DNA from: Micromonospora sp. NBC_01699
GTDB taxonomy: Bacteria; Actinomycetota; Actinomycetes; Mycobacteriales; Micromonosporaceae
Assembly (NCBI RefSeq): GCF_036250065.1
Contig: NZ_CP109199.1
Span: 3,348,001-3,412,000, forward strand
Length of the DNA: 64,000 nt
Direction of reading: 5' to 3'
Each line of letters begins with the position of its first letter. Position 1 is the stretch's first letter. Position numbers and translations under genes: made by a program. This document shows, piece by piece, positions 1 through 64,000 of the stretch. The notes below the pieces were generated by a model. The model ran no database searches, was not told where the DNA came from, and saw only the letters and a program-made list of their open reading frames with translations.

Positions 1-1
1 C

Positions 2-3000
2 CTGGACGAGAGCTGGTTCGCCGAGGGCCTGGCCGCGAAGACCCGGACCACCCTGGCACTCGCCGACGCGCTGGGCGTACGCCAACTGGACTTCCTGGCG
101 GTGTTCTCCTCGCTCCAGTCGTTTCTCGGCAATCCCGGCCAGGCCGCGTACGCCGCCGCCTGTACCGCCCAGGATTCGATCGGGCACGCGCTCGCGGCCC
201 GGTTGCCCTATCCGGTCCGGGTCCTGAACTGGGGGCCCTGGGCCGGCTCGGCGCTCACCGAGCAGCACCGGGACCGGCTGACCGCGGCCGGTCTTCACCC
301 GCTCCCACCACGGACGGGAATCGAGGCATTGACCGTCGCGCTCGGCCAGCAGGAGGTTCAGGTGGCAGTGGTGTCGGGTACGGACGGCGCGCTGGCCGGC
401 ATCGGTGTGTCGACGCCGGCCGGGGAGGACGCGCCCGGGGAGACGCCCTGGCGCGAGGCCATGACCGCGGACCTGCTGGCGTTGATGCACGAGGTGGCGG
501 GGCTGCGGGTGGGTGAGCTGGCGCCGGACGACGAACTTGGCCGGGTCGGCTTCGACTCGATCATGTACACGAAGCTCAGCCACCAGGTGAACGTGCGCTG
601 GGACCTCGGCGTGACGCCGGCGGCGTTCTTCGGCGTGGCCACCGCCGGCGACCTCGTGACCAAGATCGTTCAGGAGTACGGCCCCACCCTCGCTATCCGG
701 CACCGCCAGGCGCCACCCGCCAAGCAGACCGCGCCACCATCGCCACCACCACCGCCACCAGCGGCACCACCGCCACCAGCGGCACCACCGGCACCACCGG
801 CACCACCGGCACCGCGCCGGTCGGTACCGCCTTCCGTGCCGGGCACCGGCGACACCCCGGACGCCGTCGCGATCGTCGGGATGGCCGGGATGCTGCCGGG
901 CTCCGACGACCTGGCCGAGTTCTGGGCCCATCTCGTGGCCGGGGACGACCTGGTCACCGAGATCCCGGCGGACCGGTGGGACTGGCGGCGCATACACGGC
1001 GACCCGGAGCCGGGCCAGTTCCGCACCACGGCCCGCTGGGGCGGTTTCATGCGCCGGGTGGATTTGTTCGACCCACACTTCTTCGGCATCTCACCCACCG
1101 AGGCCGTGGCGATGGATCCGCAACACCGGCTGGTGCTGGAGGCGGCGTGGACGGCGATCGAGGACGCCGGCATCCGCCCCTCCGCCCTCGCCGGCACCGA
1201 CACGGGTGTCTTCATCGGCAGCAGCACGTACGACTACTTCGAGTTGCAGCACGCCCTGGGTGTGCCACTCGACGGGTACAACACCGTCGGCCGGGCACAC
1301 GCCATCCTGACCAACCGCGTGTCCTACCTGTTGGACCTGCACGGTCCGAGCGAGACCATCGACACCGCCTGCTCGTCCTCGCTCGTCGCCGTACACCGCG
1401 CCGCCGACGCGATCCTCCGGGGAGAGTGCGAGGTCGCGCTGGCCGGCGGCGTGAACGTGATCGCGTCGCCGACGCTGTTCGTCGACATGAGCCAGGCCGA
1501 CATGTTGAGCCCGGACGGCCGCTGCCGGACCTTCGACGCCAGGGCCAACGGCATCGTCCGGGCCGAAGGCGCCGGGATGGTGGTGCTGAAGCGACTGGGC
1601 GCGGCGATCGCCGACGGCGACGTCATCCACGCGGTGCTGCGGGGCAGTGCGGTGAACCACGGCGGCCGCACCAACTCGCTGACCGCGCCGAATCCGGTGG
1701 CCCAGGCCGCCTGCATCGTGAAGGCACATCGCCGGGCCGGCGTGGACCCGCGGACCGTCACCTATGTGGAGACCCACGGCACCGGCACCGAGCTGGGCGA
1801 TCCGGTCGAGGTCGAGGGGCTGAAGGCGGCATTCACCCAGCTGTACGCCGATCACGGCGTCGCGGCCGCGGGGCAGCACGTCGCACTCGGCGCGGTGAAG
1901 AGCAACACGGGCCACCTCGAAGCGGCCGCGGGCGTCACCGGGCTGATCAAGGTGCTGCTGGCGATGCGGCACCAGGAACTCCCCGGAAACCTGCACCTGG
2001 AGACGCTCAACCCGCACCTGCGCCTCGACGGCAGCCCGCTGCGGGTCCTGCGTGACCGCGAGCCGTGGCGCCGGGTCAGGACATCCGACGGCGCCGACGC
2101 GCCACTGCGTGCCGGAGTCAGCTCGTTCGGTCTCGGCGGGGTCAACGCGCACCTGGTGTTGGAGGAGTACCGGCCGGAGCCGGCGGTCGGTCGCCCCGGC
2201 CCGTACCTGTTCGTGCTGTCGGCGCGCAGCGCCGACCGGCTGCGCGGCTATGCCGAGCGGCTCGCCCGCTGGATGCACGGCACCGAGCGCCTCGATCCGG
2301 CCGCACTGGCCTACACGTTGCAGACCGGTCGGGACATGTTCTCCGAGCGGCTCGCCGTCGTCGCCGACGACGCTGGTGGCCTGGCGGCGAGCCTGGAGGC
2401 GTGGCTGGCCGGCACGACCCCCGCCGGCGTGTTCGCCGGGAACGGTCGGGGCACCAGCACCGCCCTGCTGCTGGACGGGCCCGAGGGACGTCAGTACCTG
2501 CGGGCCGTGGTGGACGCCGGCAAGGTCGACAAGGTGGCCCGGTTGTGGGTCGACGGCGCCGCGATCGACTGGGTCGAGCTGTGGCCGGGTACGGCTCCGC
2601 GACGTGTGCCGGCACCGACCAGTCCCTTCGCCCGGGAGAGCTACTGGATCACCCCGGGACCCCGGTTCGACCAGGTGCAGGTCGGCGGTACGGGACTGGT
2701 CGGCGTGGATCCTGACCACGGCGTCGAACCCGTCGCCGAGCCTGAGCCCGAACCCGTCGCCGAGCCTGAGCCCGAACCCGTCGCCGAGCCGGTGGGGGTC
2801 GCGGCGCTGGGCGGCGGCGATCCGGAGACGGCCGTCCGGCAGCACGTTCGCGGATTGCTCGCCGCACACCTGGGGGTGGCGCCGGACCGCTTGCCGCCGG
2901 ACCGGGTGTTGTCCGACGCCGGGGTGGACTCGCTGGGCCTGCGCCGGCTCAGCCGACGCCTCGGTGCCGCCTACGGCGTGGACGTACCGGCCCGCATGTT

Positions 3001-3190
3001 CGGTGTCGGGCAGACAGTGCGCGTACTGGCGCGTTCGGTGTTCGAGGCGTACGGGCCCCTGCCGGCGGCGGGTGAACCCGAGCCGACGCCGGCCGCCAAC
3101 GGCCTCGGCGCCCTCCTGGCGGGGCTGCGCGACGGATCCGTCCGGGTGGACGACGCCCTGGCCGAGCTCCAGCGGGGGACCACCCGATGA
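2..3190 (+). CDS. Trans-AT type I PKS, 5'-truncated: KR(end)-ACP-KS-ACP (modules 4-5)
   Basis: The reading frame is open from base 2, so the gene begins left of the window. Order seen: the end of a ketoreductase (Ser near 107, catalytic Tyr codon 149-151, in a YAAAC context), an ACP (phosphopantetheine Ser codon 557-559), a proline-rich linker, a complete ketosynthase (Cys codon 1370-1372, His in VETHGTGT, KSNTGH), a KS-linker ending near 2650, a repeat linker, and a second ACP (Ser codon 2930-2932). There is no AT, so both ACPs are loaded in trans. Module 5 is bare KS-ACP and should leave a beta-ketone. In kirromycin this carbon is the hemiketal and this ACP receives ethylmalonyl. The C-terminal stretch (LRDGSVRVDDALAEL) looks like a helical docking element matching the start of the next protein. 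The stop overlaps the next start (ATGA). It resembles KirAII. Confidence 0.93.
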   Translation: MDESWFAEGLAAKTRTTLALADALGVRQLDFLAVFSSLQSFLGNPGQAAYAAACTAQDSIGHALAARLPYPVRVLNWGPWAGSALTEQHRDRLTAAGLHPLPPRTGIEALTVALGQQEVQVAVVSGTDGALAGIGVSTPAGEDAPGETPWREAMTADLLALMHEVAGLRVGELAPDDELGRVGFDSIMYTKLSHQVNVRWDLGVTPAAFFGVATAGDLVTKIVQEYGPTLAIRHRQAPPAKQTAPPSPPPPPPAAPPPPAAPPAPPAPPAPRRSVPPSVPGTGDTPDAVAIVGMAGMLPGSDDLAEFWAHLVAGDDLVTEIPADRWDWRRIHGDPEPGQFRTTARWGGFMRRVDLFDPHFFGISPTEAVAMDPQHRLVLEAAWTAIEDAGIRPSALAGTDTGVFIGSSTYDYFELQHALGVPLDGYNTVGRAHAILTNRVSYLLDLHGPSETIDTACSSSLVAVHRAADAILRGECEVALAGGVNVIASPTLFVDMSQADMLSPDGRCRTFDARANGIVRAEGAGMVVLKRLGAAIADGDVIHAVLRGSAVNHGGRTNSLTAPNPVAQAACIVKAHRRAGVDPRTVTYVETHGTGTELGDPVEVEGLKAAFTQLYADHGVAAAGQHVALGAVKSNTGHLEAAAGVTGLIKVLLAMRHQELPGNLHLETLNPHLRLDGSPLRVLRDREPWRRVRTSDGADAPLRAGVSSFGLGGVNAHLVLEEYRPEPAVGRPGPYLFVLSARSADRLRGYAERLARWMHGTERLDPAALAYTLQTGRDMFSERLAVVADDAGGLAASLEAWLAGTTPAGVFAGNGRGTSTALLLDGPEGRQYLRAVVDAGKVDKVARLWVDGAAIDWVELWPGTAPRRVPAPTSPFARESYWITPGPRFDQVQVGGTGLVGVDPDHGVEPVAEPEPEPVAEPEPEPVAEPVGVAALGGGDPETAVRQHVRGLLAAHLGVAPDRLPPDRVLSDAGVDSLGLRRLSRRLGAAYGVDVPARMFGVGQTVRVLARSVFEAYGPLPAAGEPEPTPAANGLGALLAGLRDGSVRVDDALAELQRGTTR
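703..825 (+). repeat. Proline/alanine-rich linker from short CCACCA/CCGGCA-type repeats
   Basis: Low-complexity repeats of 3-9 bases encode runs such as PPPPPPAAPPPP between the module-4 ACP and the module-5 KS. It is an interdomain spacer inside the coding sequence and is prone to replication slippage. It is not a CRISPR array or an intergenic repeat. Confidence 0.85.
2726..2790 (+). repeat. 24-bp in-frame tandem repeat, 2.7 copies
   Basis: Units start at 2726, 2750 and 2774. The first two are identical and the third is a 17-base partial copy. They encode the acidic linker EPVAEPEP between the module-5 KS and its ACP. The exact identity of the units suggests recent duplication. A similar acidic linker made of a different repeat occurs near 18.2 kb. 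Confidence 0.9.
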
Positions 3191-6100
3191 GCCCGGCACT
3201 GCGAGAGGTACTCGCCGCGGTCGCCGCGGGAGAACTCCCCGACGAGATCGCGGAGTCGCTGCTGCGTGGCCTGATCAACCCCGCGCCGGAGCCGGGACCG
3301 TACCCCCTGAGTCGCGGCCAGGCGGCGTTGTGGGCGATCCACGCGAGCGATCCCGGCACCACGTCGTACAACCTGCCGCTGGGGTTGTGGCTCGGTGACC
3401 AGGTCGACCCGGACGTGCTCGCCGAGGCGCTCGTCGCGGTGGTGGATCGGCACCCGGGGCTGCGGATCACGGTCCGGTTGGACGGCACCGTGCCGGTCCA
3501 GGAGGTCACCGATCGACCCGCCGAGGTGTTCCGGCTGGATCTCACCCAGGTGACCGACACCGAGTTCGCGGCGCGCCTGCGGGGTCTGGTTCACCTGCCG
3601 TTCGACCTGGAGCAGGACGCGTTGCACCGGATGTGGATCATCGCCGGGCCCGGTGGTGCGGCACTGCTGTTGCTGGTGTTCCACCATCTGATCACCGACG
3701 GCGTCTCCAGCCACCTGCTGCTGCGTGACATCGTGGCCTGTTACGACGCGTTGGCCGGCACCGGCGTCCTGCCGCCGATCGAACCGGCCGCGCCGTACCG
3801 CGACTTCGTCCGGTGGCAGCAGACGATGCTCGACGGGCCGGAGGCCGGCGCGCACCGGCGCTGGTGGCTGGAGCGGCTCGCCGGTGCGTCGAGTGCCCCG
3901 GTCCTGAACGCGATCGCCGACCGGCGCCGTGCCGGTCCGGCGCCGCGCGACACCGGCGCGATGGTGCAGATCCGCCTGCCGGAAACGACCTGGACCGCCG
4001 TCCGGGACACCGCCCGCGCGGCGGGACTGACCCCGTTCAGCGTCGTGCTCGGCGCCTTCGCCGCGCTGTTGCAGAGGCACTCCGGCCACCGCGACATCAG
4101 CGTGATGGTGCCGACCGACGGCCGTCCGACGCAGCGGTTCGACCGCACCGTCGGCTACCTGATCAACCCGGTGGTCGTACGGGTGGACTGTGACCCCGGA
4201 CGGACCTGCGCCCAGCTGATGAGCGCCGTTCAGGACCACATGGTCCAGGCCGAGGAGTACGCCGCCTACCCGTTCGCCTCGGTGGTCGGCGACCTGCGCC
4301 AGACCTCGGACACCGGGGCGAGCTTCGACATCGGCTTCTATCTGCAACAGGGGGTCGGCGGGGACCAGGACATGGCGGCCGGGCAGACCGTCTTCCGGGA
4401 CGCCCTGGGCTTGACCCAGGAAGGAGAGAACCCCCTCGTCGTCGAGGTGGTCCTGCGCGGATCGGCCGCACTCGTCTACTTCAAGTACGACCGGGACCTC
4501 TTCGACCGCGCCACGGTGGAGCGGCTGGCCGAGCACTACCGGCTGCTGCTGGAGGCCATCACCACGGATCCGGGCCGGACGGTCGCCGACCTCGACCTCA
4601 CCACCCCCGCGGAGCGCACACTGCTCGAAGGCGTCAACGCCACGTACGCCGAGCGGCCGCACGACGTGACCGCCGCGGATCTGGTGCTCAACCGCGCGGC
4701 GCGGATCCCGGATCGGGTCGCCGTCGTGGACGCCGACGGCTCGCTGACCTACGCCGAGCTGGCCGGACGGGTACACGCTCTCGCACGTACCCTGCGCGAC
4801 CGCGACGTGGGACGGGGAGACCTCGTCGGTGTCCTGTCGGGCCGGCGGGCGGCGCTGATCGTGGCGTTGCTGGCGGTGCAGACGGTCGGCGCCGCGTACG
4901 TCCCGCTCGACCCCGACTTTCCGGTGGCCCGGCTCGCCCACGTCGCCACCGACGCCGGGCTCGCGGCGGTCCTGGTCGATCCGGAGTTCGGCGACCGGCT
5001 GCCGGATGACGCGCCGGGTGCCCGGATCCCGCTCGGCGACCCCGGATCCGTGACCCCCGGCGAGCCGGTGGCCTGCCGGGACACCGACCTCGCCTACGTG
5101 CTCTACACCTCCGGTTCGACCGGCGAGCCCAAGGGCGTCGAGGTCAGCCACGGCAACCTGGTCAACTTCCTGACCGCGATGGCGGACCGGCCGGGCTGCG
5201 CCGAGGACGACGTGATCCTGGCCGTGACCACCGCCGGTTTCGACATCGCGGGCCTGGAGTTGCTGCTGCCGCTCACCCGGGGTGCCACCGTGCACATAGC
5301 ACCCGCGGGCGTGGTCCGGGACGGTTTCGCACTGGCCGAACTGCTCGACGCCAGCGGCGCGACGATCGTGCAGGCCACCCCGGCGACCTGGCAGATGCTG
5401 CTGGCCGCCGGTTGGGCGGGCCACCTGCCGCGACTGCTCTGCGGCGGGGAGGCGATGAGCGCCGAACTCGCGGCCGCGCTGTTGGACCGGTGCGGCGAAC
5501 TGTGGAACATGTACGGCCCGACGGAGACCACTATCTGGTCGTCGGTGCTGCGGGTACGCCGCAACCGCCCCATCACCGTGGGCACCCCGATCGCCAACAC
5601 CACGTTCCACCTCGTCGGGCCGGACGGCGGACCGGTGCCGTTCGGCGCACCCGGGGAACTGCTGATCGGCGGCGACGGTGTCGCGCGAGGCTACCGTGGG
5701 CGGCCCGCGCTGACCGCCGAGCGTTTCGTCGGCACCGGGCAGGCCGGAGCGCGCCGCTACCGCACCGGTGACCTGGGCCGGTGGTCGGACACCGGGGAGA
5801 TGGTGCTCCTCGGTCGCACCGACCGGCAGATCAAGCTCCGGGGACACCGGATCGAACTCGGTGAGATCGAAGCCGCCGTACGGCGTACGGGCGCCGTCGA
5901 CGAGGCCCGCGTCGTGCTGCGCGAGGACTCGCCCGGACACCCCCGGTTGGTCGCCTTCGTCGTCGCTCCGCCCGACGTCGCGGCGACGATCGCCGCCCGG
6001 ATCGGTGCCTGGCTTCCCGACTACATGATCCCGTCCCGGACGGTGGCGTTGACGAGTCTTCCCCTGACCCCGAACGCCAAGGTCGACGTGGCGCCGTTGA

Positions 6101-7761
6101 CCGCGCTGTCCGTCGACGACCTGGTACGCCGATACGGTCACCGTACCGAGACGGTGACCGGTCCGGCCGGCGACGGGACGCTGCTTGCGGACCTGCGGGC
6201 GCTGTCGGCGGGCGTGGCCGGGGTGCCGCCGGAGGAGATCCCGGTCGATCGCCCGCTGGGCGAGGCCGGCTTCGACTCGGTCGGCTTCACCCGGTTGGCG
6301 ATGGCCCTGCGGACCCGCTTCGGTATTGCCCTCGCGCCCACGGTCTTCTACGCCTATCCCGCGCTCACCGCGCTCGCGGCCCACCTGGCCGACCGCCACC
6401 CGGACGCGTTCGGGGCGCCCGGACAACCAGCCGGTGTCCGGCTGAGCGAGCCCGCCGCATCGGCCGCGGTGACCGGCTACCCGCCGGTGGCGATCATCGG
6501 CGTCGGCGGACGGCTGCCGGCGTCCGGGTCCCTCGGCGAGTTCTGGACCCACCTCGCCGACGGCCGCGACCTCACCGGTCCCTACCCGCTGGAGCGGGGC
6601 TTCTCCGCACAGGTGTTCCCCGAGCGCTTCCGTGGTTCCTTCGTCCGGGACGTGGACTCGTTCGACGCGGCGTTGTTCCGGATCTCGCCGCGGGAGGCGG
6701 CACAGATGGATCCGCAGCACCGACTCCTGCTGCACGCCGCGCACGAGGCCATGCTCGACTCCGGCTACGCTCCCGCCGGGCTGGCGGGCAGCCGTACCGG
6801 GGTCTTCGTCGGCCTCAGCGGGGCCGACTACCTCAGCCTGCTGGGCCCCGGCTCCCCGGAGATGGGTGATCACTTCCTGATCGGCAACGTCGCCTCCATC
6901 GCGGCCAACCGCATCTCCTACCTGTACGACCTGCACGGCCCCAGCGCGGTCTACGACACGGCCTGCTCCAGTTCGCTGGTGGCGATCCACCGTGCGGCTC
7001 GGGCGCTCCAGCACGGGGACTGCGAACTCGCCCTGGCCGGCGGCGCGAACCTGCTGCTGTCCCCGTACGGATTCACCGGGCTGCGCCGCGCCGGGATGCT
7101 CAGCCCCGACGGGCGCTGCAAGACCTTCGACGAACGGGCGGACGGCTACGGCCGGGGCGAGGGCGTCGTCCTCCTGGCACTCAAGCTGCTCGACCGGGCA
7201 CTGGCCGATGGAGACCCGGTGCACGGGGTTTTGATCGGCTCGGCCGAGAACCACGGTGGGCACACCCATTCGCTCACGGTGCCCAACCCACAGGCCCAGC
7301 GGGACGTCCTGATCGCCGCGCACCGGTCGGCGGCGGTCTCCCCCGACACGATCGGCTACATCGAGGCCCACGGCACGGGGACGCCGCTCGGCGATCCGAT
7401 CGAGGTCGACGCGCTCCGGGACGCCTTCCGACAGCTCTACGACGACTGGCGGATCCCGGTCGTCCCCGGACGGACCGGGCTCGGCTCGGTCAAGTCGAAC
7501 ATCGGTCACCTGGAGGCGGCCGCCGGTGTCGCCGGCGTGGTGAAGGTGCTGCTGGCCATGCGGCATCGCCTGCTGCCCGGTCTGGTGGGCCTCGGCACCC
7601 CGAACCCGATGATCGATCTCACCGGCAGCCCGTTTCGGCTACAGGTCGAAGCACAGCCGTGGGAGCCGCCTGACGGCGTACCGGCACGAGCCGGTGTCAG
7701 CTCCTTCGGCATGGGTGGCAGCAACGTACACGTTGTCGTGGCGGAAGCGGGGGAACGTTGA
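3187..7761 (+). CDS. Hybrid NRPS-PKS: C-A(Gly)-PCP-KS (module 6 and KS of module 7)
   Basis: 1524 residues. An N-terminal helical docking segment (residues about 4-30) is followed by a condensation domain (HHLITDG, codons from 3682), an adenylation domain (about 488-965; YTSGSTGEPKG, NMYGPTET, YRTGDLG, PNAKVD), a carrier domain (Ser1031 in GFDSV) and a ketosynthase (about 1099-1520; Cys codon 6964-6966, EAHGTGT, KSNIGH). My alignment to GrsA gives pocket residues D-I-L-Q-L-G-M-I-W-K, a glycine-type code, so glycine should be added to the polyketide acid as an amide. The KS carries the IGNVASIAANRISY stretch seen in KSs that follow amino-acid modules. Its module is split: DH, KR and ACP lie on the next protein. 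The gene overlaps its upstream neighbour by 4 nt and its downstream one by 1 nt. It resembles KirAIII. Confidence 0.95.
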   Translation: MSPALREVLAAVAAGELPDEIAESLLRGLINPAPEPGPYPLSRGQAALWAIHASDPGTTSYNLPLGLWLGDQVDPDVLAEALVAVVDRHPGLRITVRLDGTVPVQEVTDRPAEVFRLDLTQVTDTEFAARLRGLVHLPFDLEQDALHRMWIIAGPGGAALLLLVFHHLITDGVSSHLLLRDIVACYDALAGTGVLPPIEPAAPYRDFVRWQQTMLDGPEAGAHRRWWLERLAGASSAPVLNAIADRRRAGPAPRDTGAMVQIRLPETTWTAVRDTARAAGLTPFSVVLGAFAALLQRHSGHRDISVMVPTDGRPTQRFDRTVGYLINPVVVRVDCDPGRTCAQLMSAVQDHMVQAEEYAAYPFASVVGDLRQTSDTGASFDIGFYLQQGVGGDQDMAAGQTVFRDALGLTQEGENPLVVEVVLRGSAALVYFKYDRDLFDRATVERLAEHYRLLLEAITTDPGRTVADLDLTTPAERTLLEGVNATYAERPHDVTAADLVLNRAARIPDRVAVVDADGSLTYAELAGRVHALARTLRDRDVGRGDLVGVLSGRRAALIVALLAVQTVGAAYVPLDPDFPVARLAHVATDAGLAAVLVDPEFGDRLPDDAPGARIPLGDPGSVTPGEPVACRDTDLAYVLYTSGSTGEPKGVEVSHGNLVNFLTAMADRPGCAEDDVILAVTTAGFDIAGLELLLPLTRGATVHIAPAGVVRDGFALAELLDASGATIVQATPATWQMLLAAGWAGHLPRLLCGGEAMSAELAAALLDRCGELWNMYGPTETTIWSSVLRVRRNRPITVGTPIANTTFHLVGPDGGPVPFGAPGELLIGGDGVARGYRGRPALTAERFVGTGQAGARRYRTGDLGRWSDTGEMVLLGRTDRQIKLRGHRIELGEIEAAVRRTGAVDEARVVLREDSPGHPRLVAFVVAPPDVAATIAARIGAWLPDYMIPSRTVALTSLPLTPNAKVDVAPLTALSVDDLVRRYGHRTETVTGPAGDGTLLADLRALSAGVAGVPPEEIPVDRPLGEAGFDSVGFTRLAMALRTRFGIALAPTVFYAYPALTALAAHLADRHPDAFGAPGQPAGVRLSEPAASAAVTGYPPVAIIGVGGRLPASGSLGEFWTHLADGRDLTGPYPLERGFSAQVFPERFRGSFVRDVDSFDAALFRISPREAAQMDPQHRLLLHAAHEAMLDSGYAPAGLAGSRTGVFVGLSGADYLSLLGPGSPEMGDHFLIGNVASIAANRISYLYDLHGPSAVYDTACSSSLVAIHRAARALQHGDCELALAGGANLLLSPYGFTGLRRAGMLSPDGRCKTFDERADGYGRGEGVVLLALKLLDRALADGDPVHGVLIGSAENHGGHTHSLTVPNPQAQRDVLIAAHRSAAVSPDTIGYIEAHGTGTPLGDPIEVDALRDAFRQLYDDWRIPVVPGRTGLGSVKSNIGHLEAAAGVAGVVKVLLAMRHRLLPGLVGLGTPNPMIDLTGSPFRLQVEAQPWEPPDGVPARAGVSSFGMGGSNVHVVVAEAGER

Positions 7762-10700
7762 TGGGGACCACGCAGGACCGTACCGCTCGGCTGGTGGTGT
7801 TGTCGGCCGGCGGACGCGAACAGCTCGACCAGTACCGGGACGAGTTGCTGACCTGGCTGGACGCGCACCCACAGGCATCGCTCGACCGGATCGTCGGCAC
7901 GCTGCAAACCGGCCGGGAAGCGCTGACCGAGCGACTCGCCGTGGTCGTGTCGACCGTCGGGGAACTGGTCGCCCGGCTGCGGGACGGTGACGGTGTCGTA
8001 CTCGGCACCGCCCCGGCCGTCCGCGGCGAGCCGGTCGCGACCACTGACCTCCAGGAGGCCGCCCGGCTCTGGGTGCAGGGCACCCCGGTCCGCTGGCCGT
8101 CGATGCCGTCCGGTCGTCCGCCCCGGCTGTCGCTGCCCCAGCCGCCCCCGGTCACCCGCCGGTACTGGATAAGCCCACCGGCCGCGCTGGTGGCTGCCCC
8201 GGCGGAGCGGCTCCTGACCGGTAGCGAGTTCTTCCTGCGAGACCACGCGCTGGGCGAGGTGCGCGTCCTGCCTGCGGTGGCGGCACTGGAGTTCGCCGTC
8301 GACGCCGCCGCACGGGCCGGGCACGGTCAGGCGAGCAGCATCGAGAACGTCCTCTGGGCGCGACCGGTCCTGGTCACCGACGAGCCGGTCCGGGTACGGC
8401 TGCGACTGGCGCCGGCCGCCGACGGCGTGTCGTACGAGCTGCGGCGGGTCGACGACACGCCGGATGGCGAACTGTGCTCGACGGGCACCCTCCGGTTCGG
8501 CAGGACCCCGGATGCTCCCCGCATCGACCTGGCGGCGGTACGCGCCCGCCTGCCCCGGACGGCTTCGGCCCGGGACTGCTACGCGGTGTTCGCCGCCCTC
8601 GGCGGCGGTTACGGGCCGAGCCTTCAGGGGTTGCGATCGGTGTGGTCCACACCGGGTGAGGCGCTGGCCCGGGTCGCGGTTCCGGCGGCGGTGGACCTCC
8701 CGTTCACCGACTTCACCCTGCATCCGTCACTGCTCGACGCGATGCTCCAGGCCGCGCTCTGGACCAGCGCCGACCCGTCGGCGCCACGGCCCCGCGAACT
8801 GCCCTTCTCCGTCGACGGTGTGGACATCTTCGGACCGCTTCCCGACCACGGCCACGTCCATGCCGTGGCTACCCCGGCGGGCCACGACATCTCGTTCGCC
8901 GACGACGACGGCCGGGTGCTCGTACGTCTGCGGGGGGTGGTGACCCGGGCGGTGAAGGGGGCGGCCGAACCGGACGAGTCCGCCGGGACCCACCTGCTGA
9001 CGCGGCGCTGGCAGGACGCCCGTACGCCGGTGGGCACACCGGACCGGCGGATGGTGACGCTCGGCGACATCGTGCTCGCCGGTGCCGAACGGGTCGGCGA
9101 GGAAGGCGTCTTCCCCGGTTCCGGGCCGATCCTCGTCGTCCGGGTGGAGGACAGCGACCCCCTGCCCGGCCTGGTGCGGCTGTTCCGGGCGTGGGCCGCG
9201 CAGACGAACCGGCATCCGGTGCGGGTGCTGCACCTGTTCCGGCCGACCGGCGGTGCCGGGGATGCGCGAGTGCTCGCCCTGGACGGCATGGCACGGACGA
9301 TCGCCAACGAGCATCCGGACTTCCGGGTCGCGGTGGTCACCACCGATCTCACCGATCTCGCGTACGTCGCGTCGGCCGAGGCCGCGGCCGACCACGAGTT
9401 CCAGGTCAGGTACACGGCCGCGGGCCGGCAGGTGGCCCGATGGGAGCCGATCGCGCCGACGGCGGCACCGCTCGTGCCGCACGGTACGGTGCTGGTCACC
9501 GGCGGGGCCGGCGCCCTCGGCCGGCACCTCGTCGCGCACCTGGGCCCGTCGGCGCGGTACGTGCTGACCGGCCGCTCCGCCCACGCCGACCTGACCGGCC
9601 TGCGCGCTGCCGGCCTCGACGTGCACTACCTGCGGTCCGACCTGGGGGTCCCCGGCGCGGCAGAGGAACTCGTCGCCCGGATACACGAGATGTTCGGACC
9701 GCTGCACGGCGTGCTGCACCTGGCCGGCGTCACCCGTGACTCCTTCCTGATGCGGAAGACCGACGAGGAGATCACGGAGGTGTTGGGGCCCAAGGTCCGT
9801 GGCACCGTGGAGCTGGACCGGGCCACGGCCGGCGATCCGCTCGACTTCTTCGTGTGTTTCTCCTCCATGTCCGGTGCCGCCGGCAGCCCCGGACAGGCCG
9901 ACTACGCCTACGCGAACCGTTTCCTCGACGCGTTCGCCGGGTGGCGGCGGCGCAGCAACCGGCCCGGCCGGAGCCTGAGCGTGCTGTGGTCGTTGTGGGC
10001 CGACGGCGGGATCCGGATGGACGCGGACGACGCCACGGCGGCCAGGATCGCCCGCCGGGTCGGGTTGTGGCCGTTGCCGACGGAGGTCGCGCTGCGCGCC
10101 TGGGACCGCGCGATGGGTCACGACGGGGACCACGTACTGGTGGCGCACGGTGACCTCGACCGTCTCCGGACGCTGCTCGACGCACCGGCTCCCGCACCCG
10201 TACCGCCATCGGTGGCGGAGGTGGCGGAGGTGGCGGAGCCTGTCGCCCGCGTGGCCGAGGACTTCCTCCGTGTCCTGCTGGCGGAGGCGTTCGACTATCC
10301 GCCGGAGGACATCGACGCGGACACGGCGTTCGAGCAGTACGGCATCGACTCGCTGCTGATCATGGACATGACCCGCCGGCTGGAGGAGCACTTCGGGTCA
10401 CTGCCGAAGACGTTGTTCTTCGAGTACCAGGACCTGCGTGGGCTCGCCGGCTGGTTCGTGGAGCAGCACTCCGCCCGGCTCGTCGAGTTGGCGCCGCCCC
10501 CGGCCGAAGCGGTGACCACGCCGGCCGAGGTCGTCGTGGCCGCGGGACAGCCGGTCGTCGTGGACGAGGTACGGCCGGTCGTCGTGGAGGAATCGGTCGC
10601 GGACAGCTCGGCGCCCATCGCGATCATCGGCGTCGCGGCCCGCTTCGCCGAGTCCGACACCCTGGAGGAGTTCTGGACCAATCTGCGGGCCGGGCGCGAC

Positions 10701-13700
10701 CTCGTCACCGAGATTCCCGCGGATCGCTGGGACTGGCGGGCGTACGACCAGGCGACGCCGGCCGACCGGGCGGCCGAGTACAGCCGGTGGGGCAGTTTCC
10801 TCAACGGCATCGACCTGTTCGACCCGCTGTTCTTCGGCATCTCGCCCCGGGAGGCGGAGATCGTCGACCCACAGGAGCGGCTGTTCCTGCAAACCGCCTG
10901 GCACGCCCTGGAGAACGCCGGTCGGACGCGGGCGGACCTGCGCTCCCGTCGGGTGGGGGTGTACGTGGGCGCCATGTACGGGCTGTACCAGTTGTACGAG
11001 GCCGGAGACGGCCGAATCGGTGCGTCCTCGCACGCGTCCATCGCCAACCGTGTCTCGTACACGTTCGGGGTGACCGGTCCCAGCCTCGGCGTGGACACGA
11101 TGTGCTCGTCCTCGCTGACCGCGATTCACCTGGCCGTCCGCGATCTGCGCGCCGGAGAGGCGGAGTTGGCCGTCGCCGGCGGGGTCAACCTGCACGTCCA
11201 TCCGTACAAGTACCGCTTCCTCGGCCAGGGCAGCTTCACGTCCAGCGACGGGCGATGCCGCAGCTTCGGCGCGGACGGGGACGGGTACGTGCCGGGCGAG
11301 GGCGTCGGAGCCGTCGTGCTCAAGCCGCTGGCGACCGCGATCCGCGACGGCGACCACATCCACGGCGTCATCCTCGGCAGCGCCGTCAACCACGGCGGAC
11401 GGACGAACGGTTTCACCGTGCCGAACCCCGTGGCCCAGGGCGATCTTGTGGAGCGGGCGCTGACCGAGGCCGGCGTCAGCGCCACCTCGCTCGGCTATCT
11501 GGAGGCGCACGGCACCGGCACCGCCCTCGGCGACCCGGTGGAGATCCGGGCGCTCGCCCGAGCGTTGGGCACCTCGGGGCTGCCGCCGGGCAGCCTGCCG
11601 ATCGGCTCGGTGAAATCCAACATCGGCCACCTTGAGTCCGCTTCCGGAATGGCCGGGCTCTGCAAGGTACTGCTGCAAATGAAACACGGGGAGCTCGTGC
11701 CGTCGCTGCACGCGGACCCGGTGAACCCGAACATCGACTTCGACTCGACACCACTGCGGGTGCAGCGTGAGGTCGCGCCGTGGCCGCGAAGGTCCGGGGC
11801 ACCGCGTCGCGCCGGCATCAGCTCGTTCGGTGCGGGTGGATCAAACGCCCACCTCGTCGTCGAGGAGCACCTCGTCGCGCCGGCACCCCGTACCGGGGCG
11901 GGCCCCTGGTTGTTCCCGCTGTCCGCCCGGACGCCGGAGCGCCTGCGGGTGCTGGCCGCGCAGTTGGCCGACGCCGTGGAGCAGGGCCTCGACCACCCAC
12001 TCGCGGACGTGGCCTTCACACTCCAGCACGGGCGCGAGGCGTGGGCCGACCGCATGGTGGTGCTGGCTTCGTCGGTCGTGGAACTGGTGACCCGGCTGCG
12101 GGCCGGCGCCGGGGGAGGCGTGTGGACCGGCACCGTACGCGGTCGTGCCGCGTCCCGGGTCGCCGAACCCGCGTCCGCCGAGTTGCCGGACCTCGCCGCC
12201 GCCTGGGCCGACGGCGCCACCATCGGCTGGCCGGAAGGGACCGGTCGCCGGGTGCCGTTACCCGGCTACCCGTTCGAGGGGCTCCGCTGCTGGCTCACGG
12301 ACGAAATCTGGTCCCCGCCCTCGGCGACCCGGGCCGCGCACCCGTTGCTCGACGACGTCGAGCCCGCGGAGAGTCTCGACGGACTGACCTACCGCACCGA
12401 GTTCAGCGCCGGACACCCCTTGATCGATGGACATCGCGTCGGTGACATCCGGCTCTTGCCCGGCGCAGCGGCGCTGGAGATGGCGCGGGCGGCAGCCGCG
12501 AACGTCGGGTACGCCACGCCGGTACGCCTGGCCGACGTCCGGTGGGTCCGGCCGCTCGTGGTGAACGGCGCCACCCGGTCCACCCGCACGCGGCTGCGCC
12601 GCAACGGCACGGGTCTCGCGTTCTCACTCCACGACGACGCCGGTGAACTGCTCGTGGAAGGAGGGGTCGAGGCGTTGTCGGATGCCGCGACGGAGACCGT
12701 CGCGGTCGATCAGATCCGGGACCGCCTGCCTCACCGGCACGACGGCGCCGGCATCTACGCCGATCTCGCCGAGGCCGGTCTGGTGTACGGCCCGGCACTA
12801 CGATCCGTCGAGTGGGTGGCGGTAGGCGCCGGCGAGGCGCTGGCGAGCCTGCGTATTCCGGCCGAGGCCGCCCGGTTCGCGGGCTGCGCGCTGCACCCGG
12901 CCATGATCGACGGCGCGTTGCACACGTTCGCGGTCCTGCGCGACCGCACCGCCGGACCCGCGATGGTGCCGTTCGCCCTCACCGCCGTCGAGGTCCTGGC
13001 TCCGGTGCCGGAGCGGGCGTACGCCCACGTGCGGGCCGTCGGCCCCGACCGCTACGACCTGAGCCTGACCGACCCGGCCGGCCGCGTCTGCGCCCGGCTG
13101 CGTGACCTCTCCCTGCGGCCGGCGCCGCGACCGGCACCGGTGCCGCCCCGACAGGGAGCGGCGCTCACGCCGCCGTCGGTGGCGGGCCTCATGTACGTGC
13201 CGCGCTGGTCGCCACTGCCCGGGGAAGCCACGGAACCCGTTGGCAGGAACACCTGGCTGGTACGCGGCCCCGAATGCGCGGCGCTCGCCGCGGCCCTCGT
13301 GGCCCGGATCGGCGGTAGCGTCACCGAACTCGACCCGACCCGGCTCGACCTGCCGACCGGGCCGCCCGACCACGTGATCGTGCTCGCCGGTGTGGCGGGT
13401 CGGACCGACGACCCCGACGTGCTCGACGCCGCACAGGATCGCGGTGTACTGGCACTCTTCCGGATCGCCAAGGTGTTGCAGCGGTCCGGTACGCCGGTGC
13501 GGCTGACCGTGGTCACCGAGGACGCGCTGACCACCGGGCCCGATGCCGTCGGCAACCCGTACGGGGCGAGCCTGCACGGCCTGGCACTGTCGCTGGCCCA
13601 GGAACATCCACGGTGGCGGGTGGCGGTGGTGGACCGGGCGTCCACCGATCCCGTCTCCGCCGATGTGCTCGACGCGCCGGCCGGCGGCCCGTACGCCCTG

Positions 13701-16700
13701 CGCGCCGGCGTCCTCCACCGGCGGCGCCTGGTCGCCGCCGACACCACGCCCGCGCGGGAGGCGATCCGCCGTGCCGGGGTCTACCTGATCCTCGGCGGGG
13801 CCGGGGGCATCGGTCTGGAGCTCACCGACTGGCTTGTCCGGGGCTACCAGGCGAGGGTGGTGCTGGTCGGGCGGAGCGAGCTGGGCCCCGAGCGGCTGGA
13901 GCGGCTGCGGCGCATCGACCCGTCGGGCTCGCTCGTCTCGTACCGGCGGTGTGACGCGACCAGCGTGACGGCGCTGCGTGAGGTGGTCGAGGAAACCCGG
14001 GCCACGTACGGCGCGCTGCACGGGGTGGTGCACGCGACGATCGTCCTGGGCGACCGGACCGTCGCGACGATGACCGAGGACACCTTCAGGACGGTCCTTG
14101 AGGCGAAGACCCGTACGTCGGTGGCGCTGCACGCCGCGCTCGGTGACGCGGCCGACCTGGACTTCGTGCTCTTCTTCTCCTCGGCGGTGGCGCTCTCGGG
14201 CAGCGCCGGGCAGGCCAACTACGCCGCCGGGTCGGCCTTCGTGGACGCCTTCGCACATCACCTCGACGGGATCCTGGCCGCCCGGGTCGCCGTGATCAAC
14301 TGGGGTTTCTGGGGCACCGTGGGAATCGTCGCCGACGAGCACTACCGGCAACGGCTGGCGCGGACCGGAATCCACTCGATCACGCCGGCCGAGGGCATGG
14401 CGGCGGTGCACGACGTACTGGGCCGCACCGAGCGGCAGGTGCTGGTTATCAAGGCGGACCCCGCCGTGCTCGCCGCCGGCGGGGTCGAACAGCCCGCCGA
14501 CGCCCCGGCCGACGATCGGGAGTTGGCCCCCGGGTTGGCGGCGCTGCCCCCGGTCGCGCGGCTGCTGACCGAGGCCGAGCAGCACCGGCTCGACGAGATC
14601 GTGCTCGGCTGGCTGTGGACCCTCTTCCGGCGCGAGGGCGTGTTCCTGGACCAGGCCGAGCGATGGACCGCGGCGCGGCTCAGGCGGCAGCTGCGGATCG
14701 TTCCCGGGCAGGACAGGCTCTTCACCGAGTTGCTGCGGGTACTCACCGTCGCCGGCTTCCTCCGGGAGAGCGGGACCGACCTGCTCCCCACGACGCGCCC
14801 GGCTCCGGTGGACCCGGAGAGCGACCTGATCGCGCTGTGCGAGCGGCAGCCCGCCCTGAACCGATTCGACCGGCTGCTGCGGCCCTGCATGGACCACCTG
14901 TTCGGCGTACTGCGCGGCACCGTACGGGCGACCGAGGTGATGTTCCCCGGCGGGTCCACCGCCCTCGTGGAGGGCGCGTACCGGGGTAGTCCCGTCGTCG
15001 ACCAGGCGAACCGGCTCGTGGTCACCGCTGTCCTCGACCGGCTGGCCCACCACGACGGCCCGTTCACGGTGGTCGAGGTCGGTGCCGGCACCGGCGGCAC
15101 CACCGCCAGCCTGCTGCCCGCCCTGGCCTCCTCCGGCGCGGAGGTGACCTACGTCTACACCGACATCTCCCACGCCTTCTTGCAGCACGGCCGGCAGCGC
15201 TTCGCGGCCGAGTACCCGACACTGCGGTTCCAACAGCTCGACATCTCGGCCGACCCGGCCGCGCAGGGCTTCACGCCGGGAAGCGCCGACCTGGTGGTGG
15301 CGGCGAACGTCCTGCACGCGACCGCCGACCTGCTGCACACGCTGCGCGCGGTGGCGACGCTGCTCAAGCCCGGTGGACGACTGGTGCTCAACGAGGCCAG
15401 CAGCAACGTCGTCACCGCCACACTGACCTTCGGCCTGCTCGACGGCTGGTGGCTGCACCAGGACACCGAGCTGCGACTGCCGGGATCGCCGCTGCTCTCC
15501 GGACCCGGCTGGTGCACGGCGCTCGAACTGGCCGGGTTCGCCCGCAGCCGCGCCTTCCCGGCCGACGAGGGGCTCACCCAGCACGTCGTGATCGCGGAGA
15601 CAGACCCGGCCGCCGAGGCGCCCATCGCGATCGCGGTGCCGCCCTCTGCGAAGCGGGCGGTGACGAGGCAGCACGCCGCCGGCGACCGACTGACCGAGGC
15701 CGCCCGCGAATACGTCAAGGACGCGTTCGTGCAGATCTTGCAGGTGCCCAGGGACCGGTTGTGGCTCGACGAGACGTACGAGAACTTCGGCGTCGACTCG
15801 CTGGCGGTGCCCCGGATCGCCGACCTGCTTTCCGAACGCATGGGCGACCTGCCAGCCACCCTGCTGTTCGAGTACCCGACGATCCGGGAGGTTGCCGACC
15901 ACCTCGTCGAGCAGCACGCGGACGCCGTCCGTGCCCTGCTGCCCGAAGTACCCGTGCCGGCCACCGCCGAGGTGGTCGAGGCCCGACCGACACCACAACC
16001 GGCGGCGGACACTCGGATCGCGATCATCGGCATGGCGGGCCGGTACCCGCTCGCGGACGACGTCGACGCGTTCTGGGCCAACCTGCGCGCGGGCCGCGAC
16101 TGCGTACGCGAGGTGCCGGCGGACCGCTGGGATTCGGCGACGATGACCGAGGTGGACGGTAAGCCGATCACTCGGTGGGGCGGCTTCCTCGACCGGATCG
16201 ACGAGTTCGACCCGCGCTTCTTCCAGATGTCGCTGCGCGAGGCCGAGCTGACCGACCCGCAGGAACGGCTGTTCCTCCAGACGGCCTGGCACACGCTTGA
16301 GGACGCGGGATATCCGCGCGCCCGCCTGCGCGGCAGCCGGGTCGGTGTCTACGTGGGCGTGATGTACGGGCACTACCAGCTGTTCGAGGACGAGCGTGGT
16401 CTCGCCGGCGGTATGGGGTACGCCTCGATCGCGAATCGTGTCTCGTACTTCTTCGACCTCCACGGCCCGAGCCTGGCCGTCGACACCATGTGCTCGTCGT
16501 CTCTGACGGCCATTCACCTTGCCTGCGAGGCGCTCGCCGGCGGCGGTGCGGACTACGCGCTCGCCGGCGGCGTCAACCTCACCCCGCACCCGCGGAAGTA
16601 CCGACAGCTCGCCGCCGGTGGGTTCACCGGCGAGACGGGCCGGTGCCGCAGTTTCGCGGCCGGCGGCGACGGCATGGTCCCCGGCGAGGGCGTCGGCGCG

Positions 16701-19700
16701 GTCCTGCTGAAACCCCTGGCAGCGGCAGAGCGCGACGGTGACCGGATCCTCGGGGTGATCCTGGGCAGCGCCGTCAACCACGGCGGCAAGACCGGGGGGT
16801 ACGCCGTACCCAGCCCGGCGGCGCAGGGCGAGGTCATCGCGGACGCGCTCCGGGCCGCGAACGTCGATCCGGCCGGGGTGTCCTACGTGGAGGCGCATGG
16901 CACCGGGACCGCACTGGGTGATCCGGCGGAGGTGGCGGGGCTGGCCCGCGCCTTCGGCGACCGCCCCGTCGGCTCGATCGCCCTCGGCTCGGTGAAGTCG
17001 GCCGTCGGGCACCTGGAATCGGCCGCAGGCATCGCCGCCCTGACCAAGGTCCTGTTGCAACTGCGCGCCGGGGAACTGGCGCCGTCACTGCACGCCGAGA
17101 CCCTCAACCCGGCCGTCGACTGGGCGGCTGTGCCGTTCCGGGTGCAGCGCGAGGCCGCACCCTGGACCGGCCCCGGGCCGCTGCGCGCGGGTGTCAGTGC
17201 CTTCGGGGCCGGCGGCTCCAACGCACACCTCGTGGTCGAGGAGTACCGGTCCGCGCCGTGGTCCGGCGTCGTCGCCGTACCCGCCGTGTTCCCGTTCTCC
17301 GCCCGCGACGCCGAAGCGCTGCGCCGCGTCGCCGAGCGGATGCTCGATTGGCTACGGGCGGCGTCGTCCGGCACCGACGTGGCCGGCGTCGCTGCGGCTG
17401 CCGGTGTGCCGGTGAGCGCGGTGGACGAGCCGCTCGACGAGCTGGGGCTGGATCCCGCCGCGATCATGAGGTTGGTCGGCCGGAACACCGTGTTGCGCAG
17501 CGGGGCCGTGCACAGCGGATCCACGCTGCGGGAACTCGCCGAGGCGTTGCCCGGTGCCGGCCCGGCGGTCGACCTTGGCCGCGTGGCGCACACCCTCCAG
17601 ACCGGGCGCGAGTCGATGGCCCATCGGCTGGCTGTGGTCGCCCACTCGGTGCCCGAGCTGATCGACGAGCTTGCCGGCTTCCTGGCCGGGCGGTCCCGGG
17701 CGTACGCCGGCGTTGTCACCGTCGAGCCCGGCGCGGCGGTCGTGCCGTCCGCCGATCCGGACGACGTCGCTCGCGGCTGGGTCGACGGCGAGGTCTTCGA
17801 GTGGTCGGGTGGGCCCGGCGGGGGGCCGCGACCGCTGTCGTTGCCGGGATACCCGTTCGCCCGCAACCGCTGCTGGATCCGCCCCGCCGCCCCGCCGTCG
17901 GTCCCCGCCGAACCGTCGCTGCCGTCCCGACCGGCGACCGCGCCGGTGCTGGACACCGTGCTGCGGCTGTTGAGTGCGGTCAGCGGCTACCCGGTGGCCG
18001 ACCTCGACCCCTCCGGTTCGTTCCACGACCACGGACTGGACTCCCTGGGCCTGCTTCGGCTGGCCGGTGACGTCTCCGGCGAGCTCGGTGTACCGATCGG
18101 ACCCGACCAACTGCTGGCCACGCCCACGGCGACGGCCCTGGCCCAGTGGCTGGTGGACGAGCACCCGCCGGTCGCCGCCCCGCCCGGTCCGGAGCCGGAG
18201 CCGGAGGTGGAGCCGGAGGTGGAGCCGGAGGTGGAGGCGGAGGTGGAGGCGGACGACCCGGTGGTGATCGTCGGCATGGCGGGGGTGCTGCCCGGCTCTG
18301 CCGACCTGGACGAGTTCTGGGCACACCTGCAACGGGGCGGTGACCTGTTCAGCGACGTGCCGGCCGACCGCTGGGACGCGCGGGCGCACTACGGCGATCC
18401 CGCACGGCACCCCGACCGGACCCGGATCACCCGCGCCGGCTTCATGGCTGGCATCGACCGGTTCGACCCCCTGTTCTTCGGCATCTCGCCCCGGGAGGCC
18501 CGCTGGATCGACCCTCGGCAACGGCTGCTGCTCCGTACGGTGTGGGCGGCGCTGGAGGACGGGGGAATCGACCCGGCCGAGTTGGCGGGCAGTGACACCG
18601 GACTGTTCGTCGGGGTCGGATCCTCGGAGTACGCCGAGCTGATCCAACGGTCCGGCGCGGCCACCGACGCCTACTCCTCGACCGGCCTGACCCCGTCCAT
18701 GCTGGCCAACCGGGTCTCCTACCTCCTGGATCTGCACGGCCCCAGCGAACCAGTGGACACGGCCTGCTCCAGCTCGCTGGTCGCGTTGCACCGCGCGGTG
18801 GAAGTCCTGCGGCTGGGGCACTGCGGCACGGTCATCGTGGGGGGCGTCAGCCTGATGCTGTCGCCGGTGACGTTCGCCTCCCTGGAGCGCGCGGGAATGC
18901 TGAGCCCGGACGGAACCGGCAGGGCGTTCGACGCCGACGCCGCCGGCTACGTCCGTGGGGAGGGCGTCGGTGCCGTCGTCCTCAAGCGGCTCAGCCGGGC
19001 CCGCGCCGACGGCAACCCGATTCTGGCCACGGTGCGCGGCACGGCGGTCAACCACGGCGGGCGGTCCAACTCCCTGACCGCGCCCAACCCCCGGGCCCAG
19101 GCGGAAGTGATCAAGCGAGCCCACCGGGAGGCCGGTGTCGACCCGGCGACGATCGGCTACGTCGAGACGCACGGCACCGGCACGGTCATCGGCGACCCGG
19201 CCGAGACCAACGGCCTGCGCCAGGCGTTCGCCGAGCTCTACCGCGAGTGGGGTCACGCCGCCCCCACCCGGCCGCACTGTGCCCTCGGGGCGTTGAAGAA
19301 CACGATCGGACACCTTGAGCCGGCGGCGGGCATCGCCGCGGTGCTGCGGGTGCTGTTGTCGCTGCGGCACGGCCGGATCAGCGGCGATCCCCACGGCCCG
19401 GAGCTGAATCCGCACCTGGCGCTGGCGGGCAGCGCGTTCGAGGTGGCGACCCAGGGCCGCGAGTGGGCACCGCCCGCGCCCGGTGTGCCGCGCCGAGCCG
19501 GGGTGAGCTCCTTCGGGTACGGCGGGGTCAACGCGCACGTCGTGCTGGAGGAGTATCGGGCCGGGGAACCGTCTCCGACGCTGGCGCCGGTCGTGTTCAC
19601 CCTCTCCGCCCGGGACGACGCCCGGCTGCGCGCGTACGCACGGGAGTTCGTCGACCGCCAGGACAGGTGGGTGGACGATCTGGCGGGCACCGCCTACACC

Positions 19701-22700
19701 CTCCAGGTCGGCCGGGGGGATCACGCCGAGCGGCTCGCGTTCGTGACGGACACTGCCGAGCACGCGGTCGCCACCCTGCGGCGGTTCCTCGCCGGTGACA
19801 CCTCCGGCGTCCACGTGGGCCGGGTGGAGCGGCGCGCGGACCGGAGCCCGTACGACGGTGGTGGCGACGACGAGGCAGCTGCGGCATGGGTCCGGGGTGC
19901 ACTGGTGGACTGGCGTACCCGGTGGATCCGGACGCCGAACCGGCGGTCCCTGCCGACCTACCCGTTCGCGGGGGAACGGCACTGGTTCACCGACGGGGAT
20001 TCCGTGCGGTCAACCACCGAGGTGCCGCCGGTCAGTTACTTCGCCGCCACCTGGTCGGCGGAGCCGGTGCCGGTCGCGGCAGATCACGCCGACCGGCCGC
20101 TGGTCTTCGGGGACCTGCCGGTGCCGGGCGCCGTGCACGTCCGCCCCGGCGTCGAGTACGCGGTCGAGGGTTCCGTGATCACGATCCGCCCCGGCGAGCC
20201 GGACGACTACGCGCGGTTGCTCGCCGAACCGCCCGGTCGGATCGTGTTCGAGTGGCCACTGCTCGCCCCCGACCGCCCGGAGCTGGGCATCGAGGCGATG
20301 TTCCTGCTCGCACAGGTGCTGATGGCGGCCGGCATCCGGGCCCGGATCCAGGTGCTGGTGGCCGACGGCGCCCTGGCAGAGGCGTGGGGAGGCTTCGACG
20401 CGTCGTTGCGCGCGGCACTGCCGGGCACGGTGTTCGGTGTGGTACGGGTGGCCGGCCCGGTCGACCCCGGGGTGTTGCTCGCCGAGGTGGCCGCGGGTCG
20501 GCTCTCCGGCGCGGCCGTCCGACTGTCGGCCACGAGCCGGACCGTACGGGCGCTGAGCGAGATCGCGGCGCAGCCGGCGGTGTCGTCGTCGCTGCGCGCG
20601 GACGGCGTCTATCTCGTCACCGGTGGCCTCGGCGGCCTCGGTCTGCTGCTGGCCCGGACGCTGCTGGCGCGCGGCGCGCGGGTGGCGCTCACCGGTCGGT
20701 CGCCGGCCGCCGATCGTGCAGCCGAGCTGGGTGAGCTGCGCGCTCTCGGTGACGTCGAGTACTACCCGGCCCCGGTCGACGACCGGGCCGCGATGGCCGG
20801 CGTGGTGGCGGCCGTGACCGCCACCTGGGGCACCCTGAACGGTGTCTTCCACCTCGCGGGCACCGCGTCGCGCAACCCGCTGCCGGACAAGCGCATCGAC
20901 GAGTTGCGCACGCACCTGCGGGCACGCTTCGTGGGCACACGGGTGCTCGATGAGGTCACCCGCGATCTGCCGCTGGACCTGTTCGTCCTGTACTCGTCCC
21001 TGGCCGGGCACCTCGGCGACTACGGCCTGGTGGACTATGCGGTCGGCGCCCGGTATCTCGACGGGTTCGCCGTGGAACGCGAGGAGCGGCGCCTCGCCGG
21101 CCAGCGCCACGGCCGCACGGTATCCGTGGACTGGCCCATGTGGCGGGTCGGCGGTATGCACGTGGACGCCGAGGACGAGCGCCGCTACCTGGTCGGCACC
21201 GGCTTCCGTTACCTTGAGGCGGCCGAGGGCGAGCGGGTGCTCGACCTCGTGCTTCGGCTGGGCCATCCCCAGGTCGCCGTCCTTCCGGGCGAGCCGGGGC
21301 GGATGCGTGAGCTGGTCGAGGGCATGCGGCTGCGTGACGACGGCCCGACCGTCGCGCCGCTTCCGGTGTCCCGCCCCCAGCCGTCCCGGCTTCCGGCTGA
21401 GCTGACCGACCAGCTCAGGGCGATCGTCGCCGAGATTCTGGGGATCGCCCCGACCACGCTCGACCCGGACGCAGGCTTCGGCGAGTACGGCCTGGACTCG
21501 TTCGGTATGCAGAATCTCGCTGCGGCGCTGACCGAGCGGTACGACGTGACCGTGCCGACCACAACGCTCTTCGGTGCCAACACGATCACCAAACTGGCTG
21601 GCCACCTGGCCGAGGAACTCCCGTCGACGGTGGTCCGGACGCCGCCCGTCGCGGCCGCGGCGGTCGAGCCGGTCCAGGTGCCCGCACCCACACCCGTACC
21701 CGCACCCGCCGTCCCCCGGTCACTGGCCGACGAGCCGATCGCCATCATCGGCCTGGCCGGGAGGCTTCCCGGTGCGCCCGACCTGGAGTCGTTCTGGCAG
21801 CACCTCGCCGCAGGCCGGGATCTGATCACCGAAACCCCCGCCGACCGGTGGGACTGGCGGGAGGTCGCGCGGCGCTTCAAGGGCACTGCCCGGTGGGGTG
21901 GCTTCCTCACCGACGTCGACCGCTTCGACCCCTTGTTCTTCCGGATCTCCCCGGCCGAGGCGCAGGTCATGGACCCGCAGCACCGGCTGTTCCTCGAACA
22001 CACCTGGGCCGCGCTGGAGGATGCCGGCTGCCGGGCCGATCAGCTCGCCGGCCGTCGCGTGTGCGTGTTCGCGGGGGTGCAGTTCACCGACTACGAGGCG
22101 ATGGTGCTGCGCGGCGAGGAGGTCAACGCTCACGCCGGGACCGGCCTGGCCCGTACGATGCTGGCCAACCGCATCTCGTACCTGCTGGACCTGCGGGGCC
22201 CGAGCGAGAGTATCGACACCGCGTGCTCCAGCTCGCTGGTGGCCCTGCACCGCGCCGTCCGGGCTCTGCGGTCGGGGGAGAGCGACCTGGCCATCGCCGG
22301 CGGGGTGAGCCTCGTGCTGTCCCCACAGACCGTGGTGGCCGGCAACCAGCTCGGGGTCCTGTCACCGGACGGCCGGTGCAAGGCCCTCGACGCGCGGGCC
22401 GACGGCTACGTCAAGGGTGAGGGCGTCGGAGTCCTCGTGCTCAAGCCACTGTCCCGCGCCCTCGCCGACGGGGACCGGGTACACGCGGTCATCCGCGGCA
22501 GCGCGGTCAACCACGGCGGTCGCGCGTCGTCACTGACCTCGCCGAACCCGCTGGCCCAGGCCGACCTGTTGGTCGACGCGTACCGGGACGCGGGGGTGCC
22601 GATCGAGACGGTGTCCTACATCGAGTTGCACGGAACCGGCACCTCCCTGGGCGACCCGGTCGAGATCGACGCCCTGATCCGGGCCCGGGCCAGGCTCGCC

Positions 22701-25700
22701 GAGCAACCCGCGGTCACCTGCGGCGTCGGAACGGTGAAGAGCAATATCGGCCACCTCGAACCGGCCGCCGGCATCGCTGGCGTGATCAAGGTGATGCTGG
22801 CGATGCGGCACCGGCAGCTGCCGCCCACGCTGCATCTGGAGCAGCTCAATCCATTGATCGACTTCAGTGGGACGCCCTTCGAGCCGGTACGGGAGACCCG
22901 GGAATGGGCGCCCCGGGACACCGACGACAGGCCCGTCGCGCTGCGCGCCGGCGTCAGCTCGTTCGGGTTCGGCGGCGTCAACGCCCACGTGGTGCTGGAG
23001 GAGCCACCCGCGACGGCGCCGATCGCCTCGGGAGGCCCCGAGGTGTTCCTCCTGTCCGCCCGGGACGGGGACGCACTGCGCCGGTACGCCACCGCCATGT
23101 GGACGTTCCTCGGCGAGCGGGAGCGGCCCGTGCTGTCCTCCGTCGCGTACACCTCGCAGACCGGCCGGGTGCCCATGGCGGTCCGCCTCGCGCTGGTCGC
23201 CGATTCCGTGGACCACCTGCGCGACCAACTGGCCGCCTTCCTCGGCGGCGATGTCGAGGCCGGTGCCGCGACCGGCGACCACACCTGGCTCGCCGAGCCG
23301 GAGGGGACGAGCTATCTGGGGCGGCTGGCCCGCGAGGGCCGGCTCGACCGGATCGCCCGGCTCTGGCAGGACGGCGCCGACATCGACTGGCCCGCGCTGC
23401 GGACGGAACGACCGGCGCTGACCTCCATGCCGACCTACCCGTTCGCGCGTGAACGGCACTGGCTGACGACCGCCGACGGGCGACCGTACCCGGACGAGCA
23501 GCGGACCTCGACCGTGGTCGACGCGGTGCCGGCGGATCCGGCGACCCTACTGGTGAAGTCCTGGGAACCCGCCCCGCTGCGATCCGCCGGCCCACTGGGC
23601 GAGGTCGTGGTTCTCGTCAACGCGGAGACCGAAGCTCTGGCTGTGGCCGCGTTCGGCCCCGCCGCGACGGTGATCCGTCTGGACGACGACGCCGAGGCGG
23701 CCGGTCTGCGCATCGCCGCGTCGGTCGGTCCGGTGTCCACCGTGGTCGACCTCGTCGACGTGTCCGCGGTGCCGGTGGATACCGTCCGGGTCGACTGGGC
23801 CCGGATCGTGCTGGTACGGGAGTTGACAGCGGCGAATCGGACCACCGGATTCGCGTACCTGCATCTGACCTGTGGCCTGACCACCTTCGGTGCGGAGCAC
23901 CCGACCCTGCGGGGCGCGGCGTTCGCGGGGCTGGTGCGGATGCTCACCGCGGAGTACCGGGGTGTGTTCGCGCGTACCGTCGACATCGACACCCTGGACC
24001 CGGACGCCCTGCGGAAGCTGGTCGCCACCGAACTCGCGGCGACCGACCCGGTCACCGAGGTGTGCCTGCGGGGCGGCGTGCGGTACGTGCCGGTGATGCG
24101 TACGGCAGGCCCGCCCGCATCGCCGGCGCCGGTGCGCTGGTCGGCCGACCTGGCCGGGCGGACAGTGGTGATCACCGGTGGGACGGGCGCCCTCGGGCGG
24201 CTGCTGGCCGGGGAGCTCGTCGAGCGGGGCGCGAACCGACTGGTCCTGCTCGGTCAGTCGCCGCTGCCCGTCCGGGAGACCTGGCCCGCGCTGATCGCCG
24301 CCCCCGACACCGACCCCGCGCTGGCCGCGCGGCTGCGGAATCTCCAGGCGCTGGACCGTCCGGGGGTACGCGTGCTGATCGAGAGCGTGCCGCTGGAAGA
24401 AGCCGGCGCGGTGCTCGACCGCGCCCGAGGTGAGCTGGGCCCGATCGTCGGGATCGTGCACTGCGCCGGGCTCGGCGTGATGACCGACCCGGCGTTCGTC
24501 GGAAAGCGTACCGACGACATGCGCAGGGTCCTGGCGCCGAAGACGACGGGGTTGCAGGCGGTTCTGGACGCGTGCGCGGACGACCCGCTGCGGTTCGTCG
24601 TGCTGTACTCGTCCGCCGCCGGACAGGTGCCCGCGCTCGCCGTCGGCATGAGCGACTACGCGCTCGCCAACGCGGTGCTGGACCGGGTCGCCGAGTACCG
24701 GACCGCCACGGGCGCGGGGACACCGGTCGTCCGGGCGCTACAGTGGCCGAGCTGGCAGGCCGCCGGTATGCCGGAGGTCGATACGCCGGTGTACCGGGAC
24801 CTCGGCCTGCGGACGTTGAGCCCGTCGACCGGACTGGCCCTGCTCGACGCGGCGCTGGCCGGACCCGATCCGGTCGTCCTGCCCTGCGTCGTGGACGCCG
24901 GACGCTTCGACACCGGTGCCCTGCTGGCGGTGACCGCGCCCGTCAGGCCGGGCCCTGCGCCCGAGACCCGGCCGGTCGATGGCCCGGCCGGCGACGGCGA
25001 CGTCCGGCGGCTGACCGAGGTGTTCGCGACGACGCTCCGCCTCGACGTCGCCCAGATCCGGCCGGACGCGGACTTCGCCGACCTGGGCGTGGACTCCATC
25101 ATGATCGCCCAGCTGCTCGCCGCGTTGGAACGCGAACTCGACGTGGTCGCCGAGCCGTCCGCTCTCCTGGAGAACCCGACCGTGGAACTGCTCGCCGCCG
25201 CGCTGCGCGGGCAGCTGCCGGCGCCGGACGCCCCCGCCCCGGACCCGGAGCCCGTGCCGACACCACCGGTGACCGCTGCCCGGGACCGGGCGGCCGGTAC
25301 GCCGGAGCCGGCGCGAGCCGTACCCCGGCCGACGCCGACGGACGGGATCGCCGTGGTGGGGATCGCGGCCCACTTCGCCGGAGCACCCGATCACGCGTCG
25401 TTCTGGCGCAACCTGGTCGACGGCGTGGACTCGGTCACCGAGGTACCGCGCTCGCGCTGGGATCCGGACCGGTTCTGGCGGCCGGTGCCGGCACCGGGCA
25501 CCACGGTCAGCAAGTGGGGCGGCTTCCTCGACGGGATCGAGGACTTCGACCCGGAGCACTTCCGGCTGGATCCGGCCGGTGCCGCCCACGTGGACCCGCT
25601 GGTGCGACAGTTCCTCGAAGCCGGGGCCGAGTGCCTGGCCGACGCGGGACTCGCTCCCGCGGACGTGGCCGGTCGGCGGATCGGCGTCTTCGCGGGCGCC

Positions 25701-26762
25701 CGGGCGGCGAATTTCGGCGCGCACCACGCGACCGCGGGCCCGCACTCGATCAGCGGGATGGCGCAGAACTTCATCGCCGCGCACCTCTCGCACTACCTCG
25801 ACGCGCGGGGTCCGGCCGTGGTCGTCGACACGGCGTGCTCGTCCGCGCTCGTCGCGGTGCACCTGGCCGCGCAGAGCCTGCGGACCGGCGAGTCGGAACT
25901 GGCACTCGCCGGCGGCGTCGAGATTCTCCTCGACGAGGTGCCGTTCGTCGGTATGAGCGGCGCGGGAGCGCTGTCGCCGACGGGTCGTTGTCACACGTTC
26001 GACGAGCGCGCGGACGGCATCGTCCTCGGCGAGGGCGTCGGCGTGCTGCTCCTGAAACGGCTCGCGGACGCGGTCCGCGACGGCGACCGGGTGTACGCGG
26101 TGATCGAGGGCAGCGCGGTCAACAACGACGGCCGCACCATGGGCATCACCACGCCGAACCCCCGCGCCCAACGGGAGGTCATCGAATCCGCCCTCGCGGC
26201 GGCCGCCGTGTCCCCGCAGCAGATCGGCTACGTCGAGGCGCACGGCACCGGCACCATGATCGGCGATCCGATGGAGCTGAAGGCCCTCACCGAGGTGTTC
26301 CGCGCGGCCACGGACGAGACCGGATTCTGCGGTGTCGGCAGCGTGAAGACCAACATCGGCCACACCCTCAGCGCGGCCGGCATCGCCGGCCTGATCAAGA
26401 TCGTGCTCTCGGTACATCACGGGCAGCTGCCCCCGACCCTGCACTGCACGACGCTCAACCGGCGCTTCCAGTTCGACCAGTCACCGCTGTACCCGGTACG
26501 CCGGTTGCAGCCGTGGAGCGGCCGCGACGGGGTACGCCGGGCGGCGGTCAGCTCGTTCGGCTTCGGCGGCACCAACGCGCACCTGGTGGTGCGACAGGCC
26601 CCGGACGACCACACCGCGCTCCGGCCCGCGCTGGATCCGCCGCGGTACCGGCGCCGACGGTTCTGGTTCGACGTGCCGGTGCCGCCACTCACGAACGGCA
26701 CCGGGCATCGGCACCGTACGGACCCGGAGGCGCCGCTGCCGTTCTTCGAGCTCCAGTTCTAG
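7761..26762 (+). CDS. Giant trans-AT PKS: modules 7 to 11 plus KS of module 12
   Basis: 6333 residues. I start at ATG 7761 (TGATG overlap); TTG 7758 is one codon earlier. Order: KS tail; DH (His162)-KR-ACP (Ser864) [module 7]; KS (Cys1115)-DH (His1558)-KR-C-methyltransferase (VEVGAGTGG near 2437)-ACP (Ser2680) [8]; KS (Cys2911)-ACP (Ser3428) [9]; KS (Cys3669)-KR-ACP (Ser4580) [10]; KS (Cys4822)-KR-ACP (Ser5779) [11]; KS (Cys6026) [12], then stop. No AT is present anywhere. All five complete KS domains keep the Cys-His-His set. Predicted chemistry is diene formation with an alpha-methyl (7-8), two hydroxyls (10-11), then a KS handing on to DH-ACP-KR on the next protein. Module 9 has no KR or methyltransferase. 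The KRs of 7 and 8 retain the Asp of the B-type motif; those of 10 and 11 lack it. It resembles KirAIV. Confidence 0.93.
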   Translation: MGTTQDRTARLVVLSAGGREQLDQYRDELLTWLDAHPQASLDRIVGTLQTGREALTERLAVVVSTVGELVARLRDGDGVVLGTAPAVRGEPVATTDLQEAARLWVQGTPVRWPSMPSGRPPRLSLPQPPPVTRRYWISPPAALVAAPAERLLTGSEFFLRDHALGEVRVLPAVAALEFAVDAAARAGHGQASSIENVLWARPVLVTDEPVRVRLRLAPAADGVSYELRRVDDTPDGELCSTGTLRFGRTPDAPRIDLAAVRARLPRTASARDCYAVFAALGGGYGPSLQGLRSVWSTPGEALARVAVPAAVDLPFTDFTLHPSLLDAMLQAALWTSADPSAPRPRELPFSVDGVDIFGPLPDHGHVHAVATPAGHDISFADDDGRVLVRLRGVVTRAVKGAAEPDESAGTHLLTRRWQDARTPVGTPDRRMVTLGDIVLAGAERVGEEGVFPGSGPILVVRVEDSDPLPGLVRLFRAWAAQTNRHPVRVLHLFRPTGGAGDARVLALDGMARTIANEHPDFRVAVVTTDLTDLAYVASAEAAADHEFQVRYTAAGRQVARWEPIAPTAAPLVPHGTVLVTGGAGALGRHLVAHLGPSARYVLTGRSAHADLTGLRAAGLDVHYLRSDLGVPGAAEELVARIHEMFGPLHGVLHLAGVTRDSFLMRKTDEEITEVLGPKVRGTVELDRATAGDPLDFFVCFSSMSGAAGSPGQADYAYANRFLDAFAGWRRRSNRPGRSLSVLWSLWADGGIRMDADDATAARIARRVGLWPLPTEVALRAWDRAMGHDGDHVLVAHGDLDRLRTLLDAPAPAPVPPSVAEVAEVAEPVARVAEDFLRVLLAEAFDYPPEDIDADTAFEQYGIDSLLIMDMTRRLEEHFGSLPKTLFFEYQDLRGLAGWFVEQHSARLVELAPPPAEAVTTPAEVVVAAGQPVVVDEVRPVVVEESVADSSAPIAIIGVAARFAESDTLEEFWTNLRAGRDLVTEIPADRWDWRAYDQATPADRAAEYSRWGSFLNGIDLFDPLFFGISPREAEIVDPQERLFLQTAWHALENAGRTRADLRSRRVGVYVGAMYGLYQLYEAGDGRIGASSHASIANRVSYTFGVTGPSLGVDTMCSSSLTAIHLAVRDLRAGEAELAVAGGVNLHVHPYKYRFLGQGSFTSSDGRCRSFGADGDGYVPGEGVGAVVLKPLATAIRDGDHIHGVILGSAVNHGGRTNGFTVPNPVAQGDLVERALTEAGVSATSLGYLEAHGTGTALGDPVEIRALARALGTSGLPPGSLPIGSVKSNIGHLESASGMAGLCKVLLQMKHGELVPSLHADPVNPNIDFDSTPLRVQREVAPWPRRSGAPRRAGISSFGAGGSNAHLVVEEHLVAPAPRTGAGPWLFPLSARTPERLRVLAAQLADAVEQGLDHPLADVAFTLQHGREAWADRMVVLASSVVELVTRLRAGAGGGVWTGTVRGRAASRVAEPASAELPDLAAAWADGATIGWPEGTGRRVPLPGYPFEGLRCWLTDEIWSPPSATRAAHPLLDDVEPAESLDGLTYRTEFSAGHPLIDGHRVGDIRLLPGAAALEMARAAAANVGYATPVRLADVRWVRPLVVNGATRSTRTRLRRNGTGLAFSLHDDAGELLVEGGVEALSDAATETVAVDQIRDRLPHRHDGAGIYADLAEAGLVYGPALRSVEWVAVGAGEALASLRIPAEAARFAGCALHPAMIDGALHTFAVLRDRTAGPAMVPFALTAVEVLAPVPERAYAHVRAVGPDRYDLSLTDPAGRVCARLRDLSLRPAPRPAPVPPRQGAALTPPSVAGLMYVPRWSPLPGEATEPVGRNTWLVRGPECAALAAALVARIGGSVTELDPTRLDLPTGPPDHVIVLAGVAGRTDDPDVLDAAQDRGVLALFRIAKVLQRSGTPVRLTVVTEDALTTGPDAVGNPYGASLHGLALSLAQEHPRWRVAVVDRASTDPVSADVLDAPAGGPYALRAGVLHRRRLVAADTTPAREAIRRAGVYLILGGAGGIGLELTDWLVRGYQARVVLVGRSELGPERLERLRRIDPSGSLVSYRRCDATSVTALREVVEETRATYGALHGVVHATIVLGDRTVATMTEDTFRTVLEAKTRTSVALHAALGDAADLDFVLFFSSAVALSGSAGQANYAAGSAFVDAFAHHLDGILAARVAVINWGFWGTVGIVADEHYRQRLARTGIHSITPAEGMAAVHDVLGRTERQVLVIKADPAVLAAGGVEQPADAPADDRELAPGLAALPPVARLLTEAEQHRLDEIVLGWLWTLFRREGVFLDQAERWTAARLRRQLRIVPGQDRLFTELLRVLTVAGFLRESGTDLLPTTRPAPVDPESDLIALCERQPALNRFDRLLRPCMDHLFGVLRGTVRATEVMFPGGSTALVEGAYRGSPVVDQANRLVVTAVLDRLAHHDGPFTVVEVGAGTGGTTASLLPALASSGAEVTYVYTDISHAFLQHGRQRFAAEYPTLRFQQLDISADPAAQGFTPGSADLVVAANVLHATADLLHTLRAVATLLKPGGRLVLNEASSNVVTATLTFGLLDGWWLHQDTELRLPGSPLLSGPGWCTALELAGFARSRAFPADEGLTQHVVIAETDPAAEAPIAIAVPPSAKRAVTRQHAAGDRLTEAAREYVKDAFVQILQVPRDRLWLDETYENFGVDSLAVPRIADLLSERMGDLPATLLFEYPTIREVADHLVEQHADAVRALLPEVPVPATAEVVEARPTPQPAADTRIAIIGMAGRYPLADDVDAFWANLRAGRDCVREVPADRWDSATMTEVDGKPITRWGGFLDRIDEFDPRFFQMSLREAELTDPQERLFLQTAWHTLEDAGYPRARLRGSRVGVYVGVMYGHYQLFEDERGLAGGMGYASIANRVSYFFDLHGPSLAVDTMCSSSLTAIHLACEALAGGGADYALAGGVNLTPHPRKYRQLAAGGFTGETGRCRSFAAGGDGMVPGEGVGAVLLKPLAAAERDGDRILGVILGSAVNHGGKTGGYAVPSPAAQGEVIADALRAANVDPAGVSYVEAHGTGTALGDPAEVAGLARAFGDRPVGSIALGSVKSAVGHLESAAGIAALTKVLLQLRAGELAPSLHAETLNPAVDWAAVPFRVQREAAPWTGPGPLRAGVSAFGAGGSNAHLVVEEYRSAPWSGVVAVPAVFPFSARDAEALRRVAERMLDWLRAASSGTDVAGVAAAAGVPVSAVDEPLDELGLDPAAIMRLVGRNTVLRSGAVHSGSTLRELAEALPGAGPAVDLGRVAHTLQTGRESMAHRLAVVAHSVPELIDELAGFLAGRSRAYAGVVTVEPGAAVVPSADPDDVARGWVDGEVFEWSGGPGGGPRPLSLPGYPFARNRCWIRPAAPPSVPAEPSLPSRPATAPVLDTVLRLLSAVSGYPVADLDPSGSFHDHGLDSLGLLRLAGDVSGELGVPIGPDQLLATPTATALAQWLVDEHPPVAAPPGPEPEPEVEPEVEPEVEAEVEADDPVVIVGMAGVLPGSADLDEFWAHLQRGGDLFSDVPADRWDARAHYGDPARHPDRTRITRAGFMAGIDRFDPLFFGISPREARWIDPRQRLLLRTVWAALEDGGIDPAELAGSDTGLFVGVGSSEYAELIQRSGAATDAYSSTGLTPSMLANRVSYLLDLHGPSEPVDTACSSSLVALHRAVEVLRLGHCGTVIVGGVSLMLSPVTFASLERAGMLSPDGTGRAFDADAAGYVRGEGVGAVVLKRLSRARADGNPILATVRGTAVNHGGRSNSLTAPNPRAQAEVIKRAHREAGVDPATIGYVETHGTGTVIGDPAETNGLRQAFAELYREWGHAAPTRPHCALGALKNTIGHLEPAAGIAAVLRVLLSLRHGRISGDPHGPELNPHLALAGSAFEVATQGREWAPPAPGVPRRAGVSSFGYGGVNAHVVLEEYRAGEPSPTLAPVVFTLSARDDARLRAYAREFVDRQDRWVDDLAGTAYTLQVGRGDHAERLAFVTDTAEHAVATLRRFLAGDTSGVHVGRVERRADRSPYDGGGDDEAAAAWVRGALVDWRTRWIRTPNRRSLPTYPFAGERHWFTDGDSVRSTTEVPPVSYFAATWSAEPVPVAADHADRPLVFGDLPVPGAVHVRPGVEYAVEGSVITIRPGEPDDYARLLAEPPGRIVFEWPLLAPDRPELGIEAMFLLAQVLMAAGIRARIQVLVADGALAEAWGGFDASLRAALPGTVFGVVRVAGPVDPGVLLAEVAAGRLSGAAVRLSATSRTVRALSEIAAQPAVSSSLRADGVYLVTGGLGGLGLLLARTLLARGARVALTGRSPAADRAAELGELRALGDVEYYPAPVDDRAAMAGVVAAVTATWGTLNGVFHLAGTASRNPLPDKRIDELRTHLRARFVGTRVLDEVTRDLPLDLFVLYSSLAGHLGDYGLVDYAVGARYLDGFAVEREERRLAGQRHGRTVSVDWPMWRVGGMHVDAEDERRYLVGTGFRYLEAAEGERVLDLVLRLGHPQVAVLPGEPGRMRELVEGMRLRDDGPTVAPLPVSRPQPSRLPAELTDQLRAIVAEILGIAPTTLDPDAGFGEYGLDSFGMQNLAAALTERYDVTVPTTTLFGANTITKLAGHLAEELPSTVVRTPPVAAAAVEPVQVPAPTPVPAPAVPRSLADEPIAIIGLAGRLPGAPDLESFWQHLAAGRDLITETPADRWDWREVARRFKGTARWGGFLTDVDRFDPLFFRISPAEAQVMDPQHRLFLEHTWAALEDAGCRADQLAGRRVCVFAGVQFTDYEAMVLRGEEVNAHAGTGLARTMLANRISYLLDLRGPSESIDTACSSSLVALHRAVRALRSGESDLAIAGGVSLVLSPQTVVAGNQLGVLSPDGRCKALDARADGYVKGEGVGVLVLKPLSRALADGDRVHAVIRGSAVNHGGRASSLTSPNPLAQADLLVDAYRDAGVPIETVSYIELHGTGTSLGDPVEIDALIRARARLAEQPAVTCGVGTVKSNIGHLEPAAGIAGVIKVMLAMRHRQLPPTLHLEQLNPLIDFSGTPFEPVRETREWAPRDTDDRPVALRAGVSSFGFGGVNAHVVLEEPPATAPIASGGPEVFLLSARDGDALRRYATAMWTFLGERERPVLSSVAYTSQTGRVPMAVRLALVADSVDHLRDQLAAFLGGDVEAGAATGDHTWLAEPEGTSYLGRLAREGRLDRIARLWQDGADIDWPALRTERPALTSMPTYPFARERHWLTTADGRPYPDEQRTSTVVDAVPADPATLLVKSWEPAPLRSAGPLGEVVVLVNAETEALAVAAFGPAATVIRLDDDAEAAGLRIAASVGPVSTVVDLVDVSAVPVDTVRVDWARIVLVRELTAANRTTGFAYLHLTCGLTTFGAEHPTLRGAAFAGLVRMLTAEYRGVFARTVDIDTLDPDALRKLVATELAATDPVTEVCLRGGVRYVPVMRTAGPPASPAPVRWSADLAGRTVVITGGTGALGRLLAGELVERGANRLVLLGQSPLPVRETWPALIAAPDTDPALAARLRNLQALDRPGVRVLIESVPLEEAGAVLDRARGELGPIVGIVHCAGLGVMTDPAFVGKRTDDMRRVLAPKTTGLQAVLDACADDPLRFVVLYSSAAGQVPALAVGMSDYALANAVLDRVAEYRTATGAGTPVVRALQWPSWQAAGMPEVDTPVYRDLGLRTLSPSTGLALLDAALAGPDPVVLPCVVDAGRFDTGALLAVTAPVRPGPAPETRPVDGPAGDGDVRRLTEVFATTLRLDVAQIRPDADFADLGVDSIMIAQLLAALERELDVVAEPSALLENPTVELLAAALRGQLPAPDAPAPDPEPVPTPPVTAARDRAAGTPEPARAVPRPTPTDGIAVVGIAAHFAGAPDHASFWRNLVDGVDSVTEVPRSRWDPDRFWRPVPAPGTTVSKWGGFLDGIEDFDPEHFRLDPAGAAHVDPLVRQFLEAGAECLADAGLAPADVAGRRIGVFAGARAANFGAHHATAGPHSISGMAQNFIAAHLSHYLDARGPAVVVDTACSSALVAVHLAAQSLRTGESELALAGGVEILLDEVPFVGMSGAGALSPTGRCHTFDERADGIVLGEGVGVLLLKRLADAVRDGDRVYAVIEGSAVNNDGRTMGITTPNPRAQREVIESALAAAAVSPQQIGYVEAHGTGTMIGDPMELKALTEVFRAATDETGFCGVGSVKTNIGHTLSAAGIAGLIKIVLSVHHGQLPPTLHCTTLNRRFQFDQSPLYPVRRLQPWSGRDGVRRAAVSSFGFGGTNAHLVVRQAPDDHTALRPALDPPRYRRRRFWFDVPVPPLTNGTGHRHRTDPEAPLPFFELQF
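17373..17570 (+). other. ACP-like insert without the active serine inside the module-9 KS linker
   Basis: About 65 residues between the two halves of the post-KS linker look like a carrier domain (ELGLDPAAIMRL). The phosphopantetheine serine position is proline (codon 17454-17456, residue 3232), so it cannot carry a substrate. It is probably structural. A second such insert occurs near 30.66 kb; the other KS linkers in the window lack it. Confidence 0.65.
18198..18251 (+). repeat. 12-bp in-frame tandem repeat (GAGCCGGAGGTG and variants)
   Basis: Three identical 12-bp units (18198, 18210, 18222) are followed by about one and a half variant units (GAGGCGGAGGTG). They encode the acidic linker EPEV/EAEV joining the module-9 ACP to the module-10 KS. 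It lies inside the coding sequence. Confidence 0.9.
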
Positions 26763-26780
26763 ACGGGGAGAAGGGAACTC

Positions 26781-29700
26781 ATGGACACCTTGGACGGACT
26801 GACGTGCTCCGTGCTGGTCCGGGGCAGCGATCCGGTGCTGCGCGACCATCGGGTGCACGGCACGCGCATCCTGCCCGGCGTGTCGATTCTCGACATGATC
26901 TACCGGATCCTGCACGTCCGGGGTATCGACACCGCACAGGCCGAACTGCGCCGGGTGCTGTTCCGCAACCCGGTCGCGGCCGGGCCGGACTTCGACACGG
27001 AACTGACCCTGCGATTCACCGCCGACGGCGGACGTTTCCGGGTGTCGATCACGGGGACCCGTCGCCCGTCGGGGCTCACCGAGGCGGTACTGGACTGCCA
27101 GCTGCATCTCGACCTGCCGTTTCCGGAGCAGACCCGAGACCTGGCGGCTCTGCGGGCGCGGGCGGACCACATCGTCGACATGGCCGACCTGTACGCGACG
27201 GTACGGACGACCGGCATCGAGCACGGTGACTTCATGCGTGCCCGGGGCACCCTGCACGTCGCCCGGGGGGAACTGCTCGCGGAACTCTCGTTGAGCCCGC
27301 AGGCCGCCCCGTACGCCGGCTACTTCCACCTGCACCCGGCCGCGCTCGACTCGTCGACACTGTTGCCCACCCAGTTCGCCCCGGCCGGAACCGGCGGCCC
27401 GGCGCGGCCGTACATCCCGATGCTGATCGAGTCGGTCCGCGCCCGCGGGCAGCTCGGGTCCCGGAACCTGGTGCATGCCACCCCGCCTCGCCACGCCGGT
27501 CCGGACGGTGACCTGACCACGTGCGACCTCGACTTCTACGACGACAACGGGTCGGTTCAGCTGTGGCTGCACGGCCTGACGTCCAAGCGGATCCGCGACG
27601 AGTCCGCCATCACCCGGCTGGACGCCGTACAACCCTCCCCCGAACCGGTGGACGGGGTCGTCCACAAACTGATCGAGGAACGGGTCGGCGGTGCCGACTT
27701 CGACGAGACGATCGGATTCTACGAGCTGGGCCTGGACTCCACGGCGTTGCTGGGCGTCGCGACGGACCTGGAACAGGTCTTCGGCACCGACTTCTCACCG
27801 ACCCTGCTGTTCGAGTACAACACGTACGCCTCGCTGGTCGAGCATCTGCGGTCGTACGGGGTGGTGGCCGGGCCGGTGCCGGAGGCCCCGGTGAGCGAGG
27901 CACCGACCGAGGTCGTGTGGTTCGAGCCGTACTGGCGGGCGGCGCCGCTGCCGTCCGGCCCGGTACCGGCGCCGTTGCTCACGATCGACGCGCGGACGCG
28001 GCGGGAATGGCCGGCGATGCTCGCGGCCACCACCGCGAACGATGTGCTCTGGCTCCCCGCGGACCCGCAGGATCTCGCCGGCGAGGCGGTCGCGCTGACG
28101 CAGTTCGCCAAGGCCGCCATGCACGCCGGGAGAGGCTCCCTCCGGCTCGTCTGCCACCTCGCGGACGACACACCGGTCGCCGCTGTCAGCGGTCTGTTCC
28201 GGACCCTCACCCGCGAGCACCCCGGCGTTCGTGCGGCCGTGGTGCGGTCACCCCGGCGGGCGGACGCCCTGGCCGAGCTCGCCGCCGGCCTGCCCGAGGT
28301 GGACGTCCGGTACGTGGACGGCACCCGTCAGGTCCGCGCCGTCCGCCCGATGCCGGTGCCCGACGGGGCCGCTCGGCTGCGTCCGCACGGTGTCTACCTG
28401 ATCACCGGCGGCCTCGGCGGGGTCGGACTCGCCCTGGCCCGGCACCTGGCCCGGACCGTGCGGGCGCGGCTTGTGCTGTGCGGGCGCACGCCGGCCGATC
28501 CGGCCGTGATCGCGGAGCTGACCGGCCTGGGTGCCGAGGTCGCCACGATCGTCATGGACGTGACCAGCGCGGAGGACGTCCGCCGGGCGGTGGACACCGC
28601 ACTGGCCCGGTTCGGTGGCCTCACCGGGGTCGTGCACGCGGCCGCGATCCTCCGGGACGGGCTGATCGTGGGCAAGCGCGCCGAGGATGTCCGCGCGGTG
28701 CTGGCGCCCAAGGTGGACGGCGCTCGCCACCTTGAGGAGGCAACCCGACACCTCACGCTCGACTTCCTGGTGCTGTGCTCCTCCACCGCGGGCACCTGGG
28801 GCAACCCGGGCCAGTCGGACTATGCGTGCGCGAACGCCTTTCTGGACCGGTTCGCGGAGGGCCGGCGGGACATCGTGTCGGTGGGCTGGCCGGCGTGGGC
28901 CGAGGGCGGCATGCCGGTCGACGCCGAGGGGCTGCGGCGGATGGGCCTGCGGGCGATGGACACTCCGACCGCCGTGGACGTGCTGCTGCGGGCCGTGGGC
29001 AGTGGCCGGTCCCATGTCGTGGCCCTCGTTGGCGACGCGGCCAGGATCACCGCCGAGTTCGCCCCCACCGAGCCGGCTGCCGAGGAAGCCACCGAACCGC
29101 CTGCCGAGGAAGACGGCGAACCAACCGCCGAGGAAGAGAGCGGACCGACCGCCGAGGGGAACCGCGAACCGGACGACGTCGACGACGCCGTGGCGATCGT
29201 CGGCATCAGCGGTCGTTATCCGATGGCCCGCAACCTCGACGAATTCTGGGCAAACCTGCGGTCCGGCCGCGACTGCGTCACCGAGGTACCCGCCGACCGG
29301 TGGGACCACGCCGCGATCCACGCCGAGAGCAAGGGCGTGCCCGGTCGCTCGTACGGCAGGTGGGGCGGGTTCGTCGACGGCGTGGACGAGTTCGACGCGG
29401 TGTTCTTCCATATCTCGCCGAACGAGGCAGCCGTGCTGGACCCACAGGAACGACTGTTCCTCCAGGAGGCGTGGCACGCGTTCGAGGAGGCCGGGCACGC
29501 GCCGTCGGCCTGGCGCCGACGAGCCGTCGGAGTGTACGTCGGCGTGATGTACAACCAGTACCAGCTGCACGGGGTGGGCGGTGAACCCGGACCGGTGCCC
29601 TCGTCGTTCAGCGCGTCGATCGCCAATCGCGTGTCGTACTTCCTCGACCTGCGGGGACCCAGCGTCGCCCTGGACACCATGTGCTCGTCCTCCCTGACCG

Positions 29701-32700
29701 CACTGCACCTCGCCGTCGACGCGATCCGGCGGGGCGAGTGCGAGGCGGCTCTGGCGGGTGGGGTCAACCTCGCGGTCCATCCGAACAAGTACCTGCTGCT
29801 GAGCCAGTCCTCCTTCCTGTCGACGGACGGCCGCTGCCGCGCGTTCGGCGAAGGCGGGGACGGCTACGTGCCCGGCGAGGGCGTCGGTGTGGTGCTGCTT
29901 CGGCCGCTGCGCGACGCCATCCGCGACGGCGACCACGTACATGCCGTCATCCGCGCCACCACCGTGAACCACGGTGGCCGGACCGGGGGCTTCTCCGTCC
30001 CCAACCCGGCGTCGCAGGCCGCGCTCATCGCGGACTCGCTGGAGCGGTCCGCCCTGGATCCCGCGGACCTCGGCTACCTTGAGGCGCACGGCACCGGTAC
30101 GAGCCTCGGCGATCCGATCGAGGTGGCGGCGCTGGAGCAGGCCTTCGACCGGATCGGAGCCGGCCGGGGCCCCTGGCCGCTCGGGTCGGTCAAGTCGAAC
30201 GTCGGGCATCTGGAGTCGGCGGCGGGCATCGCGGCGCTCACCAAGGTGGTGCTCCAGCTGCGTCACCGGGAACTGGTTCCGTCACTGCACGCCGATCCGC
30301 TCACCACCGCGGTGGACTGGGACAGGTCACGCTTCCGCGTGCAGCGCGACCTGGCGACCTGGAAAGCGCGTGACGGCGTACCGCGCGTCGCGGCGATCAG
30401 CTCCTTCGGCGCCGGCGGCGCCAACGCGCATGTCGTCCTGGCCGAACATCCCGCGCCGGAGGCCGTGCCGGAGCCGGTCAGGCCCCGGATGTTCGTGGTC
30501 TCCGCCCAGGACACCACCCGTCTCGATCAGGCGGTGGCGGAGCTGGTGACCTATCTGGAGAGCGCCGGCGGGGACGTCTCCGCGGCCCTCACTGCGGTGC
30601 TGGCCGAGGTCGGGGGAACCGCGGACAATCCGAACGAGCCGTTCGCGGAACTCGGCCTGGACTACCCGGACCTCGCGGAGCTCGCGCACCGGATCGAGGC
30701 CGTGTTCGGGGTCCGTCCCACGATCGACGGCGAGACCACCCCCGCCGAGCTGGCCGTCAAGCTCGCGGCAACCGCCGTCCCGGTGGATCCGGCAGCGCTC
30801 GCGTTCACCCTCTGGGCCGGGCGCGACCACTTCGACGAGCGGCTCGCCGTCGTGGCCACCAGTACCGCCGAGGTCGTCGCCGCGCTGCGTACCGGCGTCG
30901 GAAGTCATCGGGGACGGCGACGGCGTACGGCCGGACCGGTGATCGGCGACGACCTCGACGCGCTGGCCGAGGCGTGGGTCACCGGTGCCGAGATCACGAT
31001 CCCGCCACCCGATCGTCCGCGCCGGCTGTCGCTGCCCGGCTATCCGTTCGCGCGCGACCGGCACTGGGTCGGCGGCGGCCGCCGGGCCATCCACCGACGG
31101 CCCGAGCTGGTGGAGCTTCCCGACGGTCACCTGTTCCTCGCGAGGATCTCGCGCGACGCCGAGGACTGGCTCGCCGACCACACCGTCGACGGTGCCGGAC
31201 TGGTGCCCGGGACCTTCCTCGTCGAGCTGGCCCTGCACGCGGGAGGCCGGCTCGGCCATCCGGTCGTCGTCGAGCTGGTGACCGAGGTGCCGCTGCCATT
31301 CGATGACACCGACCTGCGACTCACCGTGGCGTCACCGGACCCGAGCGGGCGACGCGCCTTCGAGGTGCACGCACGGGTCTCCGGCGGGTCGTGGACCCGA
31401 CACGCGACAGGGGCCCTGGCCCCGGCCGGCCATGACGCCGCCGAGTCGCCGCCCCTGCCCGCCGCCTCCGAGGAACTCGACCTCACCGGCCTCTACCAGC
31501 GGCTGTCCGGCTACGGGCCCGCCTTCCAGGGCCTACGCCGAGCCTGGCGCGCCGGCGACACCGTGTACGCCGACGTGGTCCTTCCCGGCGGCGACGCCGG
31601 ACCGTACGCCCTGCACCCGGTCCTGCTCGATGCCGCCCTGCATTCCGTGGCCTTTGGTGGCTTCGTCGTCGGCGATCGTCCGCACCTGCCGTTCGCATGG
31701 TCCGGTGTCCGTGTGCATGTCCCCGGGGCGGTCTCCGTCCGGGCCCGCGTGACCCCCGTCCGGCCCGGCACGGTGGCGGTGCAACTCACCGACGCCGCCG
31801 GTCAGCTGGTGGCGTCGGTCGACTCGGTGACGCTGCGCCCGGCGGGTGCCGCTGCCGAGCCGCTGCACCGCGTCGACTGGCTACCGGTGGACACCGCCGA
31901 TGACGGCCCGCCCGGAAGCCACGTCGTCGTCGGCCCCGACTCCGCCGGCGTCGGTGCCGCACTCGGCGCCGCCGGCGCGAGGGTACGCCGGGTAAACACC
32001 CTGGCGGAGTTGCTCGACGTCCCGCCGGTGGTGATCGTGCCGGTCACGTCGGGCGGACCGGCGGCGGCCGCGGCCCACGCGCTCACCCGGGACGTTCTCG
32101 GCCAGGTGCGGCACTGGCTCGCCCATGACGGGTTCGCCGCCGCCCGACTCGTGTTCGTCGCCGTGAACCCCGATCCGGCCACCGCTGCGGCCTGGGGGCT
32201 GGTGCGGTCGGCGCAGTCCGAGCACCCCGGCCGGTTCACGCTGATCGACGCCGACGACCCCGGGGCGCTGGCCCGGCTACTGGCCGGCGCGCTGGCCAGT
32301 GACGAACCGTACCTGTCCGTGCGCGACGGTCAGCTACTGGCGGCACGGCTGGTTCGTGCCCCGGTCACCGAGGCGCCCGAGCCGCGCGGCCTCGGCACGG
32401 TGCTTGTCACCGGAGGCAGCGGCACCCTCGCGGCGCCGGTGGTACGTCACCTCGTCGAGCGGCACGGGGTGACGGACGTGCTGCTGGTCAGCCGCGGCGG
32501 CCGGTTGCCCGCTGGCCTGTCCGGGCTGGCCGCCCGGGTCGAGGTCGCCGCGTGCGACGTCGCCGACCGGCACGCCCTGGCGGCGCTGCTGGCGGGCCGG
32601 TCGATCACCACGGTCGTGCACGCCGCTGGTGTGCTCGACGACGGAGTGGTCACCGCAATGGACGCCCGCCGGCTCGACGTGGTGTGGCGTCCCAAGGCCG

Positions 32701-33622
32701 ACGGCGCCTTCCACCTGCACGAGTTGTTGCCGGATGCCGAGTTGGTGTTGTTCTCCTCCCTCGCGGGCGTGCTCGGCGGTCCCGGTCAGGGCAACTACGC
32801 GGCCGCCAACGCGTACCTCGACGCGCTCGCACGGCATCGCGTGGCGGCCGGCGGCCGGGCCGTCTCCGTCGCCTGGGGCCCCTGGGGCCTTGATGGCGGC
32901 ATGGTCGTCGACCGTGACCGGCTCGGGCGCACCGGCATCGAGCGTCTGCCGGTCGACGCGGGACTGCGACTGCTGGACGCCGCCCTGGCCGGCCGGGCCC
33001 CGGACGTCGTCGCCGTCCGGCTGCACCCGCACGGGACGGCCGTCGTGCCCCCTCTGCTGCGTGGCCTCCTGCAAGCGGCCCCCATCGAGCCCGTCGAGCA
33101 CGGCCTCACCCAGCTCAGCCCGACGCAGCGGCGGGCACGCCTGTCCATGCTGGTCCGTGGCCAGGCCGCCGCCGTGCTCGGCTACGGCGGTGCCGCCGCG
33201 ATCGACCCGGACCGGGCGTTCCAGGAGCTGGGTTTCGACTCGCTCAGCTCGGTGGAGTTCCGCAACCGACTCGGTGCCGCACTCGGGCTGTCGCTGGAGG
33301 CGACTCTCGTCTTCGACCATCCCACACCGGCCGACCTGGTCGAGCACCTCGACGGGCGGTTCGGCGGCGAGGCAGCCCCCGGTGACCTGCCCGCTCTCTT
33401 CGCCGACTTCGACCGGCTCGCCGCCGAGCTGAGACGCGCGGCGGCCGACGACGTGGCCCGCGACCGGGTGGCGGAGCGGGTCCGTGACCTGCTCGCGGCC
33501 CTGGCGCCGGGTCCGGGTCCGGCGTCGCTGGACGCCTTCGCCACCGCGACGGACGACGAGGTCTTCGCGCTGATCGACGCCGAACTCGGCAGCCCGGTAC
33601 CGGGGCAGGAGGGGCGCAACCA

Positions 33623-33626
<4 letters not shown>
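26781..33626 (+). CDS. AT-less PKS: DH-ACP-KR (module 12) and KS-DH-KR-ACP (module 13)
   Basis: 2281 residues. The start follows a purine-rich GGGGAGAAGGGA site and an 18-nt gap. Order: DH (His23 in the HxxxGxxxxP motif), ACP (Ser320), KR (about 375-760), an acidic linker, KS (Cys968, DTMCSSS), an ACP-like insert, DH (His1467), KR with an LDD motif (about 1700-2080), ACP (Ser2154, GFDSL), and a C-terminal docking helix ([12 protein letters not shown]). The first half completes module 12, whose KS ends the previous protein, with the KR unusually placed after the ACP. The second half is chimeric: a trans-AT style KS followed by DH, KR and ACP that look like ordinary actinomycete cis-AT domains, but with no AT. 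Both modules should add conjugated double bonds. The stop overlaps the next start (ATGA). It resembles KirAV. Confidence 0.92.
29070..29164 (+). repeat. Degenerate GCCGAGGAAG-type repeats in an acidic linker
   Basis: Imperfect repeats encode Glu/Pro/Ala-rich runs ([19 protein letters not shown]) between the module-12 KR and the module-13 KS. It is an interdomain spacer within the coding sequence. Confidence 0.7.
30580..30780 (+). other. ACP-like insert with Tyr replacing the active serine in the module-13 KS linker
   Basis: The translation [21 protein letters not shown] resembles helices 2 and 3 of a carrier domain, but the serine position is tyrosine (codon 30663-30665, residue 1295). It sits between the two halves of the KS linker, as in module 9. 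It cannot be phosphopantetheinylated. Confidence 0.65.
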
Positions 33627-42724
<9,098 letters not shown>

Positions 42725-42798
42725 TTGGTGAAGGTGGGCGGCCGCTGCTGGAAGGGGTTCCTCTGCCCGGATGAATGGGATCAGCAATGGTCACTAAT

Positions 42799-42822
42799 GG
42801 TGCCGCCCGAGAGGGCGTCACC
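42799..42822 (+). terminator. Hairpin with GAGA loop after the PKS operon
   Basis: GGTGcCGCCC and GGGCGtCACC pair around a GAGA tetraloop, with one C/T mismatch. It starts 75 nt after the last PKS stop and has no U-tract, as is common for actinomycete terminators. It could also be an attenuator for the downstream operon. Confidence 0.5.
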
Positions 42823-42881
42823 TTAAGAATCGTGCCCGAAACTGCCTCTGAGATGCCACACAAATTGGCGGTAATCCGAGG

Positions 42882-42910
42882 TGGACAAGGTTGTTGACGT
42901 GAAATAGTAT
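42882..42910 (+). promoter_or_regulatory. Likely housekeeping-type promoter of the second operon
   Basis: TGGACA (42882-42887) and TAGTAT (42905-42910) are spaced 17 nt apart in a locally AT-richer stretch, about 75 nt before the ATG at 42986. A second -35-like TTGACG lies at 42894 but has no good -10 partner. The rest of the gap 42725-42985 shows no other gene. Confidence 0.5.
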
Positions 42911-42985
42911 CGCCAACTGATGGCCTTCGATAAAGCGGAGAGAATCGCTCGGACATCTATCTTCGACAATCAGGAGAATTGCGAG

Positions 42986-43834
42986 ATGCCAAGCCCTGCC
43001 GTGTGGAATGTGGTGCTCGACGCAGCCTCGGGCACCGACGTCGTACTCGCCACCGACTTTCCGGTGACGGGCCGCAACGAGGGTGGATTCGTCGACCTGA
43101 CGCCGGGCCTGGGCCTGGACTGCGCACTGTGGCAGACCGTCGCCCCGGTCCGAGTACCCGGTGGCGGGGTCTCCGAGGACGAGTACCTGGCGCCCTGGCT
43201 GACGGAGGTCGCCGCGAGCGGACGCACCGTCCGGGCGGTGCTCGGTTACTGCGCCGGCTCGGTCTTCGCCGGTGCGCTGGCGGAGCGGATCGCCGCGACA
43301 CAGTCGTCCGCCCCCCGCGTGGTCGTCTTCGATCCCGAACTGGTCGACGTGCCGACCGTCCACCTCCAGTTCGGCCGGGTGATCGGCAACATGACCACCG
43401 TCCTCACGGACGGCGAGATCGCCGAGCTGGCCGGGACGGCGGAACGGCTCGCCGCACGACCCGGGATCGAGCCCGCGGGGTTCGCGGCCGAGATCTACAC
43501 GGCGTTCGAGCCGGTGGGCACCGCCGCACTTCGGCGGGCCGGCCTCGACGAGGACTACGCCGGGGAACTGGTCGCGCTGGTGGGCTCGTTCATGACCTAT
43601 CTCGGCGTCGCCGCCGGCCTCGATCCCCGTGCGAGCTGGGCACGCGCCACGGTCATCACGTCGGCCAGCCCGTCGAGCGGCCTCAACCGGATGCGGGTCA
43701 CCCCCGGTGTGCCGCCGATCGGGGTCGCCGACGAGCGGCGGTTCGAGGTCGAGCACCGCGACCTGCTGCGTACCCCCGAGGTTGCCGAGACCGTGGCCGG
43801 TCTGCTGGCCGACCGGTCGGGGGCGCACCGGTGA
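42986..43834 (+). CDS. Dieckmann cyclase, alpha/beta-hydrolase fold (pyridone-forming)
   Basis: 282 residues. I chose ATG 42986 because AGGAG lies 9 nt upstream. The protein has a nucleophile elbow with cysteine in GYCAGS (Cys89), then Asp116 (VVVFDPE) and His257 (EVEHRDLL). This Cys-Asp-His arrangement and spacing fit the Dieckmann cyclase family of tetramic acid and pyridone pathways (NcmC, TrdC, KirHI). It should release the finished chain from the last PCP by carbon-carbon bond formation, giving the 4-hydroxy-2-pyridone and replacing a thioesterase. It lies between the last PKS and the last NRPS gene and overlaps the latter by GTGA. The Asp and His assignments are by position, not by structure. 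Confidence 0.87.
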   Translation: MPSPAVWNVVLDAASGTDVVLATDFPVTGRNEGGFVDLTPGLGLDCALWQTVAPVRVPGGGVSEDEYLAPWLTEVAASGRTVRAVLGYCAGSVFAGALAERIAATQSSAPRVVVFDPELVDVPTVHLQFGRVIGNMTTVLTDGEIAELAGTAERLAARPGIEPAGFAAEIYTAFEPVGTAALRRAGLDEDYAGELVALVGSFMTYLGVAAGLDPRASWARATVITSASPSSGLNRMRVTPGVPPIGVADERRFEVEHRDLLRTPEVAETVAGLLADRSGAHR

Positions 43835-46800
43835 GTGTCGAATCCCCGGGCACCCATGTCCGCAGCTCCCGCAAGGAGACGGCACTCTGGCTGCTCGACG
43901 ACCTCGTGCCGAACAGTGGCGCGAACAACCTCTCGCTGGCCTTCCGGGTGCCCGGCCGGCTCGACCCGGCGGCCACCGCGTCGGCGATCCGCCTCCTGCC
44001 GCGTCGGTACGAGGTGCTGCGCACGGTGTTCCGCCGAGCCGACGACGCCCTGACCAAGACCGTTCTCCCGGCCCTCGATGTCGACCTAGAGCAGGCCGAC
44101 CTGCACGGTGACGAGCGGGCCACGCTGACCGCCTTCGTCGCCCGTCCGTTCCGGGCGGACGGTGGCCCGCTCATGCGAGGGCTGCTCCTGCACGGCCCCG
44201 ACAGCGATGTTCTGTGCCTCGCGCTGCACCACGCCGTCGCGGACGTGCAGTCCACGGCGATTCTGCGCGCCGAGTTCGTCGCCTTCTACGAGGCGGTGCT
44301 GGCCGGCGAGGATCCGGATCCCGCCGAGGTGCCCGCGTGGCACGAGCCGGCGCCGTCGGAGAAGAGCGAGCGGTACTGGCGCGAGACCCTGGCCGGCTTC
44401 CGCTCGTCCGATCTGGAGCTGTGGTGCGAGCGGGCGGCACCGGCGGTCACGACGCTCGCCGGCGACGAGGTCACCCACGTGCTGTCGGCCGAGGCGCACG
44501 CGGTGCTCCGACGGCTGCAACGTGAGCTGCGGGCACCGGAGTCGGTCATCCTGCTGACCGCGTACGCCGTGCTGCTCGCCGGGCACGGTGCCGGCCCCGA
44601 CCTGACCATCGGCTCGCCGGTGAGTTCGCGTAGCCGGGATGCGATGGGCGCGGTCGGCTACCACAGCAACCTCGTCACGCTGCGCCTGCTGGCCGAGCGG
44701 TCGGCCAGCTTCCGCGAGCTCGCCGGCCTCACCCGGCGGGTCTTCCTGGAGGCGATGGCCCACCTGGACATGCCGGCCGACGACCTGCTCGACGTGGTCC
44801 ACCGGGACGGCTCCGGCTGGCGCAACGTGCTCTTCCGCCACGTGTTCAACTACGTCCCCTTTTCCGAGGGGCAACGGACGTTCACCGTCGCGGGCGCCCC
44901 GGCGGAACTCGTCGTGGTCGAGAACGGCTTCAGCCAGTTCGACCTGGAGTTCTTCGTGACGTCCGACCGAGACACCGCGACGGTCCGGGCGGCCTTCTAC
45001 ACCGGGGTACTGGAGCGTTCGGACGTCGAACTGATGGTTCGCCGCTACGACGCCCTTCTCACCGCCGCCGGTGCCGACCTCGACACGCCGGTCGCGTCGC
45101 TGTCGATCTGGTCGGAGGAGGACCGCGCGGTCATCGGTGCCGCCAACGCGACCACTCGTCCCGTCGAGCTGCCGTCGGTGCTCGCCGGGTTCGCCCGGCG
45201 CGCCGCGGCCCGTCCCGACGCCCCGGCGGTCCGTGCTGCCGATCGCGTGATCAGCTACGGCGAGCTGTGGTCGGCCGCGGTGGGGACCGCCGACCGGTTG
45301 TCCGCGGCCGGCGTCCGGCAGGGTGACGTCGTCGCCCTGCTCGTGCCCCGTGGCGCCGCGCTGGCCGCCGCGATCTTCGGTACGTGGCTCGCCGGCGCGG
45401 CGTACCTCCCGCTGGACCCGCACCATCCCGCGGAGCGGATCGCCTACCAGCTCGACGACGCGGGCGCGCGGATAGTGATCCTCGGCGACGGCCTCACCGC
45501 GCCCGGTCCGCAGCGGACGATCTCCGCCCCGGACTACGACACCGTGTCCCCGGTGGGCGTCGACGTCGCCGCAGCCGCCGTGGCCCGCCCCGACGCCCTG
45601 GCGTACGTGATCTACACCTCCGGCTCCACCGGTAAGCCCAAGGGCATCCCGATCCGGCACCGCAGCCTCGTCAACCACATCGTCGACTACGCCGACCGGT
45701 TCGGGGTCGCCGGATCGGCCCGGCCCACCGGCTGGCTCAGCACGTACAGCTTCGACACGTCATCTCTCGAACTGATGATGCCGCTGCTGCACGGTGGCCA
45801 TGCCGTGGTGCTGCCCGACGAGGCCCGGACCGACGGCAACCTACTGGCCGCGGCCGTCGGTACGTTCGACGTCGGTTTCCTCCAGGCGACGCCGACCACC
45901 TGGCGGCTCGTCGCCGGGGAGGTCGCCGGGCTGATCGGTGGTCGCACCCTGCTCAGCGGCGGTGAGCCACTGGCCGCCGAACTGGCGGCGACCCTGCTCG
46001 CGGCGGGTGCCGAGCTGTGGAACGTCTACGGGCCGACGGAGAGCACGATCTGGGCGACGGCGGGGCGGGTGAGGTTGGACCCCGGCGGCCGGGTGGATGT
46101 CGGCGCTCCCATCGCCAACACCCAGATCTTCATCGCGGATCCGCACGGGGAGGCGCTGCCGATCGGTCTGCGCGGGGAGCTCTGTGTCGCGGGGGTCGGC
46201 GTCGCCCCCGGCTACCACGGACGTCCCGACCTCACCGCCGATCGATTCGGCGAGAACGCCCGGTACGGCCGCTTCTACCGTTCGGGGGACGTGGCGCGCT
46301 GGCGGCCCGACGGTCGGATCGACCTGCACGGCCGGATGGACCGGCAGGTCAAGCTGCGCGGTAACCGGATCGAGCTGTCCGAGATCGAGGCGGTCCTGCT
46401 GAGCCATCCCGACGTCGAGGCGGCGGCCGTGGTCGTCGTCGGCGATCCCGGTACGGACGGCAGCCTCGCCGCCTTCGTCCGGGTGCCCAACCGTCGGGTG
46501 GCCGCGGACGAGCTGTGGGAGCACGCACACCGGCAACTGCCACGGTCGGTGGTTCCGCACCGGTTCATCGTGGTGGAGGCGTTCCCGCGCACCGGCAGCG
46601 ACAAGGTCGACTATCTCGCCCTGGCCGAACTCGTGCCGCGGCACCACGGCTCGGTCGTCGGCGACGACGGCGCGGGCGACGACGACGGCGACGATCTGAC
46701 CGCGAGTCTGATCGCGTTGTTCGCCGAACTGCTCGACCGGCCCGATCTGGACGCCGGCGGCCACTTCTTCGCCAACGGCGGGCATTCGCTGCTCGCCGCC

Positions 46801-46911
46801 ACGCTCGCCCAGCGGATAAGGGACAGCACCGGCGTCCGGCTCGCACTGACCGACGTGTTCGAGAACCCGACCCCCGCCGCGCTGGCCGCCAGGCTGCGCC
46901 GGCTCGCCTGA
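43831..46911 (+). CDS. Terminal NRPS module C-A-PCP, probably beta-alanine
   Basis: 1026 residues from GTG 43831. A condensation domain (HHAVADV; the usual HHxxxDG ends in V here), an adenylation domain (YTSGSTGKPKG, NVYGPTEST, YRSGDVA, GSDKVD) and a PCP (GGHSLL) make one complete module with no thioesterase. By my alignment the pocket is D-T-L-Q-L-G-V-I-W-K. That looks glycine-like and keeps Asp235, which contacts an alpha-amino group, rather than matching the usual beta-alanine code. I still call beta-alanine because panD is in the same operon, and because pyridone formation by the neighbouring cyclase needs a beta-amino acid, as KirB does in kirromycin. Specificity from the code alone is unresolved. 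Confidence 0.88.
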   Translation: MSVESPGTHVRSSRKETALWLLDDLVPNSGANNLSLAFRVPGRLDPAATASAIRLLPRRYEVLRTVFRRADDALTKTVLPALDVDLEQADLHGDERATLTAFVARPFRADGGPLMRGLLLHGPDSDVLCLALHHAVADVQSTAILRAEFVAFYEAVLAGEDPDPAEVPAWHEPAPSEKSERYWRETLAGFRSSDLELWCERAAPAVTTLAGDEVTHVLSAEAHAVLRRLQRELRAPESVILLTAYAVLLAGHGAGPDLTIGSPVSSRSRDAMGAVGYHSNLVTLRLLAERSASFRELAGLTRRVFLEAMAHLDMPADDLLDVVHRDGSGWRNVLFRHVFNYVPFSEGQRTFTVAGAPAELVVVENGFSQFDLEFFVTSDRDTATVRAAFYTGVLERSDVELMVRRYDALLTAAGADLDTPVASLSIWSEEDRAVIGAANATTRPVELPSVLAGFARRAAARPDAPAVRAADRVISYGELWSAAVGTADRLSAAGVRQGDVVALLVPRGAALAAAIFGTWLAGAAYLPLDPHHPAERIAYQLDDAGARIVILGDGLTAPGPQRTISAPDYDTVSPVGVDVAAAAVARPDALAYVIYTSGSTGKPKGIPIRHRSLVNHIVDYADRFGVAGSARPTGWLSTYSFDTSSLELMMPLLHGGHAVVLPDEARTDGNLLAAAVGTFDVGFLQATPTTWRLVAGEVAGLIGGRTLLSGGEPLAAELAATLLAAGAELWNVYGPTESTIWATAGRVRLDPGGRVDVGAPIANTQIFIADPHGEALPIGLRGELCVAGVGVAPGYHGRPDLTADRFGENARYGRFYRSGDVARWRPDGRIDLHGRMDRQVKLRGNRIELSEIEAVLLSHPDVEAAAVVVVGDPGTDGSLAAFVRVPNRRVAADELWEHAHRQLPRSVVPHRFIVVEAFPRTGSDKVDYLALAELVPRHHGSVVGDDGAGDDDGDDLTASLIALFAELLDRPDLDAGGHFFANGGHSLLAATLAQRIRDSTGVRLALTDVFENPTPAALAARLRRLA

Positions 46912-46932
46912 CCGACACGGAAGAGGACCCCG

Positions 46933-47934
46933 ATGGAGATCTTGCAACTGGCGATCAGCGGCTGGTTCGCCCGCGCGCTGGCCGTGGCCGCCCGCCTGGA
47001 GATCGCGGACATCCTGGACGGCGGCTCGATGACCGCCGCCGAAATCGCCAAGCGGACCGAGACCGACCCGCAGGTGCTCTACCGCCTGCTACAGATGCTC
47101 ACCGTGCCGGGCGTGGTCGAGCGGGTCGGGGACGAGTTCCGGCTGTCCGACGCGTACGCGCCGTTGCGGGCGGACCACCCCTTCACCCAGCGCCATTTCG
47201 CCATCGTGGCCGCCGAGTTGTACGACGACGCGTTCGCGGGCCTGATGCACACCGTGAAGACCGGTCGGTCCGGGTTCAAGGAGGTCTTCGGGGAGTCTCT
47301 CTACGAGTACCTGGAGACGCATCCCGAAGCCGCCGACCTGTTCGACAAGGGCATGGTCGACCTGGCCGGGCCGGTCGGGGCGTGCCTCGTCGCCCAGCAC
47401 GACTTCACCGGTGTCGCCACGGTCGTCGACGTGGGTGGCGGCAGTGGTGGCCTGCTGACCGGCCTGCTGACCGCCAACCCCGACCTGCGTGGCATCGTCG
47501 CCGACCGGGCGAGCGTCTGCGCTCGGGGCCCTGCGGCCCTGGCCCGGGTTGCCGACCGGGCGGTCATCGACCGGATCTCGTTCACGCCGAGTGACTTCTT
47601 CGTCGAGGTGCCCGCCGCCGCCGACCGGTACGTGCTGAAGAACGTGCTGCACGACTGGACCTACGACAACTGCGTCCGGATCCTCCGGACTGTCGCCACC
47701 GCGATGGCGGACGGACCGGCCGGTGCCCGGCTGCTGGTGGTGGAACCGCTGGTGGAAAACGACATCGACGGCTGGCGGGCGATGTTCCAGGCGGTGGCGT
47801 GCGACGAGGGCACCCTCGGCCTGGACGAACCGGGCATGCGGCGGGCGCTGGCCGAGGCGGGCCTGACCGTCGAGTCCGTCACCCCCCTGCCCACCGGCCA
47901 CAAGGTCCTCGAATCGTCCCTGCGTCCCGCCTGA
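46933..47934 (+). CDS. SAM-dependent O-methyltransferase
   Basis: 333 residues, preceded by GGAAGAGGA. It has an N-terminal winged-helix dimerisation region (residues about 1-90), the SAM motif VVDVGGGSGG near residue 161, and the LKNVLHDW motif whose His is the usual base in this class of actinomycete small-molecule O-methyltransferases. It lies in the tailoring operon 21 nt after the NRPS stop. The best guess is formation of the methoxy group on the central polyketide chain, the role of KirM. The substrate is not shown by sequence. Confidence 0.88.
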   Translation: MEILQLAISGWFARALAVAARLEIADILDGGSMTAAEIAKRTETDPQVLYRLLQMLTVPGVVERVGDEFRLSDAYAPLRADHPFTQRHFAIVAAELYDDAFAGLMHTVKTGRSGFKEVFGESLYEYLETHPEAADLFDKGMVDLAGPVGACLVAQHDFTGVATVVDVGGGSGGLLTGLLTANPDLRGIVADRASVCARGPAALARVADRAVIDRISFTPSDFFVEVPAAADRYVLKNVLHDWTYDNCVRILRTVATAMADGPAGARLLVVEPLVENDIDGWRAMFQAVACDEGTLGLDEPGMRRALAEAGLTVESVTPLPTGHKVLESSLRPA

Positions 47935-47936
47935 TC

Positions 47937-50900
47937 ATGCTTACCCCGGTCTTCCTCTTCGCGGGACAGGGCTCCCAGTACCACGGCATGGGCAAGTGGC
48001 TCTACGGAGCCGACCCCGTGTTCCGGAGCGCACTCGACTCCCTGGACGCCGTCGTCCGCGACGTCCGAGGCGATTCCGTCGTCCTCGCCATCCACGGCAG
48101 TGGGCATGGCCCGGAGCGGCCCATGACGCGCTTCGCGCTCACCCAGCCGGCCATCTTCATGGTCGAGTACGCCCTGGCCCGGATGCTGCGGGCGCGCGGG
48201 ATCGAGCCAGCCGCGGTGCTCGGTGCGAGCCTGGGCGAGGTGGCCGCGGCCGCGGTCGCGGGAGTGTTCGACCCGGAGGACTGCCTGCGGTCGCTGCTGG
48301 ATCAGGTGGAGCTGTTCGAGGCGGAGTGTCCCCGTGGCGGCATGCTGGCGGTCCTCGCCGACGTCGAACTCGCCCGGCGGGATCCCGCCCTGGCCGGGGC
48401 GCACCTGGCCGCGATCAACTCGCCGGACAACTTCGTGCTGGCCGGAACCGCGGCGGAGCTGGACCGTATCGAGCGCCATCTCACCGCCTCGCGCGTGCTC
48501 TGCCAGGCGCTTCCGGTGCTGTTCCCGTTCCATTCGCCCCTGATCGACCCGGTGGAGGGAGCGTTCACGAAGCTGGTGAGCGACCTGGCCCTGCGGCCCG
48601 CCACCATTCCGCTGATCTCGGCCACCACCGGTACCGAGGTGCACCTGCCCGGTCCGGAGCATCTCTGGCGGGTCCTGCGGGAGCCGTTCGACCTGTCCAG
48701 GGCGCTCGACCCACTGCTGACGCGGGACGATCTCTGCTTCCTGGACCTGGGCCCCTCCGGGTCGATGGCCAACCTGGTGCGGACGAGGTTGCCCGAGGGC
48801 AGCAGGTCCCGGGTGCTGCCGTTGCTGTCGCCCTACGCACGTGACGAGGTGTTGTTCCAGGCCGTTCTCGACCTGCGTCCCACCATCGTCACACCGGCAC
48901 GACGAACCGAGGTGAAGGCTGTGAGTGCTCCGACGGCAGCGGGCAGCCGTACCATCGCCGACGGCGAAGGTCTGGATGTCTACGTCTTCCCCGGGCAGGG
49001 GGCGCAGGCCAAGGGCATGGGACGCGAGCTTTTCGACCGGTTCCCGGAACTCGTCGCCCGCGCCGACGCCATTCTCGGGTACTCGCTGCGGGAACTCTGT
49101 CTCGACGACCCGGATCGGAACCTGCGCAACACCGAGTACACCCAGCCGGCGCTGTACGTCGTCAACGCCCTGACCTGGCTGGCGACCCTACAGGAAGGCG
49201 GGCGTCTGCCCGACTACCTGCTGGGGCACAGCCTCGGCGAGTTCGCGGCCCTGTTCGCCTCGGGCGTGTACGACTTCGACACCGGACTGCGGTTGGTCGC
49301 CGAGCGTGGCCGGCTCATGGGCCGGGTCTCCGGCGGCATGATGGCCGCCGTCTCGGCGATCGACGCCGACCTCGTCCAGCGGGTGCTCGACGACGCCGAC
49401 CTGTCCGAAGTCGACATCGCCAACTACAACGCGCCGACCCAGACGGTCATCGCGGGCCCGGCCGAGGCCATCAACCGGGCGCTGGCCCTGTTCAAGGCTG
49501 AGGGGGCACGCTGCGCGCCGCTGAACGTCAGCGCCCCGTTCCACAGCCGCTACATGGCAACGGCGGCGGCGGAGTTCGGGCGGCTGCTCGACGTCACCAC
49601 ATTCTCGGCCCCCAAGATTCCGGTGATCAGCAACGTCGATGCCCGGCCCTACCGGGCGGACGGGGTCGCCGACACGATGCGCCGCCAGATCGTGTCGCCG
49701 GTCCGCTGGACGGACAGTGTGCGGCTGCTCATGGGACTGGGCGAGTTCCGGGTACGCGAACTCGGGCCGGGACAGGTCCTGACCAAACTCGTCGCCAGGA
49801 TCCGTGAGGAAGCCACGCCGACGCGGCAGGAGCCATCACGCGCGGTGCCGGTCCAGCGGCGGACGACGCCCGATGCGCTGGGTTCGGCGGCGTTCCGACG
49901 CGACTACGGGGTCCGCCACGCGTACGCCGCAGGCGGAATGCACCACGGCGTCAGTTCCGTGGAGCTGGTCTCCAGGCTGGCGCGGGCCCGCCTGCTGGGG
50001 TATTTCGGCGCCGCCGGGCTCACCGTGGCGGACGTCGCCGCGGCGGTCGGCCGGATCCGTGACGCCGTCCCGACCGGCGCACCCTTCGGCGTGAATGTCA
50101 CCCATGATCCGTTCGATCCGCGCGCGGAGGCGGACCTGGTCGACGTGCTGGTGCGGGAGGACGTCCGGTTCGTCGAGGCAGCCACCTACGTCGAGGTGAC
50201 CGCCCCGCTGGTACGGCATCGGCTGACCGGGGCGCGCCTGCTGCCGGACGGTACGGTGCACGCCCCCCGCAAGCTTCTGGCCAAGGTCACCCGCCTCGAC
50301 GCCGCCCGCCTCTTCCTCGCGCCCCCACCCCGCGCCCTCGTGCAACGGCTGGTCGACGAAGGTCTACTCACCCCGCAGGAGGCGGCGGCCGGCGAGCGGA
50401 TCGCCCTGGCCGACGACGTCTGCGCGGTCGGTGACGCGGCCGACTACTCCGACCAGGGCGCGCTGTCGGCCCTGCTGCCCTCGGTACGCCGGCTGCGTGC
50501 GGAGTTGGGCGGTGTCGCCGACGCGGTACGCATCGGGGGAGGGGGAGGCATCGGTTCTCCGGAGTCGGCGGCGGCGGCGTTCGTACTCGGCGCGGACTTC
50601 ATCCTCACCGGTTCCATCAACCTGTGCACGGCCGAGAGCGGGCTGAGCGCCGCCGCCAAGGACCTGCTGCCGGGCGTCGACGTGCACGACACGGCCTACG
50701 CACCGTACGGCGCGCTGTTCGAACTCGGCGGTCGCGCGCGGGTACTGAAGAAGGGCGTGCTGTTCCACGTGCGTGCCGGCAAGCTCTACGACCTGTGGCG
50801 CACCTACGACTCGTGGGACGCGGTGCCCACGGCGGTACGGGCCAAGGTGGAGCGGGACTACTTCGGCGCGACGTTCGAGGAGGTCGCCGCCCGTGTCGTA

Positions 50901-51164
50901 CCCCAAGGGGGGTCCGCGCCGGACCCCAAGCGCCGGATGGCCCTGGTCTTCCGTTGGTACTGCGCCCAGGCACTTCGGTGGGCGATCGAGGGCACCCCGG
51001 GACGCGTCGCCGACTACCAGGTGGCCTGCGGGCCCGCGCTGGGCGCGTGCAACCAGTGGTTGCGCGACACCCCGTCGCGGGCGTGGCGCGATCGGCACGC
51101 CGACGACCTGGCCGACCGGCTGATGACCGACGCCGCCGCGATCGTCGGGATCTCTGGCACGTAG
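47937..51164 (+). CDS. Tandem trans-acyltransferase plus enoylreductase-like domain (AT-AT-ER)
   Basis: 1075 residues. ATG 47937 is 2 nt after the previous stop and has no clear ribosome site, so translation is probably coupled. AT1 (about 1-300) has Ser98 in GASLG rather than GHSLG, with FPFHS. AT2 (about 345-620) has Ser432 in GHSLG and APFHS, typical of malonyl-CoA transferases. The C-terminal part (about 650-1075) is a PfaD-type FMN enoylreductase (GGMHHG, GGGGGIG, ILTGSIN). AT2 should load malonyl on the AT-less modules. AT1 may instead be an acyl hydrolase that clears stalled carriers. No double-bond reduction is evident in the predicted product, so the ER target is unclear. It resembles KirCI. 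Confidence 0.93.
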   Translation: MLTPVFLFAGQGSQYHGMGKWLYGADPVFRSALDSLDAVVRDVRGDSVVLAIHGSGHGPERPMTRFALTQPAIFMVEYALARMLRARGIEPAAVLGASLGEVAAAAVAGVFDPEDCLRSLLDQVELFEAECPRGGMLAVLADVELARRDPALAGAHLAAINSPDNFVLAGTAAELDRIERHLTASRVLCQALPVLFPFHSPLIDPVEGAFTKLVSDLALRPATIPLISATTGTEVHLPGPEHLWRVLREPFDLSRALDPLLTRDDLCFLDLGPSGSMANLVRTRLPEGSRSRVLPLLSPYARDEVLFQAVLDLRPTIVTPARRTEVKAVSAPTAAGSRTIADGEGLDVYVFPGQGAQAKGMGRELFDRFPELVARADAILGYSLRELCLDDPDRNLRNTEYTQPALYVVNALTWLATLQEGGRLPDYLLGHSLGEFAALFASGVYDFDTGLRLVAERGRLMGRVSGGMMAAVSAIDADLVQRVLDDADLSEVDIANYNAPTQTVIAGPAEAINRALALFKAEGARCAPLNVSAPFHSRYMATAAAEFGRLLDVTTFSAPKIPVISNVDARPYRADGVADTMRRQIVSPVRWTDSVRLLMGLGEFRVRELGPGQVLTKLVARIREEATPTRQEPSRAVPVQRRTTPDALGSAAFRRDYGVRHAYAAGGMHHGVSSVELVSRLARARLLGYFGAAGLTVADVAAAVGRIRDAVPTGAPFGVNVTHDPFDPRAEADLVDVLVREDVRFVEAATYVEVTAPLVRHRLTGARLLPDGTVHAPRKLLAKVTRLDAARLFLAPPPRALVQRLVDEGLLTPQEAAAGERIALADDVCAVGDAADYSDQGALSALLPSVRRLRAELGGVADAVRIGGGGGIGSPESAAAAFVLGADFILTGSINLCTAESGLSAAAKDLLPGVDVHDTAYAPYGALFELGGRARVLKKGVLFHVRAGKLYDLWRTYDSWDAVPTAVRAKVERDYFGATFEEVAARVVPQGGSAPDPKRRMALVFRWYCAQALRWAIEGTPGRVADYQVACGPALGACNQWLRDTPSRAWRDRHADDLADRLMTDAAAIVGISGT

Positions 51165-51208
51165 CACCCAACACCCGTCCGGCCATCGGTCAGCAAGGAG
51201 GAGAAGCT

Positions 51209-52408
51209 GTGTCAGAAACCGTTCCTGTCGTCGACGGTCTGCCCATGATCCGTGGTGGTTGCCCGTTCGACCCGGCGCCCCAACTCGCCGAACTGCGCCG
51301 GGACCATCCCGTCGCCCGGATGGTGTTCCCGGACGGCCACGTCGGTTGGCTGGTGACCGGCTACGGCGAGGTGCGCCGGCTGCTGGCCGACCGTGGGATG
51401 AGCTCGCGCGGTGACCTGCTGCGTACGCCCATCCCGTTGCCCATGGCCGGGGACCGGACCGAGGTGGCGCCGGGGATGTTCACGGCGATGGACCCACCGG
51501 ACCACACCCGGTACCGGCGCCAACTGACCGCGTGGTTCTCGGCCCGGCGGACCCGCTCGCTGGAACCGCTGCTGGCCGCCAGCGTGGAGCGGCACCTGAA
51601 CGCGATGATCGCGTCGGGTGGTCCGGTCGACCTCGTCACGGCCTTCGCGGAGCCGGTCGCCGCGCTGGCGATCTGTGAACTGCTGGGCGTCCCGGCCGCC
51701 CAGCGCGAGGTGTTCAGCAGGTCGATCAGCGCGCTGTTCACCGTGCACTCCAGCGCCGAGGAGGCCATCGCCGGCTGGCAGAACATCGGTGGCCTGCTGA
51801 TGGGCCTGATCCATGCGAAACGAGCCGAACCCACCGACGACCTGCTCGGTACCCTGGCCGCCGACGACAGCCTCAGCGACCAGGAGCTTGCCACCATCGG
51901 CAGCGTGCTGCTCGTCGCCGGCTACGACACCAGCAAGAACATGGTCGCATTGGGCACGTTCGCCCTGCTGGAACATCCCGAGCAGTACGCCGCGCTCGTC
52001 GCCGACCCGGCGCTGGGGGAGAAGGCGGTCGAGGAACTGCTGCGTTACCTGACGATCGTGCACGCGGGCTCGATCCGCGCGGTCGGTGCGGACATGGAGT
52101 TCGAGGGGCACCGGTTCGCCGCCGGGGACGCCGTGTCGCTCTCGCTCGCGGCGGCCAACCGGGACCCGGCGCTCTGCGATGAACCCGACCGTCTCGACAT
52201 CACCCGCGAGCCGCTGCCCCACCTGGCTTTCGGCCACGGCATCCACCAGTGCGTGGGTCAGCCGCTGGCGCGGTTGGAACTGCGGCTCGTGTTCGAGATG
52301 CTGGCCCGCCGGCTACCGGGGCTGCGCCTGGCGGTGCCCGCCGAGCAGGTCCCGACCACCCCCGAAATGATCATTTACGGCGTACGCAAGCTCCTGGTGA
52401 CGTGGTGA
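51209..52408 (+). CDS. Cytochrome P450 hydroxylase
   Basis: 399 residues from GTG 51209, chosen because AAGGAGGAG lies about 5 nt upstream. It shows the I-helix AGYDTS, the ExxR motif (EELLR) and the heme loop [10 protein letters not shown] with Cys348. It is a soluble class I bacterial P450 that needs a ferredoxin not encoded here. It lies between the AT-AT-ER gene and panD. It should hydroxylate the polyketide after or during assembly; in kirromycin two P450s (KirOI, KirOII) add ring hydroxyls. Which position this one takes cannot be told from the sequence. Confidence 0.92.
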
Positions 52409-52422
52409 ACGGAGGAAACGTG

Positions 52423-52839
52423 TTGTACCGCGAAATGCTCAAGTCGAAGATCCATCGCGCGACGGTGAAGCAGGCCGACCTGCACTACGTCGGGTCGATC
52501 ACCATCGACTCCACGCTGATGGCCGCCGCGGATCTGCTGCCCGGCGAGAAGGTTGACGTCGTCGACATCGACAACGGTGCCCGCCTCAGCACGTACGTCA
52601 TCGGGGGTCCGGCCGACAGCGGCATCATCGGCATCAACGGCGCCGCGGCCCGGTTGATCAGCCCGGGCGATCTGATCATCATCATCTCGTACGCCGCGAT
52701 GGCCGAGGAGCAGGCCCGTTCCTACCGACCCAGCGTCGTCTTTGTCGACGCCGACAACCGTCCGGTACGGATCGGCTCCGACCCGGCCGAGGTGCCCGAC
52801 GGCGTCGAGCTGATGCGCGGCGACACCGTCAGCGCATGA
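52423..52839 (+). CDS. panD: Aspartate 1-decarboxylase (beta-alanine supply)
   Basis: 138 residues. It converts L-aspartate to beta-alanine, the building block of the terminal NRPS module. The ADLHYVGS motif holds the Gly24-Ser25 bond that self-cleaves to make the pyruvoyl cofactor. I chose TTG 52423 because it gives exactly this numbering and lies 6 nt after GGAGGA; GTG 52420 is the alternative and only 3 nt away. The remaining sequence ([19 protein letters not shown]-like, ISYAAMAEE) is normal for the family. Its presence inside an antibiotic operon, overlapping the next gene by ATGA, marks it as a pathway copy (compare KirD). Confidence 0.95.
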
Positions 52840-53828
52840 CCGATCTTCATCCGGCGAACTCGGAGACCGCAATGAGCGACCCTGACGTCATGACCGCCTT
52901 CACCAGCGGCCTCGCGGACATCAATCTGGACGAGTCCAGCACCCCGCGTACGGGCGCGCGGGCGGCCGGGATGAAGTCGGCCAGCGCTTCCATCTACGAC
53001 ATGGCCGCCACCCTGTCCGGCAGGGGCGACCTGTGGAACTGGGGCATGGACGACCCTACGCTCGTCGCGGAGATCCAGGCCCTGCTCCCCGGATTCACCG
53101 AGTTCGGCACGGACGGCTTCAGCGAGCAGTTGTACTACCTCGCCCTGCGGGACCTTCCGATCGGCCTCGACGACTACGCCGGTCGGGTGGTCCTGGAGGT
53201 CGGCTGCGGAATGGGGGAGGGGCTGAACTTCCTGTCCCGGATCGCCCACGGCGCCCGGATGACCGGGCTTGACCTGTCGCCCAGGGCGGTCGCCAGGGCC
53301 ACGGCGACGCTATCCCGGGGTGAGGACCTGCGCTTCGTGCGGGGCGACGCAGAAGAACTGCCCATCGAGGACGGTTCGGTGGACATCCTGGTCAACATCG
53401 AGAGCTCGCACACGTACCCCGATCTGGAGCGCTTTCTCCGCGAGGCCGAGCGCGTGCTGCGGCCCGGCGGGATACTCACGCACATCGACGTGTTCACGCG
53501 GCAGCGCTTCCGGACGATGCGGCGGATCACCGAGGAGATCCACGGGCTGAAGTGGATCGCCGACCACGACATCTCCGCCGAGGTCCGCGCGGCGGTGCGT
53601 CGGCGGATGGCCCCGGACAGCCACTTCCGGCGCGTGCTGGACAGGCAGCGGATGAACCCGTTGGTGCGACGGATCGCCGCGCACAGCCAGATCCTCATGT
53701 TCGGCGGCATGTTCGCGGGCTACCAACCGCCCACCTCCATCAGGGTCCTGAGCAAGCTGGGCATCGTGCCGTGGATGAGCGGGCTGCCGATGGAGAGCTA
53801 CCGGCACCAGGTCGCCGTCCGCACCTGA
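52836..53828 (+). CDS. Class I SAM-dependent methyltransferase, second in cluster
   Basis: 330 residues from ATG 52836, which overlaps the panD stop. ATG 52872 has a better ribosome site (GGAGA) and may be the real start, trimming 12 residues. It has the SAM-binding motif [11 protein letters not shown] near residue 116, the acidic motif GLDLSPRAV, and [13 protein letters not shown]. The overall pattern is that of phthiotriol- or sterol-type methyltransferases. Kirromycin itself needs only one O-methyl, so this enzyme may add another methyl, for example on the pyridone nitrogen as in aurodox, or on a hydroxyl. The substrate is unknown. Confidence 0.85.
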
Positions 53829-53860
53829 CCCCGTCCACCACGCGTACGAAGGGAGGGCAC

Positions 53861-55204
53861 GTGGTCGCACGGCTCTTCGCCGTCGCCGCCGACACCGACG
53901 ACGGCCTGCTCGCGGCGCTGCGTTGGCACGCGGATCGGATCAGGGCGGGCCGGGACCTGCCCCCACTGGCCCGGTACTGCCAGGATGCCGGGGTCCGCAC
54001 CGCCGGTCGACCGCACCGGGTGGGCTTCGCCGTCGACTCGTACGACGACCTGGCGACGCGGCTGACCGAGGTACTCGCGGGGGAGGTCGACCGCGTCCCG
54101 GCGGAGTTCGGGGCGCGTCGCCCCGGCCTGGTGTTCGTCTTCGCCGGGCAGGGCGCCCAGTGGCCCGGGATGGGACTGGAGTTGCTGGCCACCGAGCCGG
54201 TGTTCCGGGCCGCGCTGCGTCGCTGCGACGAGCAGGTCCGGCAGTTCGCCGGCTTCTCCGTGACCGAACAGTTGGGGCTCGACCCGGCGGCGTCCCGGCT
54301 GCACGAGATAGACGTGCTGCAACCGACGATGGTGTCGGTGCAGATCGCCTTGGTGGCGCTGTGGCGCGACTGGGGAGTGACGCCCGACGCCGTGGTCGGC
54401 CACAGCATGGGGGAGATCCCCGCCGCGTACGCCGCGGGGGCGCTGACCCTGCCCGATGCCATGCTGATCGCGTGCCGGCGCAGTGCCCTGCTGCGCCGGA
54501 TCACCGGCAAGGGCGCGCTGGCCACCACGGAGCTGTCACCGGCGCAGGCGCATGCGCTGGCTGCGGCGAGCGCGGGGAGGATCAGCGTCGCGGGGGAGAA
54601 CAGTCCCCGGTCGACGGTGCTGGCGGGCGACACCGAGTCGCTCGCCGCGCTGGTCGACGATCTCAACCAGCGTGATGTCTACTGCCGGATAGTCCGCGGT
54701 ACGGTCGCCTCGCACAGCCACTACGTCGACGAGTTGCGGGACGACCTCGACGACGCCCTCCGCTCGTTGGCCCCGACGCCGACGCGGTTGCCGATGTACT
54801 CGACGGTGACGACGGAACGGGTGCCCGGCACGTCACTCGGATCCGGGTACTGGATGAGAAACCTGCGCGAACCCGTCCGGCTCGCCGCCACGGTGCGGCG
54901 TCTCGCCGAGGACGGTCACGAGGTCTTCGTCGAGATCAGTACCCACCCGGTGCTGCTCAGCAGTGTGCGGCAGACGCTGGCGAGCGCCGGACGTCCGGGG
55001 CAGCTGGTGTCCTCCGGCCGCCGGCGGGACGAGCGCCGGGCAATGCTGTCGTCACTCGGCACGCTGTACGCGTGCGGTCGCGACCCGCACTGGCCGGCGC
55101 TCGCCCCACCGGGTCCCGTTCCTGCCCTCACCCCGTACCAGGCCGCTGTCCTGGACGCCGTACGGTCCCGACGGTCGGCCGTGGTGGCGGTGGGTTCAGG
55201 ATGA
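53861..55204 (+). CDS. Stand-alone trans-acyltransferase, probably ethylmalonyl-specific
   Basis: 447 residues from GTG 53861, after GGGAGGG. An N-terminal segment of about 85 residues precedes a single AT domain (FAGQGAQWPGMG, Ser182 in GHSMG). The specificity loop is VASH (282-285), neither HAFH (malonyl) nor YASH (methylmalonyl), which fits a larger extender. With a CCR gene nearby and an AT-less KS-ACP module that makes the ethyl branch in kirromycin, I infer that it moves ethylmalonyl from CoA to the ACP at 2930, as KirCII does. It ends the second operon. Its last 9 nt overlap the end of the convergent gene on the other strand. Confidence 0.85.
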   Translation: MVARLFAVAADTDDGLLAALRWHADRIRAGRDLPPLARYCQDAGVRTAGRPHRVGFAVDSYDDLATRLTEVLAGEVDRVPAEFGARRPGLVFVFAGQGAQWPGMGLELLATEPVFRAALRRCDEQVRQFAGFSVTEQLGLDPAASRLHEIDVLQPTMVSVQIALVALWRDWGVTPDAVVGHSMGEIPAAYAAGALTLPDAMLIACRRSALLRRITGKGALATTELSPAQAHALAAASAGRISVAGENSPRSTVLAGDTESLAALVDDLNQRDVYCRIVRGTVASHSHYVDELRDDLDDALRSLAPTPTRLPMYSTVTTERVPGTSLGSGYWMRNLREPVRLAATVRRLAEDGHEVFVEISTHPVLLSSVRQTLASAGRPGQLVSSGRRRDERRAMLSSLGTLYACGRDPHWPALAPPGPVPALTPYQAAVLDAVRSRRSAVVAVGSG

Positions 55205-55753
55205 GGGCGCCGGACCGACCTGTGGGACGAGCCGGTACCGGCCCGACTTCCGGTCCAGGGACCCGGCGTCGACGAGGGACCGCCGCAGGGATACCACGTC
55301 CACCGGGCTGCCCTCACACCACGGCCGGAGCCTGTCGGTCACGGTGCGCTCGTCGTACTCGTCACCGGGACCGAAGGTCGTGTCCGCCACGTGGCGGAGC
55401 ACGGCCCGGCGGCTTTCGTCGTCCTGCTCGGGCAACTGGACCAACAGACCGCCGCGGATGTAGCCGCGCAGCCGGGGGTCCGGCTGTGCGGCGGCTTCCT
55501 CTTCCTCCTCGCGACGCCGGGCCAGGTCTGCCGCCTCGGCGAGAACCTCCTCGTCGACGGCCAGCCGTCCGGGGCCCTCGGCAACGAGCAGGCCCGCCTC
55601 GAAGAGCTGCCCGATGGCCTCGGCGGCCTGTGGAGCGGCGAGGCCGGACGCGTCGAGGATCTCCGAGGGCTTCGACGCGCCCAGGGACACGGCCGAGAAC
55701 ACGCGACGGTGGGTGGGGTCGGAAAGGAGGATCGCGAGTGCTTCTGGCGTCAT
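55196..55753 (-). CDS. DUF2087-family protein with N-terminal HTH-like region
   Basis: 185 residues. Residues about 1-75 look like an ArsR-type winged helix (LSDPTHRRVFSAV, SKPSEILDASGLA). The C-terminal part has the DUF2087 features (DERTVTDRLRPW, DVVSLRRSLVDAGSLDRKSGRYRL). It is possibly a small regulator or nucleic-acid-binding protein. Its start overlaps the stop of the next upstream gene (ATGA), so it is the last gene of the export operon. Its role in the pathway is unknown. Confidence 0.8.
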   Translation of the reverse strand: MTPEALAILLSDPTHRRVFSAVSLGASKPSEILDASGLAAPQAAEAIGQLFEAGLLVAEGPGRLAVDEEVLAEAADLARRREEEEEAAAQPDPRLRGYIRGGLLVQLPEQDDESRRAVLRHVADTTFGPGDEYDERTVTDRLRPWCEGSPVDVVSLRRSLVDAGSLDRKSGRYRLVPQVGPAPSS

Positions 55754-56082
55754 CGTCCCCGCCGCCGGATCTTGATGCTGTCGAGGTCGGTCGCGACGGA
55801 CTCAAGGTCCTGGAAATCGGCACCGAGCGCCCGGATGGCGGCCGCGGCGAGTGCTTCCGCCCTGCCGATCACCACCGCCTCCTTTTCCTCCTCGGTGGCC
55901 GGGACGAGGCACCGGAAGGTGAACATGAGCAGGGCCCGCTCGTAGGTGACGGTGCCGTCGAGGGTGAACCTGGCCTGGAACAGGTTGTGCTCCTCGGCCT
56001 CGGCGAGCAGCCTGGCCCGCTGGCCGTCGTCGAGCGGCGCGAACTTGCCGCGCACGATGACCTGGTAGGTCTTACTGGACAT
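55750..56082 (-). CDS. Small conserved protein, probably DUF6204 family
   Basis: 110 residues. It begins TYQVIVRGKFAPLDDGQRARL and contains RFTLDGTVTYERALLMFTFRC. I associate this pattern with DUF6204, but from memory only. It has no signal peptide, membrane segment or catalytic motif that I recognise. It lies 30 nt after the pump gene and overlaps the DUF2087 gene, so it is co-transcribed with both. Function unknown. Confidence 0.78.
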   Translation of the reverse strand: MSSKTYQVIVRGKFAPLDDGQRARLLAEAEEHNLFQARFTLDGTVTYERALLMFTFRCLVPATEEEKEAVVIGRAEALAAAAIRALGADFQDLESVATDLDSIKIRRRGR

Positions 56083-56112
56083 TGCGGGGGACCTCCGGAA
56101 TCGGGGTGGGTG

Positions 56113-57783
56113 TCAGGACATCGTCGGTCGCGGCGGTTGGCGCGGCAGGAAGAACAGGAGGCAGATCACCGCCGCCAGCCCACCGGCCGCCCAGTACATC
56201 GCCTCGCTGAAGGTGGCGATGAACGTCCGCTTGTGGATGTCGGTGAGGGTCGCTTCGATCGTGGCCCGCTGGTCGGGGGCGCCGTCCGCGGCGAGGGTAC
56301 GACAGCTGTCCGGTACGGCCGTGAGGTCCGCCTGACCGAGCGAGTCGGTGGCGCAGGTCCTGATCGCCGCCGACTGCGGTGCCGCTGCCTGGACGGCCGA
56401 CACGACCCGGTCCGCCTGCGGCCCGGCGTTGCTGGCGAGGGCGGAGAAGAAGATGCCGCCGATGATCGCCACACCCAGGGCGGCGCCCAGCTGCCCGGCC
56501 GCGTTGATCAGGCCGGACGCGGCACCCGCCTCCCGGGGCTGGACCTCGGTGAGGGTCATGCCGGTCAGCGGCGCGAGCAGCATGCCCATGCCCGAGCCGA
56601 GGAGCAGCATCGGCGCCACGGCGTGCCACGAGGTGATCGCGGAGCCGACCTGTTGGGCGGTCCAGGCGTAGAGCAGGAGGCCGGCCAGCATCATCAGCGA
56701 GCCCGCGAACAGGCAGTTGCGTCCGTACCGGGGGAACAGCTTGCGTACGGCGAGGTTGCCGGCGATCGGGACACCCACCGAGAACGGGATGGCGGTCAGT
56801 CCGGTGTGCAGGGCCGACCAGCCGAGTCCACCCTGGAGGTAGAGCGTCCAGCTGAGGAAGAAGCCCGCCGGAATGCAGCTGAAGAGCAGTTGGGTGCCGA
56901 CGCCGGCGCCGAACGTCCGGATCCGGAACAGCGACAGCACCACCAGCGGCGACCCGTCCTTGCGGGTCTTGTAGTGCTCGTAGAACACGAACAGCACGAG
57001 AACGGGTACGGAGGCGACGAGCGCGATGATGCTCCACCCGGGCCAGCCGAGTTCTCGGCCCTGGAGCAGCGGCAGCAGCAACAGCAGCAGTCCGACGATC
57101 GCCAGGACCATGCCGACGATGTCCAGCCGGGTGGCGCGCGGCGACCTCGACTCACGCATCCACAGGCCGGCGGCGACCAGTGCCGCTATGCCGATCGGCA
57201 GGTTGACCGCGAAGATGGTCCGCCAGCCCAGGCCGAACGGGTTCCAGTGGATCAGCACCCCGCCGGCGAGCGGTCCGGCGACGATGGCCAGGCCGATCAT
57301 GCTGGCGTACAGGCTGACGACCCGGCCGATCTCCTGCGGCGGGAATGTGACGTGGATGATCGCCAAGACCTGCGGCACCATGATCGCGGCGGCGACGCCC
57401 TGCAACATCCGGGAGACCACCAGCATCTCCGCGCTCGGGGCGAAGGCACACAGGGCGGAGGTCAGCACGAAGCCGGCGACCCCGGTCAGGAACATCTTCT
57501 TACGACCGAAGATGTCGCCGAGTCGCCCGCCGGTGATCAGGATGACCGCGAAGCACAGCGTGTAGCCGACGGTCACCGCCTGGATGGCGGCCGACGAAGC
57601 GCCGAGATCCTCCTGAATGCTCGGAATCGCCACGGTGACGATGTTGACGTCGAGCAGGTCCATGAAGGTCGCGACGAGCAGGACCATCAGCGCCAGCCAG
57701 CGTTTCGGGTCCAGCTCGGGGGTGTCGACGACAGGCGGATCGACGGCCGGGGCCGGCCGTGCCGTCTGCACTTCCTCGCTCAT
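56113..57783 (-). CDS. MFS drug efflux transporter, DHA2 type (14 membrane segments)
   Basis: 556 residues. ATG 57783 lies 8 nt after GGAG; GTG 57792 would be too close to that site. It has many hydrophobic segments, the MFS motif GGRLGDIFGRKK after the second segment, and the DLLDVNIVTVAIPSIQ stretch typical of DHA2 proton-antiport exporters of the EmrB/QacA type. It is likely the export and self-protection pump for the antibiotic. It lies directly behind the TetR gene and is presumably repressed by it. No resistant EF-Tu gene is in the window, so export may be the local resistance route. Confidence 0.92.
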   Translation of the reverse strand: MSEEVQTARPAPAVDPPVVDTPELDPKRWLALMVLLVATFMDLLDVNIVTVAIPSIQEDLGASSAAIQAVTVGYTLCFAVILITGGRLGDIFGRKKMFLTGVAGFVLTSALCAFAPSAEMLVVSRMLQGVAAAIMVPQVLAIIHVTFPPQEIGRVVSLYASMIGLAIVAGPLAGGVLIHWNPFGLGWRTIFAVNLPIGIAALVAAGLWMRESRSPRATRLDIVGMVLAIVGLLLLLLPLLQGRELGWPGWSIIALVASVPVLVLFVFYEHYKTRKDGSPLVVLSLFRIRTFGAGVGTQLLFSCIPAGFFLSWTLYLQGGLGWSALHTGLTAIPFSVGVPIAGNLAVRKLFPRYGRNCLFAGSLMMLAGLLLYAWTAQQVGSAITSWHAVAPMLLLGSGMGMLLAPLTGMTLTEVQPREAGAASGLINAAGQLGAALGVAIIGGIFFSALASNAGPQADRVVSAVQAAAPQSAAIRTCATDSLGQADLTAVPDSCRTLAADGAPDQRATIEATLTDIHKRTFIATFSEAMYWAAGGLAAVICLLFFLPRQPPRPTMS

Positions 57784-57840
57784 TGGTTGCACTCCAGTTC
57801 TTCCGTGGGTCGGGGTCGGCCGGAGCGGCCGTCCCCGGGC

Positions 57841-58512
57841 TCATGCGCGAGGGGTGCCGTCTTCGGGGTCGGGCGGGTCGGTGGGCTCGGTCGCACCGGT
57901 ACGGGCCAGCGCGGTCCACGACCTCATGAGGAGGTCGACCACGTCCATCACGCTCCCGGCGATGCTGTCGGCGGGGGAGAGCGCGCGTTGGATGGACAGT
58001 CCGTCGTCCAGGGCGTGCACGATCAGCGCCAGCAGTTCCACCGGCGCGGGCGGTGGGACCGAGCGGGCGGCGAAGCCCTGCCCGAGCGCCTGGGCCATCG
58101 CCGCACGGGAACGCCGCTCGCGATCGGCCAGCAGCGGCAGCATCTCCGGGTCCCGCAGTCCGTAGAGCCAGAGTTCGGTACGCAGGGCCAGCCAGCTCGC
58201 GAAGTTCCTGTCCCGTTCGCGGTGCCAGCTGCGCAGGTGCTCGATCGTCTCCTCGAACGAGCCTGCCCGCTGACTGAGCGCCTGGACCTCCTCCAACTCG
58301 TGCTCGGTCCGTTGTTCCAGCAGGGCCAGGACCATCTCGTGCTTGCCGTCGAAGTTGCCGTAGAACGCGCCTCGGGTGTAGCCGGCGCGTTCGACGATCT
58401 GCTCGACCGAGGTGCCGTTGACGCCGCACTCGGCGAACAGTTCGGCGGCCGCGTGCAGCAGTTCCCTTCGGGTGATCTCACGGCTCTCCTGCCGGGTCAG
58501 CCGTTTATTGAT
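57841..58512 (-). CDS. TetR/AcrR-family repressor of the export operon
   Basis: About 223 residues. The helix-turn-helix is clear (LLHAAAELFAECGVNGTSVEQIVERAGYTRGAFYGNF), followed by a helical ligand-binding region. The start is a problem. No in-frame ATG, GTG or TTG lies near the strong GGAGGAGG site (58522-58529). The codon best placed after it is ATC at 58512-58510; CTG 58500-58498 is next. An in-frame GTG at 58620 would run through the operator and lacks a ribosome site. The gene is divergent from the P450 at 58648 and is followed by the pump gene after 57 nt. It probably senses the cluster product and controls both directions. Confidence 0.88.
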   Translation of the reverse strand: MNKRLTRQESREITRRELLHAAAELFAECGVNGTSVEQIVERAGYTRGAFYGNFDGKHEMVLALLEQRTEHELEEVQALSQRAGSFEETIEHLRSWHRERDRNFASWLALRTELWLYGLRDPEMLPLLADRERRSRAAMAQALGQGFAARSVPPPAPVELLALIVHALDDGLSIQRALSPADSIAGSVMDVVDLLMRSWTALARTGATEPTDPPDPEDGTPRA

Positions 58513-58539
58513 GGTGATCGACCTCCTCCGTGAGACTCG

Positions 58540-58580
58540 GATACAGTACCGTATCCTGATACAGGATCGTATCTGGATAC
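58540..58580. promoter_or_regulatory. TetR-type operator array, 18-bp period
   Basis: Two palindromes of the form GATAC-N6-GTATC lie at 58540-58555 and 58558-58573, followed by a third GATAC half-site at 58576-58580. All three start exactly 18 bp apart. The array sits between the TetR gene and the divergent P450 gene, the expected place for autoregulation and control of both transcripts. Confidence 0.82.
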
Positions 58581-58647
58581 CGGCAAACCTGCCTTGAAGT
58601 GGCCAGAATGCCCGAAGCACGACAGTGCGGCACGAAGGCCAGACGTC

Positions 58648-59889
58648 ATGAGCGATCGAATGGGGATGATGGTGACCAGAGCGTTCGACTGGACGGATGT
58701 CGAGTTCGATCTGTCCGACGTGAACTTCGTGACCGACCGGGAGGCCGGGGAGCGCTGGCTCGGCGCCCCTCGCCCGGTGTGCCCGGGCCGGTTCTCCGAC
58801 GGCAACGACGTGTACGTCGTCACGCGGTACGAGGCGGTCCGCAGCCTGTTCGCGGACTCGCGGGTCAGCAACCACCCGCCGGAGGGGGTACACCTCGACA
58901 GCATGCGCAAGCGCGGTGTGCCCGAGGAACTGCTCAAGTACTTCGACTCCACGATCATGACCATGGTGCCGGAGGACCATCGCCGGGTGCGTTCCCTGAT
59001 CGACAGGGCGTTCTCCGTGCGCCGGGTCCGTACGCTCCGCCCCCGGATCGAGAGCCTGGCCGACGATCTCCTCGATCGGATGGACCCGGCGGGGGAGGCC
59101 GATCTGGTCGCCGACTACGCCCATCCGATCTCCACCACCGTGATCTGCGAGCTGCTCGGCGTTGATGACGAGCACCGGGACCGGTGGCTGAAGTGGACGG
59201 AGGCGTTCACGACCTTCGTCCGTCCGGACCCCGTACTGCTGCCGCCCGCGCTGCGCGGCATGGTCGACACGGTCGTGAAGCTGATCCGCGCGCGTCGTGT
59301 CGAGCCCGGTGACGACCTGATCTCCGACCTGGCCCGGATCAGCGACGAGACCGGGAAGCTCGACGAGGTCGAGTTGGTCGCCCTCGTGCTCGTCCTCGTG
59401 CAGGCCGGCCTCGACACGGTCCGGCACTCCATCTCCCTCAGCTTCTACAACCTGCTGACCCACCCCGACCAGCTGGAGTTGGTCAGGACACAACCCGAGC
59501 ACACCGTCCGGGCGGTGCGGGAGCTGATGCGCTACGCCGGCCCGATCAAGATGGCGCTGCCGCGCTTCGCGGCGGAACCGATAGAGGTCGACGGGGTCAC
59601 GATCCCGAAGGACGGCCAGATCCAGCTCGTGGTGGGTGCCGCCAACAACGATCCGGAGCGGTTCGCGGACCCACGGACCCTGGACGTCACCCGGTCCGAC
59701 AATCCCCAGCTCAGCTTCGCGGCCGGGGACCACTACTGCCCGGGAGCGGCCCTCGCGACGGCGGAGACGGAGATCGCGCTGAACAAGTTGTTCGCCCGGT
59801 TCCCCGGCGTGCGGCTCGTCGCCGATCCGGAGGAGGTGGGTCCGAGGTTCCTCCGGGCCGTCTCCCGTCTGCCCGTCCGGCTGGCGTGA
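58648..59889 (+). CDS. Cytochrome P450 hydroxylase, second in cluster
   Basis: 413 residues from ATG 58648 (weak GAAGG upstream). ATG 58594 is possible but begins only 13 nt after the operator, and 58660, 58663 and 58666 are alternative internal starts. It shows the I-helix AGLDTV, the ExxR motif (RELMR) and the heme loop FAAGDHYCPG with Cys364. It differs clearly from the P450 at 51.2 kb, so it probably acts at another position. Placement opposite the TetR gene suggests separate, product-responsive control. It resembles the KirOI/KirOII pair in role. Confidence 0.9.
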   Translation: MSDRMGMMVTRAFDWTDVEFDLSDVNFVTDREAGERWLGAPRPVCPGRFSDGNDVYVVTRYEAVRSLFADSRVSNHPPEGVHLDSMRKRGVPEELLKYFDSTIMTMVPEDHRRVRSLIDRAFSVRRVRTLRPRIESLADDLLDRMDPAGEADLVADYAHPISTTVICELLGVDDEHRDRWLKWTEAFTTFVRPDPVLLPPALRGMVDTVVKLIRARRVEPGDDLISDLARISDETGKLDEVELVALVLVLVQAGLDTVRHSISLSFYNLLTHPDQLELVRTQPEHTVRAVRELMRYAGPIKMALPRFAAEPIEVDGVTIPKDGQIQLVVGAANNDPERFADPRTLDVTRSDNPQLSFAAGDHYCPGAALATAETEIALNKLFARFPGVRLVADPEEVGPRFLRAVSRLPVRLA

Positions 59890-60028
59890 CCGCGGCCTCG
59901 ACACGATCCGCGCCGGGTGCGCGGGTGATTCCGGTGCCGGCCGCCCCGCCGCCGGCAACCGGGTAGCGCGATTCGGTCGGCTCGCCGTTCGTGCATCTTT
60001 CATCAGTTGCGTTCACGGAGGAGCTCGG

Positions 60029-61414
60029 ATGAAAGGCATTACCAGCGCCATCCTCAGTCAGAACCTGACGTCGGACGACTTCGCGGCGCTGCCGATCCCG
60101 GAAAGCTATCGTGCGATCACGCTGCACGCGGACGAAGTGGAACTCTTCTCCGGGGTCCCGGTCCAGGACCGGGACCCGCGTAAGTCGGTGCACCTCGACG
60201 ACGTCGCCGTCCCGGAGGTGGGGCCCGGCGAAGCGCTGGTGGCGGTGATGGCCAGCTCGGTGAACTACAACACCGTGTGGTCGTCGCTCTTCGAGCCGAT
60301 GCCGAGCTTCCGGTTCCTGGCCCGGTACGGCAAGCTGTCACCGCTCGGCCGCCGTCATGACCAGCCCTACCACGTGATCGGCTCGGATCTCGCGGGCGTC
60401 GTACTGCGTACCGGGCCGGGCGTCTTCGCTTGGCGGCCCGGCGACGAGGTCGTGGCGCACTGCCTCTCGGTGGAGTTGGAGTCGCCCGACGGGCACGGCG
60501 ACACAATGCTCGACCCGGACCAGCGCATCTGGGGATACGAGACCAACTATGGCGGCCTGGCCGAACTGGCCCTGGTCAAGGCGAACCAGCTGATGCCCAA
60601 ACCCGCGCACCTGACCTGGGAGGAGGCCGGCACGCCGGGGCTGGTCGCGTCGACGGCGTACCGGCAACTCGTTTCCAGGAACGGCGCCGCGATGAAGCAG
60701 GGCGACAACGTGCTGATCTGGGGTGCCTCCGGTGGCGTGGGCGCGTTCGCGACGCAGTTCGCGCTGGCGGGCGGGGCCAACCCGGTCTGTGTGGTGTCCA
60801 GCCCGACGAAGGCGGCGATCTGCCGGGCGATGGGCGCCGAGGCGGTCATCGACCGGGCCGCGGAGGGATTCGAGTTCTGGAAGGACGAGCACACCCAGAA
60901 TCCCGCGGAGTGGAAGCGGTTCGGCCGCCGGATTCGTGACCTCACCGGCGGGGAGGACGTCGACATCGTCTTCGAGCATCCCGGCCGGGACACCTTCGGC
61001 GCCTCGGTGTACGTCGCCCGCAAGGGCGGCACGATCGTGACCTGCGCGTCCACCTCCGGCTTCCGCCACGAGTACGACAACCGTTACCTGTGGATGTCAC
61101 TCAAACGGATCGTCGGATCCCACTTCGCCAACTACCGGGAGGCATGGGAGGCGAACCGGTTGATCGTCAAGGGAAAGATCCACCCCACGCTGTCCGAGAC
61201 GTACGCCTTGGAGGACACGGCCCAGGCGGTGTACGACGTCTACCGCAACCGGCACCTCGGCAAGGTCGGGGTGTTGGCGCTGGCACCCCGGGAGGGACTG
61301 GGAGTCCGCGACTTCGCCATGCGCGAGAGACATCTGGACGCGATCAACCGCTTCCGGGTTCGGCCGACCGCCGACCGGTGCCGAACTCCGCAGGCGGGCG
61401 GATTCGCGTTCTGA
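60029..61414 (+). CDS. ccr: Crotonyl-CoA carboxylase/reductase (ethylmalonyl-CoA synthesis)
   Basis: 461 residues, ATG after GGAGGAG. It reductively carboxylates crotonyl-CoA with NADPH and CO2 to ethylmalonyl-CoA, the extender for the ethyl branch. The nucleotide motif is GASGGVGAFA. The CO2-pocket residues known from the Kitasatospora enzyme fall at the same numbers here: Asn81, Glu171 and His365 are kept, but residue 170 is Tyr instead of Phe (IWGYE). The length is normal plus a short C-terminal tail. The 139-nt gap before it holds no gene that I see. It corresponds to KirN. Confidence 0.94.
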   Translation: MKGITSAILSQNLTSDDFAALPIPESYRAITLHADEVELFSGVPVQDRDPRKSVHLDDVAVPEVGPGEALVAVMASSVNYNTVWSSLFEPMPSFRFLARYGKLSPLGRRHDQPYHVIGSDLAGVVLRTGPGVFAWRPGDEVVAHCLSVELESPDGHGDTMLDPDQRIWGYETNYGGLAELALVKANQLMPKPAHLTWEEAGTPGLVASTAYRQLVSRNGAAMKQGDNVLIWGASGGVGAFATQFALAGGANPVCVVSSPTKAAICRAMGAEAVIDRAAEGFEFWKDEHTQNPAEWKRFGRRIRDLTGGEDVDIVFEHPGRDTFGASVYVARKGGTIVTCASTSGFRHEYDNRYLWMSLKRIVGSHFANYREAWEANRLIVKGKIHPTLSETYALEDTAQAVYDVYRNRHLGKVGVLALAPREGLGVRDFAMRERHLDAINRFRVRPTADRCRTPQAGGFAF

Positions 61415-61444
61415 TTCGCCGGCTGCGGGCGTGGCCGCGCCGGT

Positions 61445-61492
61445 CCGGCCCCTGCCGCCGGAACTCGTGAGCCGGACAGCGGCAGGGGCCGG
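61445..61492. terminator. Perfect 14-bp inverted repeat between convergent genes
   Basis: The left arm at 61445-61458 and the right arm at 61479-61492 are exact reverse complements (CCGGCCCCTGCCGC), with a 20-nt loop. They lie in the 86-nt gap between the ends of the CCR gene and the convergent lipoprotein gene. It is probably a bidirectional terminator marking the cluster edge. Confidence 0.85.
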
Positions 61493-61500
61493 GACGACGA

Positions 61501-63159
61501 CTACTGGTAGCCGCGGATCTCCTTGAACACGGCGGCCAACGGGCCGGTCCGCGCGTCGAACGTCCGGCCGCCGGTCAGTGCCGAGATTTCGGTCATCTCA
61601 CCCACGTTGCCCTCGCCGAAGAGCAACGTGAAGACCGGTACGGCCTTCGTCGGAGCCGGCAGTTTGGCGTGGTACGCGCGGAAGTCGGCGAAACTCTTCC
61701 CGACCGTCCGTTCCCCGTCGGTCAGCAGCACCACCGAGGTGATCCGGCCGGGTTCCGCCGCGTCGAGTTGGCGGGCCAGGTCGAGACCGGCGACGAGCGC
61801 GTCGTAGACGGCGGTGTCGCCAACGGCGGCGAACCGCCGGACCTGGTCGCGGATCTGGTTGAGCGCCGGCTCCCGGTTGGTCTCCGGTACGTCGAACCGG
61901 CGGGACGCCGCCGGCCTCGTGCTGAACGGGAGCAGGATCACCTGTTCCCTACCGTTGAACCGGGTCAGCGCTCCGGACAGCGAGGTGTCCGCGCCGGAGA
62001 GCCCGAGCAGCGCGGTCTTGAGCCCGTCCAGCCGTGCGCCACGCATCGAGCCGGAGGTGTCGAGCAGGTAGATCGTCCGGGCCGGCCGGCGTAGCGCGTC
62101 GCCGAAGCCGGTCACCAGTGCGGTCGCGGCGTCGTAACGGGACGGGAACGGCAGCTCGACCAGACCACCGTCGACCGGGCCGAGCACGTCCGCCGGTTCG
62201 ACGCCGGGCACGGCCGGGCGGCGGAAGGTGGTGTCCATGATGCGGCGTTGGGTGCTCGGTCGACGCAGGTAGTCGGCGATCGCCGCGTAGTTGGTGCGTG
62301 CCTGTTCGGACGCGCCGGCGAGCAGCGTGAGCGGATAGTCGGCGGTCACCACGCCGTCCGCCGGGTGGACGATCACCAGCGGTTCGGACAGTTGCCCACC
62401 GTGGTTCAGCGACACGAGCACGGACTCGTAGTTGATCAGCCCGTCGACCGGGGCGTCGCCGGTCTGCCGTTTGACGTACGCGTCGGCCAGCCACCCGGAC
62501 GACCCGGCGGTGAGCGACTGCCCGGCGAAGAAGGGCCGGAGCCGGGGCGTGAGCGCGTTGATCTCGGCCGTGGTCAGCGCCCGACCGGTGCCGGCGAGGG
62601 CGGCGGCGACGCTCACCAGCGCCGAGTAACCGGAGTTCGATGCGGCCGGATTCGTCATGCCGTAGGTGAACCGGCCCGCTCCGGCGGCTTCCGCAATCTC
62701 GCTCCAGGTCGGGCGGGTCCTGTCCCAGCCCAACCGCTGCGCCACCGACGCCCGCAGACCGAGCACCACCGGGGAGTTGGCCACCTTGGTAGTCACGTCG
62801 ATCTTCCCGGCCGCGTCCGGGTGCAGCTCCAGGTAACGATTGCTGGAGAACCAGATCGCGTCCTGGTCGGCCGCGGCGGCACCGGAGACCACGCGCTCGA
62901 TTCCGTCGAGCGTCCCGATCTGGGTGAGTTGCACGCGTACGCCGGTGGCCGTCTCCGCGTCGGCCAGGACCGGATCCAGGTCGGCCAGCTCGGAGCCGGC
63001 CAGCACCCGCAGCACGCCCGAGCCGCGCTTGTACGGGGCCTCCGAACCCTCCGACGGTTCGGGTCGGGTCTGGCCGGTGCACCCGGCCACGGCGGTGAGC
63101 AGCACCACCACCAGGGACAAACACGCGGTACGGCGCACTCGTGGTCTCCTTGTCGTCAC
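61501..63159 (-). CDS. Lipoprotein with solute-binding and von Willebrand A regions
   Basis: 552 residues from GTG 63159. There is an N-terminal Arg-rich signal and a lipobox ending VAGC (Cys27), so it is a secreted lipid-anchored protein. Residues about 45-330 resemble an extracellular solute-binding protein. Residues about 360-550 form a VWA domain with the metal-site motif DTSGSM (Asp near 367) and a later LLTDGE. The ligand is unknown. It overlaps the upstream gene by GTGA and so works with it. It lies beyond the terminator and has no evident tie to the antibiotic pathway. Confidence 0.85.
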   Translation of the reverse strand: MTTRRPRVRRTACLSLVVVLLTAVAGCTGQTRPEPSEGSEAPYKRGSGVLRVLAGSELADLDPVLADAETATGVRVQLTQIGTLDGIERVVSGAAAADQDAIWFSSNRYLELHPDAAGKIDVTTKVANSPVVLGLRASVAQRLGWDRTRPTWSEIAEAAGAGRFTYGMTNPAASNSGYSALVSVAAALAGTGRALTTAEINALTPRLRPFFAGQSLTAGSSGWLADAYVKRQTGDAPVDGLINYESVLVSLNHGGQLSEPLVIVHPADGVVTADYPLTLLAGASEQARTNYAAIADYLRRPSTQRRIMDTTFRRPAVPGVEPADVLGPVDGGLVELPFPSRYDAATALVTGFGDALRRPARTIYLLDTSGSMRGARLDGLKTALLGLSGADTSLSGALTRFNGREQVILLPFSTRPAASRRFDVPETNREPALNQIRDQVRRFAAVGDTAVYDALVAGLDLARQLDAAEPGRITSVVLLTDGERTVGKSFADFRAYHAKLPAPTKAVPVFTLLFGEGNVGEMTEISALTGGRTFDARTGPLAAVFKEIRGYQ

Positions 63160-64000
63160 GGTCGTAGGCGTACATCGAGAGTGGTGAGCAGTGCTTCGAC
63201 GGCGGCCGGGGCGGGTGGTTGCACCAGGTCGCCGATCCGGGCGGGCAGCGCCGCGCCGCCGGCGGACAGCCCGGCCAGCACGGCCGCGGAGATCGACTCG
63301 TCAGCGGTACGGAAGCCGTGCTCGGCGGCGAGCCGGAGGAGTTCGGGATCGGTGTCCAGGAGCCGGCCGACCCGGTCTCCCGGGCCGTCGAACGCGACCA
63401 GCGTGTGTACGCCGCTCACGGTCGGCGAGAGATACAGCAGGGTGGCGTTGCTCGGCAGGGTTTCGGAACGGGCCGCCTCGACGTACTGGGCCTCGTAGGC
63501 GAGCACCAGCGGCGCGAAGTTCAGGGCCTGGGTCAGATACTTCTGGAACGGGTCGTCGGTCGACCGTTCCAGGCCGCCCTGGTCGGCGAAGAGCCGGACC
63601 ACCTGGTCGACGGCGGGGCTGTCGTCACCGAGTTGCCGGGCCGCCAGCCAGGCGTAGGCCGCGGCCGAACCGGAGTCGCTCGGATGCGTGGTGGTGAGCA
63701 GGATGTCCCGCCGGGCCGGGTAGGCGACGTTGCCCGCGATCTGGTCCCAGCGCACGTCGCGGTGCGCGAGGTCGAGGAACCTGTCCAGGTCGAGCACCCA
63801 GTGGCCCTCGGGCGCCCGGTGTGCCGCGCCCTGCCCGGCGAGCAGGTCGACGATGGGGGTGAAGGTCGCGACCACCAGCGGCGATTCGAACGGCGCGTAC
63901 GAGCCGACGGCCGGACGGACCTGGCGTACCCGCTCGGCCGCCTGCTCGCTGCCGGGGAAGGCGAAGTCGTACCGTCCCAGTGGAACGGTCGTCGACATCT
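63156..64000 (-). CDS. Solute-binding-protein-like product, 5' end probably outside the window
   Basis: At least 281 residues are visible. An ATG sits at 63998, but the protein from there has no signal peptide and begins in the middle of what looks like a periplasmic binding fold (VVATFTPIVDLLAG, DILLTTTHPSDSGSAAAYAWLA). The true start is therefore likely beyond base 64000. Its end overlaps the downstream VWA lipoprotein gene by 4 nt. It probably forms a cell-surface pair with that protein. Function unknown. Confidence 0.7.
   Translation of the reverse strand, partial: MSTTVPLGRYDFAFPGSEQAAERVRQVRPAVGSYAPFESPLVVATFTPIVDLLAGQGAAHRAPEGHWVLDLDRFLDLAHRDVRWDQIAGNVAYPARRDILLTTTHPSDSGSAAAYAWLAARQLGDDSPAVDQVVRLFADQGGLERSTDDPFQKYLTQALNFAPLVLAYEAQYVEAARSETLPSNATLLYLSPTVSGVHTLVAFDGPGDRVGRLLDTDPELLRLAAEHGFRTADESISAAVLAGLSAGGAALPARIGDLVQPPAPAAVEALLTTLDVRLRP

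What the first reader, a model, noticed from the sequence alone, without database searches (positions are those of the whole stretch)
2..61414. Kirromycin-type elfamycin cluster readable module by module
After the glycine module, the domains predict: alkene (7), methyl alkene (8), module 9, hydroxyl (10), hydroxyl (11), alkene (12), alkene (13), methyl alkene from a methylmalonyl AT (14), ketone (15), then an amino acid and Dieckmann closure. This matches the kirromycin backbone except at module 9. The accessory set (PanD, AT-AT-ER, single AT, CCR, two P450s, methyltransferases) also matches. The differences found suggest a new family member.
Basis: partly seen in the sequence, partly recalled or inferred. 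Interest (0 to 1): 0.8.

Follow-up and report, generated by a model that had tools for sequence, protein, structure and literature searches.

The report
Kirromycin-family antibiotic gene cluster
This is a complete gene cluster for an antibiotic of the well-known kirromycin/aurodox family, which blocks bacterial protein synthesis; it is a good but ordinary new member, probably making a close relative of aurodox.

Summary
The window holds most of a complete elfamycin cluster; two PKS genes (AI, AII) begin upstream (G000:C1:3332312-3409414 in all). Each reported gene has an ortholog at about 50-89% identity in at least one of six other clusters compared, among them a Streptomyces globosus plasmid cluster whose strain is listed in print with factumycin. 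Tested and met: mixed trans-/cis-AT PKS-NRPS, glycine module, AurB's published code DTLQLGVIWK, NcmC-type Dieckmann cyclase, PanD, AT-AT-ER, second trans-AT, CCR, and upstream modules fitting goldinonic acid.

Two readings need correction. The module 9 mismatch (KS-ACP, no KR or MT) occurs in all seven clusters, so it is no sign of novelty. Module 11 probably does not end as a hydroxyl: AIV//AV has the published layout of a type B dehydrating bimodule, giving the tetraene from which a P450 makes the tetrahydrofuran, as the published delta-kirOII product suggests.

The real difference from the kirromycin set is tailoring: a methyltransferase at the aurM* position and no KirHVI. Best prediction: 30-deoxyaurodox, C44H62N2O11 (heneicomycin, by recall), possibly a known compound. 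I had no product data and no DNA of the kir or aur clusters themselves.

The parts
2..3190 (+). End of AII: KS5 (about 863-2167) and ACP5; ketone module, ethylmalonate expected. AII starts upstream at G000:C1:3338279; AI is G000:C1:3332312-3338254
   Evidence: ethylmalonate role by homology to KirAII-ACP5 (PMC5818483)
3187..7761 (+). AIII: C-A-PCP (glycine-type code DILQLGMIW) and KS of module 7
   Evidence: specificity positions and meaning recalled
7758..26762 (+). AIV, 6334 aa: rest of module 7, modules 8 to 11, KS12 at the end
   Evidence: in six other clusters
16017..18254 (+). Module 9: KS9, linker, ACP9; no KR, no MT
21732..29180 (+). Modules 11-12 across AIV//AV: KS11-KR-ACP-KS12 // DH-ACP-KR, layout of a type B dehydrating bimodule
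   Evidence: definition from PMC8456789
26781..33626 (+). AV, 2281 aa: DH-ACP-KR, KS13-DH-KR-ACP
33623..42724 (+). AVI, 3033 aa: KS14-AT-DH-KR-ACP, KS15-AT-ACP (cis-AT)
42920..43834 (+). HI: Dieckmann cyclase (KirHI type)
   Evidence: NcmC 6e6t, E 7.3e-50
43831..46911 (+). B: C-A-PCP, code DTLQLGVIWK (beta-alanine, as AurB)
   Evidence: AurB motif in PMC9361827
46933..47934 (+). M*: O-methyltransferase-fold enzyme at the aurM* position, probably pyridone methylation
   Evidence: position from PMC9361827
47937..51164 (+). CI: AT-AT-ER trans-acyltransferase (start approximate)
51209..52408 (+). P450a, CYP105-like; proposed KirOI role (start approximate)
52420..52839 (+). PanD, aspartate decarboxylase (start approximate)
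52836..53828 (+). M: KirM-type methyltransferase
53861..55204 (+). CII: single trans-AT (start approximate)
55196..56082 (-). DUF2087 protein (55196-55753) and DUF6204 protein (55750-56082)
56113..57792 (-). MFS efflux protein, FacT-like; likely export and self-protection
57841..58533 (-). TetR regulator (start not settled)
58660..59889 (+). P450b, EryF-like; proposed KirOII role (start approximate)
60029..61414 (+). Crotonyl-CoA carboxylase/reductase (KirN type)

Best explanation
A complete kirromycin/aurodox-family elfamycin cluster. SHOWN from sequence: AI//AII carry KS1-KR-ACP-KS2 // DH-ACP-KR, then KS3-KR-MT-ACP, KS4-KR-ACP, KS5-ACP; AIII a glycine-type module; nine chain-extending KS modules from KS7 to KS15; B with AurB's code; a Dieckmann cyclase; the accessory set. 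INFERRED assembly: acetate starter, diene from the first bimodule, dimethylated hydroxy unit, hydroxyl, ethylmalonate-derived ketone; glycine; alkene, methyl-alkene, a beta-OH/alpha-methyl unit at module 9 with KR and MT supplied by a neighbour, hydroxyl; diene from the AIV//AV bimodule (modules 11 and 12), alkene 13, methyl-alkene 14, ketone 15; beta-alanine; release as a pyridone. INFERRED tailoring: P450a desaturates the pyridone, P450b makes the tetrahydrofuran and C-16 hydroxyl from the tetraene, M adds the O-methyl group, M* methylates the pyridone, no C-30 hydroxylation. Predicted product 30-deoxyaurodox, C44H62N2O11, 794.435 Da (recalled as heneicomycin). It should stall EF-Tu on the ribosome; the MFS pump probably protects the producer. 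Family membership about 0.97; exact product about 0.5.
For: Collinear relatives at about 65-80% identity over the PKS in six clusters; S. globosus LZH-48 is listed with factumycin (PMC9290621) and its MFS gene is called facT at 97.5%. B carries DTLQLGVIWK, the motif quoted for AurB. HI matches NcmC with E 7.3e-50. AT-AT-ER, second AT, PanD, CCR. Bimodule layout twice, KS2 and KS12 paired with support 1.0; delta-kirOII product is a tetraene without the tetrahydrofuran (PMC5818483). P450b 89% to the G271 enzyme, best solved relative EryF, the characterised homolog named for KirOII. PhyH gene after the CCR in G271 has no counterpart in the window.
Against: No product data and no kir or aur DNA was compared. 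Module 9 lacks the KR and MT that the structure needs, and the donor is unknown (one search did not help). The aurodox table calls the P450 listed between aurCI and aurD aurOII, which is P450a's place, so the two P450 roles could be swapped. A PhyH gene elsewhere in the own genome is 30% identical to the G271 protein, so C-30 hydroxylation in trans is not excluded. M. rubida, otherwise a close relative, gave no match for P450b, MFS, TetR or CCR in the 80 kb fetched. Type B bimodules are said to give 2E,4Z dienes; I did not check this against the geometry of kirromycin.
Confidence: 0.8

Rival explanations
1. The product is factumycin-like: C44H62N2O10, one oxygen less, because P450b adds only one oxygen (no tetrahydrofuran).
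For: The S. globosus cluster, whose strain is listed with factumycin, shares M*, P450a, a P450b-type enzyme and no KirHVI in the stretch compared. Factumycin's sodium adduct 801.430 (PMC5785472) fits C44H62N2O10.
Against: The window's P450b is only 50% identical to the S. globosus enzyme but 89% to that of G271, which has a PhyH gene like KirHVI and no M* as in the kirromycin set.
Confidence: 0.2
2. The product is aurodox itself: C-30 is hydroxylated by a PhyH enzyme encoded outside the cluster.
For: Two PhyH genes over the cut-off in the own genome, one 30% identical to the G271 KirHVI-like protein (E 4e-31).
Against: That gene lies about 291 kb away, and the open frame of the other hit is not similar (E 9.6). 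In S. collinus the hydroxylase is in the cluster and its loss gives the 30-deoxy product (PMC5818483).
Confidence: 0.12
3. A new elfamycin skeleton: module 9 leaves an unmethylated ketone, so the middle of the molecule differs from kirromycin.
For: Module 9 is KS-ACP with no KR and no MT.
Against: The same module 9 spacing is in all seven clusters, including the one linked with factumycin and G271. KS10, which takes the module 9 product, groups with KS4 and KS5, which should take beta-hydroxy chains (support 0.98). A KirM ortholog, which O-methylates in this part of kirromycin (PMC5818483), is present.
Confidence: 0.04

Closest known systems
Kirromycin cluster, S. collinus Tu 365 (kir; PMC5818483, sections 3, 13 and 17 read)
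   Same: KirAI-AVI/KirB type assembly, KirCI and KirCII, PanD, KirM, two P450s, CCR, Dieckmann cyclase
   Different: Window has M*, and lacks KirHVI; no PPTase (KirP) gene seen in it. Compared by published gene list only, not by DNA
Aurodox cluster, S. goldiniensis (aur; PMC9361827, sections 4 part 1, 7 and 9 read)
   Same: M* between B and CI; HI-B-M*-CI-P450-D-M-CII order; AurB code; no PPTase
   Different: aur list includes aurHVI; window lacks it. Compared by published gene list only
S. globosus LZH-48 plasmid cluster, linked with factumycin (NZ_CP030864.1; PMC9290621 passage)
   Same: PKS, HI, B, M*, CI, P450a, PanD, M, CII, DUF2087, DUF6204, MFS, TetR, CCR orthologs
   Different: P450b-type enzyme only 50% identical; PPTase, HipA-type kinase and DUF3037 genes present; PKS genes lie after the CCR
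Unnamed Streptomyces genome G271, C1 about 75-154 kb
   Same: Closest overall: same order and 73-80% PKS identity; P450b 89%
   Different: No M*; PhyH gene after the CCR; extra 260-aa ORF between P450b and CCR
Micromonospora rubida NEAU-HG-1 cluster
   Same: PKS, HI, B, M*, CI, P450a (80%), PanD, M, CII, DUF2087, DUF6204
   Different: No match for MFS, TetR, P450b (other than its P450a) or CCR in the 80 kb fetched

Membership tests
Kirromycin-type elfamycin clusters | Trans-AT PKS/NRPS followed by a cis-AT last PKS protein | tested here: met
   ATs found only in AVI among the PKS proteins scanned; discrete ATs CI and CII
Kirromycin-type elfamycin clusters | Glycine module in mid-chain | tested here: met
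   AIII C-A-PCP-KS, code DILQLGMIW; glycine meaning recalled
Kirromycin-type elfamycin clusters | Terminal beta-alanine NRPS with PanD | tested here: met
   DTLQLGVIWK as quoted for AurB; PanD
Kirromycin-type elfamycin clusters | Release by a KirHI-type Dieckmann cyclase | tested here: met
   NcmC match, E 7.3e-50; no thioesterase domain reported in the PKS/NRPS pieces scanned
Kirromycin-type elfamycin clusters | AT-AT-ER, second trans-AT and CCR for ethylmalonate | tested here: met
   actual specificity not tested
Kirromycin-type elfamycin clusters | Upstream modules fitting goldinonic acid | tested here: met
   AI-AII domain order
Kirromycin-type elfamycin clusters | Module 9 like that of kirromycin | tested here: inconclusive
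   KS-ACP shared by 7 of 7 clusters, but KirAIV itself was not available
Kirromycin-type elfamycin clusters | KirHVI hydroxylase | tested here: not met
   No match in window or flanks. Not defining for elfamycins as a class: absent too in the S. globosus stretch compared
Aurodox-type (N-methyl) elfamycins | AurM*-type pyridone methyltransferase | tested here: inconclusive
   Methyltransferase at the same place; AurM* sequence not available
Elfamycins | Product binds EF-Tu | not testable with these tools
   Needs the compound

The most novel reading that the evidence does not exclude
Throughout this family, module 9 cannot do its own beta-processing: the ketoreductase and C-methyltransferase of module 8 (or the KR of module 10) act across on the chain held by ACP9 to make the CH(OMe)-CH(CH3) unit. 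That would be a conserved case of KR and MT domains shared between modules of one protein.
Probability: 0.45. Interest if true: 0.35.

Novelty: new member of a known kind. Interest (0 to 1): 0.22.

Why it matters
It adds a complete, apparently intact elfamycin cluster outside Streptomyces, in a lineage that may be close to Micromonospora (main EF-Tu 93.2% identical to that of M. rubida; an inference). Six comparison clusters let gain or loss of single tailoring genes be read as product changes. It also shows that the odd module 9 and the AIV//AV bimodule are shared traits, which bears on how the tetrahydrofuran forms. If the product is 30-deoxyaurodox the chemistry is probably known, so practical novelty is small.

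Tried and rejected
Rejected: a cyclase-NRPS fusion in ORF 42979-46911; its first ~280 codons are wrong-frame sequence and the real cyclase is 42920-43834. Rejected: module 9 as the mark of a new compound. Rejected: a producer-specific EF-Tu change. The own EF-Tu has Q where E. coli has Y160 (numbering recalled), but so do the main EF-Tu genes of both same-genus genomes, in which no KirCI match reached E<=1e-300. Led nowhere: an ACP tree to find who serves ACP9; the search for kirromycin or aurodox reference DNA (12 of 295 sampled Streptomyces genomes had a KirB-like match at E<=1e-250, of which 3 at 75-79% identity and 9 at 48-50%; of the 10 other than S. klenkii and S. roseoverticillatus, 1 of 10 had a KirCI match at E<=1e-200); a search for a printed account of kirromycin module 9 (20 of 39 papers listed; I opened several but saw none that gives it). 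A search for heneicomycin, kirrothricin, efrotomycin, factumycin and aurodox listed 6 papers, with no occurrence of heneicomycin. A PADLOC scan of the upstream RHS protein found nothing. A Pfam scan of a 65-aa piece of the G271 PhyH protein was too short to find the family; 281 aa did. The S. netropsis cluster was used only for PKS, CI and CII comparison: KirB 34%, only fragments for M and M*, and no reported match for the cyclase.
Full report
WHAT IS THERE. The window is bases 3348001-3412000 of a single-contig genome of 8,280,328 bases. Pfam and NCBIfam scans covered the PKS pieces and accessory proteins. The reported gene run is present: no internal stops in the seven PKS/NRPS frames or in the 22 predicted proteins, two of which lie beyond the cluster. 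AI (1980 aa) and AII (4303 aa) begin before the window. Further upstream lies an unrelated RHS-repeat protein with a CDI-type nuclease domain; downstream lie a VWA/solute-binding-like protein and other genes. So the cluster runs about G000:C1:3332312-3409414.

IS IT MORE THAN CHANCE. Yes. PKS proteins match at 65.7-77.4% in the five named clusters and 73.3-79.9% in G271 (several values are for the longest aligned part; S. netropsis gave no AVI match). Accessory genes match at about 50-89% where found, and not every gene was found in every cluster: S. klenkii and S. roseoverticillatus lack a P450a ortholog (best 37%), M. rubida gave none for MFS, TetR, P450b or CCR in the 80 kb fetched, and S. 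netropsis gave full matches only for CI and CII. S. globosus LZH-48 stands in a published table with factumycin (PMC9290621, passage), and PLSDB labels its MFS gene facT at 97.5%. Frequency: 12 of 295 sampled Streptomyces genomes had a KirB-like match at E<=1e-250, 3 of them at 75-79%; in a set of 41 genomes, the own one included, only the own one had a KirCI match at E<=1e-300.

MODULE BY MODULE. All 14 KS domains keep the Cys-His-His triad. AI: ACP, KS1-KR-ACP, KS2. AII: DH-ACP-KR, KS3-KR-MT-ACP, KS4-KR-ACP, KS5-ACP. AIII: C-A-PCP and KS7. AIV: DH-KR-ACP; KS8-DH-KR-MT-ACP; KS9-ACP; KS10-KR-ACP; KS11-KR-ACP; KS12. AV: DH-ACP-KR; KS13-DH-KR-ACP. AVI: KS14-AT-DH-KR-ACP; KS15-AT-ACP. B: C-A-PCP with D-T-L-Q-L-G-V-I-W-K at the specificity positions (positions by recall), identical to the motif quoted for AurB and beta-alanine in PMC9361827 (section 7 read). 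HI matches the solved Dieckmann cyclase NcmC (6e6t, E 7.3e-50), and the Cys, Asp and His that I take for the catalytic triad are aligned (triad named in PMC4979870, passage).

MODULE 9. KS9 is followed by 319-348 aa before KS10 in 7 of 7 clusters. In the 6 of 7 scanned, Pfam finds only KS linker and ACP above its cut-offs; G271 was judged by length only. The mismatch is thus a shared trait. A tree of 96 KS sequences (7 clusters, S. netropsis without KS14 and KS15) gives one clade for KS3, 8, 9, 13 (support 1.0) and one for KS4, 5, 10 (0.98; 0.74 with KS11 added), so KS10 looks like a receiver of beta-hydroxy chains. This supports reduction of the module 9 product by a KR from elsewhere, and by the same logic methylation by an MT from elsewhere. 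Which one is unknown; an ACP tree did not help. The structure of kirromycin at this position is partly recalled; that KirM O-methylates there is in PMC5818483 (sections 3, 13 and 17 read).

MODULES 11-12 AND THE TETRAHYDROFURAN. PMC8456789 (passages) describes type B dehydrating bimodules as KS-KR-ACP-KS // DH-ACP-KR, with one DH making two alkenes, and names kirromycin among pathways with dehydrating bimodules, without saying in those passages which type or which modules. Both AI//AII and AIV//AV have this layout, and KS2 and KS12 pair in the tree (support 1.0). So the module 11 position should be an alkene rather than a hydroxyl. PMC5818483 reports that the delta-kirOII product is a tetraene without the tetrahydrofuran and without the C-15 and C-16 hydroxyls, two oxygens short of kirromycin. 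Its authors propose hydroxylation at C-14 and C-16 and then allylic substitution. My own inference is that epoxidation of the C14=C15 alkene and attack by the C-17 oxygen would serve equally; I made no search for that idea in print, and these data do not decide.

TAILORING AND PRODUCT. M* sits between B and CI, the aurM* place in the aurodox gene list (PMC9361827 section 4 part 1). P450b's best solved relative is EryF, the closest characterised homolog named for KirOII in PMC5818483; P450a's is CYP105AS1, so I give P450a the KirOI role. Against this, the aurodox table labels the P450 listed between aurCI and aurD aurOII. P450b is 89% identical to the G271 enzyme but 50-52% to those of S. globosus, S. 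klenkii and S. roseoverticillatus, which are 86-98% identical to one another. G271 has no M* match but has, after its CCR, a 286-aa PhyH protein that fits the description of KirHVI. No similar gene is in the window, its flanks, or the fetched stretches of the five named clusters (best E 0.16). The own genome has two PhyH genes elsewhere, one 30% identical to the G271 protein. Together these predict 30-deoxyaurodox, C44H62N2O11, 794.4354 Da, which I recall as heneicomycin; that word was in none of the 6 papers listed.

SELF-PROTECTION. The own genome has one EF-Tu gene over the family cut-off. It has Q at the place of E. coli Y160 and keeps A at 375 (numbering recalled). Q is shared by the main EF-Tu of both same-genus genomes, three of the seven other family members compared and M. 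rubida, so it is a lineage trait. The MFS pump is the likelier dedicated device (inferred).

VERDICT. Kirromycin-like clusters outside Streptomyces are already reported, for example in Saccharopolyspora sp. NFXS83 (PMC10145562, passages) and Kitasatospora setae (PMC11117518, passages). Papers seen only as passages: PMC4979870, PMC5785472, PMC8743542, PMC9394534, PMC6164871, PMC6950810, PMC4307249, PMC8456789, PMC9290621, PMC10145562, PMC11117518. Weber et al. 2008, the primary kirromycin cluster paper, was not seen.

Noticed in passing
L021:11883 to L022:1602 (just upstream of the cluster): Large RHS-repeat protein ending in a CDI-type restriction-endonuclease-like toxin domain; no PADLOC match.
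   Followed up: partly
S. klenkii (L037-L041) and S. roseoverticillatus (L042-L046) clusters: Both have M* but no P450a ortholog and only the 52%-type P450b; this could mean a 5,6-dihydro product of the kirrothricin kind (inferred).
   Followed up: partly
L089, L092, L093 (main EF-Tu of S. roseoverticillatus, S. netropsis, S. klenkii): These carry T where the window's EF-Tu has A at the place of E. coli A375, a site I recall from kirromycin work; whether it is a clade trait was not checked.
   Followed up: no
S. netropsis, L047-L052: Elfamycin-type AI-AV, CI and CII but no cyclase match, KirB only 34%, and an AV frame ending at 1481 aa; perhaps a pyridone-less elfamycin like L-681217, or a sequence break.
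   Followed up: no
G271:C1, about 75-154 kb (L072-L076): Cluster with the kirromycin tailoring set (no M*, PhyH gene after the CCR); P450b 89% identical to the window's although the PKS is 73-80%.
   Followed up: partly
L058-L067: Nine Streptomyces genomes have a KirB-like NRPS at 48-50% identity and no KirCI match at E<=1e-200; one has two copies near opposite ends of its contig. Probably another pathway family.
   Followed up: partly
L026:1-900 (AI residues 1-300): N-terminal stretch before the loading ACP with no Pfam match at E<=0.01; AI has a similar N-terminal length before KS1 in the other clusters. Starter loading is unexplained.
   Followed up: no
L023:4533-6945: Beyond the cluster, a further TetR gene and a divergent MFS gene, apart from the cluster's own TetR/MFS pair.
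   Followed up: no
L078 (G000:C1:3040335-3040877): PhyH gene 30% identical to the G271 KirHVI-like protein, next to what looks by eye like a transposase frame.
   Followed up: partly
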